This document shows positions 1 to 64,000 of a stretch of 64,000 bases of DNA, one piece after another. The notes under the pieces are model-generated. The model did not search any database, was not told where the DNA came from, and was given only the letters and a program-made list of their open reading frames with translations. The DNA is from Protaetiibacter intestinalis (GTDB taxonomy: Bacteria > Actinomycetota > Actinomycetes > Actinomycetales > Microbacteriaceae). The stretch lies in NCBI RefSeq assembly GCF_003627075.1, contig NZ_CP032630.1, forward strand, positions 682,001-746,000, read 5' to 3'. Both the position numbers and the translations under genes were made by a program. Within the stretch, counting starts at the first letter, position 1. The number at the start of each line of letters is the position of its first letter.

Positions 1-678
1 GCCGGTGTGCATCACGGTGACCCAGTCGGCGTAGCTGCGCACGAAGTCCATGTCGTGCTCGATGACGATGATGGTGCGCGTCGCGCCGATGCGGCGCAGC
101 AGCTGACCGGTCTCGTCCCGCTCGTCGGCGTTCATGCCGGCGACCGGTTCGTCGAGGAACATGACCTTCGCGTCCTGCACGAGCAGCATCCCGATCTCGA
201 GCCACTGCTTCTGCCCGTGCGCGAGGATGCCGGCCGGCTTGTCGCGCACCTCGGCGAGCCCGATCGTCTCGAGGGCCTCCTCGACGTACTCGGGCACCCC
301 GCGGCGCGCGAGTGGCAGCCGCCACGCCCTGCGGTGCAGGCCGCCCGCGATGTCGAGGTTCTGCAGCACCGAGAGCTCGTCGAACACGGTCGCGGTCTGG
401 AAGGTGCGCCCGACGCCCGCGCGGATGATCTTGTTCGTCTTCTTGCCGAGCAGGTCGATGCCGTTGTAGGTCGCGCTGCCGGTGGCGGGCACGAGCCCCG
501 TGAGCGCGTCGACGAGGGTCGTCTTGCCCGCGCCGTTCGGCCCGATCAGGAAGTGCACCTGGCCCTTGAGCATGAGGATGCTGACGTCGCTCACGGCCGT
601 GAAGCCGTCGAAGCTGACCGTGAGGTTCCTGACCTCCACGGAGGTCTCGGCATCCGGGTGCAGTGCCTGCCCGCTCAC
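1..678 (-). CDS. urtD: Urea ABC transporter ATP-binding protein UrtD (3' end outside window)
   Basis: ATPase subunit of the UrtABCDE urea importer, acting on the cytoplasmic face. The 226 visible codons include Walker A GPNGAGKT (residues 46-53), a signature region reading LAHGQKQW instead of canonical LSGGQ, and Walker B MFLDEP followed by VAGM. The LAHGQKQWLE form is typical of UrtD and separates it from LivG. The GTG start at 678 overlaps the urtC stop codon (GTGA), so translation is probably coupled. The C-terminal part and the expected urtE lie before position 1. The family call is firm; the exact start is slightly less certain. Confidence 0.93.
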   Translation of the reverse strand, partial: MSGQALHPDAETSVEVRNLTVSFDGFTAVSDVSILMLKGQVHFLIGPNGAGKTTLVDALTGLVPATGSATYNGIDLLGKKTNKIIRAGVGRTFQTATVFDELSVLQNLDIAGGLHRRAWRLPLARRGVPEYVEEALETIGLAEVRDKPAGILAHGQKQWLEIGMLLVQDAKVMFLDEPVAGMNADERDETGQLLRRIGATRTIIVIEHDMDFVRSYADWVTVMHTG

Positions 679-1742
679 GAGGCCACCCCCTTCTCGGCGC
701 CGCCCCGCGGGACGATGCCCCGGATCCGGTCGACGACGGAGGCGAGCCCCTTCGGCAGGAACAGGGTCACCACGACGAACAGCAGGCCGAGCAGGTACAC
801 CCAGCCGCCGGGCCAGCTCGACGCGAGGCTCGACTGCCCCCAGCCGATCGCCATGGCACCGAGGGCGGGGCCGAACAACGACGCCCGGCCGCCGAGCGCG
901 ACGCCCGCGATCATGAGGATGGATGCGGAGGCGCCGATCTCCTGCGGCGTGATGATGCCGACGATGGGCACGAACATCGCGCCGCCGATGCTCGCCATGA
1001 CGGCCGCGATGACGAACGCCGTGAGCTTGATGTTGGCGGGGTCGTAGCCGAGGAAGCGCACGCGCTCCTCCGCGTCGCGGGTCGCGAGCAGCAGCTCGCC
1101 GAAGCGGCTGCGGTTCAGCTGCCACACCACGAGCAGGCACGCCACGAGGATGCCGGCGGCGATGAAGAACAGCATGAGCTTGTTCCGGTCGTCGTCGAGC
1201 ACGTAGCCGAAGAAGTACTTGAAGCCGCTGAGGCCCGTGTCGCCGCCCGTCTCGCGGATCGTGGAGCTCACGAGCGTCGCGAGCGCCACCGCGAGCGCCT
1301 GGGTGAGGATCGCGAAGTACGCGCCCTTGACGCGGCGTTTGAAGAGCGCGAAGCCGAGGATCGAGGCGACGACGATCGGGGCGACGACGATCACCACGAG
1401 GGTGAAGGCGCCGTTGCGGAACGGCTCCCAGAACGCCGGCAGCGGCGCGAGGGGGTCGTACAGGATCATGAACGTCGGGATCTTGTCGGGTCCCGCGGTC
1501 TCGAGCGAGAGGTGCATGGCCATCGCGTAGGCGCCGAGGCCGAAGAACACGCCCTGGCCCATCACGAGCATCCCGCCGCGGCCCCAGGCGAGGCCGATGC
1601 CGACCGCGACGATCGCGTAGCAGCAGTACTTGCCGAGGTTGTTGATCCAGTGCATCGAGAGCACGGCGGGCGCGACGCCGAGCAGCACGATCGCGAAGAC
1701 GCCGATGCCGATGAGCGGCAGCCAGGGGCGCAGTCTCGTCAT
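675..1742 (-). CDS. urtC: Urea ABC transporter permease UrtC
   Basis: Second membrane permease of the urea importer, 355 residues. The N-terminus reads MTRLRPWLPLIG and is followed by many hydrophobic helices, with the branched-chain-amino-acid-permease family segment GLAWGRGGMLVMGQGVFFG near residue 55. It pairs with UrtB to form the channel. The ATG at 1742 overlaps the urtB stop as ATGA, and its own stop overlaps the urtD start. This continuous chain of 4-bp overlaps marks a single operon. The open frame extends far upstream through urtB, but the overlap and family length support this start. Confidence 0.93.
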   Translation of the reverse strand: MTRLRPWLPLIGIGVFAIVLLGVAPAVLSMHWINNLGKYCCYAIVAVGIGLAWGRGGMLVMGQGVFFGLGAYAMAMHLSLETAGPDKIPTFMILYDPLAPLPAFWEPFRNGAFTLVVIVVAPIVVASILGFALFKRRVKGAYFAILTQALAVALATLVSSTIRETGGDTGLSGFKYFFGYVLDDDRNKLMLFFIAAGILVACLLVVWQLNRSRFGELLLATRDAEERVRFLGYDPANIKLTAFVIAAVMASIGGAMFVPIVGIITPQEIGASASILMIAGVALGGRASLFGPALGAMAIGWGQSSLASSWPGGWVYLLGLLFVVVTLFLPKGLASVVDRIRGIVPRGGAEKGVAS

Positions 1743-2623
1743 GCCAGCCCCCTCGTGCGCACCGTGAACAGGCCCTGTGGTCGCAGCTGCAGGAAGACGA
1801 CCACGAGCACGAAGGCGAGCACCTGCGCGAGGCTGCCCGTCGTCCACTGGGCGAAGAAGGCGAGTGCGACGCCCACCACCCAGGCCGCGATGATCGCGCC
1901 CTTGATCTGCCCGATGCCGCCGGCGACGACGACGAGGAACGCGGGGATGATGTACTGCGCGCCCATCTGCGAGTTGGTGCCGCCGATGAGCGAGGCGGCG
2001 ACGCCCGCCACCCCGGCGAGTCCCGAGCCGACGAAGAAGGTGAGCCGGTCGACCCGGCGGGTGGAGACGCCGAGCGTCTCGGCGAGGTCGCGGTTCTGCA
2101 CGGTCGCGCGGATGCGGCGGCCGAACGGCGAGTACTTGAGCCAGGCCGCGAGCGCGACGACGCACACCGCGGCGAGCACGATCGTGAAGAGCTGGCGCGA
2201 GGGCCAGCCGTAGCCGAAGACGTCGATCTGCCCGTCGAGCCAGCCGGGCTTCTCGACCGGCACGCCCTGCGCGGGGAAGATCTGCAGCGCCGCCTGCTGC
2301 AGGATGAGGCTCACACCGACCGTCACGAGGAGGGTGTCGAGCGGTCTGCGGTACATCCACTGCAGGATGCTGACCTCGAGCAGCAGGCCCAGGATGCCGG
2401 CCACGATGAAGGCGAGCGGCAGGGCGACGGGGATCGAGATGTCGCTCGAGGGGATCACGAGCTGGGTCAGGTAGGCGACGAAGGCGCCGGCCATGATGAA
2501 CTCGCCGTGCGCCATGTTGATCACCCCCATCTGACCGAAGGTGAGGGACAGGCCGAGCGCGGCGAGCAGCAGCAGCGCGCCTTGCGCGGTGCCGTTCAGC
2601 AGCGGCGGGATGAGTGCGTCCAC
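1739..2623 (-). CDS. urtB: Urea ABC transporter permease UrtB
   Basis: First membrane permease of the urea importer, 294 residues, beginning VDALIPPLLNGTAQG. It carries the LivH-type hallmark LTFGQMGVINMAHGEF near residue 35 and about eight hydrophobic helices. The GTG start at 2623 has a GGAG ribosome-binding site six bases upstream and matches the usual length. The frame is open further upstream, but that part overlaps the hairpin and the 3' end of urtA and looks non-coding. It follows urtA after a 97-bp gap that holds a strong stem-loop. Confidence 0.92.
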   Translation of the reverse strand: MDALIPPLLNGTAQGALLLLAALGLSLTFGQMGVINMAHGEFIMAGAFVAYLTQLVIPSSDISIPVALPLAFIVAGILGLLLEVSILQWMYRRPLDTLLVTVGVSLILQQAALQIFPAQGVPVEKPGWLDGQIDVFGYGWPSRQLFTIVLAAVCVVALAAWLKYSPFGRRIRATVQNRDLAETLGVSTRRVDRLTFFVGSGLAGVAGVAASLIGGTNSQMGAQYIIPAFLVVVAGGIGQIKGAIIAAWVVGVALAFFAQWTTGSLAQVLAFVLVVVFLQLRPQGLFTVRTRGLA

Positions 2624-2670
2624 GGGCGCTCCACTCTCTGGGGTTGCGGCGGATGCCGGAAGGTCGGAGC

Positions 2671-2706
2671 GTGGGGCCCCCTGCCGGTTCCGGAAGGGGA
2701 CCCCAC
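2671..2706 (-). terminator. Stem-loop between urtA and urtB
   Basis: GTGGGG at 2671-2676 pairs with CCCCAC at 2701-2706, and CCCC at 2677-2680 pairs with GGGG at 2696-2699, with a single bulged A at 2700. This gives a ten-pair GC-rich stem around a loop that can itself fold (CCGG...CCGG). No long U-tract follows. It probably acts as a leaky attenuator or 3'-end stabiliser that raises urtA mRNA over the permease genes, as is common for binding-protein genes of ABC operons. The function is inferred; the structure is visible. Confidence 0.65.
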
Positions 2707-2720
2707 GTCCTGCAGGTGGA

Positions 2721-4019
2721 TCAGCCGGCCGCTGCGACGAGCGCGTCGCGGACGTCGGCGGGGAACCAGTCGTATCCCTCGAGATACGGGTCGGGGTCGA
2801 TGAACCCGTCGGACTCCCAGACGATGTCGAACTGGTTGTCGGCGTTGATCTTGCCGATGTGACCCGGCTTCGAGATGTGGTGGTTGTCACCGTCGAGGGT
2901 CACGACCCCCTCCGGAGCGTCCACCGTGATCCCGCCGGCCTTCGCCGCGGCGTTGACGTCGTCGACCTCGAAGGATCCCGCCTTCTCGACGAGCGCCTTG
3001 TAGAGGTACAGCGAGATGTACGCGGCCTCCATCGGGTCGGAGGTGACGCCGCTGCTGCCCGGGTACGCCTTCCAGTCCGCGATGAACTTCGGGTTGCCCG
3101 GGGTGTCGAGCGACTGGAAGTAGTTCCACGAGGCGTAGTTGCCGGTGACCTCGTGGCCCATGGCGGGGGCCTCCTCCTCGGCGATCGACACCGAGATGAT
3201 CGGGGTCGTCTCGGGGGTGAGACCGGCGTCGTAGTAGGCCTTGATGAAGCCGACGTTCGAGGAGCCGTTGATGGTGTTGAAGATGAAGTCGGGCTTCGCG
3301 GCCACGATCTTCGCCACCTGCGTGGTCCAGTCGTCCTTGTCGAGCGGCACGTACTCCTCGCCGACGATCTCGATGCCGAGCTCGGCCGCGTAGAGCTTGA
3401 TGATCGCGTTGGCGGTGCGCGGGAACACGTAGTCGGAGCCCGCGAGGAACAGCGTCTTCACGCCCTGGGCCTTGAGGAAGTCCATGGCCGGGATGATCTG
3501 CTGGTTGGTGGTCGCGCCCGTGTAGTAGATGTTCGGCGAGGACTCGAGGCCCTCGTACTGCACGGGGTAGAAGAACAGACCGTTGTGCTCCTCGACGACC
3601 GGCTTGACGGCCTTGCGGGACGACGAGGTCCAGCCGCCGAAGATCGCCGCGACGCAGTCCTGGGTGAGCAGCTTCTCGGTCTTCTCCGCGAAGGTCGGCC
3701 AGTCGGTGGCGCCGTCCTCCTGGATGTACTCGATCTGCTTGCCGAGGATGCCGCCGTCGGCGTTGATCTCGTCGGCCGCCATGTGCAGCACGTTCGAGAC
3801 GGTCTTCTCCGAGATGGCCATGCCGCCCGTGAGCGAGTTGAGGAAGCCGAGCTTGATGGTGTCGCCCGAGGTGTCGATGCAGCTGTCGCCGGATGCCGAC
3901 GCCGGCTCGGTCTCGTCGCCGGCCTGCGCGCCGCAGCCCGAGAGGACCAGGGCGGCGCTCGCCATGAGCGCGCCGGACGCGAGCAGCGCCCGGCGGCGCC
4001 GCGTGCTGTGGATGATCAT
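2721..4019 (-). CDS. urtA: Urea ABC transporter substrate-binding lipoprotein UrtA
   Basis: Extracytoplasmic urea receptor that feeds the UrtBC permease, 432 residues. It has an Arg-rich start (RRRR at residues 7-10), a hydrophobic stretch and lipobox LSGC with Cys29, so it should be a membrane-anchored lipoprotein. The mature part begins the periplasmic-binding type I fold with IKLGFLNSLTGGMA and contains the UrtA-type segments GGWTSSSRKAVKPV and FYPVQYEGLE. It heads the urt operon and is divergent from ureA. Family length and motifs make this a secure call. The ATG at 4019 precedes the signal peptide directly. Confidence 0.95.
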   Translation of the reverse strand: MIIHSTRRRRALLASGALMASAALVLSGCGAQAGDETEPASASGDSCIDTSGDTIKLGFLNSLTGGMAISEKTVSNVLHMAADEINADGGILGKQIEYIQEDGATDWPTFAEKTEKLLTQDCVAAIFGGWTSSSRKAVKPVVEEHNGLFFYPVQYEGLESSPNIYYTGATTNQQIIPAMDFLKAQGVKTLFLAGSDYVFPRTANAIIKLYAAELGIEIVGEEYVPLDKDDWTTQVAKIVAAKPDFIFNTINGSSNVGFIKAYYDAGLTPETTPIISVSIAEEEAPAMGHEVTGNYASWNYFQSLDTPGNPKFIADWKAYPGSSGVTSDPMEAAYISLYLYKALVEKAGSFEVDDVNAAAKAGGITVDAPEGVVTLDGDNHHISKPGHIGKINADNQFDIVWESDGFIDPDPYLEGYDWFPADVRDALVAAAG

Positions 4020-4472
4020 GCAGTGCTCCGTTTCGGTGTGGTGGGGGTCGACGCCGGAGGTGCTGCGACTGCGACGTTTCCGCCGCAGGACGGAGCCCGT
4101 CCAGGCCGAGGATCCGGTGGATCCAGCCGATCGCCATTGAAGAGGGATTGCGCGAGGTGCTTCCGAGCGGGCCGTCGGCGTCCCGACGAACCGACCCGGA
4201 TCATCGCCGACGGCAGAACACCGTCAGCTACTGCAGGTGGTCTCACTGTGGGACCGCGGCATTACACTGCCATTTCTCGAACGTATCGGGTTTGTTAACA
4301 GTCGAGGCATCGAGGGGTCGCCTGCCCTGTATTTACAGGGATCTCGAATGTTTCGGGGCGCGTGGCGCATGGCGGGCCGTGTCGCGGTTGTGACACACTT
4401 CTGCAATTCCGAGCGGACGGCGAGCACGCCTCCAGCGTCAGTGAACCGTCGCGGATCGAGAGGAGACGAGGC
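4020..4472. other. Divergent control region between urtA and ureA (453 bp, no gene)
   Basis: No plausible gene is visible; short frames here lack ribosome sites and family features. The centre is locally AT-richer than its surroundings. It holds the palindrome TGTTAACA (4293-4300), a perfect 7+2+7 inverted repeat (4325-4340), and TTGTGACACAC around 4387. AGGAG at 4461-4465 is the ureA ribosome site. I could not place confident -35/-10 pairs for either gene. Joint control of urea import and hydrolysis, for example by a nitrogen regulator, is inferred from the layout. Confidence 0.6.
4325..4340. promoter_or_regulatory. Perfect inverted repeat, candidate operator
   Basis: CCCTGTA and TACAGGG flank a TT centre, forming a 16-bp site with perfect 7-bp arms in the AT-richer centre of the urtA-ureA gap. 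The dyad and its position suggest binding of a dimeric regulator. It does not match the GlnR or AmtR consensus closely enough to name one. Confidence 0.5.
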
Positions 4473-4775
4473 GTGCATCTGACCCCGGCCGACACCGAGA
4501 AGCTGCTGCTGGCGGTCGCCGGGATGGTCGCCCGGGATCGACTCGCGCGCGGGCTCCGGCTCAACCATCCGGAGGCCGTCGCGCTCATCTCCAACTGGGT
4601 GCTCGAGGGCGCCCGCGACGGCCGCAGCGTGCCCGAGCTCATGGACGCCGGCCGCAGCGTGCTGGGTCGCGAGCAGGTGCTCGAGGGCGTGCCCGAGATG
4701 CTCGTCGAGGTGCAGGTGGAGGCCACCTTCCCCGACGGCCGCAAGCTCGTCACCATCCACCACCCGATCGACTGA
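4473..4775 (+). CDS. ureA: Urease subunit gamma
   Basis: Smallest structural subunit of nickel urease (urea to ammonia and carbamate), 100 residues, the exact family length. It starts [20 protein letters not shown] and ends [13 protein letters not shown], both characteristic. The GTG at 4473 is chosen because AGGAG lies at 4461-4465, because the family begins here, and because the upstream open frame has no similarity. It is the first gene of ureABCFGD and is followed after 12 bp by ureB. Confidence 0.96.
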
Positions 4776-4787
4776 GGAGCGCAAGAC

Positions 4788-5123
4788 GTGGCGTCGGCAT
4801 CCGGCACAGGCCCCGGGGCGTATCGCATCCGCGAGGGCGAGATCGAGCTCAACGCGGACCGCGAGGCGTCCGAACGCATCCGGCTCGTGTTCGTCAACAC
4901 GGGCGACCGTCCCATCCAGATCGGCTCGCACCTGCACCTGCCCGACGCGAACACGGCGCTCGAGTTCGACCGGGTCGCCGCGCACGGCTTCCGGCTCGAC
5001 ATCCCCTCGGGCACCTCGCAGCGCTTCGAACCGGGCGCGTCCCGCGAGCTCGACGCCGTGACGATCCGGGGCGCGCGCGTCGTGCCGGGCATCCAGCTCA
5101 AGGCGGATGGCGGGGTGCTCTGA
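4788..5123 (+). CDS. ureB: Urease subunit beta
   Basis: Structural beta subunit of urease, 111 residues. Family features include [33 protein letters not shown] and the [20 protein letters not shown] block. The GTG at 4788 is preceded by GAGGAG. The stop overlaps the ureC start codon (TGATG), so translation is likely coupled. Separate gamma and beta genes, not fused as in Helicobacter, are the usual actinobacterial arrangement. Confidence 0.96.
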
Positions 5124-6820
5124 TGGTGCGGATCACGCGGGCGCGCTACGCCGCCATCTACGGCCCGACGCTCGGCGACCAGGTGCGGCTCGGCGACACC
5201 GACCTCTGGATCGAGATCGAGGAGGACCGCACCGCGGGCGGCGAGGAGGCGGTGTTCGGCGGCGGCAAGTCGATCCGCGAGTCGATGGCGCAGTCGACCG
5301 TGCCGCGGGCGGGCGGCGCGCTCGACACCGTCATCACGAACGCGATCATCCTCGACTGGTGGGGCGTCGTGCGGGCCGACATCGGCATCCGCGACGGCCG
5401 CATCGTGGGCATCGGCCACGCCGGCAACCCCGACGTGAGCGACGGCGTCGACATGGTCATCGGCCCGTCGACGGATGTCGTCTCGGGCGAGGGGCGCATC
5501 GTCACGGCGGGCGCGATCGACTCGCACGTGCACCTGCTCTCGCCCTCGCAGCTGCACGAGGCGCTCGCGACCGGCATCACGACGGTCGTCGGCGGCGGCA
5601 CCGGGCCCTCCGAGGGCTCGAAGGCGACCACGGTCACGCCCGGGGCGTGGCACCTGAAGACAATCCTCCGGGCGCTCGACGCGCTGCCGGTGAACGTGCT
5701 GCTGCTCGGCAAGGGCAACACGGTGTCGGCCGAGGCGCTCGGCGAGCAGGCGCTCGCGGGCGCCGCCGGCTTCAAGGTGCACGAGGACTGGGGCTCCACC
5801 CCCGCCGCGATCGACGCGGCCCTGCGCGCCGCCGAGGAGTGGGGGCTGCAGGTGGCGCTGCACTCCGACTCGCTCAACGAGGCGGGCTACGTCGAGTCGA
5901 CGATCGGCGCGATCGGCGGGCGGTCCATCCATGCCTTCCACGTCGAGGGTGCGGGCGGCGGGCACGCACCCGACATCCTGAAGCTCGCGGGGCTGGCGCA
6001 CGTGATCCCCGGCTCGACCAACCCGACGCTGCCGCACACGGTCAACACGGTCGCCGAGCACCTCGACATGCTCATGGTGTGCCACCACCTGAACCCCGCG
6101 GTGCCGGAGGATCTGGCGTTCGCCGAGTCGCGCATCCGGGCCACCACGATCGCCGCGGAGGACGTGCTGCACGACCTCGGCGCGCTGTCGATCACCTCCT
6201 CGGACGCGCAGGCGATGGGCCGCATCGGCGAGGTGATCACGCGCACCTGGCAGGTGGCGCACGTCATGAAGGCGCGGCGCGGCGCGCTCGGTGCGAGCCT
6301 GCCCGCCGACAACGAGCGCGCCCGGCGCTACGTCGCGAAGTACACGATCAACCCGGCGATCGCGCACGGGGTGGATGCCGACCTCGGCTCGGTCGAGGTC
6401 GGCAAGCTCGCCGACCTCGTGGTGTGGGATCCGCGGTTCTTCGGGGTGCGGCCGGAGGTCGTCATGAAGGGCGGGGCGCTCGCCTGGGGCGCGCTCGGCG
6501 ACCCGAACGCCTCCATCCCGACGCCGCAGCCGGTGCTGCAGCGGCCCTCGTTCGGCGACGCGATCGGGGCGGACGTGTCGTTCGCCTACGTCGCGCCCGC
6601 CGCGATCGAGGCGGGGCTCGCGGACGAGCTGGGGCTGCGCCGCCGACTCGCCCCGGTCGCGCCGACGCGCGGGACCGGCAAGGCGCAGATGCGCAACAAC
6701 ACGGCGCTGCCGACGATCGACATCCGCCCCGACACCTTCGAGATCGCGATCGACGGCGAGCCGGTGGTGCCCGCGCCGGCCGAGACGCTGCCGCTCACCC
6801 GCCTCTACCACCTGTTCTGA
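5123..6820 (+). CDS. ureC: Urease subunit alpha (catalytic)
   Basis: Catalytic subunit of urease, 565 residues, carrying the bi-nickel centre. Visible ligands are His135 and His137 (SHVHLLSP), the carbamylated Lys218 (GFKVHEDWG), His247 (VALHSDS), His273 ([11 protein letters not shown]) and Asp361 ([10 protein letters not shown]). The flap signature MVCHHL has Cys320, His321 and His322. All key residues are intact, so the enzyme should be active once nickel is loaded by UreFGD. The ATG overlaps the ureB stop, and the stop overlaps the ureF start. Confidence 0.98.
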
Positions 6821-7500
6821 TGACGACGACGATCGCCCCCGCTGCCGCCACGGTCGCCCTGCTGCTCGCCGACGCGCGCCTGCCGAGCGGCGGGCATGCC
6901 CACTCCTCGGGCCTCGAACCCGCGCTCATGGGCGGCATGCCGCCCGCCGCGGTGGGCGCCTTCCTGCTCGCCCGGGCGCGCACCACCTCGCTCGTGGATG
7001 CGGGCGCCGCGGTCGTCGCGAGCCGCACGGCGGGCGTCGGTCCGCTCGCGCCCGTCGACGAGGCGTGGGCGGCGCGCACCCCGAGCCGCGCGATGCGGGT
7101 GGCCTCGCGGGACCTCGGCCGCGGGCTGCTGCGGCTCGCCGACCGGGTCTGGCCCGGCTCGGGCGCCGTCGCGGCGCTGCACGAGCCGCCGGGCCCGCCG
7201 CCGCGGCCGCTCGTGCTCGGGGCGATCGCCGCCGAGGCGGGCATCGCGCCTGAGGAGCTCGTGCGGCTCGCCGTGTACGACGACCTGGCGAGCGCGGTCG
7301 CCGCTCTCCTCAAGCTCGACCCGCGCGACCCGGCCGACGGCGTCGGGCTCGTGCTCGCGGGCTGCGCCTCGATCGAGGCGCGCATCCCGCAGCTCGCACG
7401 GGCCCGACATCCGGAGGACATCCCGGCGCTCAGCGCACCGCAGGCCGAGGCGTGGGCCGAATCGCACGCCGTCGCACAAGGGAGGTTGTTCCGTGGTTGA
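6820..7500 (+). CDS. ureF: Urease accessory protein UreF
   Basis: Cytoplasmic maturation factor that joins UreD and UreG on apo-urease during nickel loading, 226 residues. The start [22 protein letters not shown] is followed by the family [12 protein letters not shown] segment, and the C-terminal half is helical with Ala/Leu-rich stretches. The ATG at 6820 overlaps the ureC stop (TGATG). The sequence is Ala/Arg-rich and divergent, as is normal for UreF; the assignment rests on the PSGGHAHS motif and operon position. Confidence 0.9.
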
Positions 7501-8281
7501 TGAGACCGAATCCGTCCGCGCACTGCGCCTGGGGGTCGCCGGCCCCGTCGGCACCGGCAAGTCGTCGCTCATCGCGACGATCTGCCGCGCCCTCGCCGGG
7601 GAGCTGCGGATCGGCGTGATCACGAACGACATCTACACCGACGAGGACGCGCGCTTCCTGCGTTCGGCGGGCGTGCTCGAGCCGGAGCGCATCCGCGCCG
7701 TCGAGACGGGCGCGTGCCCGCACACCGCCATCCGCGACGACATCACCGCCAACCTGCTCGCCGCCGAGGACCTCGAACGCGACTTCGCGCCGCTCGACGT
7801 CGTGCTCATCGAGTCGGGCGGCGACAACCTCACGGCCACCTTCTCTCCGGCGCTCGTCGACGCGCAGCTGTTCGTGCTCGACGTCGCGGGCGGCGGGGAT
7901 GTGGCGCGCAAGGGCGGGCCCGGCATCGGGCGGGCCGACCTGCTCATCGTCAACAAGACCGACCTCGCCCCCTACGTCGGGGTCGACGTTCCGCAGATGG
8001 TCGCGGATGCGCTCCAGGCGCGCGACGGACGGCCGGTGATCGCGCTGTCGCGCACCGACGCGGAGTCGGTGGCGGCGCTGCGCGCGTGGGTGCTCGGCGT
8101 GCTCGACGCGCACCGCCAGGGCGAGCACGTGCCGCAGGATCCGGGACCGATGGCGCCGCACTTCCACGCCGACGAGGAGCACCCGGAGGGCGGCTACGTG
8201 CACAGCCACGACGAGGAGCACGAGCACGAGCACCCGCATCCGCACCCCCACCCGCATGCTGAGACCGTCGCCGGTCGCTGA
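7493..8281 (+). CDS. ureG: Urease accessory GTPase UreG with histidine-rich C-terminal tail
   Basis: GTPase that powers nickel insertion into urease, 262 residues. It has the P-loop [10 protein letters not shown] near residue 16, [14 protein letters not shown], the metal-binding [13 protein letters not shown] (CPH motif), the IESGGDNL switch region and [12 protein letters not shown] for guanine recognition. GTG at 7493 follows GGGAGG and overlaps the ureF end by 8 bp. Unusually, the last 50 or so residues are rich in His, Asp and Glu and end in repeated His-Pro pairs. Since no ureE is present, this tail may store or deliver nickel. Confidence 0.95.
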
Positions 8282-8966
8282 ACCGACCCGCATCGGCGTG
8301 CACGCGGCCGAGGGCCGCTCCCGCGTCGAGCTCGCCGTGGGCATGCTCGCGCCGCGCGTCGTCGCGCGCGGTCCGCGCAGCGCGCACGTGGCCGTGGCGG
8401 CCGCGCAGATGCTGCTGCTCGACGGCGACGCGCTCACGGTGGAGGTGGAGGTGGGCCCCGGCTGCACACTCGAGGTGGAGGACGTGGGCGGCACGGTCGC
8501 CTACCCGGGCGCGTCGTCGTGGCGGCTCGTCGCCCGGGTGGGCGCGGGCGGGCGACTCGTGTGGCGCGGACTGCCGTTCGTCGTCGCCGCGGACGCACGC
8601 GTGCAGCGCGAGACCGCGGTCGAGCTCGACCGCGGCGCGGCGCTGCTCGTACGCGAGACGCTCGTGCTGGGGCGGCACCGCGAGACGGGCGGCGCGATCG
8701 ACGCGGCATCCGTCATCCGTCAGGACGGGCGACCGGTCGTCGTCGAGCGGCTCGACGTGGATGCCGCGGCGCCCGAACCCGGCGTGCTGGGGGCGCACCG
8801 CGTGCTCGACTCGGTGATCGCCGTCGGCTTCGAGCCCCCGCCCGAGCCGGGTGCCCTCGTGCTCGAGACGCCCGGCGCGATCGCACGGCACCTGGATGCG
8901 GCCGCGCACCGCTCACCCCTCGACGAGGTGTGGGAGCGCTGGCGCGCCGAGCTCGGGGCGGGCTAG
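8256..8966 (+). CDS. ureD: Urease accessory protein UreD (UreH)
   Basis: Scaffold of the urease activation complex, 236 residues, somewhat shorter than the usual 260-280. The central [27 protein letters not shown] block and a late [13 protein letters not shown] segment fit UreD. The ATG at 8256 lies inside the 3' end of ureG (26-bp overlap). It is the last gene of the operon. Its TAG stop shares the palindrome CTAG (8963-8966) with the stop of the convergent gene, so the two coding regions end inside each other. Confidence 0.88.
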
Positions 8967-9349
8967 ACCCGGTCGATCAGCCCGTCGACCTTGGTGAGCC
9001 GCTCCTGCGGCAGCGGCGAGGCGGGGCCGCCCGCGACGACCGAGGCGAGGATGTCGTGGAAGACGAGCATCGACCAGCGCGGCGCCTCCTCGTCGCTGAG
9101 GGCGCGGATGCCATGCTCCATCATGCTCGTCACCTGGCCGTTGCCGCCGAACTGCACGATGAGACCGCGCCACTCGTCGCCGTGCGGGAACAGCACGGCG
9201 CGGATGCCGGGCAGCACGTCGAACTCGGCGCAGTCCTCGAGGCCGTCGCCGTTCGGGGGCAGGGTGCCGCTGCGCGGATTCATCTCCGGCACGCTCCACG
9301 CGAGCGTGCCGACGAGATCCTTGACTCTCTTCTTCTCGGCGCGGCCCAC
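8963..9349 (-). CDS. Conserved hypothetical protein
   Basis: A 128-residue soluble protein with no motif I recognise. It starts GRAEKKRVKDLVGTLAW and ends [11 protein letters not shown]. No signal peptide or membrane segment is visible. The GTG start is supported by a leaderless promoter arrangement: TACCGT (9361-9356 on the minus strand) followed by exactly six bases, then GTG. It is convergent with ureD and ends four bases inside it. There is no evidence linking it to urease function. Confidence 0.65.
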   Translation of the reverse strand: MGRAEKKRVKDLVGTLAWSVPEMNPRSGTLPPNGDGLEDCAEFDVLPGIRAVLFPHGDEWRGLIVQFGGNGQVTSMMEHGIRALSDEEAPRWSMLVFHDILASVVAGGPASPLPQERLTKVDGLIDRV

Positions 9350-9403
9350 ACCTTTACGGTACTGGAGCCGAGGCCCTCACCGGCGTCGCCTCTTCGGGGG
9401 CGG

Positions 9404-9838
9404 CTACGAGCCGTCGGCGAATCTCCGCAGCAGTCGGGCGAGCGTGTCGAGCTCTTCGTCGCTGAAGCCGTCGAACAGTCGCGCCGCCGCCGCGCCCGTG
9501 AGTGCCCGCGCGGTGGCGAAGGCGGAGCGTCCGCTGTCGGTGAGGCTGAGGTACTCGAGCCGACGGTCCTCCGTCGAGCGTTCCCGTCGCACGTGACCGA
9601 GCTTCTGCAGGTCGGCGATCGTGCGGGTCATGCCGGCCTTGTCGCTGCCGGTCGCGCGGATCAGGTCACGTTGCGTGGAGACCTGCTCGCGGTCCAGCAG
9701 CATCATCACCCCGAAGTGTCGTCCCGTGAGACCGAGCGGGCGCAGGGCCTCGTCGAGGGCTTCGGCGGCCCGACGGTGCGACCGTCGCAACAGCAGGCCG
9801 ATCGCGAGACGGATGGGCGGAGAAGGCATCCCCGTCAT
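9404..9838 (-). CDS. MarR-family transcriptional regulator
   Basis: Winged-helix dimeric regulator of 144 residues. The MarR core is visible: GLTGRHFGVMMLL, then the recognition region QRDLIRATGSDKAGMTRTI, and the wing DRRLEYLSLTDSGR. It is divergent from a membrane protein/multicopper oxidase pair, with a 35-bp palindrome between them, so it probably represses both directions. The ATG at 9838 has no clear ribosome site. A second in-frame ATG at 9829 is an alternative, since a TAACAT -10 box lies just upstream. The inducer is unknown. Confidence 0.88.
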   Translation of the reverse strand: MTGMPSPPIRLAIGLLLRRSHRRAAEALDEALRPLGLTGRHFGVMMLLDREQVSTQRDLIRATGSDKAGMTRTIADLQKLGHVRRERSTEDRRLEYLSLTDSGRSAFATARALTGAAAARLFDGFSDEELDTLARLLRRFADGS

Positions 9839-9844
9839 TCTATG

Positions 9845-9879
9845 TTAGATTTATTTGAATCCGATTCAAATGAATCTAA
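9845..9879. promoter_or_regulatory. 35-bp palindromic operator, probably of the MarR regulator
   Basis: The arms 9845-9861 and 9863-9879 match at 16 of 17 positions around a single central base (9862). The core is TTTGAATC-C-GATTCAAA. It is strikingly AT-rich against its GC-rich surroundings, lies 6 bp from the MarR start and overlaps the AAAGGAGG ribosome site of the divergent gene. A MarR dimer bound here would block both promoters. The site is visible; the partner is inferred. Confidence 0.75.
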
Positions 9880-9892
9880 AGGAGGTCGGCCG

Positions 9893-10294
9893 GTGACCGA
9901 TAACGATCGCAGCAGCGCGCGGACGGCGCAGGGCGTCCGCTGGCCGAGGTGGGTCTTCCGGGTCACCAGCACCGCATCCGCCGTCATGCTCTTCGACCAG
10001 GCGATCTTCGCCGGACAGTTCCTCGACGGGACGTACGGGTCGCTGCACCAGCATCGGGAGAACGCCACCTACGCCGGCATCAGCGTGCTGATCTCCGCCG
10101 TCGCGGCCGTGCTCGTGCGGTGGCCGGGCGGCGGACCCTGGTGGCCGATCCTCGCGAGCCTGGGGATCTTCGGGATGATCGCGGCCCAGATCGCGCTCGG
10201 CTTCGCCCGGCTGGTCGCCATCCATGTTCCCCTCGGTGTCGCGACGATCGGGATCGCCATCCTGCTCGCCGTCTGGGCGTGGCGGCGACCGTGA
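9893..10294 (+). CDS. Small integral membrane protein (four predicted helices)
   Basis: A 133-residue membrane protein of unknown role. Hydrophobic segments lie roughly at residues 26-42, 57-73, 81-99 and 109-128, and the third to fourth junction has the LVAIHVPLGVA pattern seen in uncharacterised actinobacterial proteins. The GTG at 9893 follows AAAGGAGG with seven-base spacing. Its stop overlaps the oxidase start (GTGA), so the two are co-translated. It may anchor or serve the exported oxidase, which is only an inference from the operon. Confidence 0.8.
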   Translation: MTDNDRSSARTAQGVRWPRWVFRVTSTASAVMLFDQAIFAGQFLDGTYGSLHQHRENATYAGISVLISAVAAVLVRWPGGGPWWPILASLGIFGMIAAQIALGFARLVAIHVPLGVATIGIAILLAVWAWRRP

Positions 10295-11880
10295 CCGGAG
10301 GCGACGCGGGTCGCGGGATCTCGCGGCGGCTGTTCCTGGGCGGCACCATGCTCGCGGGCATCGGCCTGGGGGTGGGGATCCCGTTCGTCCAGGGCAGCGC
10401 AGGGTCGTCCTCGACGGGGAGCCTGCTCCGCAGCCGGCTCCCGCTCCCGGAACCGTTCACGCTGCCGTTCCGAGTTCCTCCCGTGCTGCGGCCGCGTCGT
10501 TCCGACGAGCACGCCGACTTCTACGACATCGACCAGACGGTCGCAGACGCCGCGATCATCCCGGGGGTGCGCACACCCATCTGGGGCTATCAGGGCATGT
10601 TCCCCGGCCCGACGATCGAGAGCCGTCGTGGTCGGGCCGCCATGGTAACCCACACCAACAGGCTGCCCGTCCCGACGGTCGTCCACCTTCACGGCGGGCG
10701 GACCCCGCACGACAGCGATGGCTACCCGACCGACTTCGTCTACCCCGTCGATCGCTCGTTCATGGACGAGCACGCCGGCGCGGGCGGGATGCACGGCTCC
10801 GTCATGATGGGTGATACATCCGACGGCGAGCGCGTCTACAGCTACCCGCTGGAGCAGCGTGCGGCGATGCTCTGGTACCACGACCACCGGATGGACTTCA
10901 CGGGCCCCGCGGTGTGGCGCGGGCTCGCCGGCATGCACATAGTGCGCGACGAGACGGAGGACGCACTCGGCCTGCCGTCCGGCGAGCGGGAGCTGCCCCT
11001 CATGATCACCGATCGGAGCTTCGCCGCCGACGGGTCCCTGCTCTATCCGAACGTCGACCCCACCCTGCTGGTGAAGCCGGGGGTCACGGACGCGTTCATC
11101 GCGGGCGTCCTGGGCGACGTGATGCTCGTCAACGGCACGCCGTGGCCGCAGGCGCGGGTGGCGCGGGCGAGCTACCGTCTCCGTGTCCTCAACGCGTGCA
11201 ACGCGCGGCGGCTCGACCTCCGCCTGGAGGCGCGACCCGCGCCGCAGCTCGTGCAGATCGGAACGGATGGCGGCCTCCTCGCCTCGCCGATCGCGCACGA
11301 CCACTTCGAGCTGGCGCCCGCCCAGCGCCTCGACGCCCTCGTGGACTTCTCCGGCTATCCGCCCGGAACGACGGTGACGCTGCTCAACGATTTCGGAGAC
11401 GGCAACATGTCGCAGATCATGCGCTTCATGGTCGAGGACCGGGAGGCCGAGCCCTACGCCATCCCGGACACGCTCTCCACGGTCGAACCGCTGCTCGCCC
11501 GCGACGCCGTCGCGAGGCGCACCTTCCGGTTCCGATCCGGCGACGTCGACCATCGGAAAGGCTGGCTCATCGACGGCCGCCCGTTCCGGCCGAACGACAT
11601 CGCGGCCGCCGTCGAGTTGGGCACGGTGGAGGTGTGGCGGCTGGTCGCCGACTTCCATCATCCGGTGCACATCCACCTCAACCCGTTCCAGGTGCTCTCA
11701 CGCGGCATCGGAGGTCCCGGACCGTTCGACGCCGGCTGGAAGGACACCATCGATCTGCGTCCATCCGAGGAGGCGGAGATCGCCATCCGATTCGACGGCT
11801 ACCGCGGGAAGTACGTCTTCCACTGCCACAACCTCGAGCATGAGGACATGGCGATGATGGCCAACTTCACGACCCGCTGA
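10291..11880 (+). CDS. Tat-exported multicopper oxidase
   Basis: Laccase/CueO-type multicopper oxidase of 529 residues that couples substrate oxidation to reduction of O2 to water. A twin-arginine signal (GISRRLFLGG, then a hydrophobic run) sends it out folded. Copper ligands are visible in order: HLHGG, WYHDHRMD, HPVHIHLNPFQ and HCHNLEHEDMAMM (T1 and trinuclear sites). All four motifs are intact. GTG at 10291 overlaps the upstream stop; an in-frame GTG at 10279 is an alternative. The substrate is unknown, with copper, phenols or bilirubin all possible. MarR control through 9845-9879 is likely. Confidence 0.93.
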   Translation: MTGGDAGRGISRRLFLGGTMLAGIGLGVGIPFVQGSAGSSSTGSLLRSRLPLPEPFTLPFRVPPVLRPRRSDEHADFYDIDQTVADAAIIPGVRTPIWGYQGMFPGPTIESRRGRAAMVTHTNRLPVPTVVHLHGGRTPHDSDGYPTDFVYPVDRSFMDEHAGAGGMHGSVMMGDTSDGERVYSYPLEQRAAMLWYHDHRMDFTGPAVWRGLAGMHIVRDETEDALGLPSGERELPLMITDRSFAADGSLLYPNVDPTLLVKPGVTDAFIAGVLGDVMLVNGTPWPQARVARASYRLRVLNACNARRLDLRLEARPAPQLVQIGTDGGLLASPIAHDHFELAPAQRLDALVDFSGYPPGTTVTLLNDFGDGNMSQIMRFMVEDREAEPYAIPDTLSTVEPLLARDAVARRTFRFRSGDVDHRKGWLIDGRPFRPNDIAAAVELGTVEVWRLVADFHHPVHIHLNPFQVLSRGIGGPGPFDAGWKDTIDLRPSEEAEIAIRFDGYRGKYVFHCHNLEHEDMAMMANFTTR

Positions 11881-11926
11881 CCCGCCGTCGGCTCCCCGCA
11901 CATCGAGGGCGAGCTCCGCGGTCGCG

Positions 11927-12502
11927 TCAGCCGCCGAGATCGACGTCCATCGGCGGAACCGGTGGGGGCAGGCCATCGTCGATGATCCGGATGAGCGTCG
12001 CGTAGGCACGATCATTGAGCGCATCACCCGGGAAGAACGACCCGAGCAACTCCTCGGCTTCCTCGGCGCTGGCGATGCCGTTGATCGCGAGCAGGTACGC
12101 GACGTCGTCCTCGTCACGACCGCGGCGACCTTCCATCGCCTTGAGCTTCATCGCGAGGAGGGTATCGGCGGGTGCGATCCAGACGGAGACGCTCTGGTCA
12201 TCGAGAACCGGCACCCATTCGACAGGCGACCCATACCCGGGGATGAACTTCTCGGCCGCGGAGTTGAGCCACCCCCGCATCCATCCCCGCTGGTTCGCGA
12301 TCTCGTCGATGATGGGCTGGAGCTCCGCCGCGAGGTGGATGCGCGCATCGATGTCGCCGGTCGCCGGCCGGTCGAAGTACGCCAGTCGCAGCGCGGCACC
12401 GCCGACGATGTAGATGCGAGCCCCGACGATGCCGGCTGCACGCGCGCGGGCGACGAGCTCGCGAAGCCCCCAGACGATGTCCTCCCGCTCCAGGCGTGGC
12501 AT
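11927..12502 (-). CDS. AbiEii/DUF6036-like nucleotidyltransferase, possible toxin
   Basis: A 191-residue protein with the minimal nucleotidyltransferase pattern [24 protein letters not shown] (GG...R.T.DiD) near residues 34-57, followed by LLAMKLKAMEGRRGRDEDDVAYL, as in AbiEii/MenT and DUF6036 families. Such proteins include toxins that modify tRNA. The ATG at 12502 overlaps the stop of the upstream XRE gene (ATGA); an adjacent in-frame GTG at 12505 is also possible. Second place after an autoregulated HTH gene fits a toxin-antitoxin operon, but toxicity is not proven by sequence. Confidence 0.78.
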   Translation of the reverse strand: MPRLEREDIVWGLRELVARARAAGIVGARIYIVGGAALRLAYFDRPATGDIDARIHLAAELQPIIDEIANQRGWMRGWLNSAAEKFIPGYGSPVEWVPVLDDQSVSVWIAPADTLLAMKLKAMEGRRGRDEDDVAYLLAINGIASAEEAEELLGSFFPGDALNDRAYATLIRIIDDGLPPPVPPMDVDLGG

Positions 12503-13077
12503 CACACGCTCGCCAACGTCGTCTCGTCGACGAGGATGTTGCGGCTGAGGAACTGGGGTGGCACGTCGGCGGGATCAGGAGAGACCGCATGGCGGGCGTA
12601 GTCGAGCGGGCGAGGAGCGGCGAGCGTGCGGCTGCCGTCCCGAAGCCACTCGGCTTTCGGAGCGTGAGCCGCGTCGAGCCAGTACTCCGTGACGGCAGCG
12701 AGCGCCGCATCCCACGCGTCGTCGCCCGTCGTCGCCGGCGCCGCGGCGCTGAGGATCACGCGGCCGGCGGGGTCGGAATCGGCGAGCGAATCGGAGTAGG
12801 AGAGGAAGGTGCGGAAGGCCTTGTCCGCGCGTCCCTCGGCGAGCTCGTCAGCGATCGTCGCCGCAGTATCGACACCGGTCGCACCGCGCACGGGCACGGC
12901 GATGAGGCGGTGCCCCGCACTCCTCAGAATCCGATCGAGGGTGTCGACGGTGGGCACCCGGTGCCCGCGCTCGATGAGCGACACATCGGCCTGAGCAGTG
13001 CCCGCTCGGCGCGCGAGCTCGGTCTGCGCGAGCCCTTGATCCAACCGCGCCGCCCGCAGAATCGTCGCTGCGGTCAT
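12502..13077 (-). CDS. XRE-family HTH protein, possible antitoxin/autoregulator
   Basis: A 191-residue protein with an N-terminal helix-turn-helix (LRAARLDQGLAQTELARRAG, then QADVSLIERGHRVPT) at roughly residues 7-55 and an unrecognised C-terminal domain of about 120 residues. The ATG at 13077 is preferred because GGAGGAGG lies just upstream. The longer frame to 13125 would run through a 22-bp palindrome that looks like the operator. It is co-transcribed with the nucleotidyltransferase by a 4-bp stop/start overlap. The C-terminal part probably contacts the partner protein. Confidence 0.82.
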   Translation of the reverse strand: MTAATILRAARLDQGLAQTELARRAGTAQADVSLIERGHRVPTVDTLDRILRSAGHRLIAVPVRGATGVDTAATIADELAEGRADKAFRTFLSYSDSLADSDPAGRVILSAAAPATTGDDAWDAALAAVTEYWLDAAHAPKAEWLRDGSRTLAAPRPLDYARHAVSPDPADVPPQFLSRNILVDETTLASV

Positions 13078-13096
13078 ACCCTGCACCTCCTCCGCA

Positions 13097-13118
13097 ACTA
13101 TATCGGATCCGAAATAGT
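13097..13118. promoter_or_regulatory. 22-bp palindrome, candidate operator of the XRE gene
   Basis: ACTATATCGGA is followed by TCCGAAATAGT; ten of eleven base pairs are symmetric around the central GGATCC. It sits 20 bp upstream of the chosen start and just before the ribosome site. It is AT-rich against its surroundings, as expected for an XRE autoregulatory site overlapping a promoter. Confidence 0.65.
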
Positions 13119-13282
13119 AGCGCACCCGGCGGGGGCGGGCGCGTCAGTCGCGATCGTCCCACAGGGCTGCGACATGGCGGCTGTCAGTGCCGCAGCATCC
13201 GGTTCACCGGGGTCGAGGCGTGCGCAACTGCTGGCCTTCCGCCAGCTCGTCGCGGGCCCTGCTCGGAGGGCGTCTCGGTCGG

Positions 13283-13354
13283 TGCCCCTGGAGGGACTCG
13301 AACCCCCAACCCTTTCCTTAGGACGGAACTGCTCTTCCATTGAGCTACAGAGGC
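13283..13354 (-). tRNA. tRNA-Arg (anticodon CCU)
   Basis: A full cloverleaf can be folded on the minus strand. Acceptor GCCTCTG pairs with CAGGGGC, the D arm is GCTC...GAGC, the anticodon loop GTCCTAA gives CCU, and the T arm GGGGG-TTCGAGT-CCCTC is regular. The discriminator is A and the CCA end is not encoded. It decodes AGG, a rare Arg codon in this GC-rich genome. Confidence 0.95.
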
Positions 13355-13397
13355 TGACCGCTCGAGTCTATCGAGCCCCTCCCGCGCACGGCTCTCA

Positions 13398-13468
13398 CCG
13401 CAACTCAGGAGAAGAGGCGGATTCCGTGGCACATGGAGGCGGAACGGGCCGGATCTCCTGAGTTGCGG
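13398..13468. repeat. 71-bp inverted-repeat element downstream of the CHAP gene
   Basis: CCGCAACTCAGGAGA (13398-13412) and its exact reverse complement (13454-13468) enclose a 41-bp centre. Perfect 15-bp arms with no gene inside suggest either a terminator-like structure for the CHAP gene (ending at 13497) or a small mobile palindromic element. No U-tract is present, so a plain intrinsic terminator is less likely. Confidence 0.6.
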
Positions 13469-13496
13469 AATCGCGGGGAGGCGGAGGGACGAGCGA

Positions 13497-14693
13497 TCAG
13501 CGCGGCGGGGGCGAGAGGTAGATGGCGTCGCTGGCCTGGATGACGCGCTGCCCGTAGATGTTCGGGCCCCAGTTGTACTCCTCGATCGCGACCGAGCCGT
13601 CGTCGAGCACGCCCGAGACGTAGGCGACGTGGTTCATGCCGGGGAACCAGGCCACCCATCCGGCCTGCGGCGTGGTGCTGATCGGCCAGCCGTGCTTCTC
13701 CCACTGGCGCTTCCACGAGACGGCGCTGCCGCCGCCGGGGGTGAGCGTCGACCACACGTACTTGAACGGGGCCGAGGTGGAGCCGGCGTCGCGGTTGAGG
13801 CGCCAGGCCACGAAGTCGACGCACTCGCGGTAGTAGTAGTTGAGGGGCGACAGCCCGCCACCCTGGCCGCGGGTCAGCTCGGCCGCCCACGGGTAGTCGT
13901 CGCCCATCTCCTTCGCACCGGATGCGAGGTAGGCGGCGAGGTTCTGCTGACGCAGCGCGTCGCGGTAGAGGCGCTTCAGGTCGGCGGCGCTCGTGGACTG
14001 GTAGCCGTCGCGGGCGTCGCCCGTCGCGTCGTCGCTCGAGGCGATCGCCTCGGTGTCGAGCGCGAGCACCTGGGAGCCGATCGCGGTGGTGGCGTCGGCC
14101 GCCCCGGCCGTGTAGTCGGTCGAGGCGTAGGCGGGCAGCGTGAGCGAGGCGAACAGGCCCGGCACGAAGAGCATCGCCCCCACGACGGAGAGGCGCTTGC
14201 GCACCGGATGCCGGCGCGGCGCGGTCGGGCGCGCGGCGCGCGCCTCCACGGCCGGACGGGACTCGGATGCCGGCGGGGCCGCGAAGGTCGTGAACGGCGC
14301 CGCGACGCTCGGCACCGAGGCGGCGGCCGGTCGGGGCGCCTGCGGCACGGGCGGCGCGCTCGCCGCAGCGGCCGCCTCGCGCGCGGCACGACGCGACGCG
14401 TACTGCACGCCCTCGGCCGGCGCGGATGCCACGGGCGTCACGGGCGCGGAGGGCGCCACGGGGCTCGCGGGAGTTGCGGCCACGGCACCCGCCTGTTCGC
14501 GGAGCGAACGACGCGACGGAAACTCGACATTACCGGTGACGACGGCTCCTGACGGGCGGCTCTGCGCGGGCTGCGCGGCTCCCGAGGTCTCTGCGGGGGT
14601 GGGAGTGAATCCCAGTGCCGCGAGGGTCTCGTAGTCAGTCACGTCGATAGAGGTCTTCCGGGTTGAGACGACCCGACCGACGTTACGCGACAT
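13497..14693 (-). CDS. Secreted or membrane-bound CHAP-domain peptidoglycan hydrolase
   Basis: A 398-residue protein with a C-terminal CHAP amidase/endopeptidase domain. The catalytic Cys lies in YYRECVDFVAWRLN and the His in GMNHVAYVSG, with a late EYNWGPNIYGQR. The N-terminal 170 residues are Ala/Pro-rich and contain SRRSLREQ and SRRAAREA motifs, followed by RRHPVRKRL and a hydrophobic segment (LFVPGLFASLTLPAYA) acting as anchor or internal signal. It probably cuts cell-wall peptides. The module RRHP..LPAYA...ARDGYQSTSAADL is shared with the NlpC protein at 15619-16326. The ATG lies close to a GGGGGG run; the start is moderately sure. Confidence 0.88.
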   Translation of the reverse strand: MSRNVGRVVSTRKTSIDVTDYETLAALGFTPTPAETSGAAQPAQSRPSGAVVTGNVEFPSRRSLREQAGAVAATPASPVAPSAPVTPVASAPAEGVQYASRRAAREAAAAASAPPVPQAPRPAAASVPSVAAPFTTFAAPPASESRPAVEARAARPTAPRRHPVRKRLSVVGAMLFVPGLFASLTLPAYASTDYTAGAADATTAIGSQVLALDTEAIASSDDATGDARDGYQSTSAADLKRLYRDALRQQNLAAYLASGAKEMGDDYPWAAELTRGQGGGLSPLNYYYRECVDFVAWRLNRDAGSTSAPFKYVWSTLTPGGGSAVSWKRQWEKHGWPISTTPQAGWVAWFPGMNHVAYVSGVLDDGSVAIEEYNWGPNIYGQRVIQASDAIYLSPPPR

Positions 14694-14820
14694 CCCCCCG
14701 AATGTCACGTCTTGATAACGCCACGTTTTCCGGGGCAGACAGGTCGTCCGCACAGGACTTTCCCAGGCGGGAGGTCACCCGCACGACGGAATCCGCAGGG
14801 AATCCGTACCGCATCGGGCC

Positions 14821-15321
14821 TCACGCCGCCGGCGCGAGGAACTCCTCCCACTGCGGCTGCGCGCGCTCGGCGCCCCGCACCAGCCAGGCCGTGCCGTGCG
14901 GCGGACGCGGCGCGAACCGCAGCGTCCACCCCATCTCCTGCGGGGTGCGGTCGCCCTTCACGTTGTTGCAGCGAAGGCAGCACGCCACCAGGTTCTCCCA
15001 GCTGTCGGCGCCCCCGCGCGACCGCGGCACGACATGGTCGATCGTCGACGCATGCACCCCGCAGTACGCGCAGCGCTGATCGTCGCGACGCAGCACACCG
15101 CGGCGCGACACCGGCACGGCGCGGCCGCTCGGCACCCGCACGTAGCGGCTCAGCAGGATCACCGACGGGCGATCCCACTCCCCCGACGCGGCGCGCACGG
15201 GGTGGTCGTCGTCGCACGCGACCACGACCGCCTTCCCCGACAGCACGAGCACGAGGGCTCTCTTGAACGACACGATGGCGAGCGGTTCGTAACCGGCATT
15301 GAGAACGAGGGTGGTGCGCAA
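14821..15321 (-). CDS. HNH endonuclease
   Basis: A 166-residue nuclease of the actinobacterial HNH type. It begins RTTLVLNAGYEPLAIVSFKRAL and carries CAYCGVHASTIDHVVPRSRGG, then NLVACCLRCNNVKGDRTP. The two CxxC pairs bind zinc, and H/N/H residues form the nuclease site. The TTG start at 15321 is chosen because GAGGAG precedes it at good spacing and the family begins here. The gene is common in actinobacterial core genomes and its physiological role is unclear. Upstream lie a terminator and a 33-codon ORF that may control it. Confidence 0.9.
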   Translation of the reverse strand: MRTTLVLNAGYEPLAIVSFKRALVLVLSGKAVVVACDDDHPVRAASGEWDRPSVILLSRYVRVPSGRAVPVSRRGVLRRDDQRCAYCGVHASTIDHVVPRSRGGADSWENLVACCLRCNNVKGDRTPQEMGWTLRFAPRPPHGTAWLVRGAERAQPQWEEFLAPAA

Positions 15322-15400
15322 ACGGGTCTCCTCTCGAGGGAGCCTGCACGGCTTGCAGGCCTTCGAACACCCCGGAGGCCGCGGATGCGGGCGAGAACAG

Positions 15401-15430
15401 AAAAAGGCGCCGTCGCGAACGACAGCGCCT
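15401..15430 (-). terminator. Intrinsic terminator with TTCG tetraloop
   Basis: On the minus strand, AGGCGCTGTCG (15430-15420) and CGACGGCGCCT (15415-15405) form an 11-pair stem with one wobble. A TTCG loop closes it, and a run of five T residues ends at 15401. This is a textbook intrinsic terminator. The A of the small ORF's TGA stop is the first base of the stem. Confidence 0.85.
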
Positions 15431-15531
15431 CACTCGACCGGAACGTGACAGTGCACGTCCGGCCGGCTGCTGAGCAGTATGCGGAACCGCGCGCGTGCAT
15501 CCATGGTGCGGATGCTGTGCGGCGATCGCAT
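15430..15531 (-). CDS. 33-residue ORF fused to a terminator, possible leader peptide
   Basis: Small ORF starting MRSPHSIRTM, Arg-rich in the middle, with one Cys flanked by His (VHCHV) and ending PVE. GGAGGG lies just upstream of the ATG and a possible -10 (TACTCT) lies about 40 bp further up. Its TGA overlaps the first base of an intrinsic terminator stem, upstream of the HNH endonuclease gene. This layout suggests transcription attenuation governed by translation of the peptide. It could also be an independent small protein. No family is recognised with certainty. Confidence 0.5.
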   Translation of the reverse strand: MRSPHSIRTMDARARFRILLSSRPDVHCHVPVE

Positions 15532-15618
15532 GTGCCCTCCCGAATCCGAAGGATCTCCGAGAGCCCCAGAGTAACCCCGGAGGGGGAACTTCAGGGGAAC
15601 GACACAGAAACCGTCGGC

Positions 15619-16326
15619 TCAGATCCCGTAGCGGACGAACCAGGCGTTGGAGTCCCAGATGTTGTGCACCTCGACGGTGCGGCCGGGCTTCGGCGAGTGC
15701 ACCATCGTGTTCCCGCCCATGTAGATGCCCACGTGACCGCCGCCGTCCATGACGACCAGGTCGCCCGGCAGGGCGTCCGCGCGGGCGATCAGGTGACCGC
15801 CGCCCGAGCCGCGGCCCTGCGCGCTCGAGGAGTGCGGCAGGGCGATGCCGAACTGCGCGTAGATGAACATCGTGAAGCCGGAGCAGTCGAAGCCGGCGGG
15901 CGTCGAGCCGCCGTAGACGTAGGGGATGCCCTGGTACTGGAGCGCCACCTGCACGACCTGGTCGAGGTTGAAGCTCGGGTACGGCGGGTTCGCGAGGTAG
16001 TCGCGCACGGTCGGGCCGGAGTAGGAGCGCAGCGCGGCACGCTGCGCGGCACGGCGCAGCTCGGCGGCGGAGGTGGTGGAGTAGCCGTCGCGTGCGTCGA
16101 CGGCGACGTCGGCCTCGGCGACCGCGACGGTCTGGGCGTTCTGCTCGATGAGCTGCGCGCGGGCCTCGATGGGGGCGGCCGCCTCGTTCGACGGGTTGTA
16201 CGCGTAGGCAGGAAGGGCCACGGTGGCGAACAGTCCCGGTACGACGAGGGCCACGATCGCGACGCTGCGGAGCGGGTGGCGTCGCGGGGTTCGGGCTGCG
16301 GGGACCGGCTGGGTGTGCCGGGCCAT
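15619..16326 (-). CDS. NlpC/P60-family cell-wall endopeptidase
   Basis: A 235-residue secreted hydrolase that cuts peptidoglycan stem peptides. An Arg-rich start and hydrophobic segment (VVPGLFATVALPAYAY) form a signal or anchor. The C-terminal NlpC/P60 domain has Cys148 (GFDCSGF) and His198 (GGHVGIYMGGN) plus YVYGGSTP. The stretch ARDGYSTTSAAELRR is nearly the same as in the CHAP protein next door. The ATG at 16326 gives a normal signal sequence, but no strong ribosome site is seen. A leader of about 200 bp with possible secondary structure precedes it. Confidence 0.9.
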   Translation of the reverse strand: MARHTQPVPAARTPRRHPLRSVAIVALVVPGLFATVALPAYAYNPSNEAAAPIEARAQLIEQNAQTVAVAEADVAVDARDGYSTTSAAELRRAAQRAALRSYSGPTVRDYLANPPYPSFNLDQVVQVALQYQGIPYVYGGSTPAGFDCSGFTMFIYAQFGIALPHSSSAQGRGSGGGHLIARADALPGDLVVMDGGGHVGIYMGGNTMVHSPKPGRTVEVHNIWDSNAWFVRYGI

Positions 16327-16584
16327 CTGGGTACCTGGAGTCAAGAGGTGTCTCCCGCGTCCCGGCCGCTCGAGGTGACGGCCCCATCCCTTTCGTATGT
16401 CACGTCGCCCCGCAGAGGATGGGTGAACGAGACGCCCTGCGGTGCGGCCCCCGACCGTCCTGGTGTGGTCGGAGGACTCCGCGAGTTTATGCGAGGCGCG
16501 GCGCAATGTCACATCACCGTGCCCCATTCGGGGGTGATTGTCCCCCGGATGCACGGGGGAGGAACGGATGCCGAGGGCCCGCGC
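16327..16584 (-). promoter_or_regulatory. Upstream region of the NlpC/P60 gene with repeated ATGTCAC motif
   Basis: This 258-bp gap to ideR holds no gene. ATGTCACGT (16397-16405) and ATGTCACAT (16506-16514) resemble AATGTCACGT at 14701-14710, just before the CHAP gene. CCCATCC and GGGATGG segments can pair in the transcribed leader. In actinobacteria such leaders may carry c-di-AMP (ydaO) riboswitches and MtrA boxes; I see partial resemblance only, so neither is claimed. Confidence 0.4.
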
Positions 16585-17277
16585 TCAGACCTGCAGGTAG
16601 ATGTGCGAGGCGACCTCGGTCGGCAGCTCGAGGCCGTCGCCGAAGCCCTCCACCTGCACGAGCACGTAGCTGCCCGCCGCCGACACGGTGGCCGTCGCAC
16701 CCGGCACGACGCCCGCCTCGAGCAGCTGCGCGAGCAGCTCCGGCTCGAACTGCACGGGCTCGCCGAGCCGGCGGATGACGCCGCTCGACTCGCCGGGGGT
16801 CGCCGCGACGCGCGTCACGAGGTTCTCCACCCCGTCGAGGAAGCGGCCGGCGGGCTCGTCGCCGAGCTCGTCGAGCCCCGGGATCGGGTTGCCGTACGGC
16901 GACTCGGTCGGGTGGTCGAGCAACTCGAGCAGCCGACGCTCCACCTGCTCGCTCATCACGTGCTCCCAGCGGCATGCCTCGTCGTGCACGTAGGCCCAGT
17001 CGAGCCCGATGACATCCGACAGCAGCCGCTCCGCGAGGCGGTGCTTGCGCATGACGTGCATCGCCCGGCTGCGCCCCTCGACCGTGAGCGCGAGGTGACG
17101 GTCGCCCTCGACCACCACGAGGCCGTCGCGCTCCATGCGGCCGATCGTCTGCGAAACGGTAGGACCCGAGTGCCCGAGGCGCTCGGAGATGCGCGCGCGC
17201 AGCGGCACGATCCCCTCCTCCTCGAGGTCGAGGATGGTCCGAAGGTACATCTCCGTCGTGTCGACGAGATCGGTCAT
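16585..17277 (-). CDS. ideR: Iron-dependent transcriptional repressor IdeR/DtxR
   Basis: Fe(II)-responsive regulator of 230 residues. The DtxR winged helix is clear (LVDTTEMYLRTILDLEEEG, SGPTVSQTIGRMERDGL), followed by the dimer/metal domain MRKHRLAERLL and EACRWEHVMSE. The Cys in that last motif is the DtxR/IdeR iron-site residue and argues against MntR. The C-terminus is a FeoA/SH3-like domain. ATG at 17277 follows GGGAGG at seven-base spacing. The iron box at 50059-50077 in this window is a likely target. Divergent from serC. Confidence 0.95.
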   Translation of the reverse strand: MTDLVDTTEMYLRTILDLEEEGIVPLRARISERLGHSGPTVSQTIGRMERDGLVVVEGDRHLALTVEGRSRAMHVMRKHRLAERLLSDVIGLDWAYVHDEACRWEHVMSEQVERRLLELLDHPTESPYGNPIPGLDELGDEPAGRFLDGVENLVTRVAATPGESSGVIRRLGEPVQFEPELLAQLLEAGVVPGATATVSAAGSYVLVQVEGFGDGLELPTEVASHIYLQV

Positions 17278-17322
17278 CGTGGCCTCCCAGCACGTCGTCA
17301 CCAGCCTACCCGGCACAAATAG

Positions 17323-18441
<1,119 letters not shown>

Positions 18442-18450
18442 GCTGACCGC

Positions 18451-18693
18451 ATGCGGATCTGGCTGAGCGAGAGCGAACGCCGGCCCGACCCGGAACCGGT
18501 CGTCACCGACGACCGCACGGCCGTCGTCGTCGGGCTCGTGCTGTGGGTGCTCGCGCTCGGCGGGCTACTCCTCTTCGTCGGAGCGCTCGTCGACTCCGGC
18601 CGCGTCTGGTGGCTGTGGACCTGCCTCGTCGGCATCGGCCTCGGCCTCGTCGTCCTCGTCTACATCCACCTGCGCCGGCGCCCCCGCGACTGA
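18451..18693 (+). CDS. DUF2530 family membrane protein
   Basis: An 80-residue protein with two hydrophobic helices (VVVGLVLWVLALGGLLLF and WTCLVGIGLGLVVLVYI) and an Arg-rich end. The composition and position beside DUF3027 match the actinobacterial DUF2530 family of unknown function. TAGGCT-N6-ATG marks a leaderless start, and the -10 overlaps the serC stop. The last 129 bp overlap the 3' end of the DUF3027 gene on the other strand, an unusually deep tail-to-tail overlap. Confidence 0.8.
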   Translation: MRIWLSESERRPDPEPVVTDDRTAVVVGLVLWVLALGGLLLFVGALVDSGRVWWLWTCLVGIGLGLVVLVYIHLRRRPRD

Positions 18694-19200
18694 GTCGTCG
18701 ACCGGCACGGCGGATGCGTCGTGCTCGTCGTGCTCGAAGTCGATGCCGTCGTCGGGGTCGTCGCCGAAGTCGTCGTGGAACTCCGCGTCGTCGGACTCGT
18801 CGTCGTCGAGTTCGTCGTCGTCGAGCTCATCCTCGTCGTCGTCCTCGTCGGACTCGTCGAGCTCCTCCCCCGCCTCCGCGGCGGCCGCGGCCTGCGCCGC
18901 GCGGTACTCCTCGAGGCGCTCGGACCACGGCACCCAGTCGGGCGCGAGCAGCGCGCCGTCGCCCGGCAGCAGCTCGGCCTCGAGCACCGTCGGCGCCTCG
19001 TCCGGCAGCTCGACGACGCTCACCGTCCAGTGCCAGCCCGGGTAGCCGGACATCGTGGCCGCGAACTCGACCGTCGTCACGCCCTCGCCCTCGTCGGTCT
19101 GCGAGACGAGTTCGCCGACGGTCGACGCGGGGGTGATCTCGGCGAGCGCCTCCCGGGCGATCCGCGCGCGCTCCTCGGCGGACACGGGCAGCTCAGGCAT
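18565..19200 (-). CDS. DUF3027 family protein with long acidic tail
   Basis: A 211-residue protein of unknown role. The conserved part (residues 20-110) has SGYPGWHWTVSVVELPDEAPTV split by short variable parts, then LLPGDGALLAPDWVPWSERLEEYR, which define DUF3027. Residues 125-211 are almost only Asp, Glu, Ala and Pro, encoded by GAC/GAG runs that appear as a CGTCGTCG-like repeat on the plus strand. The ATG overlaps the cold-shock gene's stop by 8 bp, so they form an operon. The acidic tail is the part overlapped by the convergent DUF2530 gene. Confidence 0.85.
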   Translation of the reverse strand: MPELPVSAEERARIAREALAEITPASTVGELVSQTDEGEGVTTVEFAATMSGYPGWHWTVSVVELPDEAPTVLEAELLPGDGALLAPDWVPWSERLEEYRAAQAAAAAEAGEELDESDEDDDEDELDDDELDDDESDDAEFHDDFGDDPDDGIDFEHDEHDASAVPVDDSVAGAPAQVDVDEDDEAEADADEAGPQPPDAAGVDERSDEEE

Positions 19201-19573
19201 CCAGGTCGTCGGCGACCTTGCGCAGCACGGCGGCGATCTTCGCCCCGTGCGCGCGCTCGGGGTAGCGGCCGCGGCGCAGTCCCGCGCCGATGCCGTCGAG
19301 CAGCTTCACGAGGTCCTCGACCACGATCGCCATGTCGTCCGCCGAGCGGCGGTTGATCTTGGTGAGGCTCGGCGGGGTGTCGAGCACGCGCACCGAGAGC
19401 GCCTGGGCGCCCTTGCGTCCGTCGGCGATGCCGAACTCGAGCCGGGTGCCGGCGCGCACCACCGCGCCTGCAGGCAGGGCCGACGCGTGCAGGAAGACCT
19501 CCTGGCCGTCGTCGGAGGAGACGAAGCCGAAGCCCTTCTCCTCGTCGTAGAACTTCACCTTGCCGGTCGGCAT
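19193..19573 (-). CDS. Cold-shock domain protein with C-terminal extension
   Basis: A 126-residue protein. Residues 1-65 form a CspA-type OB fold with RNP1 KGFGFVSSDDG and RNP2 VFLHASAL, and the rest is a helical extension (INRRSADDMAIVVEDLVKLLDGIG...) absent from classical CspA. Single-stranded RNA/DNA binding is expected. The ATG at 19573 has AGAGAGG upstream. It is followed by the DUF3027 gene with an 8-bp overlap, a pairing I associate with Microbacteriaceae and related actinobacteria. Confidence 0.9.
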   Translation of the reverse strand: MPTGKVKFYDEEKGFGFVSSDDGQEVFLHASALPAGAVVRAGTRLEFGIADGRKGAQALSVRVLDTPPSLTKINRRSADDMAIVVEDLVKLLDGIGAGLRRGRYPERAHGAKIAAVLRKVADDLDA

Positions 19574-19629
19574 GCCGAACCTCTCTCGCTGATCTGATGG
19601 GGCGGGGATGCGGGGCCTATTGTGGTCTC

Positions 19630-19893
19630 GTGCCCGAGAACGCCCCCGTCCCGCTCAATCGTATCGAACGTGTGCTCACCGCCATGATCGCGACGATCAT
19701 GGGGTTGTCGATCATCGGCATCGTCGTGGTGATGATCGCGGCCGGCTCGGGCGTCGAGATGAAGGGCGGCATCTGGCCCACCCTCGTGCTCATCGGCTAC
19801 ATCGGGCTGCCGCTCGCGTTCGTCCTCATCGTCGTGTTCCTCATCGTGAGCACCACCCGCCGTCGCCGGCTCGCCCGGGACGGTGAGCGGTAG
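19630..19893 (+). CDS. Small two-helix membrane protein
   Basis: An 87-residue protein beginning VPENAPVPLNRIERVLTAM. Two strong hydrophobic helices (MGLSIIGIVVVMIAAG and LIGYIGLPLAFVLIVVFLIV) are followed by a basic tail TTRRRRLARDGER. No family is recognised. The GTG start is leaderless: TATTGT (19618-19623), six bases, GTG. The stop lies inside the next gene (11-bp overlap), so it is co-expressed with the helicase-associated protein. Confidence 0.75.
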   Translation: MPENAPVPLNRIERVLTAMIATIMGLSIIGIVVVMIAAGSGVEMKGGIWPTLVLIGYIGLPLAFVLIVVFLIVSTTRRRRLARDGER

Positions 19894-21769
19894 CAGCTCC
19901 GCCCTCGCGCTCGCGGCATGGCTGCGGGCGCTCGACGACGACGCCCTGACGGCGCTGCTGCACGCGCGGCCGGTGCGCGAGTCCGGCATCCGCGACCGCT
20001 TCGACCTCGCCGAGGCGCTGCTCGAGCCCGCCTCCATCCAGGCGGTGCTGGCGCACCTCGACCGCCCGACCCTCGCGGTGCTCGCGGCGGCGGGCGAGCT
20101 CTCCGCCGGAGGGGGCACCCCGGATGCGGCGGCGGTCGCCGCCCGGCTCGGCGTTCCGGCATCCGCGGTCGCCTCCCCCGTCGACGTGCTCGTGCGGGCG
20201 GCACTCGTCGACGACACGGACGGCGGGGTCGCGCCCTGGGGCCCCGTGACCGACGCGCTCACCGGCTGGCCGCAGCTCGGGCTCCCCTCGGTCGCCGAGC
20301 TGCTCGAGGACGACCGGCCCGCGGCGCTCGAGCCGGTCGCGGCGGCCGACCTCGCCCCCGTCGACCGGGGTGCCGCCGACCGCGCCTTCGCGGCCGTCAC
20401 CGCCGTCGGCGAGCTCGTCGACACCCTCGAGCGCGAACCGGCCCGGCGGTTGCAGCGCGGCGGCATCGCCCTGCCCGACTGGCGGCGGATGCTGTCGGCC
20501 GCCTCCGCCTCCGCCGACGACGAGCTGCACGCGCTGCTCGACCTCGCCGCGGGCGCGGACCTCGTGCAGGTCGACGCGGGCGCCTGGCGGGCCACCGACG
20601 AGGGCCTGCGCTGGCGGGGGCTGCCGCGCGTCGAACGCTGGGCGGCGCTCGCCGAGGGCTGGCTCGCCGCGGTGCCGCCCGAGCTGCGCGAGCACTTCCG
20701 CCGGCGGGCGCGCGCCCGCTGGGGCGACGGGCTGCGCGACTACCTCGCCTGGCTGTACCCGGCCGGCGACGACTGGCTGCCGGAGCGGCTGCGGGCCGCA
20801 TCCCGCTCGGCCGAGCAGCTCGGCATCGTGGGCGACGGCGTGCCGTCGACACCCGGAGCGGCGCTGCTCGGCGAGGGGGCGGATGCCGCGGCCGCGGCGG
20901 TCGCCCGGCTGTTCCCCGACGACGTGCGCCAGGTGTACATCCAGCACGACCTGTCGGTCATCGCGCCCGGCCCGCTCGCCTCCGACGTCGACCGACGCCT
21001 GCGGCAGTTCGCCGACGTCGAGTCGGTGGGGGTCGCGTCGAGCTTCCGCATCACGGCCGCCTCGGTGACGCGCGCCCTCACGACGGGCCTCACCGTCGAA
21101 CAGCTGCGCGGCGCGCTCTCCGAGGTGTCGCTCACCGGCATCCCGCAGCCGCTCGAGTACCTGCTCACCGAGACCGCCGGACGCTTCGGCAGTCTGCGGG
21201 TGGGCGCGCTCGACGGCGCCATCGGCACCGTGGAGGCGGGGGCGCACGCCTACGTGCGCGGCGACGACCCGGCGCTCGTGGGCCAGCTCGCGATCGACCA
21301 GGCGCTCACCACGATCGGGCTGCGTCGGGTCGGCGAGCACCGGGCGGTGAGCCGCTTCGACGCGGAGACGGTGTACTGGTCGCTCGTCGACGCGCGCTAC
21401 CCGGCCGTCTTCGAGGATGCCGCGGGCGTCATCCGGGCCGTCGCGCGCTCGACCCCCGTGTCGGCCGCCGCCTCGCACCCGCCCGACACGGCCGCGATCC
21501 TCGTGGCGCGGTTGCGCGACGCGGACGTCGAGCAGCCCGCCGAGGCGGGCGCCGCCTGGAACGCGCGCCAGCTCGAACTCGCCATCAAGGCGAAGCTCAC
21601 CGTGACCGTCACCGTGCGGATGCCGGACGGCACCGAGGTGCCCTACGTGCTCGAGCCGGCCGCCCTCGCGGGCGGGCGGCTTCGGGCGCGCGACCGTCGC
21701 GCCGACATCGAGCGCACCCTCCCCCTCTCGCACATCGTCGCGGTCGCCGCCGCCCCCTCCGCGGGTTGA
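19883..21769 (+). CDS. Helicase-associated domain protein (XPB/Ssl2-like, helicase motifs absent)
   Basis: A 628-residue protein of the actinobacterial helicase C-terminal-associated family that is regularly encoded next to the XPB helicase. A C-terminal segment (VYIQHDLSVIAPGPLASDVDRRLRQFADVESVG) is typical. No Walker motifs are visible, so it is not itself a helicase and may be a partner in DNA repair. The GTG at 19883 overlaps the previous gene. Its TGA stop is supplied by the first copy of an intergenic repeat (GGGTTGA). Confidence 0.85.
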   Translation: MSGSSSALALAAWLRALDDDALTALLHARPVRESGIRDRFDLAEALLEPASIQAVLAHLDRPTLAVLAAAGELSAGGGTPDAAAVAARLGVPASAVASPVDVLVRAALVDDTDGGVAPWGPVTDALTGWPQLGLPSVAELLEDDRPAALEPVAAADLAPVDRGAADRAFAAVTAVGELVDTLEREPARRLQRGGIALPDWRRMLSAASASADDELHALLDLAAGADLVQVDAGAWRATDEGLRWRGLPRVERWAALAEGWLAAVPPELREHFRRRARARWGDGLRDYLAWLYPAGDDWLPERLRAASRSAEQLGIVGDGVPSTPGAALLGEGADAAAAAVARLFPDDVRQVYIQHDLSVIAPGPLASDVDRRLRQFADVESVGVASSFRITAASVTRALTTGLTVEQLRGALSEVSLTGIPQPLEYLLTETAGRFGSLRVGALDGAIGTVEAGAHAYVRGDDPALVGQLAIDQALTTIGLRRVGEHRAVSRFDAETVYWSLVDARYPAVFEDAAGVIRAVARSTPVSAAASHPPDTAAILVARLRDADVEQPAEAGAAWNARQLELAIKAKLTVTVTVRMPDGTEVPYVLEPAALAGGRLRARDRRADIERTLPLSHIVAVAAAPSAG

Positions 21770-22060
21770 ACGCCGCGCGCAGGCGGCCCCTCCCCCTCCC
21801 GCGGGTTGAACGCCGCGCGCGGCGACCCCCTCCCGCGGGTTGAGTAGCCCGCGCAGCGATCCCCCTCCCGCTGGTTGAGTAGCCCGCGCAGCGGGCGTAT
21901 CGAAACCCATGCAGACGTGGACCAGTGGGCCCTCACCGAGCGAAGGCGCCCCATCGAGGGGCGCCTTCGCTGGTTTCGATACACCGCGCTTCGCGCGGCA
22001 CTCAACCAGCGGGAAGGGGTGACGCCCGGCGCGCGGCACCCAACCAGCGGGAGGGCCACA
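21759..22060. repeat. Cluster of GGTTGA(GTAGCCCGCGCAGCG) repeats, direct and inverted
   Basis: Four direct copies of a unit like CTCCCGC(G/T)GGTTGA with a GC-rich tail begin near 21759, 21796, 21828 and 21863. Two inverted copies end near 22013 and 22055. The fullest copy runs GGTTGAGTAGCC to CGTATCGAAACC (21873-21907), and its inverted partner runs GGTTTCGATACA to ACTCAACC (21972-22007). They flank the 33-bp terminator. The motif resembles a dispersed intergenic repeat that I associate with Micrococcales genomes. The 371-bp gap 21770-22140 contains nothing else but the XPB promoter. Confidence 0.8.
21939..21971. terminator. Perfect 14-bp hairpin terminator in the repeat cluster
   Basis: AGCGAAGGCGCCCC (21939-21952) pairs perfectly with 21958-21971 around a five-base loop. 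It is symmetric in both directions and followed by TGGTTTCG. It probably ends transcription of the helicase-associated gene and insulates the XPB promoter. Confidence 0.7.
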
Positions 22061-22140
22061 GCCCTCCCGCACGACACAGCGCGGCCGCACCTTGCCGCAC
22101 CCAGCACACCCGCCATCGGCCCGACTAGGCTTGCTCGGTT

Positions 22141-23778
22141 ATGAACGGACCGCTGATCGTGCAGAGCGACCGCACGGTGCTGCTCGAGGTGGCGCACCCG
22201 GAGGCGGAGGAGGCGCGGCACGAGCTGGCGATCTTCGCGGAGCTGGAGCGAGCCCCCGAGCACGTGCACACCTACCGCATCACACGCCTGGGCCTCTGGA
22301 ACGCGCGCGCCGCCGGTCACACCGCCGAGCAGATGCTCGCGACGCTCGAGCGCTACGCGAAGTTCCCGGTGCCGCAGACGGTCGCGGTCGACATCCAGGA
22401 GACGGTGGGCCGTTACGGCCGTCTCGTGATCGCCCGCGACGACGCGGGTGAGCTCGTCATCCGCGGTTCGGATGCCGCGGTGCTGGCCGAGATCACCCGC
22501 AACTCGAAGGTGGGCCCGTTCCTCGGCATCCGCCGCACGAGCACCGAGTGGACGCTGCAGCCGTGGGCGCGCGGCCAGGTGAAGCAGGAGCTGCTGAAGA
22601 TCGGCTGGCCCGCCGAGGACGAGGCCGGCTACACCCCCGGCACCCCGCACGACATCGACCTCGTCGAGGACGGCTGGACCCTGCGCCCCTACCAGCAGCA
22701 GGCGGTCGACAACTTCTTCCAGGGCGGTTCCGGGGTCGTGGTGCTGCCGTGCGGCGCCGGCAAGACGCTCGTCGGCGCGGGCGCGATGGCGGCCGCCGAC
22801 ACCAACACCCTCATCCTCGTCACCAACACCGTGTCGGCACGTCAGTGGCGGGCCGAGCTGCTGAAGCGCACGACCCTCACCGAGGACGAGATCGGCGAGT
22901 ACTCCGGGCAGTCGAAGGAGATCAAGCCGGTCACGATCGCGACCTACCAGATCCTCACGGCGAAGCGGAAGGGCGAGTACGCCCACCTGGCGCTCCTCGA
23001 CGCGCTCGACTGGGGGCTCATCGTCTACGACGAGGTGCACCTGCTGCCGGCGCCCGTGTTCAAGCTGACCGCCGAACTGCAGGCCCGCCGCCGCCTCGGC
23101 CTCACCGCGACGCTCGTGCGCGAGGACGGCCGCGAGTCCGACGTGTTCAGCCTCATCGGGCCGAAGCGCTTCGACGCGCCGTGGAAGGAGATCGAGGCGC
23201 AGGGCTTCATCTCCCCGGCATCCTGCTTCGAGGTGCGGATCGACCTGCCGCAGTCGGAGCGTCTGGAGTACGCCGCGAGCGCCGACGACGAGCGCTACCG
23301 CCTGGCCGCGACCGCCCCCGCGAAGCTGCAGGTCGTGAAGGATCTCGTGGCGAAGCACGCGGGCGAGCGCATCCTCGTGATCGGCCAGTACCTCGACCAG
23401 ATCGAGGAGCTCGCCGAGGCGCTGGGCGCCCCCCAGCTCACGGGCTCCACCCCGGTGCCCGAGCGTGAGCGGCTCTACCAGGAGTTCCGCGACGGCACGA
23501 CGAAGGTGCTCGTGGTGTCGAAGGTCGCCAACTTCTCGGTCGACCTGCCGGAGGCGACCGTCGCCATCCAGGTGTCGGGCTCCTTCGGCTCGCGCCAGGA
23601 GGAGGCCCAGCGCCTCGGCCGGCTGCTGCGGCCCAAGGAGTCGGGCCTGCCCGCGAACTTCTACACGCTCGTGGCGCGCGACACCGTCGACCAGGACTTC
23701 GCCCAGAACCGGCAGCGCTTCCTCGCCGAGCAGGGCTACAGCTACACGATCCTCGACGCGCACGAGCTGGCCGCGTAG
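22141..23778 (+). CDS. DNA repair helicase XPB
   Basis: SF2 3'-5' DNA helicase of 545 residues, similar to the archaeal/eukaryotic XPB form found in actinobacteria. Visible motifs are: RPYQQQAVDNF (motif Q-like), Walker A LPCGAGKT (residues 202-209), DEVH box (297-300), GLTATLVREDG, and the late QRLGRLLRPK motif VI. It probably acts in nucleotide excision or other DNA repair with the neighbouring helicase-associated protein. A TAGGCT box at 22126-22131 lies nine bases before the ATG, so the transcript has almost no leader. Confidence 0.95.
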   Translation: MNGPLIVQSDRTVLLEVAHPEAEEARHELAIFAELERAPEHVHTYRITRLGLWNARAAGHTAEQMLATLERYAKFPVPQTVAVDIQETVGRYGRLVIARDDAGELVIRGSDAAVLAEITRNSKVGPFLGIRRTSTEWTLQPWARGQVKQELLKIGWPAEDEAGYTPGTPHDIDLVEDGWTLRPYQQQAVDNFFQGGSGVVVLPCGAGKTLVGAGAMAAADTNTLILVTNTVSARQWRAELLKRTTLTEDEIGEYSGQSKEIKPVTIATYQILTAKRKGEYAHLALLDALDWGLIVYDEVHLLPAPVFKLTAELQARRRLGLTATLVREDGRESDVFSLIGPKRFDAPWKEIEAQGFISPASCFEVRIDLPQSERLEYAASADDERYRLAATAPAKLQVVKDLVAKHAGERILVIGQYLDQIEELAEALGAPQLTGSTPVPERERLYQEFRDGTTKVLVVSKVANFSVDLPEATVAIQVSGSFGSRQEEAQRLGRLLRPKESGLPANFYTLVARDTVDQDFAQNRQRFLAEQGYSYTILDAHELAA

Positions 23779-23853
23779 CGACCTCGGGCCGCGGCCGCCG
23801 ATTCGGGGGTCAACCGGATGACGCGCGCCGGGCGGATTCCCTAGGGTCGAGGC

Positions 23854-23871
23854 ATGAGGTCCACTCGATGA
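23854..23871 (+). CDS. Five-codon leaderless ORF coupled to the ABC ATPase
   Basis: ATG AGG TCC ACT CGA TGA begins exactly six bases after TAGGGT (23842-23847), the spacing of leaderless genes in this window. Its stop overlaps the ATG of the ATPase at 23868. The ATPase lacks a good ribosome site, so ribosomes may load on this mini-ORF and re-initiate. Translation is inferred. Confidence 0.45.
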   Translation: MRSTR

Positions 23872-24782
23872 TCCAAGCCACCCACCTGACCAAGCGCTAC
23901 GGCGCCAAGACCGCCGTCGACGACGTCACCTTCACCGTGAGGCCCGGCCTCGTCACCGGCTTCCTCGGCCCGAACGGCGCCGGCAAGTCCACCACGATGC
24001 GCATGATCGTGGGGCTCGACCGTCCCACCGAGGGCAGTGTCACCGTCGACGGCGTCCGCTACGCGGAGCTGAAGGCGCCCCTGCGCGAGGTCGGGGTGCT
24101 GCTCGACGCGAAGGCCGTGCACCCCGGGCGCAGCGCCCGCGGGCACCTGCGCGCCCTCGCCGCGACGCACAGCATCCCGAACCGCCGCGTCGACGAGGTG
24201 ATCGGCCTGACCGGTCTGGATGCCGTCGCCGGCAAGCGCGTGAAGGGTTTCTCGCTCGGCATGGGTCAGCGGCTCGGCATCGCCGCGGCGCTGCTCGGCG
24301 ACCCGGCCACGCTCATCCTCGACGAGCCGGTCAACGGCCTCGACCCGGAGGGCGTGATCTGGGTGCGCAAGCTGGCCCGGCATCTGGCCGCCGAGGGCCG
24401 GACGGTGTTCCTCTCCTCGCACCTGATGAGCGAGATGGCGCAGACCGCCGACCACATCATCGTGCTCGGCCGGGGCCGCGTCATCGCGGATGCCCCGGTT
24501 GCCGAGATCGTCGCGGGGGCGCGGGGCGAGGGTGCGGTGCGCGTGCGCACCCCGCACGCCGAGCGACTGACCCCCGCCGTCACGGCGGAGGGCGCGAGCG
24601 TCACCCCGGACGGCGACGCGCTGGTCGTCACCGGCCTGCGCTCGGAGCGCATCGGCGAGCTCGCCGCGCACGCGGGCGTCGTGCTGTACGAGCTGACCCC
24701 GGTCGCCGGGTCGCTCGAGGACGCCTACCTCGCCCTCACCCAGGACGAGGTCGAGTACCACGCGGGAGGTGAGGCGGCGTGA
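23868..24782 (+). CDS. ABC transporter ATP-binding protein
   Basis: ATPase of a two-component export-type ABC system, 304 residues. Walker A GPNGAGKS (near residue 34), the signature FSLGMGQRLGIA (variant of LSGGQ), Walker B LILDEPVNGLDPEG and the H-loop SSHLMSE are present. The LGMGQR form with a C-terminal YLALT segment is common in antibiotic/bacitracin-type exporters. The partner permease starts within its stop codon (GTGA). Translation may depend on the mini-ORF at 23854. The substrate is unknown. Confidence 0.92.
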   Translation: MIQATHLTKRYGAKTAVDDVTFTVRPGLVTGFLGPNGAGKSTTMRMIVGLDRPTEGSVTVDGVRYAELKAPLREVGVLLDAKAVHPGRSARGHLRALAATHSIPNRRVDEVIGLTGLDAVAGKRVKGFSLGMGQRLGIAAALLGDPATLILDEPVNGLDPEGVIWVRKLARHLAAEGRTVFLSSHLMSEMAQTADHIIVLGRGRVIADAPVAEIVAGARGEGAVRVRTPHAERLTPAVTAEGASVTPDGDALVVTGLRSERIGELAAHAGVVLYELTPVAGSLEDAYLALTQDEVEYHAGGEAA

Positions 24783-25651
24783 CCGCGCAGACCGCTCCGG
24801 CCACCGCAGGCCCGGCATCCGGACTCGCCGACGCGCGACTCTCGGGCGTCGGCATCATCCGCTCCGAGTGGGTGAAGCTCGTGACCCTGCGCTCCACCTG
24901 GTGGTGCCTCGGCGTCATCGTGGCGCTCACCGCCGGCATCCCGCTGCTGATCGCCGGCGCGCTCACCGCGGCGAGCAACCCCGGCGCGAACCCGGATGCC
25001 GACTCCGGCTACTACAACTGGATGATGGCGACGACGCTGCCCATCGGGTTCAGCGTGCTCGCCGCGGCCGTGCTCGGCTGCCTCGTCATCACGGGGGAGT
25101 ACGGCACCGGCATGATCCGCTCCACGATGACCGCGGCCCCGAAGCGCGTCTCGGCGTTGCTCGCGAAGGCGCTCGTGATCGGGGCGACGATCTTCGTCGT
25201 CGTGCTCGTCTCGCTCGCGATCGGCGCCGTCCTCAGCGGCCTCGTGTTCTCGGGCGCCGGCTTCGTGGTCGACCCGGCGGACGGCAGGGTCTGGCTGACG
25301 ATCCTGGCCGCGGCCGGCTACCCGGCGCTCATCGCCGTGTTCTCGGTCGGCGTCGGGGCGGTGCTGCGCAACTCGGCCGGCGCGATCGCCTCCGTGCTCG
25401 GACTGCTGCTCGTGGTGCCCACGATCCTGCAGCTGGTGGGCGGGCTGCTCCGCGCCGAGTGGGCGTTCAACGTGGGTGCGTTCCTGCCGTCCAGCCTCGG
25501 CGCGACCATGTACACGCCGGTGCTCGACGGGATGACGAACACCCTCGCCACGGTGAGCCTCGAGCCCTGGTCGGCCGCGCTCGCGATGGCGGGCTGGGCG
25601 GTCGCGGCTCTCCTCGGCGGGACGCTGCTCATCACGCGACGCGACGTGTGA
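24779..25651 (+). CDS. ABC transporter permease
   Basis: A 290-residue membrane subunit of the exporter above. After a 30-residue cytoplasmic N-terminus come about six helices (first LGVIVALTAGIPLLIAGAL), with the ABC-2 family segment ITGEYGTGMIRSTMTAAPKR between helices two and three. The end is LLITRRDV. GTG at 24779 overlaps the ATPase stop. A strong hairpin terminator follows at 25655. The adjacent TetR gene may control it, but TetR has its own promoter. Confidence 0.9.
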   Translation: MTAQTAPATAGPASGLADARLSGVGIIRSEWVKLVTLRSTWWCLGVIVALTAGIPLLIAGALTAASNPGANPDADSGYYNWMMATTLPIGFSVLAAAVLGCLVITGEYGTGMIRSTMTAAPKRVSALLAKALVIGATIFVVVLVSLAIGAVLSGLVFSGAGFVVDPADGRVWLTILAAAGYPALIAVFSVGVGAVLRNSAGAIASVLGLLLVVPTILQLVGGLLRAEWAFNVGAFLPSSLGATMYTPVLDGMTNTLATVSLEPWSAALAMAGWAVAALLGGTLLITRRDV

Positions 25652-25654
25652 ACG

Positions 25655-25693
25655 CGGTGCGGGCGGCGGCTCGTCCGGCCGCCGCCCGCACCG
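25655..25693 (+). terminator. Terminator after the ABC permease
   Basis: CGGTGCGGGCGGCGGC (25655-25670) pairs perfectly with 25678-25693 around a seven-base loop, a 16-bp GC stem just after the permease stop. The -10 box of the TetR gene (TAGGGT, 25694-25699) begins at the very next base. There is no U-tract. Confidence 0.7.
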
Positions 25694-25707
25694 TAGGGTT
25701 GACCGGG

Positions 25708-26352
25708 ATGGAATCCTCGGCCCCCTCCCCCGGCCGCCAGGCGCGGCGCAAGGCGGCGACGCGCCGCGCCATCATGGAGGCCGCCGACCGGCTCTTCACC
25801 GAGCGCGGCTACGTCGAGACGACGATGGAGGACATCGCCGAGGCCGCCGACGTCGGCGTGCGCACCATCTACCTGCACTTCGACGGGAAGTCGGGCATCC
25901 TGCTCGCCCACTTCGACGACTGGCTCGACGCGTTCGTCGACGCCCTCCGCGCGCGACCCGTCGACGAGCCGGTGCCCGACGCGATCGCGGCGGCGCTCGC
26001 CCGGATGGTGGCGGACGGCTGGACGGACCGCAGCTACGGCGAGATGACGCGCCCGCATCCCACGGTGCAGTTCATCGGCGACGGCGCGCTCGAGATCGCG
26101 GGCCACATCATGCACTCCTGGGTGCGCGCGCAGGAGCGGCTCGCGGCCGACGTCGCCGAGCGCGGCGGCCACTCCCCCGACGCACTCGAGCCGTGGAGCC
26201 GCGCCGCCGAGATCTTCGCCGCCTGGACCGCCACGATCCTCTACGCGCGCGACGGCTACGCGCGCGGCGAGCTGCCCGCGGGGGAGAGCGGCAACACGAT
26301 CGGCGCCCGCATCGCCCGTCAGGTGGCCGACGGCTCGGCGTCCCGCCGGTAG
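25708..26352 (+). CDS. TetR-family transcriptional regulator
   Basis: A 214-residue repressor. The N-terminal HTH is standard: RRKAATRRAIMEAADRLFTERGY, then TTMEDIAEAADVGVRTIYLHFDGKSG is spread over residues 13-60. The ligand domain is unassigned. The ATG follows TAGGGT by eight bases, suggesting a nearly leaderless transcript. It lies downstream of the ABC exporter and may sense the exported compound. The 3' end overlaps the convergent pyrimidine reductase gene by 34 bp. Confidence 0.9.
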   Translation: MESSAPSPGRQARRKAATRRAIMEAADRLFTERGYVETTMEDIAEAADVGVRTIYLHFDGKSGILLAHFDDWLDAFVDALRARPVDEPVPDAIAAALARMVADGWTDRSYGEMTRPHPTVQFIGDGALEIAGHIMHSWVRAQERLAADVAERGGHSPDALEPWSRAAEIFAAWTATILYARDGYARGELPAGESGNTIGARIARQVADGSASRR

Positions 26353-27062
26353 CGCAGCAGCAGGGTCGACCCGGAGCGCAGCACGTGCACGAGCTCGAGT
26401 CGGCGCGGCTCGGGCAGCTCGCCGGCCGCGATCCGCCGCGCGTCACCCGCCTCGAGGCTCGGCGCCACGGTCACGCACAGCTCGTCGACGACGTCGGCCG
26501 CGAGCAGCGCCCCGAAGAGGTGCGGCCCGCCCTCGCACAGGATGCGCGTGAGCCCCCGGGCGTGGAGCGCCGCGACGGCGGCCGCCGCGTCGATGCGCCC
26601 GCCCCGGCCCGCCTCCACGACCTCCGCGCGCTCCGCGAAGGCCCGGGTGTCGTGCCCCTCGGTCGTCACGACGATCGGGGGCACGGGGGCCTCGACGAAG
26701 ATGCGGGAGTCCGGGTCGAGGTCGAGCGCGCCCGACACGATCGCGAACACCGGATGCGGCGGCAGCCCGTGCGCCGCACGCCAGGCCGCCGACTCCTCCG
26801 CGACCCGCAGCGGACCGTAGCCCTCGGCGCGCACCGTGCCCGCACCGACGACCACGACATCCGCGGCGCGACGCAGCAGTTCGAAGTAGCGGCGGTCGGC
26901 GGCGTCGCCGAGTCCCCCCGAGAGCCCGTCGCGGGTGGCCGCGCCGTCGACCGACGAGACGAAGTTGACCCGCAGCATCGGGTCGGCGCGACGCAGCTCG
27001 GCGGTGAGCGCGTCGTCGTCGAGGTCGTCGGCGGGGTCGGGCCAGACCCGGTCGATCCTCAC
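26319..27062 (-). CDS. Pyrimidine reductase family protein (RibD C-terminal-like)
   Basis: A 247-residue NADPH-dependent reductase with the RibD C-terminal/DHFR-like fold. Motifs are LRVNFVSSVDGAATRDG, VVVGAGTVRAEGYGPLR and RILCEGGPHLFGALLA. It is a stand-alone protein without the deaminase domain, as often seen in actinobacteria. The true role may be in riboflavin or an unknown reduction. The GTG at 27062 overlaps the folP stop (GTGA), which sets the start, although the frame is open to 27095. Confidence 0.88.
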   Translation of the reverse strand: MRIDRVWPDPADDLDDDALTAELRRADPMLRVNFVSSVDGAATRDGLSGGLGDAADRRYFELLRRAADVVVVGAGTVRAEGYGPLRVAEESAAWRAAHGLPPHPVFAIVSGALDLDPDSRIFVEAPVPPIVVTTEGHDTRAFAERAEVVEAGRGGRIDAAAAVAALHARGLTRILCEGGPHLFGALLAADVVDELCVTVAPSLEAGDARRIAAGELPEPRRLELVHVLRSGSTLLLRYRRDAEPSAT

Positions 27063-27931
27063 ATGTTGTGCTTCAGCCACGCGGGCTCCCGCCATCCGAG
27101 GATCGCCTCCGTCATCCGCACCGCGGCGACGCTCGCCCGCACGTCGTGCACGCGCACGATGCGCGCCCCGTTCACGATCGACACGACCGCCGAGGCGAGC
27201 GAGCCCTCGAGCCGCTCGTACTGGGTGCGGTCGAGCGTCTCGCCGATGAAGTCCTTGTTCGAGAGCGCCACGAGCACGGGCGGCCCGAGCTCGGCCACCT
27301 CGCCGAGGCGACGCGTGAGCTCGAGCGAGTGCAGGGTGTTCTTGTTGAGGTCGTGCCCGGGGTCGACGATGAGGTGCTCGAACGGCACGCCCGCCGCGAG
27401 CGCCGTCTCGATGCGCGAGCGCAGGTGCGCCACGACCGTGTCGACGACGTCGTCGTACCGGGGGCTCGGATGCGGCGTGCGGGGAGGCGTGAGCGAGTGC
27501 GTGAGCACGAGGTGACCGCCGCCCGCCGCCACCGCGCCCGCCATGTCGGGGTCCCAGAGGCCCGAGGTGTCGTTGACGACGTCCGCCCCCGCCGCGAGGG
27601 CGGCCTCGGCGACGCGCGCCGAGAAGGTGTCGACCGAGATGACCACGTCGGATGCCGCGCGGATCGCCGCGACGAGCGGCACGATCCGGTCGAGCTCCTC
27701 GGCGAGCTCGACCACCGGTCCGCGGCCGAACGGCACCCCGCCGACGTCGACCCAGTCGGCGCCGTCCGCGACCGCCGCGAGCGAGGCCTCGACGGCGCGG
27801 TCGAGGCCGAAGGTGGCCCCCTTGTCGTGGAACGAGTCGGGCGTGCGGTTGACGATCGCCATGACGGCGACCCGGCGCGCGAAGTCGAACTCGCGCGAAC
27901 CGATGCGGCGCACGAGCGAGGCAGAGGTCAC
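27059..27931 (-). CDS. folP: Dihydropteroate synthase
   Basis: Folate pathway enzyme that joins p-aminobenzoate to dihydropterin pyrophosphate, 290 residues. Recognised by VMAIVNRTPDSFHDKG, the DVGGVPFGRGP loop (usually DIGG.STRPG), ISVDTFSARVAE and VNDTSG. The RPG replacement by PFGRGP marks the actinobacterial FolP2-like branch, so catalytic activity should be verified. The GTG at 27931 is near-leaderless: TAGCAT followed by seven bases. The -10 box includes the TAG stop of the upstream gene. It is followed in operon by the pyrimidine reductase. Confidence 0.85.
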   Translation of the reverse strand: MTSASLVRRIGSREFDFARRVAVMAIVNRTPDSFHDKGATFGLDRAVEASLAAVADGADWVDVGGVPFGRGPVVELAEELDRIVPLVAAIRAASDVVISVDTFSARVAEAALAAGADVVNDTSGLWDPDMAGAVAAGGGHLVLTHSLTPPRTPHPSPRYDDVVDTVVAHLRSRIETALAAGVPFEHLIVDPGHDLNKNTLHSLELTRRLGEVAELGPPVLVALSNKDFIGETLDRTQYERLEGSLASAVVSIVNGARIVRVHDVRASVAAVRMTEAILGWREPAWLKHNM

Positions 27932-27941
27932 GGGCTCGATG

Positions 27942-29192
27942 CTAGAGCTCCTCGAGCGGCACGTCCGGGTCGGCGAGCCGTGCGACGTCGACCGTCGCGC
28001 CCGCGAAGCCCGCGCGCACGAGCCGCTCGACGGCGTCCGCGACATCCCACACGTTGACGTTCATGCCCGCGACGACCGCGCCGCCGCGCACCCAGAAGGC
28101 GATGAACTCGCGTCCGGCGCGGTCGCCGCGGATCACCACCTCCCCCTCGGCGGCGAGCCGCGGGAAGCCCGTGTACTCCATGCCGAGGTCGAACTGGTCG
28201 GTGTAGAAGTACGGGATCGCGTCGTACGGGGTCTCGTCGCCGAGCATCGAGCGCGCGGCGTGCGGCCCGCCCTTCTCGGCGTTCGCCCAGTGCTCGCTGC
28301 GGATGCGGGCGGGCAGCCCGGCCGCCTCGAGCAGCGGGTGCACGGCGTTCGCGATGTCGCCGGCCGCCCAGATGCGCTCGTCGTCGGTGCGCAGCCGGGC
28401 GTCCACGTGCACCCCGTCGCCGGTGGCGAGGCCGGCCGCCTCGGCGAGGGACACGGCGGGTGCGGCGCCCACCGCGGCGACCACGACGTCCGCGGGCACC
28501 ACCTCGCCGCCGTCGAGCAGCACCCCGGTGACGACGACGCCCGTGCCGAGCACCTCGCGCACGGTCACGCCGCGGCGCAGCACGACGCCGTGCTCCTCGT
28601 GCAGCCGGGCGAAGTCGCCGCCGAGCTCCGCGCCGAGCTGCGAGGCGAGCGGCACCTCGCCGCGCATCAGCACCGCGACCTCGTTGCCGAGCGTGCGCGC
28701 GGTCGCCGCCACCTCCATGCCGATCCAGCCGGAGCCGATGAGCACCACCCGGCGCCCGCCACCCGCGAGCGCGGCGTGCAGCGCGTCGGCCTGGTCGATC
28801 GTGCGCAGCAGGTGCACGCCCGCGAGCCCGCCTCCCGGCACCGGCAGGGGGTTCGGCGTCGAGCCCGTCGCGAGCAGCAGCCTGTCGTAGTGCAGCGCGT
28901 CGCCGCCCGCGAGCCCCACGAGCCGCGCCGCGCGGTCGAGCGAGACGGCCGTCGAGCCGGGGACGAAGCGGATGCCGTGCTCGGCGTACCAGCCGAGCGG
29001 GTGCACCTCGAACGAGCCGCGTTCGTCGTCGCCCGCGAGGTATCCCTTCGAGAGCGGCGGCCGGATGTAGGGCGGATGCGGCTCCGCCCCGACCAGCTCG
29101 ACGTCGCCGTCGAAGCCGCGCTCGCGCAACTCGGCGGCGGCTCCCGCTCCGGCGAGTCCCCCGCCGACGATCACGATGCGTTCAGACACCAT
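27942..29192 (-). CDS. FAD-dependent NAD(P) oxidoreductase (ferredoxin/rubredoxin reductase type)
   Basis: A 416-residue flavoprotein. The N-terminal GGGLAGAGAAAELRERG binds FAD, YIRPPLSKGYL is typical of dioxygenase-type ferredoxin reductases, LATGSTPNPLP and the second dinucleotide fold VVLIGSGWIGMEVAATA bind NAD(P)H, and IWAAGDIAN closes FAD binding. It should pass electrons to a ferredoxin or rubredoxin encoded elsewhere. Leaderless start: TAGCAT-N6-ATG. Its stop lies in the -10 region of folP. Confidence 0.92.
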   Translation of the reverse strand: MVSERIVIVGGGLAGAGAAAELRERGFDGDVELVGAEPHPPYIRPPLSKGYLAGDDERGSFEVHPLGWYAEHGIRFVPGSTAVSLDRAARLVGLAGGDALHYDRLLLATGSTPNPLPVPGGGLAGVHLLRTIDQADALHAALAGGGRRVVLIGSGWIGMEVAATARTLGNEVAVLMRGEVPLASQLGAELGGDFARLHEEHGVVLRRGVTVREVLGTGVVVTGVLLDGGEVVPADVVVAAVGAAPAVSLAEAAGLATGDGVHVDARLRTDDERIWAAGDIANAVHPLLEAAGLPARIRSEHWANAEKGGPHAARSMLGDETPYDAIPYFYTDQFDLGMEYTGFPRLAAEGEVVIRGDRAGREFIAFWVRGGAVVAGMNVNVWDVADAVERLVRAGFAGATVDVARLADPDVPLEEL

Positions 29193-29253
29193 GTCCCGAT
29201 GCTAGGCAGTTCCTCGGCCGCACGGCAGGGCGCGGGGTGGATCGGTCGACGAT

Positions 29254-29293
29254 GCGGCCCCGCGCCCGCCAGCTCGGGCGGGCACGGGGCCGC
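29254..29293 (-). terminator. Terminator after the glycine-rich surface protein gene
   Basis: GCGGCCCCG and CGGGGCCGC (29254-29262 and 29285-29293) pair and are extended inward by CCCGCC/GGGCGG around a short loop. It sits 15 bp past the stop of the minus-strand gene at 29309 and upstream of the oxidoreductase promoter, which it would insulate. Confidence 0.7.
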
Positions 29294-29308
29294 GGGGACG
29301 GGCCCTCC

Positions 29309-31240
29309 TCAGAGACCCGTCCGGCGCAGCCGCCGCACGAGCGCGCCGGCGAGGGCTGCGAGCAGCAGGGTCGCGATCACCACGACCCAGGGGAGCGGGT
29401 CGTCCGGGTGCCCCACCTCGGCCACGGGTGCGGGATCCATCCCGGCCGCGTGGGCCGCGGGCGGCGCCTCCTCGCCGGTGTCGGCGGCCGCCGGGTCGGC
29501 GGCGTGCTCCGCCTCCGCCGCGTCCGTCGCGTCCGTCGCGTCGGCATCGGGGACGATCGAGGTGGGGGTGGGGTCGTCCGCGAGCATCGCGATCGCGGGG
29601 CTCGTCGCCGGGGCCTCGACCGCATCCGGGTTCTCGACCGCGTCCGGGGTGGAGCCGTCATCCGGGGTCTCGGTCTCGGGGTCGTCGGCGGGATCCGTGT
29701 CGCCCCCCGTCTCCGAGCCGCCCTCGTCGCCGGACTCGGGGTCGTCCCCCGGCACTTCGGGCACGGGCGGCGCCGTGGCGGTGACGATCCAGCTGTTCGA
29801 CCACACGGACAGCGACGTGGAGATCTGCGCCCACACCTGGTGCTCGCCGGGCTCGCGGGTGGAGAAGGCGAACACGTAGTCGCAGCTCGCACCCGGCGCG
29901 AGGCTCCCGCCGACCGCGGCGCACGAGCCCGTCGTCGCGGTGAGACCCACCGACTCGAGCACGCCGGGTTCGTAGACGGCGATCGGCCCCTGCCCGGTAT
30001 TGGTCAGGCGGAACACCCGGAGCGCGGCGCTGCCGTCGGCGACCACGGCGAGGGAGCCCGAGCCGACCTCCGCGATCCGCTGGTCCAGGCGTGGCGCGGT
30101 CACCGTGAAGGCCGCGGTGCCGAGGAGCGGGCCTGCGACGAACGTCTGGTCGCCGCGGTAGGTGGCGGCGACGGCGTGCTCGCCGGGTGCGAAGACGACG
30201 TCGAGGGAGGCGACCCCGCCCACGAGGGTGCCCTCGCCGAGGGCGACGTTGCCCTCGAAGAAGGCCACCTTGCCGCTCGGGACGGGAAGGCCGTCGCCCG
30301 CGGCGAAGACCCGCGCCCGCAGCGTCGTCGCCGAGCCGTCGCCGAGGATCGGGGAGGCGACCGCGTCGATGTAGCCCGTCGGGGACTTCACGGCCACGGG
30401 GATGACGTCGATCCAGCCGTCGCGCACGATCCCCGTGTCGTAGCCCGTGGTCGCCCCGGGGATGCTCGTCCAGTTCGCGCCGCCGGCACCGCCGCCGCCC
30501 GAGCCGAAGTAGGTCCCGGCGCCGCCGGCGTGGCCGCCCGGCCATCCGCCGCCACCGCCGCCGCCACCACCGCTGCCGAACACCGAGCTGATGCCGCGCT
30601 CGCCGTAGTTGTGCTCCCAGAGGCCGGCCCCCGCGGACCCCGCACCGGAGCCGGCGCCGGCGCTGCCCCAGTGCGCGGCGTCGCCTCCGCGGCCGCCCTC
30701 GAACTCGTTGCCGGCGTCGTCGAGGCCGCCACCGCCACCGCCTCCTCCGCCCGCGACCGCCGCCAGGCGGCCGTCGACGGAGAACTGGCTCGCCCCGCCG
30801 CCTGCACCGCCCGATCCGGCGGACACCCCGGAGGACGAGTAGTAGCTGAAGCTGCCGTCGCCGCCGCTGAGGCCGTTGGGCTGGGCGCCGCCCACCCCCC
30901 TGCCCTCGGCGACGGAGTCCGCTCCGGCCTGCCCGAGGTCGACGGTGATGAGCTGGCCGGGGGTGACGAGGATGCGGGCGTCGACGTAGCCGCCATGGCC
31001 GCCCTCGGCGCCGTGCAGCCCGCTGCCCCCGTCGCCGCCGACGAGGTAGACGTCGTAGGCGTAGACGCCGTCGGGCACGTACCACGAGGTCCGTTGCGCC
31101 TCGCCGTAGTCCCAGGTGAGGTCGACGGCGGAGGCGGGCGCGGCGGCGAGGCCGACCGCGGAGAGCAGGCCGCCGACGAGGGCGGCCGAGGTGAGGAGCG
31201 AGCCGCGGCGCAACGCCGCGCGCGAGGTGAGGAGATTCAT
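29309..31240 (-). CDS. Glycine-rich secreted surface protein with Ig-like domain and C-terminal anchor
   Basis: A 643-residue exported protein. A signal peptide ends near ASAVDLTW (residue 38). Residues 60-275 are a glycine-rich domain with runs of up to nine Gly, similar in style to Gly-rich domains of bacterial adhesins. An Ig-like domain (SGKVAFFEGNVALGEGTLVGG) and a choice-of-anchor-like domain follow. An acidic Pro/Asp/Glu-rich spacer leads to a single helix LPWVVVIATLLLAALAGALV and RRLRR tail. No LPxTG is seen. It faces a LAL regulator across a region with repeats, suggesting control. The function is unknown; adhesion is a guess. Confidence 0.8.
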   Translation of the reverse strand: MNLLTSRAALRRGSLLTSAALVGGLLSAVGLAAAPASAVDLTWDYGEAQRTSWYVPDGVYAYDVYLVGGDGGSGLHGAEGGHGGYVDARILVTPGQLITVDLGQAGADSVAEGRGVGGAQPNGLSGGDGSFSYYSSSGVSAGSGGAGGGASQFSVDGRLAAVAGGGGGGGGGLDDAGNEFEGGRGGDAAHWGSAGAGSGAGSAGAGLWEHNYGERGISSVFGSGGGGGGGGGWPGGHAGGAGTYFGSGGGGAGGANWTSIPGATTGYDTGIVRDGWIDVIPVAVKSPTGYIDAVASPILGDGSATTLRARVFAAGDGLPVPSGKVAFFEGNVALGEGTLVGGVASLDVVFAPGEHAVAATYRGDQTFVAGPLLGTAAFTVTAPRLDQRIAEVGSGSLAVVADGSAALRVFRLTNTGQGPIAVYEPGVLESVGLTATTGSCAAVGGSLAPGASCDYVFAFSTREPGEHQVWAQISTSLSVWSNSWIVTATAPPVPEVPGDDPESGDEGGSETGGDTDPADDPETETPDDGSTPDAVENPDAVEAPATSPAIAMLADDPTPTSIVPDADATDATDAAEAEHAADPAAADTGEEAPPAAHAAGMDPAPVAEVGHPDDPLPWVVVIATLLLAALAGALVRRLRRTGL

Positions 31241-31283
31241 GGATCCAGGCTCGCGATCGCGGCCCCGCCGCGGATCGGGCGAT

Positions 31284-31324
31284 CGTCCGAGACGACGTCC
31301 GAGATCCGTCGGACATCGTCCGAG
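31284..31324. promoter_or_regulatory. CGTCCGAG repeat cluster between surface protein and LAL regulator
   Basis: CGTCCGAG occurs at 31284-31291, 31296-31303 and 31317-31324. Between them GTCCGA (31297-31302) and TCGGAC (31309-31314) form a 6+6+6 inverted repeat. The cluster sits upstream of TAGGCT (31334-31339), a likely -10 of the LAL gene, and may be its binding site. This is inferred from symmetry and position. Confidence 0.5.
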
Positions 31325-31361
31325 AACCCGGCGCTAGGCTTCACCCGCGGGAGGCGGAAGC

Positions 31362-34268
31362 GTGGCGATCGGTGTGAGCGGTGCCGAGTTCGTCGGACGC
31401 CCACGCGAACGGGAGGCGGTGCGTCGCCTCGTCGACGAGCTCGCCTCCGGCACCCCGGGTCTCGTGCTGGTGAGCGGCGAAGCGGGGATCGGGAAGACCC
31501 GGCTCGTGGCGCAGGCGGTGGAGTACGCCGCCGAGCGCGGGCTGCAGGTGCTCGTCGGCCACTGCGTGCAGCTCGGCACCGAGGGGCTCGCCTACGCGCC
31601 GCTCGTCGAGGCGCTGCGGCAGCTGGTCCGCAGCGACGCCGAGGGGCTGGATGCCGTGCTCGGCCCGGCGCGTGAGCTCGTCATGCGGCTCACCTCGCGC
31701 GGACCGCTCGACGACGGCGACGAGCTGAGCGGCAGCCAGGTGCTCGAACTCGTGCTCGGTCTCGTGGAACGGCTCTCGGCGGTGCGGCCGCTGCTCATCG
31801 TCATCGAGGACCTCCACTGGGGCGACCGCTCGACCCTCGAGCTCGCGGCGTTCCTCGCCCAGAACCTGCGGGGCATGCCCGTGGGGCTGCTGTTCAGCTA
31901 CCGCAGCGACGAGGTCGACCGGCGCCATCCGCTGCGACAGCTCCTCACGAGCTGGGATCGCGCCCGGCTCGGCACCCGGCTCGAGCTCGCCCGCCTCGAC
32001 CGCGCCGAGCTGCGCGCCCTGCTCGCCGGCATCCTCGGCACCGACCCCGAGGAGGCGGTGCTCGACGCCGTGTACGAGCGCTCGGAGGGCAACGCCTTCC
32101 TGGCCGAGGAGCTGCTGAGCGTCGTGCGGTCCGGCGACCCCGAGGGGCTGCCGCCGTCACTGCGGGAGCTGCTGCTCGCCCGCCTCGACGGGCTCGAGCC
32201 CGCGACGGTCGACGTGCTGCGGCTCGCCGCGATCGCGGGACGCTCCGTGCCCGAGCGTCTGCTCGTCGCCGCATCCGGTCAGCCCGAGGCGGAGGTGCTC
32301 GCGGCGATCCGGGAGGCCGTGGAGGCGCACCTGCTGATCGTCGACGAGATGGGGGTCGGCTACCGCTTCCGGCACGCCCTCACCCGCGACGCGGTCTACG
32401 ACGACATGCTGCCGGGCGAACGGGTGGCGCTGCACGGCCGCTACGCGCGGGTGCTCGCCGCACGGCCCGAGCTGCTCGACGGCTCGGGGCTCTCGGGCGC
32501 CGCCTCGCTCGCACATCACGCCTTCGCGGCACGCGAGCTCCCCACCGCGCTCGGGGCGTCGATCGCGGCGGGGCGCGAGGCGAGCCGGCAGTTCGCGGCG
32601 CACGAGGCGCGGGCCCACTACGAGCGCGCCGTGCGGATCTGGTCGCAGCTGGACGCCGGGCAGCGCCCCGAGGAGTTCGACCGGGCCGAGCTGCTGCGGC
32701 TCGCGGCCGCCGCGGCGTTCGGGGCCGGCGATCTCGACCCCGCGCTCGAGCTCGCGCAGCAGGCGCGCGCCGAGCTGGGCGAGGAGGACCACGAGCGGCG
32801 GGCCGAGCTCGCCCTGTCGACCGGCACGGTGCTGCTCTCGCTCGGCCGGGCCCGCGACGCCGTCGAGCTGCTGAGCGGCGAGCTCGCGGGCCTGCCCGAA
32901 CGGGCGACGGCACGACGCGCGGACCTCGAGGCGGCGCTCGCGGCGACCCTCCTGCGGGTGCTCGACCTGGAGGGCTCGGCCGCCTCCGCGAGCCGTGCGG
33001 TCGAGTCCGCGCGCGCCACGGGGCGCATCCGGGCCGAGGCGGACGCGCTCATCACCCTCGGGGTGAGCTTCGGGCTGCAGGGCGACGAGGCCGGCATCGA
33101 CCGTCTCCGCGAGGGCATCGCCCGCGCGACCGAGGCGGGCGACTCCTTCATCATGGCGCGCGGCTACACCAACCTCGCCGATCTGCTCGAGTCGTGGGGG
33201 CGTTCCGCGGAGGCGATCGCGGCGGCGACGCCGGGGATCGCGAGCGCCGAACGCAGCGGGGTGCTGCGCACGATCGGCGCCTACCTCGCGGCGAACCTCG
33301 CCGAGTCCCGCCTGCGGCTCGGCGAGTGGGCGGAGGCGGAGGCGCTCCTGAGCGACTCGCTGCGGCGCCTGCCGGAGGGCGTGTTCGAGGCGAGCGCGCA
33401 GCTGCTGCGGGGCGAGCTCGCGCTGCTGCGCGGCGACCTCGCGACGCTCCCCGGCATCCTGGAGTCGCTGCGACGTCTGCCGATCGACCCCGACGACGAG
33501 CAGTTCCGGATGCCGATCGCCCAGCTCGAGGTGGAGCTGCACCGTGTCGCACGCGACTTCGACGCGGCACGCCGGGAGGCGCTCGACGCGGTGGGGATGC
33601 CGGAGCACCACCCCGCGCTCACGCGCTACCTGTGGCCGGTGATCTGGGCGGGACTGCGCGCGGAGGCGGAGCGGGTCGCCGTGACGGGCGACGAACCCGA
33701 CCCCGTGCTCGTCGCGCTCGCCGGGAGCCTCGCCACCCCGACGCCCCCGACGCTCGGCTACCGCGACCTCGCACTCGCCGAGCTGGCCGGCGTCGCGGAT
33801 CCGGAGCCCTGGCGGGCGGCGGTCGCCGCCTGGCGCCGCGTCGGCTGGCCGTGGCAGTTGGGCTACGCGCTGCTGCGGCTCGCGGAGGCGACTGCCGAGG
33901 CGGGCGAGCTGGACGCGGCGCGAGCGCCGCTGCTCGAGGCGCACGGGATCGCCGCATCGCTCGGGGCCGAGCCGCTCGCGACGGGCGCCCGGCGCCTCGC
34001 GCAGCGCACCCGGATCGTGCTCGCCGACCCGGATGCGGTGGCCGCGGCCGAGCAGGCCGACCCCCTGCAGCGCTACGGGCTGACCACCCGCGAGCGCGAG
34101 GTGCTCATGCTCGTGGCCGCGGGGCGGTCGAACCCGGAGATCGCCCGCGAGCTCTTCATCAGCGGCAAGACGGCGAGCACGCACGTGTCCAACATCCTGG
34201 CGAAGCTCGGGCTCGAGGGGCGGGTCGCGGCCGCGGGCCTCGTGCACCGCCTGGGGCTCGCCGATTGA
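31362..34268 (+). CDS. LuxR-family LAL regulator with AAA ATPase domain
   Basis: A large ATP-binding LuxR regulator of 968 residues. The N-terminal AAA domain has Walker A GEAGIGKT (near residue 38-45) and Walker B LLIVIEDLHWGD. The middle is a TPR-like array of helices, and the C-terminus is a LuxR HTH: LTTREREVLMLVAAGRSNPEIA, then KTASTHVSNILAKLG. Such proteins respond to a small inducer and ATP. The GTG at 31362 has GGAGG seven bases upstream. The divergent glycine-rich surface protein is the most likely target. Confidence 0.94.
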   Translation: MAIGVSGAEFVGRPREREAVRRLVDELASGTPGLVLVSGEAGIGKTRLVAQAVEYAAERGLQVLVGHCVQLGTEGLAYAPLVEALRQLVRSDAEGLDAVLGPARELVMRLTSRGPLDDGDELSGSQVLELVLGLVERLSAVRPLLIVIEDLHWGDRSTLELAAFLAQNLRGMPVGLLFSYRSDEVDRRHPLRQLLTSWDRARLGTRLELARLDRAELRALLAGILGTDPEEAVLDAVYERSEGNAFLAEELLSVVRSGDPEGLPPSLRELLLARLDGLEPATVDVLRLAAIAGRSVPERLLVAASGQPEAEVLAAIREAVEAHLLIVDEMGVGYRFRHALTRDAVYDDMLPGERVALHGRYARVLAARPELLDGSGLSGAASLAHHAFAARELPTALGASIAAGREASRQFAAHEARAHYERAVRIWSQLDAGQRPEEFDRAELLRLAAAAAFGAGDLDPALELAQQARAELGEEDHERRAELALSTGTVLLSLGRARDAVELLSGELAGLPERATARRADLEAALAATLLRVLDLEGSAASASRAVESARATGRIRAEADALITLGVSFGLQGDEAGIDRLREGIARATEAGDSFIMARGYTNLADLLESWGRSAEAIAAATPGIASAERSGVLRTIGAYLAANLAESRLRLGEWAEAEALLSDSLRRLPEGVFEASAQLLRGELALLRGDLATLPGILESLRRLPIDPDDEQFRMPIAQLEVELHRVARDFDAARREALDAVGMPEHHPALTRYLWPVIWAGLRAEAERVAVTGDEPDPVLVALAGSLATPTPPTLGYRDLALAELAGVADPEPWRAAVAAWRRVGWPWQLGYALLRLAEATAEAGELDAARAPLLEAHGIAASLGAEPLATGARRLAQRTRIVLADPDAVAAAEQADPLQRYGLTTREREVLMLVAAGRSNPEIARELFISGKTASTHVSNILAKLGLEGRVAAAGLVHRLGLAD

Positions 34269-34317
34269 TCTTCAGATTCAGCTAGCTTTCAGGGAACATG
34301 CAGGATACAATGGCGGC

Positions 34318-35010
34318 ATGAGCGACGGACCGAAGATCCTCATCGTCGACGACGAGCCCAACATCCGCGACCTCCTGACCACCAGCCTCCGCTTCGCCGG
34401 CTTCGCCGTGCGCGCGGTGAGCAACGGCGCGCAGGCCATCTCCGCGGTCCTCGACGAGGAGCCCGACCTCATCATCCTCGACGTCATGCTGCCCGACATG
34501 AACGGCTTCGGCGTCACGAAGCGGCTGCGGGCATCCGGCTACACGGCGCCCATCCTCTTCCTCACCGCGAAGGACGACACCGAGGACAAGATCACCGGCC
34601 TCACGGTCGGCGGCGACGACTACGTCACGAAGCCGTTCAGCCTCGACGAGATCGTCGCGCGCATCAAGGCGATCCTGCGCCGCACCATGCAGGACGAGGA
34701 GGACGCCATCATCCGCGCGGGCGAGCTCACGATGGACCAGGACACCCACGAGGTCACCGTGGGCGACGTCTCCGTCGAGCTCTCCCCCACCGAGTTCAAG
34801 CTGCTGCGCTACCTCATGCTCAACCCCAACCGGGTGCTGTCGAAGGCGCAGATCCTCGACCACGTGTGGGAGTACGACTTCAACGGCGACGCGGGCATCG
34901 TCGAGAGCTACATCTCCTACCTGCGCCGCAAGATCGACCAGCACTCGACCGAGCCGATGATCCAGACCAAGCGCGGCTTCGGCTACATGCTCAAGACCGC
35001 GAAGGCGTGA
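34318..35010 (+). CDS. OmpR-family response regulator
   Basis: DNA-binding response regulator of 230 residues. The receiver domain has the acidic pair at Asp11/Asp12, phospho-acceptor Asp55 (IILDVMLP) and Lys105 (VTKPF). The winged helix ends SYLRRKIDQ...IQTKRGFGYML. It is encoded just before a sensor kinase. The start is leaderless (TACAAT-N6-ATG). TTCAG repeats at 34271, 34277 and 34288, the last two 11 bp apart, overlap the -35 zone and suggest autoregulation. It resembles the TrcR/MprA group, but I cannot name the orthologue. Confidence 0.93.
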   Translation: MSDGPKILIVDDEPNIRDLLTTSLRFAGFAVRAVSNGAQAISAVLDEEPDLIILDVMLPDMNGFGVTKRLRASGYTAPILFLTAKDDTEDKITGLTVGGDDYVTKPFSLDEIVARIKAILRRTMQDEEDAIIRAGELTMDQDTHEVTVGDVSVELSPTEFKLLRYLMLNPNRVLSKAQILDHVWEYDFNGDAGIVESYISYLRRKIDQHSTEPMIQTKRGFGYMLKTAKA

Positions 35011-35047
35011 CCGCGCGGGCTCGGGCGGTACGGATGCGAGGCGCCTG

Positions 35048-36754
35048 ATGGCGAAGCTGCACGCCTCGTTCGAGCACTGGTGGAACGGGATCTCGCTCCG
35101 CACGAAGATCACCGGCGTCACCGTGCTGCTGTTGACCTTCGGCCTCGCCGTCGCCGGCATCGGCACCATGACGGTGCTGCGCACCTACCTGCTCGAGCAG
35201 GTGGATGCGAAGGCGACCTCCGGGTTCGTCGAGGCCCAGGCGATGCCGAGCTCGCAGCTCATCGAGTGCAACGTGCGCTACGAGCCCGACGGCTACCTCG
35301 TCGCGCTGCTCGACGCCGAGGGGCGTGAGATCTGCACCAACGTGCCCTCCGACATGCCGCAGCCCGACTTCACGGGCATGAACTTCGCGTGGAGCTACGC
35401 GCACGCCAACCTGCCGCCGTGGACCCTCACCGACACCAACGGCGAGCCCCGCTGGCAGGTCAAGTCCACGTTCGTCACCTTCGACGGCGGGGCCAGCTAC
35501 ACGACCGTCATCGTGGGCGTCGACCTCTCGGGCACCGACAACACGATCACCCGCTACGCGCTCATCTTCTTCCTCTTCGCGATCGCGGTCGTGCTGCTCG
35601 GCGCCGCCGTCACCCAGCTGCTCGTCACGAGCACCTTCGCACCGCTGCGCGACGTCGAGCGCACCGCCGCGCGCTTCGCCGCGGGCGACTACGCCCAGCG
35701 CCTCGGCGGCGCCACCCCCAACACCGAGGTCGGCCGCCTCAACCGCTCGCTCAACACGATGCTCGCGCGCATCGACCGCGCCTTCGCCGAACGCCAGCGC
35801 GCGGTCGAGCAGATGCGGCGCTTCGTCGGCGACGCGAGCCACGAGCTGCGCACCCCGCTCGTCTCCCTGCGCGGCTACGCCGAGCTGTACCGGATGGGCG
35901 CCCTGCAGAAGCCGGAGGACGTCGCCCAGGCGATGGACCGCATCGAGCGCGAGGCGATCCGGATGGGCGGGCTCGTCGAGGACCTGCTCGAGCTGGCCCG
36001 CCTCGACGAGGCACGGCCGCTCGCCCGCGGCCCCGTCGATCTGCTGCCGGTCGCCCAGGACGCCGCACTCGACGCCTCGGCATCCGCACCGCTGCGCCGC
36101 ATCACCGTCGTGGTGACCGCCCCCGCCGAGCCCGAGCCGGTCGAGGAGGACGAGGAGCCGGAGGCCGCCGTCGGCACCACGGCCCCGCCCGTGACCACAC
36201 CGCCCGCCACCACGATGACCGGCCCCATCGCCTTCGCCGGCTCGGCGATCGCGCGGCTCCGCCGCCGTCGGCCCACCGATCCCGTGAGCGCCCCCGGTGA
36301 CGCCCCGGCGCCGCTGCCCGAGGTGGGGCCCGTCGTGTACGGCGAGGAGAACAAGATCCGCCAGGTCGTCACGAACCTCATCGGCAACGCCATGCGCTTC
36401 ACCCCGGACGACAGCCCCATCGAGCTCGAGGTCGGCGTCGACCGCGCGGGAGGCTACGGCACCATCTCGATCGTCGACCACGGCGAGGGGATCCCGCCGC
36501 AGCTGCGCGAGAAGATCTTCCAGCGTTTCTGGCGCGCCGACACCTCGCGCACCCGCGAGACGGGCGGCTCCGGTCTCGGCCTCGCGATCGTCGCGGGCAT
36601 CGTCGCGAAGCACGACGGACACGTCGAGGCCATCGAGACCCCCGGCGGCGGGGCCACCTTCCGCGTCAGCCTTCCTCTCCTCCCCCGCGAGGGCGAGGGC
36701 GAGTCATCCCCGGATGCGGCCGAGGCCGGCCAGACGGGCGAGCCGCGCCCCTAA
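35048..36754 (+). CDS. Two-component sensor histidine kinase
   Basis: A 568-residue membrane kinase partnered with the response regulator upstream. Helices at about residues 21-43 and 170-193 enclose an extracytoplasmic sensor of some 125 residues. HAMP follows, then HisKA with His265 (VGDASHELRTPL). The ATPase domain has the N box NLIGNAMRF, DHGEGIPP, FQRFWRAD and GGSGLGLAI. Oddly, a spacer of about 70 residues rich in Pro, Thr, Glu and Arg (about 358-428) interrupts the start of the ATPase domain. The stimulus is unknown. Confidence 0.93.
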   Translation: MAKLHASFEHWWNGISLRTKITGVTVLLLTFGLAVAGIGTMTVLRTYLLEQVDAKATSGFVEAQAMPSSQLIECNVRYEPDGYLVALLDAEGREICTNVPSDMPQPDFTGMNFAWSYAHANLPPWTLTDTNGEPRWQVKSTFVTFDGGASYTTVIVGVDLSGTDNTITRYALIFFLFAIAVVLLGAAVTQLLVTSTFAPLRDVERTAARFAAGDYAQRLGGATPNTEVGRLNRSLNTMLARIDRAFAERQRAVEQMRRFVGDASHELRTPLVSLRGYAELYRMGALQKPEDVAQAMDRIEREAIRMGGLVEDLLELARLDEARPLARGPVDLLPVAQDAALDASASAPLRRITVVVTAPAEPEPVEEDEEPEAAVGTTAPPVTTPPATTMTGPIAFAGSAIARLRRRRPTDPVSAPGDAPAPLPEVGPVVYGEENKIRQVVTNLIGNAMRFTPDDSPIELEVGVDRAGGYGTISIVDHGEGIPPQLREKIFQRFWRADTSRTRETGGSGLGLAIVAGIVAKHDGHVEAIETPGGGATFRVSLPLLPREGEGESSPDAAEAGQTGEPRP

Positions 36755-36763
36755 CGTGGCGGC

Positions 36764-37054
36764 ATGAGCAGCTACCAGGTAGACAGCGAAGCCGTCCTCG
36801 CACAGGCGACGGCCGCCCGCAGCACAGTCGGGCGCATCCAGGGCGAAGTCGGTGCCCTCCACTCCCAGCTCGAGCAGCTGCAGGCGTCATGGACCGGCAC
36901 GGCCGCCACCGCCTTCCGCGGCGTCGTCGCCGATTGGCGCGCCGCACAGCAGCGGGTCGAGGAGTCCCTCGCCGCACTCGGCACCGCCCTCGCGCAGGCG
37001 GCGCAGCAGTACGCCGAGATCGAGCAGCACAACGCGCGGCTCTTCCTGCGGTAA
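36764..37054 (+). CDS. WXG100 family protein
   Basis: A 96-residue helical hairpin protein with the W-x-G turn in QASWTGTAATAF (Trp near residue 43). Length and motif match ESAT-6-like proteins exported by type VII secretion. No ESX genes are present nearby; it stands alone after a two-component system. The start is leaderless (TAACGT-N6-ATG), so it has its own promoter. A terminator follows at 37071. Confidence 0.88.
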   Translation: MSSYQVDSEAVLAQATAARSTVGRIQGEVGALHSQLEQLQASWTGTAATAFRGVVADWRAAQQRVEESLAALGTALAQAAQQYAEIEQHNARLFLR

Positions 37055-37070
37055 CCCCCACAACACGAAA

Positions 37071-37099
37071 GCGGGCGGCTCCTTGTGGGAGCCGCCCGC
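37071..37099. terminator. Bidirectional terminator between WXG100 gene and groEL
   Basis: GCGGGCGGCTCC (37071-37082) pairs perfectly with 37088-37099 around a five-base loop. On the minus strand the stem is followed by TTTCG, so it best serves groEL, but the two genes converge and both may use it. Confidence 0.8.
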
Positions 37100-37115
37100 T
37101 GATCGTTGTGCTGGA

Positions 37116-38798
<1,683 letters not shown>

Positions 38799-38803
38799 TC
38801 AGT

Positions 38804-38830
38804 CTGGCACTCGGTCAGGACGAGTGCAAG
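38804..38830. promoter_or_regulatory. CIRCE element (HrcA operator) 2, degenerate
   Basis: CTGGCACTC, nine bases, GAGTGCAAG: the inner GCACTC/GAGTGC arms are perfect and the outer bases differ. It lies 35 bp from the first site centre to centre. Two CIRCE copies are common before actinobacterial groEL2. Confidence 0.88.
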
Positions 38831-38877
38831 CCGACGACGCCCGTGTTCGCGGGCGGCGTGACGGGCTCGGCGCGCGG

Positions 38878-39924
38878 CTACGCGGCGGGCAGCTGGGTGA
38901 CCGAGCCGGAGTTCGGGACGAGCTCGAACCAGCTGTTGCCGGGCGCCAGGCGGATGACCGCACCGGTGTCGTCGAGCAGGCGGATGGGCGCGGTGCGGTC
39001 GGACTTCGACCAGCTCGCATGCGAGATCCCGCCGCCCGACAGCACCCAGGCCTCGCCCCCGCCGATGAGCTCCGTCTTCGGCACACCGCCGTCGTTGGAG
39101 ATCGGCACGCGCACGATCACGACGTTCGCCGCCGAGAGCTGCCCGCCGTTCGAGTCGAGGTCGACGTCGCCGTCCTGGAAGCGCAGCCACTTCGCCGAGG
39201 CGGCATCCCACCGCCAGGACGGATGCGCGGAGCCGCCGAGCACGAGGTCGACGCCCTGCGTCGGGGCACCCTCCCGCGCAGCCGTCGCCTGCTCGGCCCG
39301 GTCGGCGTAGGAGTACTGCTGCGGCGGCGGCGCGAGCTCGGCGTGCATCGCGATGAGCTCGGGCGCCTTCACGATCACGTTGTGCGGCGCCGCCTTGTTC
39401 TTCGTGCGGTACATGACATCCGCGGTGTCCTTCTGACCGTGGATGGCGTTGTACACGTTCGTCTGCTGCATGAGCGCGACGAAGCGCAGCTGGCCGCCCG
39501 AGTAGGCGACGATGCCCCCGAAGGGCGAGATGATGTCCGGATCCATCGGACGGATCGAGCGGATGGGCCCGATCTCGGCCGGCACGTGCGAGTGCCACAC
39601 GGCGACGTAGCGGGTGAGGCCGCCCTCGACGAGCTCCTCGAAGACGAGGTCGGTCTGCTCGAGTCCCACCTGCGGTCGGGCGTCCCAGTGGTTGTCGATC
39701 TTCGCGGCGAGCGAGGGGTGGGCGAGGCTCGCCGGGTCGTCGACGACGACGCCCGTGAGCGGCGCGATGACGATCGGCGCGGGCGTCTCGTAGTCGGAGA
39801 CGTATTCCGGCGTGGGGCTGGGCGTCGGGGTGGGGGTCGGCGTCTGGGCCGTGCAGCCCGCCGACACGGCGGCGAGCGCGACCAACACCGCGCCCGCGAG
39901 ACCGCGGCGCCCCCTCAGCTGCAT
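38878..39924 (-). CDS. DUF3048 (YerB-like) lipoprotein
   Basis: A 348-residue exported lipoprotein. The signal ends in SAGC with Cys24, followed by a Thr/Pro linker. The DUF3048 domain shows AAKIDNHWDARPQVGLEQTD split by typical variation, then RYVAVWHSHVPAEIGPIRSIRP and YSGGQLRF. The family's role is unknown. The start is leaderless: TAGCAT-N6-ATG. It stands alone between groEL and a cold-shock gene. Confidence 0.9.
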   Translation of the reverse strand: MQLRGRRGLAGAVLVALAAVSAGCTAQTPTPTPTPSPTPEYVSDYETPAPIVIAPLTGVVVDDPASLAHPSLAAKIDNHWDARPQVGLEQTDLVFEELVEGGLTRYVAVWHSHVPAEIGPIRSIRPMDPDIISPFGGIVAYSGGQLRFVALMQQTNVYNAIHGQKDTADVMYRTKNKAAPHNVIVKAPELIAMHAELAPPPQQYSYADRAEQATAAREGAPTQGVDLVLGGSAHPSWRWDAASAKWLRFQDGDVDLDSNGGQLSAANVVIVRVPISNDGGVPKTELIGGGEAWVLSGGGISHASWSKSDRTAPIRLLDDTGAVIRLAPGNSWFELVPNSGSVTQLPAA

Positions 39925-39981
39925 GGGGTCATGCTAGGGCGGCCGGTCCGCCCGGACCGGGCCATCTGCGGCGCGTCCGGC

Positions 39982-40185
39982 TCAGACCGGACGCACCGAC
40001 TCGGCCTGGGGGCCCTTGGCGCCGGTGCCGACCTCGAAGGTCACCGCCTGGCCTTCCTCCAGCACCTTGTAGCCGGGCATGTCGATCGCCGAGTAGTGCA
40101 CGAAGACATCCTGACCGCCGCCCTCCACGGTGATGAAGCCGAAACCCTTTTCGGCGTTGAACCACTTGACGGTGCCGTTGGTCAT
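39982..40185 (-). CDS. Cold-shock protein CspA-type
   Basis: A classic 67-residue OB-fold protein. It begins [19 protein letters not shown] (RNP1) and has [12 protein letters not shown] (RNP2) and ends [12 protein letters not shown]. It binds single-stranded nucleic acid and acts as an RNA chaperone. The ATG at 40185 has GGGAG upstream. The long open frame further upstream lacks Csp homology and is leader sequence, in keeping with the long structured 5' UTR of cold-shock genes. Confidence 0.96.
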
Positions 40186-40342
40186 CGTGTTGCTCCCTGC
40201 TGCTGAACCCGCGCCGCCCCACCCGGTGTCGGGCGGCACATCGGCGATGGTAGCGAGCACGGCGGGGCCGTTCCGGCGCGAGGGGCGCCAAATGAGCCCT
40301 CGGCGGAAAGATTCAACGCAGATTAAACATCGGCGTAACACT

Positions 40343-40361
40343 GGGGCCCCGGACGGGCCCC
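40343..40361 (-). terminator. Hairpin after the LytR_C protein gene
   Basis: GGGGCCC (40343-40349) pairs with GGGCCCC (40355-40361) around a short loop. It is 8 bp past the stop of the minus-strand gene at 40370 and upstream of the cold-shock leader. Confidence 0.55.
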
Positions 40362-40369
40362 GCGGGGTC

Positions 40370-40945
40370 TCAGCCGGCGGCCGGAGGCACGTAGTCCGAA
40401 CCCAGCACGACGGTGATCGTGGCGGTCGGGAACGCATCCGAGAGCCGCACGTCGGCGGCGCCGATGAGCTGCATGATGCCGCGCGCGACGCCCTCGTACT
40501 CGGCCGAGCCGTAGTAGACGAACGTCTCGGTCTCGTCGGTCGCGGATGCCGCCGCCCGGCTCGGGTTCGGCCAGCCGGCCGCCGCGATCTGGTCGGCGGC
40601 GGTCGCGGAGAGCCCCTGGGTGGGGGTGCCGTTGAGCACCGAGATCGTGATGCCCTGCAGGAACGCGGGGTCGAGGGTGGCCGGATCGGTCACCGGGTCG
40701 GCCGTCTCGATCACCGTCGGGGTGGGGGTCGGCGTCTCGCTCGGCTGCGCGAAGATCGGCAGCTGGAACCGGGAGTCGAACGCCGCGAGCGCGAACAGGC
40801 CCACCACGACGAGCACGGCCGTCGCGAGCACGGCCCAGCCGAAGCCGATCCACCCGCGCCCGCGCTTGCCGGGGGCGCGGTGGGCGCCGACCCGGTCGGT
40901 GTCGCGGGGGAGATCGTCGAACTGGTCTCGGGGGAAGCTGGCCAT
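40370..40945 (-). CDS. LytR C-terminal domain membrane protein
   Basis: A 191-residue protein with one helix ([23 protein letters not shown], about residues 34-56), a Pro/Thr linker, and a LytR_C domain ([27 protein letters not shown]...). LytR_C domains are found at the end of cell-wall glycopolymer ligases and alone in actinobacteria. The ATG starts directly after the TAG of the DUF3263 gene (TAGATG), so the two are co-translated. Role in cell-envelope assembly is inferred. Confidence 0.88.
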
Positions 40946-41206
40946 CTACGGGGTCGGATCCTGGGGGTCGATGCGGAAGGTGCGGGATGCCCGGGCCGCG
41001 GCGCGCGCATCCCGGACGCGCTGCAACCGGCGCACGAGGAGCGGGTCGTGGCGCAGCGCGGCCGGCGAATCGATGATCGCCGACAGCATCTGATAGTACC
41101 GGGCGGGCGCCACGTCGAACTCCGCGCGGATCGCCGAGGCCTTCGCGCCCGACCGGGCCCCCCAGTCGCGTTCGAACTCGAGCACGCGCAGCTGCAGCTC
41201 GTCCAC
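40946..41206 (-). CDS. DUF3263 family protein
   Basis: An 86-residue protein beginning VDELQLRVLEFERDWG and containing ARYYQMLSAIIDSPAALRHDPLLVRRLQRVR, the DUF3263 signature (a small helix-turn-helix-like protein of unknown role). I place the start at GTG 41206 because ATGGAGG gives a good ribosome site and TAGGAT (41242-41237) is a likely -10. In-frame ATGs at 41218 and 41236 are alternatives. It is coupled directly to the LytR_C gene, an arrangement seen across actinobacteria. Confidence 0.82.
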   Translation of the reverse strand: MDELQLRVLEFERDWGARSGAKASAIRAEFDVAPARYYQMLSAIIDSPAALRHDPLLVRRLQRVRDARAAARASRTFRIDPQDPTP

Positions 41207-41365
41207 GCGCACCTCCATCCGAATCGGCGCCGCCATCCTAGGCACGCCGGCTCACGGCATCCCGACGACCCGCGGCGCCCTCGGGGAACTCCCGGGCGGG
41301 GCCCGATGTTGTATTCAGCGGGAGCCCGCACCGGGCGCCTACGATGACTGCGGAAAGGGAACGCG

Positions 41366-41782
41366 ATGGGCTACAAGGTCACCAAGACGGACGAGCAGTG
41401 GCGCGAGGAGCTCGGCGACGACCGCTACCGCGTGCTGCGCAAGGCCGGCACCGAGCGGGCCTGGACGGGCGAGCTGCTCGACGAGCACCGCGCCGGCCTC
41501 TACACCTGTGCGGCGTGCGGCGCCGAGCTGTTCAAGAGCGGCACGAAGTTCGACTCGGGCTGCGGTTGGCCGAGCTTCTACGACTCGGTGAACCCGGATG
41601 CGGTGGAGCTGATCGAGGACCGCTCGCTCGGCATGGTGCGCACCGAGGTGCGCTGCGCCAACTGCGGCGGCCACCTGGGTCACGTCTTCGACGACGGCTT
41701 CGGCACCCCGACGGGGCTGCGCTACTGCATGAACTCGCTCTCCCTCGGCTTCCAGGCCGAGGGCGAGGCCGCCGAGCACTGA
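41366..41782 (+). CDS. msrB: Peptide-methionine (R)-S-oxide reductase MsrB
   Basis: Repairs methionine-R-sulfoxide in proteins, 138 residues. Zinc ligands are Cys48/Cys51 (CAAC) and Cys97/Cys100 (CANC); the catalytic Cys121 lies in GLRYCMNSLSL. FDSGCGWPSFYDS is the substrate-site motif. The ATG at 41366 has GGAAAGGG upstream and TACGAT about 20 bp before. A nitroreductase gene follows after 19 bp and is probably co-transcribed. Confidence 0.95.
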   Translation: MGYKVTKTDEQWREELGDDRYRVLRKAGTERAWTGELLDEHRAGLYTCAACGAELFKSGTKFDSGCGWPSFYDSVNPDAVELIEDRSLGMVRTEVRCANCGGHLGHVFDDGFGTPTGLRYCMNSLSLGFQAEGEAAEH

Positions 41783-41801
41783 GCACGGTCGAGTACTGAG
41801 C

Positions 41802-42350
41802 ATGGGCAAGAAGGGCACCGTCGCCGACGCGATGCTGCGGCGGCGGTCCCACTCCTCGGTGGGCGACAAGGCACCGGGCGACAAGGAGCTGCGCAAGCTG
41901 CTGGAGGCGGCCGGCACGGTCGCCGACCACGCGGCGCTGCACCCGTGGCGGGTCATCGCGATCCGCGGCGAGGCGCGCGAGCGCGTGGGCCGGGCGATCG
42001 CGGAGGCGACGGGCCAGGATGCGTCGAGCGGCATCGCGAAGAAGCCGCTGCGGGCGCCCCTGCTGCTCGCGGTCGTCGTGTCGCCCCGCCCGAGCATGAA
42101 GGTGCCCGACTGGGAGCAGGAGGCCACGGCATCCGGGGTCGCCCACGCGCTGAGCCTGCTGCTCGACGAGGCCGGCTGGGGCGTCATGTGGCGCACGGGC
42201 CTCTACACGCGTTCGGGCGCCGTGCACCGCGCGCACGAGCTGGCGCCGCACGAGCACCTGCTCGGCTGGCTCTACGTGGGTTCGAAGCCGGAGAAGAAGA
42301 GCGGCCGGCGCAAGCCGATCACCGCGAAGAAGCACCTGTCGAGTCTGTAG
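41802..42350 (+). CDS. Nitroreductase family protein
   Basis: A 182-residue FMN flavoprotein of the nitroreductase fold. Recognised by AMLRRRSHSSVGDKAPGDKEL near the start (FMN phosphate site RRRS), HAALHPWRVIAI, and ASGVAHALSLLLDEAGWGVMWRTG. The tail is Lys/Arg-rich. It follows msrB closely, so a shared oxidative-stress role is possible. The last 32 bp overlap the convergent DMT transporter gene. Confidence 0.9.
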   Translation: MGKKGTVADAMLRRRSHSSVGDKAPGDKELRKLLEAAGTVADHAALHPWRVIAIRGEARERVGRAIAEATGQDASSGIAKKPLRAPLLLAVVVSPRPSMKVPDWEQEATASGVAHALSLLLDEAGWGVMWRTGLYTRSGAVHRAHELAPHEHLLGWLYVGSKPEKKSGRRKPITAKKHLSSL

Positions 42351-43314
42351 CGCGCCGCGCCCGCAGGTGCGTCGGGCGTCGGATGGCGGCCACCCCGACC
42401 GCCACCACCGCGAGCGCGGCACCGCCGACCGTCGCGAGGTCGAGCACCGCGCTGGCGACCGGGAACAGCGCATCGAGCAGCACGGCGGCCGTCAGCTGCC
42501 CGGCGATCGTCGCGAGCCCGAACAGCAGCACCCCCGTGAGCGGGACGATCGCGGCGCCGGCCGCGACGAACACGACGCCGATGGCGCCGCCCAGGTACAG
42601 CGCCGGGTCGGCGGGCAGCACGGGCCACGCCCCGATGACGGCCAGGTCCACCACGCCGGCGACGGCGAGCACGATCGTTCCGGCGAGGAAGCTCACCAGG
42701 GTCGCGGCGAGCACGGATTCGGCCCGTTGCCGGAGCTGGCCGTTGACGGCCTGCTGCCACGACACCCCGACGCCCGCCACGAGCGGGAGCAGCAGCAGCC
42801 ACCACGGCGCATCGCCGCGCACCCGGTCGGAGACCGCCCAGACGACGGCGCCGATCGCCAACACGGCACCGAGCAGACGAGGTGCGGTGAGCGCCTTCGC
42901 GGGCATGGTGCCGATCCCGCGCCGATCGATGAGCAGCGAACCGACGGTCTGACCGCCGACGAGCGCGACCGTGAACAGCGCGACCCCGAGCACGGGGGCG
43001 ACGAGGCCCTGCGAGGTCACCATGAGGGCGCCGGCGACGCCGCCGAACAGGAACCACGGCGACATGCTGCGATCGCGCACGGCCGAACAGATGCGGGCGA
43101 GACCCGCGCGGGCGTTCCGGCCGCCGAGCAGGGCGACGGCGCAGATGACGGTGCCGATCCCGAAGGAGATGCACGCGGCGATCACCGCACCGCCCAGCTC
43201 GACGGCGAGTTCTCCGTTGAGGCGGGCCTGCACGGCGATGAGCGCCCCGGAGACGATCGCGCCGAGCAGCGCCGCGGTGGTGACGAGGGGGCGCAGCGCG
43301 TGCTCGTGCGTCAT
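42319..43314 (-). CDS. DMT family transporter (YdcZ/DUF606 type)
   Basis: A 331-residue membrane protein with ten hydrophobic helices in two similar halves: residues 10-150 and 170-315 each have a VQARLNGEL- or QQAVNGQLR-type segment. GALMVTSQGLVAPVLGVALFTVALVGGQ is typical of DUF606 transporters. Substrate unknown. It is flanked upstream by tRNA-Thr and overlaps the nitroreductase gene tail-to-tail. Confidence 0.88.
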   Translation of the reverse strand: MTHEHALRPLVTTAALLGAIVSGALIAVQARLNGELAVELGGAVIAACISFGIGTVICAVALLGGRNARAGLARICSAVRDRSMSPWFLFGGVAGALMVTSQGLVAPVLGVALFTVALVGGQTVGSLLIDRRGIGTMPAKALTAPRLLGAVLAIGAVVWAVSDRVRGDAPWWLLLLPLVAGVGVSWQQAVNGQLRQRAESVLAATLVSFLAGTIVLAVAGVVDLAVIGAWPVLPADPALYLGGAIGVVFVAAGAAIVPLTGVLLFGLATIAGQLTAAVLLDALFPVASAVLDLATVGGAALAVVAVGVAAIRRPTHLRARRATDSTGASSR

Positions 43315-43328
43315 GACCCTCCGTCCGG

Positions 43329-43405
43329 TGGAGCCTCCTGTCGGATTCGAACCGACGACCCTCGCTTTACAAGAGCGATGCTCTGGCCGACTGAGCTAAG
43401 GAGGC
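43329..43405 (-). tRNA. tRNA-Thr (anticodon UGU)
   Basis: Cloverleaf on the minus strand: acceptor GCCTCCT/AGGAGGC, D arm GCTC/GAGC, anticodon stem TCGCT/AGCGA with loop CTTGTAA (UGU), T arm GTCGG/CCGAC. The discriminator is T and CCA is encoded (43331-43329). It decodes ACA and related Thr codons. Confidence 0.96.
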
Positions 43406-43420
43406 GCGCTGCCAGCAAGC

Positions 43421-44341
43421 CTACGGCGCCGGGGTCTCCGTCGGCGTCGGCGTGGGTGTCGGCGTGCCCGTGTACTGGTCGCCCGAGGCGTCGGTCACGA
43501 AGAGGGCGAGCTCCTTCGGGTCGAAGTCCTTCGTGTAGCTGAACTTCTTGCCGTCGACGATGATCGTGGGCGCCGTCGTGATGGCGGGGATGTCGGCGCC
43601 GGGGATGGGCCCGTTGAGGGCGCGCAGGGTCGCGGCCTGCACCCACGCCGAGAAGCTCTTCTTCTGGATGCAGGTGGTCACCTTGGCGATGCTGCCGACG
43701 CCCGACTGGCGGGCGCGGTCGACGAGCTGCTCGTCGGTGAGTCCCTCGGTGCCCTCCTCCGGCTGGTCGGTGAAGAGCGCGTCGTGGAAGTCGAAGAAGG
43801 AGTCGGGCGAGTACTCGGCCACGCAGGCGGCGGCGTTCGCGGCGCGCAGCGAGTACTGGGTGCCGGCCGACTTGGTGGTGAGCAGCGCGATGGGGTGGAT
43901 CTCGAGGGTCGCGGCCCCCGTGCTCACCCACTGGCGCAGCTGGTCGGCGTTGTTCTGCTCGAAGGTGCCGCACGTGGCGCACAGGTAGTCGACGTAGAGC
44001 TGGATGTCGATGACGCCGTCGGCGTTGGACTTGGAGGCGACCGGCGTGGTGTTGGGCTGCACGCCACCCGTGCGCACGGCCTTCAGCTCCTCGCCGATCT
44101 TGATGCCGTCGCTGGCCATGTTGAGCGGGCCGCGGGCCGGCGACTGGTTCATGGTGATGAGGGTGACGGCGACGATGCCGAGCACGACGAGGGTCCCGCC
44201 GAGCACGCTCAGGTAGACGGTGGCGCGGCGGCGGCGCTCCTTCTTCTTGTGGAGCTCGCGCAGTTCCCGGGCGCGCTCCTTCGCGGCCTCCCGGGCTTCA
44301 CTGCCTCCGGGCTCCGGGCGATCGGACTCGCCGTACGTCAT
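43421..44341 (-). CDS. DsbA-like thioredoxin-fold membrane protein
   Basis: A 306-residue protein anchored by one helix (residues 41-63) after a charged N-terminus. The exported part has a DsbA/thioredoxin_4 domain with Cys121-Ala-Thr-Cys124 (YVDYLCATCGTFE) and a later FFDFHDALFTDQP. It probably oxidises or reduces disulfides in exported proteins. The C-terminus is a short PTPTPT tail. An ATG at 44341 fits the charged start; it lies between tRNA-Thr and the divergent ABC ATPase. Confidence 0.9.
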   Translation of the reverse strand: MTYGESDRPEPGGSEAREAAKERARELRELHKKKERRRRATVYLSVLGGTLVVLGIVAVTLITMNQSPARGPLNMASDGIKIGEELKAVRTGGVQPNTTPVASKSNADGVIDIQLYVDYLCATCGTFEQNNADQLRQWVSTGAATLEIHPIALLTTKSAGTQYSLRAANAAACVAEYSPDSFFDFHDALFTDQPEEGTEGLTDEQLVDRARQSGVGSIAKVTTCIQKKSFSAWVQAATLRALNGPIPGADIPAITTAPTIIVDGKKFSYTKDFDPKELALFVTDASGDQYTGTPTPTPTPTETPAP

Positions 44342-44589
44342 CGATCCTCGTTCTCGGGTGTGGGGAGCGCGCTCCGGCAGGATACGGTGCGCGCGCGAGC
44401 GGCGCCAAACCGCGCGGGCTCCCCCCGATGGTAGGAAGCCAATCTGGGAAGCGTCCGGACGGACGCTGAAGGCGGGCGCCGCGTCACGCTGTGTCATACT
44501 GGGCGGGATCGTCGGCACCGCTGCCGGCGGTCTTCCATTCACTACGGATCGTCCGGCACGTACCTGCCGGTGAAGGAGAACGATTAGTC

Positions 44590-45699
<1,110 letters not shown>

Positions 45700-45712
45700 G
45701 CATCCGCTCCAC

Positions 45713-45746
45713 ACGGAGGCCGCATCCCTCGGGGTGCGGCCTCCGT
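45713..45746 (+). terminator. Terminator after the sugar ABC ATPase
   Basis: ACGGAGGCCGCA (45713-45724) pairs with TGCGGCCTCCGT (45735-45746) around a ten-base loop; CGTTTGTGT follows. A strong 12-bp stem just 14 bp after the stop codon. Confidence 0.85.
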
Positions 45747-45754
45747 CGTTTGTG

Positions 45755-45826
45755 TCAAACGCTGCAGCGCTTGTCTTCCCGCGCCGGCAGTTGCTGCAAC
45801 CCGGGGCCGAGCGCTACAGCGTTTGT
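45755..45826. repeat. 72-bp palindromic intergenic element, copy A
   Basis: Begins TCAAACGCTGCAGCGCTT and ends GCGCTACAGCGTTTGT, so the ends are inverted repeats of each other, with a GC-rich centre. Two other copies of exactly 72 bp occur at 53393 and 61025. This copy lies between the ATPase terminator and the DUF4032 promoter, ending four bases before the TAGGCT -10 box. Confidence 0.85.
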
Positions 45827-45841
45827 GAATAGGCTCGGAGC

Positions 45842-47128
45842 GTGAGCTCCAGCCTGTCGATCACTTCCGCCGTGCCCGACCCGGCACTCCTCGACCTGCC
45901 GTGGGGGCTGCCGCTCGAGCTGTGGCCGGATGAGACGATCGCCGCGCTGCCGAAGGGCATCTCGCGGCACCTCGTGCGCTTCGTGCACCTCGAGGGCTTC
46001 GTGGTCGCCATCAAGGAGACCTCGGCCGAGCTGGCCCGCCGCGAGTACGAGATGCTGCGCACCCTGCAGCGCATCGACATCCCGTGCGTCGAACCGGTCG
46101 CGGTCGTCACGGGCCGCGTCTCGCCTGACGGCGAGGAGCTCTCGCCCGCGCTCGTCACGCGCCACCTCAAGTTCTCGCTGCCCTACCGCGCCCTCTACTC
46201 GCAGGCGCTGCGCCCCGACACCGCCACGCGCCTCGTCGACGCGCTCGCGCTGCTGCTCGCCCGGCTGCACATCATCGGCTTCTTCTGGGGCGACGTCTCG
46301 CTCTCGAACACCCTGTTCCGCCGGGATGCGGGCGCCTTCGCCGCCTACCTCGTGGATGCCGAGACCGGCAAGCTCTACGACGGCGGGCTCTCGAACGGGC
46401 AGCGCGAGAACGACCTCGAGATCGCGCGCGTCAACATCGCGGGCGAGCTGCTCGACCTGCAGTCCGGCGGTCGCCTCGACGAGGCCGTCGACCCGGTCGA
46501 GATCGCCGACGGCATCGTCGCCGCGTACCGCTCGCTGTGGCGCGAGCTCACGGCATCCGAGACGTTCCCCGAGGCGGAGCGCTGGCGCATCCGCGAGCGC
46601 GTGGAGCGCCTCAACGACCTTGGCTTCGACATCGAGGAGCTGTCGATCCGCCGCGGCGACGACGGCACGAGCGTGCGCATCCAGCCCAAGGTCGTGGATG
46701 CCGGGCACCACTCGCGGCGGCTGCTGCGGCTCACCGGCCTCGACGCGGGCGAGAACCAGGCCCGCCGCCTGCTCAACGACCTCGACGCCTACCGTGCCAC
46801 CCGCAAGCGCGCCGACGAGGACGAGGAGATGGTGGCACATGAGTGGCTCGTGAAGGTGTTCGAGCCGGTCATCCGCTCGATCCCCAAGGAGCTGCGCGGC
46901 AAGCTCGAGCCCGCCGAGGTGTTCCACCAGCTGCTCGACCACCGCTGGTACCTCTCGCAGGAGCAGAACCGCAACGTGCCGCTCGCGGAGGCGCTCACCT
47001 CCTACGTCGACACCGTGCTGCGCCACCGCCGCGACGAGATGACGGTCGTGGGGCCGGCGACCTCGGCGATCACCCTGCCGATCGCCGTCGTCGACGACGG
47101 CGAAGAGGACTGGAGGGCGAAGGTCTGA
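45842..47128 (+). CDS. DUF4032 protein with kinase-like N-terminal region
   Basis: A 428-residue protein. The N-terminal part resembles lipopolysaccharide/aminoglycoside-type kinases: VRFVHLEGFVVAIKETSAELARREYEML (Lys and Glu like kinase VAIK/E), RLHIIGFFWGDVSLSNTLF (catalytic loop like HGD..N) and VDAETGKLYDGGLS. The C-terminal DUF4032 domain follows from about residue 230. Activity is not established. Leaderless start TAGGCT-N6-GTG. Its stop overlaps the start of the next gene. Confidence 0.85.
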   Translation: MSSSLSITSAVPDPALLDLPWGLPLELWPDETIAALPKGISRHLVRFVHLEGFVVAIKETSAELARREYEMLRTLQRIDIPCVEPVAVVTGRVSPDGEELSPALVTRHLKFSLPYRALYSQALRPDTATRLVDALALLLARLHIIGFFWGDVSLSNTLFRRDAGAFAAYLVDAETGKLYDGGLSNGQRENDLEIARVNIAGELLDLQSGGRLDEAVDPVEIADGIVAAYRSLWRELTASETFPEAERWRIRERVERLNDLGFDIEELSIRRGDDGTSVRIQPKVVDAGHHSRRLLRLTGLDAGENQARRLLNDLDAYRATRKRADEDEEMVAHEWLVKVFEPVIRSIPKELRGKLEPAEVFHQLLDHRWYLSQEQNRNVPLAEALTSYVDTVLRHRRDEMTVVGPATSAITLPIAVVDDGEEDWRAKV

Positions 47129-47601
47129 TGAGCGAGCTGCCCGAGTACACGGTCGCCGATCTGGAGCGCGAGGAGGCGTTCGACGTGCCGTCGTTCACGA
47201 ACGACGACGCCGTCGACCTGGGCCTCGCGGCCGTCGAGGTGATCGACGAGCGCGGTCTCGACCTCGCGGTGCGCATCGTGCTGCGCGGCGACGTGGTCTT
47301 CCAGGCCAAGCTCGGCGCATCCGGGCCCGGCAACGACCCGTGGCTCGCCGGCAAGGCCGCCGTCGCCGCGCGCTTCGGCGAGCCCTCGCTGCTCGTGCGC
47401 CGCCGTCACGAGGAGGCGGGCACCGAGTTCCAGCCCGCGGATGACGGGGAACGCGCCCACGGCGGCGCGATCCCCCTCTTCGTCGCGGGCGAGCTCGTCG
47501 GCACGATCACGACCTCGGGCGAGCCCGACGTCGTCGACCACGCGACCGCCGCGGAGGCGCTCCGCCGCTACGCGGTCGCGCGGAGCTTCGCCACCTCGTA
47601 G
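47128..47601 (+). CDS. UPF0303/haem-degrading domain (GlcG/HbpS-like) protein
   Basis: A 157-residue soluble protein. FDVPSFTNDDAVDLGLAAVEVI and the mid-domain VFQAKLGASGPGNDPWLAGKAAVAARFGEPSL fit the UPF0303 branch of the GlcG/HbpS family (YBR137W-like). Biochemical role is unclear; related proteins bind or degrade haem or act as chaperone cofactors. Translationally coupled to DUF4032 by TGATG. The 3' end overlaps convergent rlmB by 34 bp. Confidence 0.82.
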   Translation: MSELPEYTVADLEREEAFDVPSFTNDDAVDLGLAAVEVIDERGLDLAVRIVLRGDVVFQAKLGASGPGNDPWLAGKAAVAARFGEPSLLVRRRHEEAGTEFQPADDGERAHGGAIPLFVAGELVGTITTSGEPDVVDHATAAEALRRYAVARSFATS

Positions 47602-48551
47602 AGGGCGACCGAGACGGCGATGCCGGCGTTGAGCGACTCGGTGTCGGAGGAGATCGGGATCGACACGATCGCGTCGCACGTCTCGGTGACGAGCCGCGAG
47701 AGGCCCTTGCCCTCCGAGCCGACGACGATCACGATGGGGCGCTCGGCGAAGCCGATGCCGGGCAGCGACACGTCGCCGCCGCCGTCGAGCCCGAGCACGA
47801 AGAGCCCCTCCTTCTTGAGGGTCTGCAGCGTCTGCGTGAGGTTCGCGGCCATCGCGACGGGCACGCGCACGGCGGCGCCCGCCGAAGTCTTCCAGGCGGA
47901 TGCCGTCATCCCCACCGAGCGCCGCTGCGGCACGATCACGCCGTGCGCGCCGAAGGCGCCCGCCGAGCGGATGATGGCGCCCAGGTTGCGCGGGTCGGTC
48001 ACCCCGTCGAGGGCGACGATGAGCGGCGGCCGACCGGTCTGGTGGGCGCGCTCCACGAGGTCGAGCGGGTGCGCGTACTCGTACGGCGGCACCTTGAGCG
48101 CGAGCCCCTGGTGCACGGCGTCGTGGCCGCTCATCCGGTCGAGCTCGGGTCGCATCACCTCGAGCACGGGGATGCCGCGCTTGGTCGCGATCGACAGCGC
48201 CTCCTTGACGCGGTCGTCCATCTCGACGCGCGCCGCGACGTAGAGGGTCGTGGCGGGGATGCGGGCGCGCAGCGCCTCGAGCACCGAGTTGCGTCCCGTG
48301 ACGAGCTCGCCCTCATCCGCCTTCTTGGCGCGCGGGGGGCGCTTGGTGCCGTCTCCCGACTTGCCGTGGCGGGCGCGCGCCGCCTCGAGGCGGTCGTTCG
48401 CGGCCTTGCGCTTGCCGGCGACGTGCCAGCTGCGGTCCTCGGCCTTCGGGGTCGGCCCCTTGCCCTCGAGCGCCTTGCGCCCGTGGCCGCCCGTGCCCGT
48501 GGTCGCGCCCTTCTTCGACTTGCGCGCGCCCGGGCGTCCCGGCTTCGCCAT
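47568..48551 (-). CDS. rlmB: 23S rRNA (guanosine-2'-O-)-methyltransferase RlmB
   Basis: SpoU-type methyltransferase, 327 residues. A Lys/Arg/Gly-rich N-terminal 85 residues (RNA binding, typical of actinobacteria) leads to the substrate-binding domain ELVTGRNSVLEAL. The knotted catalytic domain has ALDGVTDPRNLGAIIRSA, VGSEGKGLSRL and SLNAGIAVSVALYE. The ATG at 48551 follows GGGAG. It is downstream of cysS with a 28-bp gap, the usual actinobacterial cysS-rlmB order. Confidence 0.95.
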   Translation of the reverse strand: MAKPGRPGARKSKKGATTGTGGHGRKALEGKGPTPKAEDRSWHVAGKRKAANDRLEAARARHGKSGDGTKRPPRAKKADEGELVTGRNSVLEALRARIPATTLYVAARVEMDDRVKEALSIATKRGIPVLEVMRPELDRMSGHDAVHQGLALKVPPYEYAHPLDLVERAHQTGRPPLIVALDGVTDPRNLGAIIRSAGAFGAHGVIVPQRRSVGMTASAWKTSAGAAVRVPVAMAANLTQTLQTLKKEGLFVLGLDGGGDVSLPGIGFAERPIVIVVGSEGKGLSRLVTETCDAIVSIPISSDTESLNAGIAVSVALYEVAKLRATA

Positions 48552-48579
48552 CAGCGGCTCCCCTGTCTCGGTGTCATGG

Positions 48580-49992
48580 TCATGCGAGGCTCCAGCGGGC
48601 ACCCGCGGGTGTGTCGTCGATCGCGATGCCCGCCGTGGCGAGCTCGTCGCGGATGCGGTCGGCGGCCGCGAAGTCCTTCGCGGCTCGGGCGGCGGCCCGG
48701 TCGGCGAGCAGTTTCTCGACGAGCGCGCCGAGCGCGATCTCGGATGCGGCCGATCCGCCCTGCCGCCACTCGGCCGCGGTCGGGTCGACGCCGAGCACGC
48801 CCGTCATCGCGAGCACCTGCTCGCGCGCGAGTGCGACGGAGGCGAAGTCGCCCGCGTCGAGCGCGGTGTTGCCGGCGCGCACGGTCTCGTGCAGCACGCC
48901 GAGCGCCTGCGGCACCCCGAGGTCGTCGTCCATGGCCGCCGCGAACGCATCCGGCACCCGGCCGTCGCCGGGGCCCGCCACCCGGGCCGCCTCGAGGGCG
49001 CGCTCGGCGCGCTCGAGGAACCCGGCGATGCGGTCGAGCGCCGCCTCTGCCTCCTCGAGGGCGCCGGGGTGGTAGTCGATGACCGAGCGGTAGTGGGCGC
49101 TCGCGAGGTAGTAGCGCACGACGACGGGCGGGGCGAGCGCGAGGAACTCGGCCGCGTAGATCGAGTTGCCGAGCGACTTCGACATCTTCTGGCCCTCGAC
49201 CATGACGATGCCGTTGTGCACCCAGTAGCGCGCGAAGGCGTCGCCCGCGGCGGTCGACTGGGCGAGCTCGTTCTCGTGGTGCGGGAAGCGCAGGTCGAGC
49301 CCGCCGCCGTGGATGTCGAACTCGGCTCCGAGGTAGCGCTTCGACATCGCCGAGCACTCGATGTGCCACCCGGGGCGTCCCGCGCCCCACGGCGAGTTCC
49401 AGGACGCCGACTCCGGCTCCTCGGGCTTCGACCCCTTCCAGAGCGCGAAGTCGCGCGGGTCGCGCTTGCCGCGGGTGGCGGCATCCGGCGAGTCGGCCAT
49501 GTCGGCGAGCTTCTGCCGCGTGAGCTCCCCGTAGGCCGCCCAGGTGCGCACGTCGAAGTAGACGTCGCCCGTGCCGTCGTCGGCGACGTAGGCGTGACCA
49601 CGCTCGATGAGGGTCTCGATGAGCTCCTGCATCTGCGGGATGCTCGCGGTGGCGCGCGGCTCGTAGCTCGGCGGCAGGATGCCGATGGCGCGGTAGCCGG
49701 CCGTGAACTCGAGTTCGACCCGGTAGGCGACCGCCCACCAGGGCTCGCGCTCGGAGGCGTTGGCGAGCACTTTGTCGTCGATGTCGGTGACGTTGCGCAC
49801 GAAGGTGACGTCGTAGCCGCGGTAGGCGAACCAGCGCCGCCACAGGTCGTAGGCGAGCGCGGAGCGCAGGTGGCCGACGTGCGGCGAGGACTGCACGGTG
49901 GGCCCGCAGACGTACATGCCCACCCGGCCGGGCTCGAGCGGCGCGAAGTCGCGGAGCGCCTGGGCGCGGCTGTCGTACAGGCGGATCGTCAC
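48580..49992 (-). CDS. cysS: Cysteinyl-tRNA synthetase
   Basis: Class I synthetase, 470 residues. [20 protein letters not shown] contains the zinc Cys and the HIGH-like motif; GWHIECSAM and PHHENELAQ supply other zinc ligands; [13 protein letters not shown] is KMSKS. Length and the KMSKS loop favour CysS over MshC. The GTG start at 49992 is leaderless (TAAACT-N6-GTG). The tail [20 protein letters not shown] is normal. Confidence 0.96.
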
Positions 49993-50058
49993 CCGGCGAG
50001 TTTACCGGCGCGCCGTCGCCTCCCCGCAGCCCGGGTCGACATCCGCGCGAGAGATCGA

Positions 50059-50077
50059 TAAGGTTAGCCTTACCTGA
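50059..50077. promoter_or_regulatory. Iron box (IdeR/DtxR operator) upstream of the HtaA protein
   Basis: TAAGGTTAGCCTTACCTGA closely fits the 19-bp DtxR/IdeR consensus (TTAGGTTAGSCTAACCTAA), with near-perfect dyad symmetry in AGGTTAG-C-CTTACCT. It lies about 60 bp before the start codon, in promoter position. IdeR is encoded at 16585-17277. Confidence 0.88.
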
Positions 50078-50137
50078 GTCACTCGCGATGGTGCGCGTCG
50101 CGTGACCCGATCACATCCCAACCACGGAGATTCGCTC

Positions 50138-53100
50138 TTGTCGTACGCGCCTGCCCGCGCGCGCTCCCGCGCGCCCTGGATCGCCATCCTGCTCGTCCCG
50201 CTGCTCGCCCTCGCGAGCGTGCTCGTGCCCACCGCCCCCGCATCCGCCGCCCCCGGCGACGTCGCAGCCGCCACCTTGCAGTGGGGCTTCAAGCAGAGCT
50301 TCCGCAACTACCTCACCGGCCCGATCGCCCACGGCCACGTCACGGCGACCGACGTCGATACCGCGACGCCCTACGGCTGGTCGGGCGGCACGGGCGCGGC
50401 CTCCGGCGGCACCGGTACGGTCGCCTACCCCGGCACCCTGCAGTTCCAGGGGCACGAGGCGACCGGGGTGCCCGCGGGCGAGTACGCCCTCGACGTCACG
50501 ATCACCGACATGCGCGTGCGCGTGACCTCGGCGACCACCGCCGAACTCCAGGCGGATGTCGTCTCGCGCAGCATGAGCACGCTCTCGTTCGAGACGTACA
50601 CGGATGTCGTGCTCGCGACCCTCGACCTCTCGGCCGGCACGAACGCCTCGACCGCGACCACCGTCGCCTACACGGCCGTGCCCGCCGCGCTCACGGCGGC
50701 AGGGGCACCGGCCTTCGCCGGCTTCTACGCCGCCGGCACCGCCCTCGACCCGGTCTCCTTCAGCTGGCCCGTCGAGCAGGCACCCGTCGTGCCGACGCTC
50801 GCGGTCGACGTGACGACGGCCACCGAGGCCGACGGCCTCACCGTCTCGGTCGCCGCCACCGACTTCGAGGGCATCAGCGCGAGCTACGTCTCGCTCATCG
50901 AGAAGGGCAGCGACACCGCCTTCGTCGGAGCCGCGGCCCAGGTCGCCGTCGTCGACGGCGCGTTCGCCCAGACCCTCACCGCCCCCGCGGCATCCCTCGA
51001 CAAGACCAAGCAGTACGAGGTGATCGCCTGGAAGACCCGGAGCTACCCCGGGCCGAGCACCACCTTCGCCCGCGCCGACGTGACCCTCAGCGAGGCACAG
51101 TGGGACGCGCTGATCCCGCCGGTGCCCACCCTCGCCGTCGCGGTCACCTCCGCCACGCAGGCCGACGGCGTGACCGTCTCGGTCACCGCCACCGACTTCG
51201 ACGGCATCAGCGCGAGCTACGTCTCGCTCATCGAGAAGGGCAGCGACACCGCCTTCGTCGGAGCCGCGGCCCAGGTCGCCGTCGTCGACGGTGCGTTCAC
51301 CCAGACCCTCACGGCGCCCACGGCATCCCTCGACAAGACCAAGCAGTACGAGGTCATCGCCTGGAAGACCCGCAGCTACCCCGGCCCCACCACCACCTAC
51401 GACCGCGCCGACGTGGTCCTCACCGAGGAGCAGTGGAACGCCGTCTTCCCGGCCCCCGCCGCGCTCACCCCGACCGTGACCGCGGCGGGCACGACGGGCG
51501 GACTCACCGTCTCCGTCGCCGGAGCCGCATTCGGCGACGTCACCGCGAGCTACCTCTCGATCATCGAGAAGGGCAGCGAGTACAACTACATCGGCGCCCC
51601 CGCGCAGGTGGCGGTCGTCGACGGCGCCTTCACGCAGGAGCTCACGGCGCCCACGGCATCCCTCGACAAGACCAAGCAGTACGAGGTCATCGCCTGGAAG
51701 ACCCGCAGCAACCCGAGTGCCGCCACGATCTACGCGCGCGCCGACATCGCCGTGACGACGAGCCAGTGGGATGCGGTGTTCCCGCCGGTCGTGCTCAACC
51801 CGACCCCCGTCGCGGGCAGCCTCAGCTGGGGCGTGAAGGCGAGCTTCCGCTCGTACGTCACGGGCCCCATCGCGCACGGCACCATCTCGACGACGGGCGC
51901 GACGGCCGGAACCGGCGGCTACGTCTTCCCGCAGTCGGGTGCGGCGCAGCTCACGAACGGCACCGGCACGGTCGCCTACTCGGGTTCGGTGCGGTTCACC
52001 GGTCACGACGGCGTGCTCGACCTGCGCCTGTCCGACCCGCAGGTGCGCATCGACTCGGCCACCGCGGGCACGCTGCTCGTGCGGGTGAACGGCGGCTCGC
52101 ACGTCGCCTTCGCGACCCTGGCGCTCGGTTCGGCCACGAAGACGACGGATGCCACGGGCGCCGTGCGGTACGCGGGCGCCCCCGCGACGATCACGGCATC
52201 CGGAGCCGGCGCCTTCTCCCTCGAGGGCTCGACGTTCTACCCGGCGGGCACGGCACTCGACCCGGTGACCTTCGTCGTCGGATCCGCCGGCAGCGCCTCG
52301 AGCGGCACGGTCGTCGTGGCGTCCGCCGCCCCGGCCACGCCGACGAACACCCCCGCCGCGGCCCCGCCCGCCACGACCGGCATCACCGTCACCGACGGCG
52401 AGCCGGGCGAGGGCGGCGAGCTCACCGCGGAGGCCGACGGCTTCCAGCCGAACGAGACCGGTATCCTCGTGGTGATCTACTCGACCCCCACGGTGCTCGC
52501 CGAGAACGCGACGGCGGATGCGGACGGCCGCGTCAGCTGGACCGGCACCCTGCCGCGCGGCCTCACCGGGCAGCACACGCTCACCTTCCAGGGCTCCGTC
52601 GACCGCGGCATCGTGCTGAACATCGCGGCCGCGAGCACCCTGCCGTGCACGGCATCCGACGCGAGCCTCGTGTGGGGTTTCAAGGAGAGCTTCCGCGCCT
52701 ACATCGACGGCTCGATCGCGAACGGCGAGTGGACGACCGAGGGCGACGTCGCCTACGCGACGCCCGTGTTCACCTGGACCGGCGGCAGCGGCGGTGCCGA
52801 CGAGGACGGCGCGCTCGACGTGCAGTACTCGGGCTCGGTGCGCTTCACGGGTCACGGCGGCGTGCTCGACACGACGGTCGCGAACCCGCGCGTCGTGATC
52901 GACGGCGACCGCGCCGTGCTGCTGCTCGACGTCACAGGCACGACGCAGGAGGGCGAGGCCGTCTCCCAGACGGCCGTCGAGTTCGCCGAGCTCGACCTCT
53001 CGGGCGTCGAGCGCACGGTCGAGGGCGACGAGGTGACGTGGGCCGACATCCCCGCGACGCTCACCGCCGCGGGGGCCGCCGCGTTCGGCACCTACCCCGA

Positions 53101-53323
53101 GGGCGAGGAGCTCGACCCGGTGACGATCACCGCGACCGTCGAGAGCGGATGCGTCGAGACCGCGGTCGACGAGCCGACCGCCGAGGCGACGGACGACGAC
53201 CTCGCCCCCGAGCAGACCGCATCCGCGGGCTGGCCGCTCTGGGCGACCGTGCTGCTCATCGCCCTGCTCGCCGCCGCGATCGTCACCGCGGCCGTCATCC
53301 TGGTGCGTCGCCGCCGCGGCTGA
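50138..53323 (+). CDS. Cell-surface haem-binding protein with three HtaA domains
   Basis: A 1061-residue exported protein. The signal peptide ends near residue 36 (APASAAPG). HtaA domains begin around residues 46 (QWGFKQSFRNYLTG), 560 (SWGVKASFRSYVTG) and 841 (VWGFKESFRAYIDG), each with a later F.GH motif. Three repeats of about 111 residues lie at 218-551, an Ig-like domain at about 750-830, and one helix (from about 1031) plus RRRRG anchors the C-terminus. It likely binds haem for iron uptake. TTG at 50138 has GGAG eight bases upstream; GTG at 50102 is an alternative start. Iron-box control expected. Confidence 0.92.
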   Translation: MSYAPARARSRAPWIAILLVPLLALASVLVPTAPASAAPGDVAAATLQWGFKQSFRNYLTGPIAHGHVTATDVDTATPYGWSGGTGAASGGTGTVAYPGTLQFQGHEATGVPAGEYALDVTITDMRVRVTSATTAELQADVVSRSMSTLSFETYTDVVLATLDLSAGTNASTATTVAYTAVPAALTAAGAPAFAGFYAAGTALDPVSFSWPVEQAPVVPTLAVDVTTATEADGLTVSVAATDFEGISASYVSLIEKGSDTAFVGAAAQVAVVDGAFAQTLTAPAASLDKTKQYEVIAWKTRSYPGPSTTFARADVTLSEAQWDALIPPVPTLAVAVTSATQADGVTVSVTATDFDGISASYVSLIEKGSDTAFVGAAAQVAVVDGAFTQTLTAPTASLDKTKQYEVIAWKTRSYPGPTTTYDRADVVLTEEQWNAVFPAPAALTPTVTAAGTTGGLTVSVAGAAFGDVTASYLSIIEKGSEYNYIGAPAQVAVVDGAFTQELTAPTASLDKTKQYEVIAWKTRSNPSAATIYARADIAVTTSQWDAVFPPVVLNPTPVAGSLSWGVKASFRSYVTGPIAHGTISTTGATAGTGGYVFPQSGAAQLTNGTGTVAYSGSVRFTGHDGVLDLRLSDPQVRIDSATAGTLLVRVNGGSHVAFATLALGSATKTTDATGAVRYAGAPATITASGAGAFSLEGSTFYPAGTALDPVTFVVGSAGSASSGTVVVASAAPATPTNTPAAAPPATTGITVTDGEPGEGGELTAEADGFQPNETGILVVIYSTPTVLAENATADADGRVSWTGTLPRGLTGQHTLTFQGSVDRGIVLNIAAASTLPCTASDASLVWGFKESFRAYIDGSIANGEWTTEGDVAYATPVFTWTGGSGGADEDGALDVQYSGSVRFTGHGGVLDTTVANPRVVIDGDRAVLLLDVTGTTQEGEAVSQTAVEFAELDLSGVERTVEGDEVTWADIPATLTAAGAAAFGTYPEGEELDPVTITATVESGCVETAVDEPTAEATDDDLAPEQTASAGWPLWATVLLIALLAAAIVTAAVILVRRRRG
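50789..51790 (+). repeat. Three tandem coding repeats of about 333 bp
   Basis: Units start near 50789, 51122 and 51464. The first two are nearly identical in DNA, including GTCTCGCTCATCGAGAAGGG and CTCGACAAGACCAAGCAGTA, and the third diverges in its N-terminal half. Shared protein signs are SLIEKGSDTAFVG, QVAVVDGAF and SLDKTKQYEVIAWKTRS. Recent duplication is likely. They act as stalk or binding modules between HtaA domains 1 and 2. Confidence 0.88.
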
Positions 53324-53336
53324 CGCACCACCGACT

Positions 53337-53378
53337 CCGCCCGTCCGGCCCCCGGCGCACCCGGGACCGGACGGGCGG
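53337..53378 (+). terminator. Terminator after the HtaA gene
   Basis: CCGCCCGTCCGG (53337-53348) pairs perfectly with CCGGACGGGCGG (53367-53378); CTCTGTGTT follows. It sits 14 bp after the stop codon, between convergent genes. Confidence 0.85.
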
Positions 53379-53392
53379 CTCTGTGTTCTCGG

Positions 53393-53464
53393 TCAAACGC
53401 TGCAGCGCTTCGCCCCGCGCGCCTGCATTTCGACCCGCGCCAGGCCGAACGCTGCAGCGTTTGA
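53393..53464. repeat. 72-bp palindromic intergenic element, copy B
   Basis: Begins TCAAACGCTGCAGCGCTT and ends ACGCTGCAGCGTTTGA; the outer 15 bases are perfect inverted repeats. It lies between the HtaA terminator and the end of ispDF. It aligns with the reverse complement of copy C at about 55 of 72 positions by hand count. Confidence 0.85.
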
Positions 53465-53470
53465 CCAGGA

Positions 53471-54640
53471 TCAGCGGGTGAGGAGGGCGGTGGCGACGGC
53501 GAGGAGGCCCTCGCCGCGGCCCGTGAAGCCGAGACCGTCGGAGGTCGTGGCGGCGACGCTCACGGGGGCGCCGACCAGCTCGCCGAGGTGCGCCTCGAGC
53601 TCCATGCGGCGGGCGGCGAGCCGGGGCCGGTTGGCGACCACCTGCACCGCGACGTTGCCCACCGTGAAGCCCGCGCCGGCCACGAGCGCGAGCGTCTCGC
53701 GCAGGAAGATGCCGCTGGCGGCATCCGCGAACCGCGGGTCGGCCGAACCGAAGCGCGAACCGAGGTCGCCGAGCCCGGCGGCCGAGAGCAGGGCGTCGCA
53801 GATCGCGTGGATGACGGCGTCGCCGTCCGAGTGCCCGTCGAGTCCCGGCTCGTCGGGGAAGTACACGCCGCCGAGCCAGAGCGGCACCGCCTCGTCGTAG
53901 CGGTGCACGTCGACGCCGACCCCGGTGCGGATGCGCGAGCCGCCGTCGAGCAGCTGCTCGGCGCGGTTCAGATCCCACGGGGTCGTGATCTTGAAGGCGC
54001 GCGGCTCGCCGGGCACCGTGACGACCGCACCGCCCGCGGCGGCGAAGAGCGCGGCGTCGTCGGTGAAGTCCTCGGTCGCCGCCGCGTAGGCGGCCTCGAG
54101 CGCGGCACGCGGGAACCCCTGCGGCGTCTGCACGTGCACGAGGTCGCTGCGGTCGACCGCACCCACCACGCGCTCCCCCTCGACCCGCTTGACGGTGTCG
54201 ATCACGGGCAGCGCGGGGATGACGCCCGCCTCGCCGCCCTGCAGCACGGCGTGGGCGACCCGGTCGATGAGCGCGCTCGGCGCGAGGGCGCGTGCCGCGT
54301 CGTGCACGAGCACCGCCTGCACGCCCTCGGCGAGCGCCGCGAGCCCCGCCACGACCGACTGCTGGCGCGTCTCGCCGCCCGCGACGACCGTGAGGTGCTC
54401 GGATGCCGCCCCCGCGACATGCTCGCCGATCGCCCGGGCGCGCGCGAGCAGCGCGGCCGGCGCGACGACGATCACCTGCGCCGGTTCGACCGACGCGAAC
54501 ACCCCGCGCAGGGCGTGCTCGAGGATCGTCGCGCCGTGCAGCTGCACGAACGCCTTCGGCTCCTCGCGCCCGAGACGCGTGCCGCCGCCCGCGGCGACGA
54601 CGACGACGGCCAGGCGCACGGCATCCGGGGTCGGAGTCAT
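53471..54640 (-). CDS. ispDF: Bifunctional IspD-IspF isoprenoid enzyme
   Basis: Fusion of two non-mevalonate pathway enzymes, 389 residues. The IspD part (1-230) has VVVAAGGGTRLGREEPKAF, LVHDAARAL and QTPQGFPRAAL. The IspF part (from about 237) has GVGVDVHRYDEAVPLWLGG, LDGHSDGDAVIHAICDALL and FTGRGEGLLAVATALL, including zinc Asp/His. The fusion is common in this part of the actinobacteria. Leaderless start: TAGGCT-N6-ATG. carD lies just upstream but has its own promoter. Confidence 0.95.
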   Translation of the reverse strand: MTPTPDAVRLAVVVVAAGGGTRLGREEPKAFVQLHGATILEHALRGVFASVEPAQVIVVAPAALLARARAIGEHVAGAASEHLTVVAGGETRQQSVVAGLAALAEGVQAVLVHDAARALAPSALIDRVAHAVLQGGEAGVIPALPVIDTVKRVEGERVVGAVDRSDLVHVQTPQGFPRAALEAAYAAATEDFTDDAALFAAAGGAVVTVPGEPRAFKITTPWDLNRAEQLLDGGSRIRTGVGVDVHRYDEAVPLWLGGVYFPDEPGLDGHSDGDAVIHAICDALLSAAGLGDLGSRFGSADPRFADAASGIFLRETLALVAGAGFTVGNVAVQVVANRPRLAARRMELEAHLGELVGAPVSVAATTSDGLGFTGRGEGLLAVATALLTR

Positions 54641-54660
54641 GCGACGAGCCTACGGGGGGG

Positions 54661-55143
54661 CTAGGAGGCGAGGACCTCGTCGAGGACGGTCGACGCCTTC
54701 TCCTCGTCGGTCTTCTCGGCGAGCGCGAGCTCGGAGATGAGGATCTGGCGCGCCTTCGCGAGCATGCGCTTCTCACCGGCCGAGAGGCCGCGGTCCTGGT
54801 CGCGGCGCCACAGGTCGCGCACGACCTCGGAGACCTTGATGACATCGCCCGAGGCGAGCTTCTCGAGGTTGGCCTTGTAGCGGCGACTCCAGTTGGTGGG
54901 CTCCTCCGTGAAGGGGGCGCGGAGCACCTCGAAGACCTTGTCGAGGCCCTCCTTGCCGATCACGTCGCGCACGCCGACGAGGTCGACGTTCTCCGCCGGC
55001 ACCTCGATGATGAGGTCGCCCTGGGTGACGTTGAGCTTCAGGTACTTCTTGGTCTCACCCTTGATGACCCGGTCCTTCACCTCGATGATGGTTGCCGCAC
55101 CGTGATGGGGGTAAACGACGGTTTCGCCGACCTCGAAGAGCAT
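54661..55143 (-). CDS. carD: RNA-polymerase-binding transcription factor CarD
   Basis: Essential actinobacterial factor that stabilises the open promoter complex, 160 residues. It starts [19 protein letters not shown] (Tudor-like RNAP interaction domain) and has [16 protein letters not shown] with the conserved Trp that wedges at the -10 edge. AAGGA precedes the ATG, and a TAGAAT -10 lies about 30 bp upstream. Its neighbourhood with ispDF is widely conserved in actinobacteria. Confidence 0.96.
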
Positions 55144-55270
55144 GGAGTTGTTCCTTCCGCAGACCTCTCATTCTAACACGGCACCCCGGATGCGGGCCCG
55201 GCCGGGCACGGGCCGCTCCGCCGAGCGGGTACGCTGGGAGGGCTCGTCGTCTGATCGCCTGGAGGATTCC

Positions 55271-55789
55271 GTGAGAGCACGTGCCGTGGCCGCCATCGCC
55301 CTGAGCGGAGCGCTCGCCCTCGGCCTGGCAGGGTGCAACTTCGTCACCCCGCCCGCGACGACGACGCCCTACGACCCGAGCGACGGCATCAACTTCACGG
55401 TCGGCGACCTCAAGCTGCGCAACGTGCTCGTCATCACCGACGACGGCGAGACCGGCAGCTTCGTGGCGGTCGCCGTCAACACGACCGACGACGACATCCC
55501 GTTCCTCGTGCAGTGGCAGACCGACGGCGAGTGGAACCAGGTGGCGCTCGTCGCGGAGGCCGACGCGAGCACCGCGTTCGGCTGGGGCGACGGGCAGCGC
55601 GTCAACCTCGACAACCTCGGGGTGGCGCCGGGCGGCCTGCTCGACACCGTCATCCACGTCGCCGACGACCAGCGCGGCGAGCAGATCCCCGTGCTCGACG
55701 CGGCGTTCCCGGAGTACGGCGACTCGCTGCCGACCCCGACCCCGACGCCCACTCCGACGCCGACGCCCACCGCGACGCCGGCCCCGTAG
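55271..55789 (+). CDS. Small exported lipoprotein
   Basis: A 172-residue lipoprotein with signal VRARAVAAIALSGALALGLAGC (lipobox LAGC, Cys22). The mature domain reads NFTVGDLKLRNVLVITDDGETGSFV and resembles actinobacterial proteins of unknown function. A Thr/Pro repeat ends it. The GTG at 55271 follows GGAGG at five-base spacing. It lies between divergent carD and convergent regX3; its proximity to the pho genes is suggestive but not proof of a phosphate link. Confidence 0.8.
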   Translation: MRARAVAAIALSGALALGLAGCNFVTPPATTTPYDPSDGINFTVGDLKLRNVLVITDDGETGSFVAVAVNTTDDDIPFLVQWQTDGEWNQVALVAEADASTAFGWGDGQRVNLDNLGVAPGGLLDTVIHVADDQRGEQIPVLDAAFPEYGDSLPTPTPTPTPTPTPTATPAP

Positions 55790-55795
55790 CCCGGC

Positions 55796-56479
55796 TCAGT
55801 TCTCGAAGCGGTAGCCGAGGCCGCGCACCGTGACGAGCAGCTGCGGCTGCGAGGGGTCGGGCTCGATCTTGGCCCGGATGCGCTTGATGTGCACGTCGAG
55901 CGTCTTGGTGTCGCCGAAGTAGTCGGATCCCCAGATCCGGTCGATGAGCTGACCGCGCGTGAGCACGCGTCCCGCGTTGCGCAGCAGGAACTCCAGCAGC
56001 TCGAATTCCTTGAGCGGCATGGACACCTCGGCGCCGTCGACCATGACCGCGTGACGCTCGATGTCCATCCGCACCGGCCCCGCCTCGAGCACCGCGTCGA
56101 GCTCCTCGACGGGCGCCTCCACGTGCCGGCGCAGCACGGCGCGGATGCGGGCCAGCAGCTCTCGGCTCGAGTACGGCTTGGTGACGTAGTCGTCGGCGCC
56201 GAGCTCGAGGCCGACGACGATGTCGACCTCGGAGTCCTTCGCGGTCAGCATGATGATCGGCACGCTCGAGCGGTTGCGCAGCTCACGGCACACCTCGGTG
56301 CCGGGCAGCCCCGGCAGCATGAGGTCGAGCAGCACGAGGTCGGCGCCCGCGCGGTCGAACTCGGCGAGCGCCGCGCGGCCGTCGCCGGCGATGACCGTCT
56401 CGTAGCCCTCCCGCCGCAGCAGGAACGCGAGCGGCTCCGAGAGCGAGGGCTCGTCTTCGACGATGAGGATTCGGGTCAC
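55796..56479 (-). CDS. regX3: Response regulator RegX3/PhoB-like
   Basis: OmpR-family regulator of phosphate starvation genes, 227 residues. Phospho-acceptor Asp52 (LLDLMLPGLPG), Lys101 (VTKPY), and a winged helix ending HIKRIRAKIE...VTVRGLGYRFE. GTG at 56479 overlaps the senX3 stop (GTGA); the longer frame to 56569 lies in senX3 and is rejected. The named assignment rests on pairing with a SenX3-like kinase and divergent phoU. Confidence 0.9.
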   Translation of the reverse strand: MTRILIVEDEPSLSEPLAFLLRREGYETVIAGDGRAALAEFDRAGADLVLLDLMLPGLPGTEVCRELRNRSSVPIIMLTAKDSEVDIVVGLELGADDYVTKPYSSRELLARIRAVLRRHVEAPVEELDAVLEAGPVRMDIERHAVMVDGAEVSMPLKEFELLEFLLRNAGRVLTRGQLIDRIWGSDYFGDTKTLDVHIKRIRAKIEPDPSQPQLLVTVRGLGYRFEN

Positions 56480-57633
56480 GGACGGGCTCCACGGCTGGGG
56501 ACGGCCGGCGCAGGTGCTGCCTCCGGCAGGCGGATGGTGAACGTCGAGCCGCGCCCCTGCTGCGACCACACCCGCACGTCGCCCCCGTGGTTCTGCACCA
56601 CGTGCTTGACGATCGAGAGGCCGAGGCCGGTGCCGCCGGTCTGGCGGCTGCGGGCGGAGTCGACGCGGAAGAAGCGCTCGAAGACGCGGTCGCGCTCCGA
56701 CTCGGGGATGCCGACCCCCTGATCCGCGACGGCGATCTCGATCGCGCCGTCGCGGCGGCTGACGCCGACGCCGACGCGCGTGCCGTCGGGCGAGTACTGG
56801 ATGGCGTTGGCGATGAGGTTGTGCACGGCGGTCACGAGCATCGACTCGTTTCCCCAGACGACCGCGTCGGGCTCGGCCTGGGCGACGATCGTGATGCGGT
56901 GCGACTCGGCGGCGACGCGGTTCGCGTCGACCGCCTGGGCGACGATCGTGTCGATCTTCACGCGGTCGGCGTTCTCGAGCGCGTCGGCCGCCTGCAGGCG
57001 GCTCAGCTCGATGATCTCGTGGGTGAGGCTGCGCAGCCGCTCGGCCTCGATCGTGAGCCGATCGGCGAAACGGCGCACCTCATCCGGTTCGTCGGCGGCC
57101 AGCTCGAGGGCCTCGGCGAGCAGGCCGATCGCGCCGATCGGCGTCTTCAGCTCGTGGGAGATGTTGGCGACGAAGTCGCGGCGCACGTCCTCGAGGCGGT
57201 GCGCCTCGGTGCGGTCGTCGGCGAGCAGCAGCACGAAGCGCGCGCCGAGCGGCGCCGCGCGCACGAGCAGGTGCACCTGGGCGTCGCCGTAGGGACCACG
57301 CGGCAGCTGGAGCTCCTCGTTGGCCGCGGTGCCCTCGTGACGCACCCGGTCGACGAGCTCGACGAGCTCGGGGTGCGCGAGGGCGTGGTTCCAGACGAGG
57401 CCGAGCGCCACCGCCGCCGTCGAGCACGTGACGACGCTGTTGGAGGAGTCGAGCACGATGCCGGCCGACTCGAGCGCGTCGATGACCTCCTCGACCCCGT
57501 CGGGCACGGAGGGCGTCACCACGGCGGCCGCACGCTGGCCGCGCGCGTGCGCGGCGACGACGGCGGCGGTGCCACCGACCCCCACCGCCAACCCGAAGCC
57601 CAGGGCAGCGGGCACGAGCCATGCCGCGTCCAT
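56476..57633 (-). CDS. senX3: Sensor histidine kinase SenX3/PhoR-like
   Basis: Membrane kinase of phosphate sensing, 385 residues. An N-terminal helix (residues 4-28) is followed by a PAS-like region, HisKA with His160 (VANISHELKTPIGAIGLLAEAL, typical of SenX3) and the ATPase motifs NLIANAIQYS, DQGVGIPESE, FERFFRVD and GGTGLGLSIVKH. Only one or two membrane passes are visible, as in SenX3. Leaderless start TAATCT-N6-ATG. Divergent from phoU, the usual actinobacterial order. Confidence 0.93.
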   Translation of the reverse strand: MDAAWLVPAALGFGLAVGVGGTAAVVAAHARGQRAAAVVTPSVPDGVEEVIDALESAGIVLDSSNSVVTCSTAAVALGLVWNHALAHPELVELVDRVRHEGTAANEELQLPRGPYGDAQVHLLVRAAPLGARFVLLLADDRTEAHRLEDVRRDFVANISHELKTPIGAIGLLAEALELAADEPDEVRRFADRLTIEAERLRSLTHEIIELSRLQAADALENADRVKIDTIVAQAVDANRVAAESHRITIVAQAEPDAVVWGNESMLVTAVHNLIANAIQYSPDGTRVGVGVSRRDGAIEIAVADQGVGIPESERDRVFERFFRVDSARSRQTGGTGLGLSIVKHVVQNHGGDVRVWSQQGRGSTFTIRLPEAAPAPAVPSRGARP

Positions 57634-57660
57634 GCGACTAGATTAGGGCGGGCCCGCACG

Positions 57661-57733
57661 GGTGAACGGCGGGTGCGCGAGGTCTCGACATCCCTTAGGT
57701 GGATGTTCACGACCAGGACACCGCCCGTTCACC
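57661..57733. promoter_or_regulatory. GTTCAC(C) boxes between senX3 and phoU, candidate RegX3 sites
   Basis: GTTCAC at 57705-57710 and GTTCACC at 57727-57733 lie 22 bp apart (two 11-bp units), and GGTGAAC at 57661-57667 is the same box on the minus strand. PHO boxes in actinobacteria are built from 11-bp GTTCACC-type units. The arrangement suggests RegX3 binding at both promoters. Confidence 0.65.
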
Positions 57734-57831
57734 TTCCCGCGACACCGTGTCCGATGCGGGCCGATGCGCCATCCGGTGCCCTGTGCCCGCGACGAGGCCG
57801 ACCCGGGGTCGGCGAGGAAGGATCGGAATCG

Positions 57832-58473
57832 ATGCGCGAGGTGTTCCAGCAGGAGCTGCGTGAGGTGCAGGAGCGCCTCGTGGAGATCTCCACCCTCGTC
57901 GGCGACTCGATCGAGAAGGCCACCCGCGCCTTCAACGAGTCGGACGTCTCGCTCGCCGAGACGGTGATCGAGGACGACCGCCGCATCGACGCCCTCGCGG
58001 CCGAGCTCGACGAGCTCGCGATCACGATCCTGGCCCGGCAGCAGCCGGTCGCGCGCGACCTGCGCATCGTGGTGAGCGCGCTGCGGATCTCGGCCTCGCT
58101 CGAGCGGATGGGCGACATGGCCGAGCACATCGCGCAGCTCGCGCGCTACCGCTTCCCCGAGAAGGTCGTGCCGAAGGGCCTGCGCGGCACCTTTCGCGAG
58201 ATGGGCGCCCTCGACGTCGAGATCGCGCGCAAGCTCACCGAGCTGCTCGCCACCGAGGACCCGGCGATCGCCGAGCACATCCGCAACGAGGACGACAAGG
58301 TCGACGCGCTGCACCTCGCGGTGTTCGACAAGGTGCTCGGCGAGACGTGGAAGGGCGAGACCGCCGACACGGTCGACGCGACCCTGGCATCCCGCTACCA
58401 CGAGCGCTTCGCCGACCACGCCGTCTCGATCGCCAAGAAGGTGCAGTACCTCGCCACCGGCGACTGGACCTGA
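57832..58473 (+). CDS. phoU: Phosphate transport regulator PhoU
   Basis: A 213-residue protein of two three-helix bundles, each with the metal-binding E/DxxxD pattern: SLAETVIEDDRRIDALAAELDE... and DPAIAEHIRNEDDKVDALH. RDLRIVVSALRISASLERMGDMAEHIAQLARY is the family hallmark. It damps SenX3 signalling when phosphate is plentiful. ATG at 57832 has AAGGA upstream. No pst genes are in the window. Confidence 0.95.
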   Translation: MREVFQQELREVQERLVEISTLVGDSIEKATRAFNESDVSLAETVIEDDRRIDALAAELDELAITILARQQPVARDLRIVVSALRISASLERMGDMAEHIAQLARYRFPEKVVPKGLRGTFREMGALDVEIARKLTELLATEDPAIAEHIRNEDDKVDALHLAVFDKVLGETWKGETADTVDATLASRYHERFADHAVSIAKKVQYLATGDWT

Positions 58474-58476
58474 GTC

Positions 58477-59343
58477 TCAGCTCCCGGCGGCCGCGGCCTT
58501 GCGCGCCGCGAACTCCTTGTTCAGCCGCAGGTAGCGGCGCAGGCCGCTGAACGGCACGGCGCGCGGCCAGTCCTCGCTGCGGAAGTAGGCATCCGTGCCG
58601 CCGTCGACGAACACGACGCTGCCCGCCATGAACTCGGCGGCGGGCCCGAGCAGGAACACCACCCAGTCGGCGAGCTGCTCGGCGTCGCCGAGGTGCCCGA
58701 CCGGGATCGGGAACGCCTCGATCGCCCCGCGCTGGTGCGGGTCGTCGAGCTGCGCCTGCAGCAGCGGGGTGAGGATGGCGCCGGGCGCGATCGCGTTGAG
58801 GCGGATGCCGGCGCCGGCCCACTCCGGGCGCACGGCCGCGCGGCGGAGCCACCGGGTGACGGCGATCTTCGAGCCCGCGTAGACCATCGCCGAGGCGTTG
58901 TCCTTGAAGAGCCGGGTCGCGGCGACCGCCTTCTTGGCGTCCCCGGCGAGGAAGGCGGCGATCGTCCGCTTCGGCACGACCGGCACGGTGGTCGAGGAGT
59001 TCGACGAGAACACGACGACGCGCGAGGAGCCCGCGGCGGCGAGCGCCGGCCGCCACGCCTCGAGCAGCTCGACGACGCCGAAGTAGTTGACCTCGGCGAT
59101 GAGCAGCTCGCGGCCGGGGTGCGGCCCGAGGCCCGCGGCGAGCACGGCGCCGTCGAGCCGGCCGTCGGCCCGCGCGACGACCGCCTTCGCGGCGGCGGCG
59201 CGGCCCTCGGCCGTCGAGAGGTCGGCGACGACCTCCGCGTCCTTCAGGTCGACGCCGATGACGGTGTGGCCGGCGGCGCGCAGCTTGTCGGCGGTCGCCT
59301 TGCCCATTCCGGATGCGGATCCGGTGACGGCGTAGGTGCTCAT
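58477..59343 (-). CDS. Short-chain dehydrogenase/reductase
   Basis: NAD(P)-dependent SDR of 288 residues. TGSASGMG (residues 7-14) binds the cofactor, VLAAGLGP replaces NNAG, and YAGSK holds the catalytic Tyr and Lys; the family end VFVDGGTDAYF is intact. The pattern resembles 3-alpha-hydroxysteroid dehydrogenase-type SDRs. It is translationally coupled (ATGA) to the MarR gene upstream, so the substrate is probably the MarR ligand or a related compound. Confidence 0.9.
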   Translation of the reverse strand: MSTYAVTGSASGMGKATADKLRAAGHTVIGVDLKDAEVVADLSTAEGRAAAAKAVVARADGRLDGAVLAAGLGPHPGRELLIAEVNYFGVVELLEAWRPALAAAGSSRVVVFSSNSSTTVPVVPKRTIAAFLAGDAKKAVAATRLFKDNASAMVYAGSKIAVTRWLRRAAVRPEWAGAGIRLNAIAPGAILTPLLQAQLDDPHQRGAIEAFPIPVGHLGDAEQLADWVVFLLGPAAEFMAGSVVFVDGGTDAYFRSEDWPRAVPFSGLRRYLRLNKEFAARKAAAAGS

Positions 59344-59855
59344 GGGGTTCCTCCGTGGGTGTCGGGTCGGGCTTCGACGGCGTCGGCGAAGCGGTGGAGC
59401 AGGGCGGCGAATCGCTCGCGGTCGGCCTCCGTCCAGTCCGCGAGCAGTCGGCGCATGAGCGCGTCGCCGGCCGAGAACAGGTTCCGCGCCGACGCGCGCC
59501 CGGCATCCGTCAGCACGACGAGCGTGGCGCGTGCGTCGAGCGGATCCGGGGTCCGGTGGGCGAGCCCCGCGGCGGCGAGGCTCTCGAGCAGGCGGCTCGT
59601 GGCGGCCGGCGAGGTGTCGAGCAGCCCGGCCAGCGCCGAGGGACGCTGGGGTCCGCGCGCCGCGAGCGCGTAGATCAGGCGGATGGCGCGCTCGTCGTCG
59701 GGGATGCCGGCGCCGCGCGCGATCTCGCGCTGGTAGTCGCCGGAGCTCCACTGAGCGAGCACGCGCACGAGCGAGGCGGTGACGTCGTCGCGGTAGGGCA
59801 GGTCGAGGCGCTGCGGATGCTGCGTCGCGTCGTCGCGGTCGAGCTTGCGGGCCAT
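59340..59855 (-). CDS. MarR-family transcriptional regulator
   Basis: A 171-residue winged-helix regulator: RLIYALAARGPQRPSALAGLLDTSPAATSRLLESLAAAGL spans the recognition helix, followed by the wing TPDPLDARATLVVLTDAGRA. First gene of a two-gene operon with the SDR. A palindrome overlaps its promoter at 59865-59881, suggesting autorepression. AGGTGAGG precedes the ATG. Confidence 0.88.
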   Translation of the reverse strand: MARKLDRDDATQHPQRLDLPYRDDVTASLVRVLAQWSSGDYQREIARGAGIPDDERAIRLIYALAARGPQRPSALAGLLDTSPAATSRLLESLAAAGLAHRTPDPLDARATLVVLTDAGRASARNLFSAGDALMRRLLADWTEADRERFAALLHRFADAVEARPDTHGGTP

Positions 59856-59864
59856 GCCTCACCT

Positions 59865-59881
59865 ACTTCCAGTTTGGAAGT
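59865..59881. promoter_or_regulatory. Palindromic operator at the MarR-SDR promoter
   Basis: ACTTCCA-GTT-TGGAAGT: perfect 7-bp arms with a 3-bp centre. It adjoins TATACT, the likely -10 on the minus strand, so binding would block the promoter. Confidence 0.7.
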
Positions 59882-59923
59882 ATACGCGCAGACACGTGCG
59901 CACGCACGGCGGGGTCCCGAGCG

Positions 59924-60238
59924 CTAGGAGCCCAGCTCGTCGATCGCGCGCTCCAGCCGCTCGACCTTGCCGTCGAGCTCGCCCGCGTAGCCGGGGCGGA
60001 TGTCGGCCTTCAGCACGAGCGAGACGCGCGAACCGAAGGCGGCCACGGCATCCGTGGCGCGCTTGACGACGTCGAAGACCTCGTCCCACTCCCCCTCGAG
60101 CTCGGTGAACATCGAGGTGGTGCGGTTCGGCAGGCCCGACTCCCGCACGATCTGCACCGCCGCCGCGACGGCGTCGTGCACCGAGCCGTCCGCGTTGCCG
60201 GTGCCGGACGGGGCGACCGAGAAGGCGACGAGCACCAT
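59924..60238 (-). CDS. Thiamine-binding protein (MTH1187/YkoF-like)
   Basis: A 104-residue ferredoxin-like-fold protein: MVLVAFSVAPSGTGNADGSVHDAVAAAVQIV, then TSMFTELEGEWDEVFDVVKRAT, is the MTH1187 (DUF77) pattern reported to bind thiamine or its precursor. It follows gpmA after 10 bp and is probably co-transcribed. The biological role is uncertain. Confidence 0.85.
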   Translation of the reverse strand: MVLVAFSVAPSGTGNADGSVHDAVAAAVQIVRESGLPNRTTSMFTELEGEWDEVFDVVKRATDAVAAFGSRVSLVLKADIRPGYAGELDGKVERLERAIDELGS

Positions 60239-60248
60239 CCGCCCGGCC

Positions 60249-60995
60249 CTACTTCTTGCCCTGCGCGGCGACCGCGGCGGCGCCGGCGGCGGCGGCCTCC
60301 GGGTCGAGGTAGCGGCCGGGGCCGGTGGGGCGGAAGTCGTCGTCGAGCTCGTAGACGAGCGGGATGCCGGTGGGGATGTTGAGCTCGGCGATCTCGTCGT
60401 CGCCGATGCCGTCGAGGTGCTTGACGAGGGCGCGCAGCGAGTTGCCGTGCGCCGTGACGAGCACCGTCGTGCCGGCGGCGAGGTCCTGCGTGATGTCGGA
60501 GAACCAGTAGGGCAGCATCCGGTCGATCACGAGCTTGAGGCTCTCGGTGCGGGGGAGCTCGGCGTCGGCGAGGTCGGCGTAGCGCTCGTCGCCCACCTGG
60601 CTGTACTCGGCGTCGTCGGCGAGCGGCGGCGGCGGGGTGTCGAAGCTGCGACGCCAGGTCTGGAACTGCTCGGGGCCGTACTTCTCGAGGGTCTCGGCCT
60701 TGTCGAGGCCCTGCAGGGCGCCGTAGTGGCGCTCGTTGAGGCGCCAGCTGCGCTTGACCGGGATCCACAGGCGGTCGGCCACCTCGAGGGCGAGGTTGGC
60801 GGTCTGGATGGCGCGGGTCAGCACGCTCGTGTAGAGGATGCCGGGCTTCAGGCCCGACTCGGCGAGCAGCTCGCCCGCGCGCTTCGCCTCGGCGACGCCC
60901 TGCTCGGAGAGGCGCACATCCACCCATCCGGTGAAGAGGTTCTTCTGGTTCCAGTCGGAGTTGCCGTGGCGCAGCAGGATGAGCGTGGAGGTCAT
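60249..60995 (-). CDS. gpmA: 2,3-bisphosphoglycerate-dependent phosphoglycerate mutase
   Basis: Glycolytic enzyme interconverting 3- and 2-phosphoglycerate, 248 residues. The catalytic [10 protein letters not shown] has His10; [14 protein letters not shown] is the dPGM motif, and [15 protein letters not shown] holds the second catalytic His. The C-terminus is Ala-rich. Leaderless start TAGGGT-N6-ATG. The upstream 72-bp element ends in GTTTGACC, which could supply TTGACC as a -35 box, 15 bp before the -10. Confidence 0.96.
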
Positions 60996-61024
60996 GCCCC
61001 CACCCTACCGAGCGCACATGTTGG

Positions 61025-61096
61025 TCAAACGCTGTAGCGCTGGGTGTGACGCGGCAGGTATTCCTGGCGCGCGCGGCGAGGCGCTATAGCGTTTGA
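61025..61096. repeat. 72-bp palindromic intergenic element, copy C
   Basis: Begins TCAAACGCTGTAGCGCTG and ends GCGCTATAGCGTTTGA, exactly 72 bp like copies A and B but inserted in the opposite orientation to B. It fills nearly the whole gap between divergent gpmA and a methyltransferase gene, so both promoters involve it. Confidence 0.85.
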
Positions 61097-61102
61097 CACA
61101 GG

Positions 61103-61909
61103 ATGGCGAGGTTGGGCAGACCGCAGGGGCGGATCACGCGCGGCACCACCGGGGTGAACCGGCTGCGGCGCGTCGACCGCTGGATCGCGGCGCTGCCGGC
61201 GCTGCGGGCGGCATCCGACCCGCTCGTCGTCGACCTCGGCTACGGCGCCTCCGCGACGACGAGCAACGAGCTGCACGAGCGGCTCGCCCGGGTGCGGGCG
61301 GACGTCGAGGTGCTGGGCATCGAGATCGACCCCGAGCGCGTACGGCTGGCGTCCGCCGCCGCGCGGCCCGGGGTGAGCTTCCGGCTCGGCGGCTTCGAGG
61401 TGCCGACGGACGACGGACGCCGCCCCGCGATCATCCGCGCCTTCAACGTGCTGCGGCAGTACGAGGAGGCGGAGGTCGCGGATGCCTGGGCGCGCATGAC
61501 GGCGCGGCTCGCCCCCGGCGGCGCGCTCGTCGAGGGCACCTGCGACGAGCTGGGGCGCGTCGCGAGCTGGGTGACGCTCGACGCATCCGGGCCGCAGAGC
61601 TTCACGGTCTCGCTGCGGCTCGCGGGGCTCGAGGCGCCGTCGATCGTCGCGGAGCGGCTGCCGAAGGCCCTCATCCACCGCAACGTGCCGGGCGAGCGCA
61701 TCCACGGCCTGCTCGTCGAGCTCGACCGCGCCTGGGCGGCGAACGCCCCGCTCGGCGTCTACGGTCCGGTGCAGCGCTGGCAGGCGACCGTCGCATCCCT
61801 GCGCGACGCGGGCCATCCCGTCCTCGACCGCCCGCCGCTCGGCGGCCGCGGCCGCTGGCGCCTCGGCGAGCTCTCGCTCCCCTGGGCCGCCGTCGCACCC
61901 CTCCCCTGA
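61103..61909 (+). CDS. Class I SAM-dependent methyltransferase-like protein
   Basis: A 268-residue protein. VVDLGYGASATTSNELHERL resembles the SAM-binding motif I (DLGYG), LGIEIDPERVRLA fits motif II, and the post-motif region APGGALVEGTCDELG is typical. Substrate unknown. The ATG at 61103 lies just after the 72-bp element; ACAGG is a weak ribosome site and TATAGC within the element could be a -10. It converges with the FUSC gene. Confidence 0.78.
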   Translation: MARLGRPQGRITRGTTGVNRLRRVDRWIAALPALRAASDPLVVDLGYGASATTSNELHERLARVRADVEVLGIEIDPERVRLASAAARPGVSFRLGGFEVPTDDGRRPAIIRAFNVLRQYEEAEVADAWARMTARLAPGGALVEGTCDELGRVASWVTLDASGPQSFTVSLRLAGLEAPSIVAERLPKALIHRNVPGERIHGLLVELDRAWAANAPLGVYGPVQRWQATVASLRDAGHPVLDRPPLGGRGRWRLGELSLPWAAVAPLP

Positions 61910-61917
61910 GGCGTCAC

Positions 61918-61953
61918 TTTCGGTCGTCCCACACCCCATCCGCCCGACCGAAA
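61918..61953. terminator. Inverted repeat between convergent genes
   Basis: TTTCGGTCG (61918-61926) pairs with CGACCGAAA (61945-61953) across an 18-base loop. Each strand ends its stem with AAA/TTT. It lies between convergent genes and probably ends both transcripts; it could also be a dispersed repeat. Confidence 0.55.
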
Positions 61954-61971
61954 TCGACGCCGCGGATGCCG

Positions 61972-63099
61972 TCAGTCGACGGGCGGGAGGAGGGACCGGG
62001 CCTCGCCCGGGGTGAGGGCGGTGGCGACGAGCAGGTCGACGGCGAGGGGGCGCAGGAGGAGGAGCACCGTGACGTCGGAGGCGCCCGCACCCGGGATGAG
62101 GGATGCGGGGTCCAGCCGCGCGGCGAGGTGCGTGAGCTCGGTGCGGGCCGAGCCCGCGAGTTCCGCGTCGTCGAGCTCCAGCCCGAGCAGACGCACGGCG
62201 GTCGCGAGTTGCGACACCACGCTCGCGAGCTCGGGTCGCGACCGCCCGTCGCGCACGAGGAACTCGGAGCGCCGCGCGATCGTGCGCAGGTGCCGCGCCG
62301 TGAGGTCGGCGGCCGCCGCCACCCGCGCGTCGCGGCGCAGCTCGGGCAGCTGCCGGTGCACCCACGGGGAGATCCGCGCGACCGAGATCGCCGAGTCGAG
62401 CGAGGTCGCCCAGGCGTCGACGAGCGGCTGCGTGCGCCGCAGCCGCGAGAGGGCCAGCTCGGCGGCCGCGGGGTCGGCATCCGCGAGCGCGTCGACGACG
62501 CCGGCGAGCGACTCCTCGAGCACCGAGAACAGCGCACGCCCGTCGCGCGCCGCCGCGCGCCGCGGGTCGCGCGGCACGAGCGCCGTCGCGAGCAGCGCCA
62601 CCGCGCCGCCGATCAGCCCGTCGAGCGAGCGCGTGAACGGGCCGCCGTCGGGCTCCGGCAGGAGCACGACGAGCGCCGAGGGCACGGCCGCGGCCACCGC
62701 GAACGCCGGGTTCGCCGACACCGCGCGCCCCACGACGAACACCACGGCGAGCACGACCACGAGCTGCCACAGCCCCCGACCGACGAGCAGGGCGAGCGCG
62801 TCGCCGAGGGCGATGCCGAGCAGGATGCCGAGCACCGTCTCGGCCACCCGCACCGGCCGGGCGTCGCGCGTGAACCCGAGCGAGTTGATCGTGACGGTCA
62901 CCGCGAGCAGCGGCACCGCGTGCCCGAACCCCCAGTGCGCGATCGCGTAGGCGGCGGCCACCGCCACCAGGATCTGCGTGATCGCCGGCAGCGACTCCCA
63001 CACGCGCCGTCCCGCCATCCGCGCGTCGACCTGCCGCCGCACGCGCCGCTCGAGTCGGCGCAGCTCGGCGCTCACGCCGTCGGCACGCCCGTCGGTCAC
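61972..63099 (-). CDS. FUSC/aromatic-acid-exporter-like membrane protein
   Basis: A 375-residue protein. About six N-terminal helices (from LPAITQILVAVAAAYAIAHWGF to IGGAVALLATALVP) precede a cytoplasmic helical half. The pattern LGILLGIALGDALALLVG and the RDPRR loop fit FUSC-family permeases. Substrate unknown. GTG at 63099 lies 2 bp after the ygfZ stop; a GTG at 63075 is an alternative. It forms an operon with ygfZ. Confidence 0.85.
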   Translation of the reverse strand: MTDGRADGVSAELRRLERRVRRQVDARMAGRRVWESLPAITQILVAVAAAYAIAHWGFGHAVPLLAVTVTINSLGFTRDARPVRVAETVLGILLGIALGDALALLVGRGLWQLVVVLAVVFVVGRAVSANPAFAVAAAVPSALVVLLPEPDGGPFTRSLDGLIGGAVALLATALVPRDPRRAAARDGRALFSVLEESLAGVVDALADADPAAAELALSRLRRTQPLVDAWATSLDSAISVARISPWVHRQLPELRRDARVAAAADLTARHLRTIARRSEFLVRDGRSRPELASVVSQLATAVRLLGLELDDAELAGSARTELTHLAARLDPASLIPGAGASDVTVLLLLRPLAVDLLVATALTPGEARSLLPPVD

Positions 63100-63101
63100 G
63101 C

Positions 63102-64000
63102 TCAGCGCCGCACAGCGCCGAGCCGCGGCAGGCGCGGCACCTCCGCCACGGATCCCGCCCCCGGGGGCACGATGACCTCCTGCGCGGCGGGCACGAGCAC
63201 GCCGTCGGCGTCGACGGTCAGCTCGGATGCGGGGTCGGCCGAGCGCTTCACGAGGGCGAGCGCGACCGGGCCGAGTTCGTGGTGGATCGCGGATGCCGTG
63301 ACCCGCCCGACGACGTCGCCCGCGGCGTCCGGGCGGCCGAGCCGCACCTCGGCGCCGGGCGCCGGCAGCACGTTGTCGCTGCCGTCGAGGTGCAGCAGCA
63401 CGAGGCGACGCGGCGGGTGGCCGAGGTTGTGCACCTTGGCGACGGTCTCCTGCCCGCGGTAGCAGCCCTTCGCGAGGTGCACGGCGCTGCGCAGCCAGTC
63501 GAACTCGTGCGGGATGGCGCGCTCGTCGAGCTCGGTGCCGGCGCGCGGGCGCCAGGCGGCGATGCGCAGCGCCTCGAGCGCGAGGGTGCCTGCGGCGGGC
63601 AGCCCGGCGAGCTCGCCCAGGCGATCGCGGGCGACGAGCGCCTCGCGGTAGCTCCACCCCGCGGCGGGGTGCTCGCCGGCGGCGTACTGGTACCCGCCCG
63701 CCTGCACGGCGCTCCACGGGTCGACCCAGACGAGCGGCACGCCGTTCGGCGCGGCCGTCGCGGCGGGCGCCTCGCCGAGCGTGCCGATCGTGGCGTACTC
63801 GGCCGAGCGGTCGGCGACCTCGACGCGCAGCATGAACCGCATCCGCTCGAGGAAGGCGGCGAAGCCGGCGCCCGTGTCGGCGTCCATGAGCAGCCAGGTC
63901 GTCTCGCCGTCGTCGAGCACGCGCGCCGCGTACTCGATGCGGCCGCTCGGGTCGAGCAGCAGCGTCTCGGCGGATGCGCCGGGCGCGAGCTGCGCGAGGG
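63102..64000 (-). CDS. ygfZ: Folate-binding protein YgfZ (5' end outside window)
   Basis: Tetrahydrofolate-binding protein of the GcvT-like fold needed for iron-sulfur cluster repair. The signature KGCYRGQETVAK is intact, with the Cys essential in the family. HEFDWLRSAVHLAKG before it is typical. About 299 codons are visible; the coding frame continues unbroken past position 64000 (LLLDPSGRIEYAARVLDDG), so the ATG-like start at 63920 is internal. The stop is 2 bp before the FUSC start. Confidence 0.9.
   Translation of the reverse strand, partial: LAQLAPGASAETLLLDPSGRIEYAARVLDDGETTWLLMDADTGAGFAAFLERMRFMLRVEVADRSAEYATIGTLGEAPAATAAPNGVPLVWVDPWSAVQAGGYQYAAGEHPAAGWSYREALVARDRLGELAGLPAAGTLALEALRIAAWRPRAGTELDERAIPHEFDWLRSAVHLAKGCYRGQETVAKVHNLGHPPRRLVLLHLDGSDNVLPAPGAEVRLGRPDAAGDVVGRVTASAIHHELGPVALALVKRSADPASELTVDADGVLVPAAQEVIVPPGAGSVAEVPRLPRLGAVRR

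Follow-up and report, generated by a model that had tools for sequence, protein, structure and literature searches.

Three intergenic repeats in a 64,000-nucleotide window of the Protaetiibacter intestinalis genome, the whole stretch of DNA analysed here, raise the question of what kind of genetic unit recurs between genes at one exact length. The first-pass annotation described them as 72-bp palindromic copies and suggested either a REP/MITE-like element moved by a transposase encoded elsewhere or a structured RNA or DNA site. Each copy (Table 1) does measure 72 bp, and copy C is inverted relative to B: B and reversed C agree at 55 of 72 positions, the same number as in the earlier hand count. 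Copies A and B match at 53 of 72. Copy A terminates in TTTGT instead of TTTGA.

Table 1. Coordinates of the repeats, their cores and the partner gene (window positions unless a genome coordinate is given).
Feature	Position	Strand	Sequence	Setting
Copy A, solo 72-bp palindromic element	45755..45826	.		gap between + strand ORFs 44491-45699 and 45842-47128
Copy A, left core	45760..45769	+	CGCTGCAGCG	
Copy A, right core	45812..45821	+	CGCTACAGCG	
Copy B, solo 72-bp element	53393..53464	.		between convergent ORFs 50102-53323 (+) and 53471-54640 (-)
Copy B, left core	53398..53407	+	CGCTGCAGCG	
Copy B, right core	53450..53459	+	CGCTGCAGCG	
Copy C, solo 72-bp element	61025..61096	.		between divergent ORFs 60249-60995 (-; gpmA in the first-pass naming) and 61103-61909 (+)
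Copy C, left core	61030..61039	+	CGCTGTAGCG	
Copy C, right core	61082..61091	+	CGCTATAGCG	rare variant
Partner gene	G000:C1:2338464-2339522	-		outside the window, within a 1.24-kb unit bounded by the element's ends

Palindromy by itself is marginal. When the window is scanned for 72-bp palindromes, copy B ranks first (26 pairs out of 36). Copy C, with 25 pairs, scores the same as two further places, and the places with at least 24 pairs do not include copy A; the best palindromes of 20 simulated windows reach 23–25 pairs. It is the family-level evidence that establishes the element. The strict pattern CAAACGCTN{40,60}AGCGTTTG, which admits gaps of 40–60, occurs at 25 places in the 3.10-Mb genome, all with a gap of 54 (equivalent to 72 bp), and its reversed control at none. 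Two of eight congeners harbour 19 and 10 strict copies, and all 54 copies pooled over the three genomes are 72 bp long: the further copies of one length anticipated by the first-pass annotation do exist. Genome G011 contains a single pattern match, of a different length and chance-like. The looser core pattern CGCTNNAGCGN{30,60}CGCTNNAGCG matches this genome at 29 places and its reversed control at 6; the 26 places listed share a single length throughout. Longer relatives, whose ends lie ∼200–240 bp or 1.24 kb apart, indicate that length comes in discrete classes instead of being strictly constant. Judged from its sequence, the element is a pair of inverted half-sites of ∼36 bp, each with the core CGCTRYAGCG. 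According to an ORF heuristic, 51 of the 54 copies are intergenic, and the 24 copies of this genome that were classified by neighbour orientation are convergent (7), tandem (10) or divergent (7).

Comparison of syntenic loci between species, as the earlier annotation had proposed, revealed that each of the sites A, B and C holds the element in some species and lacks it in others; movement itself was not observed. Site A is filled in G005 and empty in G006, G008, G001 and G004. Site B is filled, with variant ends, in G003, and the element is absent in G004, G008 and G002; site C is filled in G002, G005 and G003 and lacks the element in G004, G008, G001, G006 and G007. The −10-like TAGGCT next to copy A also occurs at the empty site in G006 and G008, and is thus independent of the element. 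Copy C shares the CGCTATAGCG variant with its orthologues in G002 and G003 and was therefore most likely inherited in place; this copy, at least, appears to be old and shared between species. No target-site duplication, a feature that the first-pass annotation suggested looking for, is visible at A, B or C, where flank divergence of 7–20% (A, C) or up to 32% (B) could mask short ones. A species tree based on one locus is poorly resolved except for the grouping of G002 with G004; as the former contains 72-bp repeats and the latter does not, one has to suppose that repeats were lost, gained or exchanged.

The ends of the element also bound a 1.24-kb unit which, by its ORF list, comprises one large gene, the only one found to carry them. 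On visual inspection, the unit's outer halves look like one 72-bp element split in two. The gene is present in single copy in each genome carrying it and, within the genus, 65–68% homologues are confined to genomes having strict copies. In G005 the gene is split over two frames. The N-terminal half of the protein matches AbiEi (PF09407, E 1e-4; PADLOC AbiEi models, E 2e-12) and its predicted structure resembles 6y8q. The other half adopts, in the predicted model, a Vsr/I-Bth0305I fold with conserved acidic residues and is nearest in fold to a homing endonuclease; the nuclease residues are conserved. A Pfam search of the protein did not detect DUF559, and the nuclease assignment derives from fold and motif. 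As a whole, the protein is predicted to be an AbiEi-type winged-helix half fused to a Vsr/EDxHD-homing-endonuclease-like nuclease half. Relatives are annotated as antitoxin-domain proteins, short-patch-repair enzymes or hypothetical proteins. A core stands directly upstream of the presumed start codon in all three genes inspected. The gene units compared within the genus all occupy orthologous loci, and hence the unit itself is not seen to move.

Matched arms around such genes were surveyed at 87 loci, 86 of them with a model match and duplicates included (L167=L138, L171=L073, L172=L069, L173=L141). With match-based boundaries, each of the 29 homologous loci of the genus lies between matched inverted repeats, most of which are self-palindromic; all pass at E<1e-5 and 24 at 1e-8, as compared with 9 and 0 of 200 random window intervals at the same thresholds. 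ORF-based boundaries give 26/29 at 1e-5: the misses (L050, L065, L071), whose ORFs are truncated or over-extended, pass with match-based boundaries. Control genes set against this count and the phylum count below yielded 0/16 and 3/56. A swapped-flank control (24/200 at E<1e-5, 19/200 at 1e-8) was dropped as the main control because orthologous flanks that lie the other way round contaminate it, with 18 of the 20 highest scores above 400 bits. DUF559 is matched in 59 of 149 sampled phylum genomes. The arrangement looks general: in the phylum sample, matched inverted repeats, again mostly self-palindromic, surround 18 of 29 long DUF559 genes and, by the test used, are lacking around 11; the proportion is 2/9 for short DUF559 genes, and three of the four other DUF559 genes of G000 pass 1e-5. 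Arm and protein distances correlate over 28 loci (Mantel rho 0.28, 0/2000 permutations), a relationship confounded by descent, since all 22 close pairs checked have at least one flank in common, for L074–L073 just 323 bp at 72%.

Two more families, counted by pattern, consist of dispersed copies of one or nearly one length. In a 63-bp family, and likewise in the GAGTGGCCA family of G250, the gene sits between two complete palindromes. G008 and G004 each harbour four copies of the 63-bp family, yet neither showed a gene with matching arms, so co-occurrence is not strict for this family. Pairing of its halves is weakly elevated (595 versus 585 in shuffles, sd 6.5, highest shuffle 604). Insertion into existing hairpin tips, hinted at by two 63-bp copies, is not convincing overall: of 500 shuffles, the observed value is attained by 22 at 6 bp, 78 at 10 bp, 82 at 15 bp and 201 at 20 bp.

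The architecture, the co-occurrence within the genus, the fixed length, the filled and empty sites, inheritance in place and the predicted fold are established. Their probable explanation, in our judgement, is a system resembling REPIN-RAYT but served by an unrelated nuclease; binding, cleavage, copying and the direction of movement are inferred. The 72-bp element would be a small non-autonomous palindromic repeat belonging to the AbiEi-Vsr partner gene. The AbiEi half would bind the core at its own presumed start codon, exerting autoregulation, and at the repeats; the nuclease half would nick or cut DNA at the bound palindromes, and repair or recombination would then, rarely, copy the palindrome into new intergenic places. 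The role of the nuclease towards the repeats may thus approximate that thought to be played by RAYTs towards REPINs. The original suggestion of a REP/MITE-like repeat therefore holds for the type of repeat and for a likely enzyme encoded elsewhere; the candidate enzyme, however, is an AbiEi-Vsr-type nuclease inside a longer version of the element and not a transposase of a known class. Y1 transposases (PF01797) were found in none of nine genomes of the genus by a search whose control was positive in 5 of 14 known genomes.

Several other accounts deserve consideration. If the repeat were an ordinary MITE, with a classical transposase acting on it from another locus, the inverted ends, the intergenic copies and the mixture of filled and empty sites would fit; but the lack of visible target-site duplications at A, B and C, a search that found no Y1 transposase in nine genomes and the identity of the only gene found to share the element's ends make it very improbable. 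Equally remote is a structured RNA, terminator or attenuator family, the other option of the first-pass annotation. Single strands of the copies fold stably, at −36 to −52 kcal/mol, yet inner-pair pairing of the halves over 54 copies (748) is no better than that of shuffled copies (750.8), and only pairs 1:72, 11:62, 12:61 and 32:41 score above their shuffled counterparts. The 54 strict copies of the three genomes show essentially no compensatory covariation, which renders a structured RNA unlikely; central base pairs that seemed by hand to covary did not withstand shuffling. Rfam has no match at the copies, and a single length without indels, together with placement in convergent, tandem and even divergent gaps (7 own copies), also speaks against this option.

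A family of operators without mobility, namely sites of an AbiEi-type regulator at its own gene and at scattered neighbours, or sites shaping the chromosome, gained and lost by ordinary mutation, is a more serious competitor, albeit an unlikely one. DNA binding alone would account for much of the evidence, including the cores before the presumed start codons, the intergenic location and a palindromy that stems from conserved inverted half-sites, not from compensatory change. However, the convergent placement of 7 of 24 copies is odd for operators, orthologous sites either contain the entire element or lack it, and the nuclease residues are conserved. Less likely still, at a low probability, is homing into palindromes: the solo palindrome would be original, a nuclease gene would have inserted into one of them and the solo copies would have spread otherwise. 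The homing-endonuclease-like fold and the split appearance of the outer halves of the 1.24-kb unit are in keeping with this scenario, but the genes lying between two complete palindromes in the 63-bp and G250 families are not given by simple insertion into one site.

The REPIN-RAYT-like reading can be extended to an undescribed, phylum-wide actinobacterial class of solitary AbiEi-Vsr/DUF559 nucleases, every one of them flanked by a palindrome of its own and serving to maintain and copy a private population of fixed-length solo palindromes, a proposal for which we see an even balance of chances. Some of these nucleases are now annotated as antitoxin-domain proteins. Among the open-access papers listed, titles and abstract openings yielded no description tying AbiEi or DUF559 to palindromic repeats, and an earlier one is possible. 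If true, the class would have arisen independently of REPIN-RAYT as its equivalent, with a homing-endonuclease-like enzyme at its base, may account for one type of palindrome between the genes of high-GC genomes, and would give DUF559/AbiEi-type relatives a testable function through their link to dispersed palindromes.

The system shares features with several known ones. Like MITEs, the elements are short and non-autonomous with terminal inverted repeats; unlike them, they show no visible target-site duplication at A, B or C, and their likely partner enzyme is no known transposase. The N-terminal half of the partner matches the AbiEi antitoxin of AbiE type IV toxin-antitoxin systems, where it is paired with an AbiEii nucleotidyltransferase toxin. 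AbiEi is reported to bind inverted repeats and to autoregulate (PMC7319586), whereas the unit described here has one large gene whose C-terminal half is a nuclease fold. With EDxHD/Vsr-like homing endonucleases such as I-Bth0305I the protein shares, in the predicted model, the nuclease fold and conserved acidic residues; it differs in its AbiEi-like DNA-binding half, and its gene is bracketed by its own palindromes, many more of which are dispersed. The closest parallel is REPIN-RAYT, in which REP sequences are associated with TnpA-REP, a Y1 HUH transposase. Single-copy enzymes living with private repeat populations have been described for RAYTs, and the present system would be a second, independent case. 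In both, a single-copy enzyme gene is flanked by repeats that also occur as many solo copies, the dispersed intergenic palindromes are of one length and each gene has its own palindrome. RAYTs are reported to be single copy, to have REPs in their flanking DNA and to follow a phylogeny that largely tracks the species (PMC3116915), and REPs to carry GTAG/CGTC tags (PMC3733652). The distinction lies in the enzyme: a Y1 transposase there, an AbiEi-Vsr-type nuclease here.

A strict search pattern, made up of fixed end sequences with a gap of 40–60 allowed, recovers 25 copies of the palindrome in the 3.10-Mb chromosome of Protaetiibacter intestinalis (G000), all of a single length, and none with the reversed control; a looser core pattern (gap 30–60) finds 29 places, the reversed control yielding 6. 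Among the 60 genomes searched, two of the eight congeners (G001–G008) harbour 19 and 10 strict copies; none occurs in the remaining six, and a single match of a different length turns up in one distant genome. The element measures 72 bp in all 54 strict copies of the three genomes, as do copies A, B and C in the window. Positions 2–9 and 64–71 are invariant by construction, being set by the search pattern: outside these, the pairs 13:60, 14:59 and 27:46 are identical in 54 of 54 copies. The base directly before the element is G in 48 copies and that directly after it is C in 44.

The orthologous places in the eight congeners were located with the window as query and compared. At site A the element is present in G005, and the site is empty in G006, G008, G001 and G004, with 0–18 bp between flank matches; no element is seen in G003, but the left flank differs there, and G002 and G007 carry longer inserts. 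The comparison at site B comprises G003, G004, G008 and G002, the other four congeners being too poorly alignable: G003 has a copy whose ends are variant (ACAACGCT/AGCGTTGT), and the remaining three have none. At site C, G002, G005 and G003 carry the element, and G004, G008, G001, G006 and G007 do not. Copy C has most likely been inherited, since its rare CTATAGCG is common to G000, G002 and G003. Flank identity between orthologous sites reaches 80–93% at A and C and 68–85% at B. In each of five orthologue comparisons only 22–24 of 42 interior positions match, and the core-to-core length is 62 despite the diverged interiors. No target-site duplication is visible at the three sites in these comparisons. 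The window also contains an msiK RNA (Rfam RF01747), scored at 64.6 bits and located at the 5' end of an ORF.

Coordinates of the repeats, associated genes and neighbouring features
Feature	Sequence	Position	Strand
Copy A	window	45755–45826	
Copy B	window	53393–53464	
Copy C	window	61025–61096	
msiK RNA	window	44526–44584	
ORF with msiK RNA	window	44491–45699	+
Solo palindrome	window	13399–13470	
tRNA gene	window	13283–13354	
1.24-kb unit (one large gene, from ORF list)	G000:C1	2338444–2339687	− (gene)
Intermediate form L033	G000:C1	104692	
Intermediate form L035	G000:C1	187384	
Intermediate form L036	G000:C1	424585	
Intermediate form L037	G000:C1	2029503	
Intermediate form L034	G000:C1	165383	
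Nuclease gene L169	G000:C1	~336 kb	
63-bp palindrome L188	G000:C1	263960	
63-bp palindrome L200	G000:C1	1974332	
Locus L210, with unit remnant	G003:C1	2259584–2261868	
62-bp elements	G063:C5	60783; 813548	
52–53-bp repeats	G141:C1	169811; 630785; 1520609	

One pair of ends in G000 is spaced 1.24 kb and encloses a partner gene of 352 codons from the presumed ATG, the frame staying open further upstream. Pfam detects AbiEi_1 in the protein; residues 3–195 of the predicted model match AbiEi (6y8q), and residues 200–310 match Vsr and the catalytic domain of the homing endonuclease I-Bth0305I. Foldseek alone ranks AbiEi at the top, with these two nucleases not among the best 50 matches. E203, E245 and D247 are invariant across 24 homologues. 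Within the genus, only G002 and G005 have homologues at 65–68%, each again lying between the same ends, and in all three genes a CGCTRYAGCG core lies immediately 5' of the ATG; similar homologues come from metagenomes and one Leifsonia xyli MAG. Judged by its relatives, the window would belong to the Microbacteriaceae. The 1.24-kb units occupy orthologous loci and are inherited in place, so any movement of the unit itself is hypothetical. Of the remaining congeners, G008, G001 and G007 have nothing at this locus, G006 and G004 have different DNA there, and G003 retains a 243-bp unit remnant with a gene fragment (L210). Ten copies in G003 have the same core spacing, none with strict ends; the simplest reading is that they are orphans left after gene loss. 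Five intermediate forms have ends ~200–240 bp apart; judged by eye, their outer feet read CAAACGCT and their inner feet contain GGCGCGC, and they may have arisen from the 1.24-kb unit by internal deletion.

Bracketing by inverted repeats looks to be a general trait of such nuclease genes. An inverted-repeat pair flanks all 29 distinct homologue loci in nine genomes; the repeats are mostly self-palindromic and mostly unrelated between gene lineages. Random window intervals gave 9/200 at E<1e-5 and 0/200 at 1e-8, window genes 0/16 and genes in 28 other loci 3/56. The phylum sample consisted of 30 loci from the DUF559 scan (one, L138, from G000) and 14 more picked from its list for good contigs, after removal of a duplicate and of a locus that gave no model match: the 1e-5 threshold was passed by 18/29 long (240–480 aa), 2/9 short and 0/4 very long DUF559 genes, and by four of eight named loci, including Microbacterium aerolatum and Compostimonas suwonensis. 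Arm likeness is 0.79 within a locus versus 0.71 between orthologues (p 4e-5, the observations not being independent), in line with recognition of the two arms by a single protein.

Dispersal extends to other palindromes: those of three further nuclease genes (L057, L073 and L168) recur elsewhere in 224 kb of G000's own sequence, and that of L169 recurs in the window as a solo palindrome near a tRNA gene, with 69% likeness to the arm of L169 across 72 positions. Strict copies of the L073 palindrome number 42 (22 in G000, 12 in G002, four each in G008 and G004, none in the other five), of a single length throughout with gaps of 21–41 permitted. G000 and G002 have genes whose arms match this palindrome; the orthologues of G003, G005 and G008 have arms of different sequence, matched within each locus, and the orthologous stretch examined in G004 holds one palindrome and no gene. 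In genomes G250 and G215, which come from another bacterial family within the class, the GAGTGGCCA palindrome occurs at six places (two bracketing a gene, four elsewhere) and at three (one adjoining a gene), respectively, eight of the nine having the same length; it occurs at none in the other seven genomes searched. The flanks of two 63-bp palindromes, L188 and L200, are themselves inverted repeats; the insertion into the tip of an older hairpin that these suggested was not convincing across the 63-bp (L073) family. A second genus of the same bacterial family (G063) carries two 62-bp elements, whose cores, CGCTGGAGCG/CGCTCCAGCG, are spaced as in the 72-bp element; three near-identical 52–53-bp repeats in a further genome of another genus (G141), with CGCTCCAGCG at their bounds, are a different repeat.

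Because the half-sites are inverted, their letters conserved and compensatory changes hardly found, the sequences point to the 72-bp element as a putative protein-binding site. The candidate reader is the partner protein, which would bind through its AbiEi half to a presumed core motif located at its own gene start and within each half-site; the nuclease half would supply the means of cutting DNA, and the palindrome might then be copied through repair. Although no Y1 transposase, the enzyme that defines REPIN-RAYT systems, was found in the nine genomes of the genus, the 72-bp repeats and their partner gene resemble these systems in habit, as portrayed in PMC3116915.
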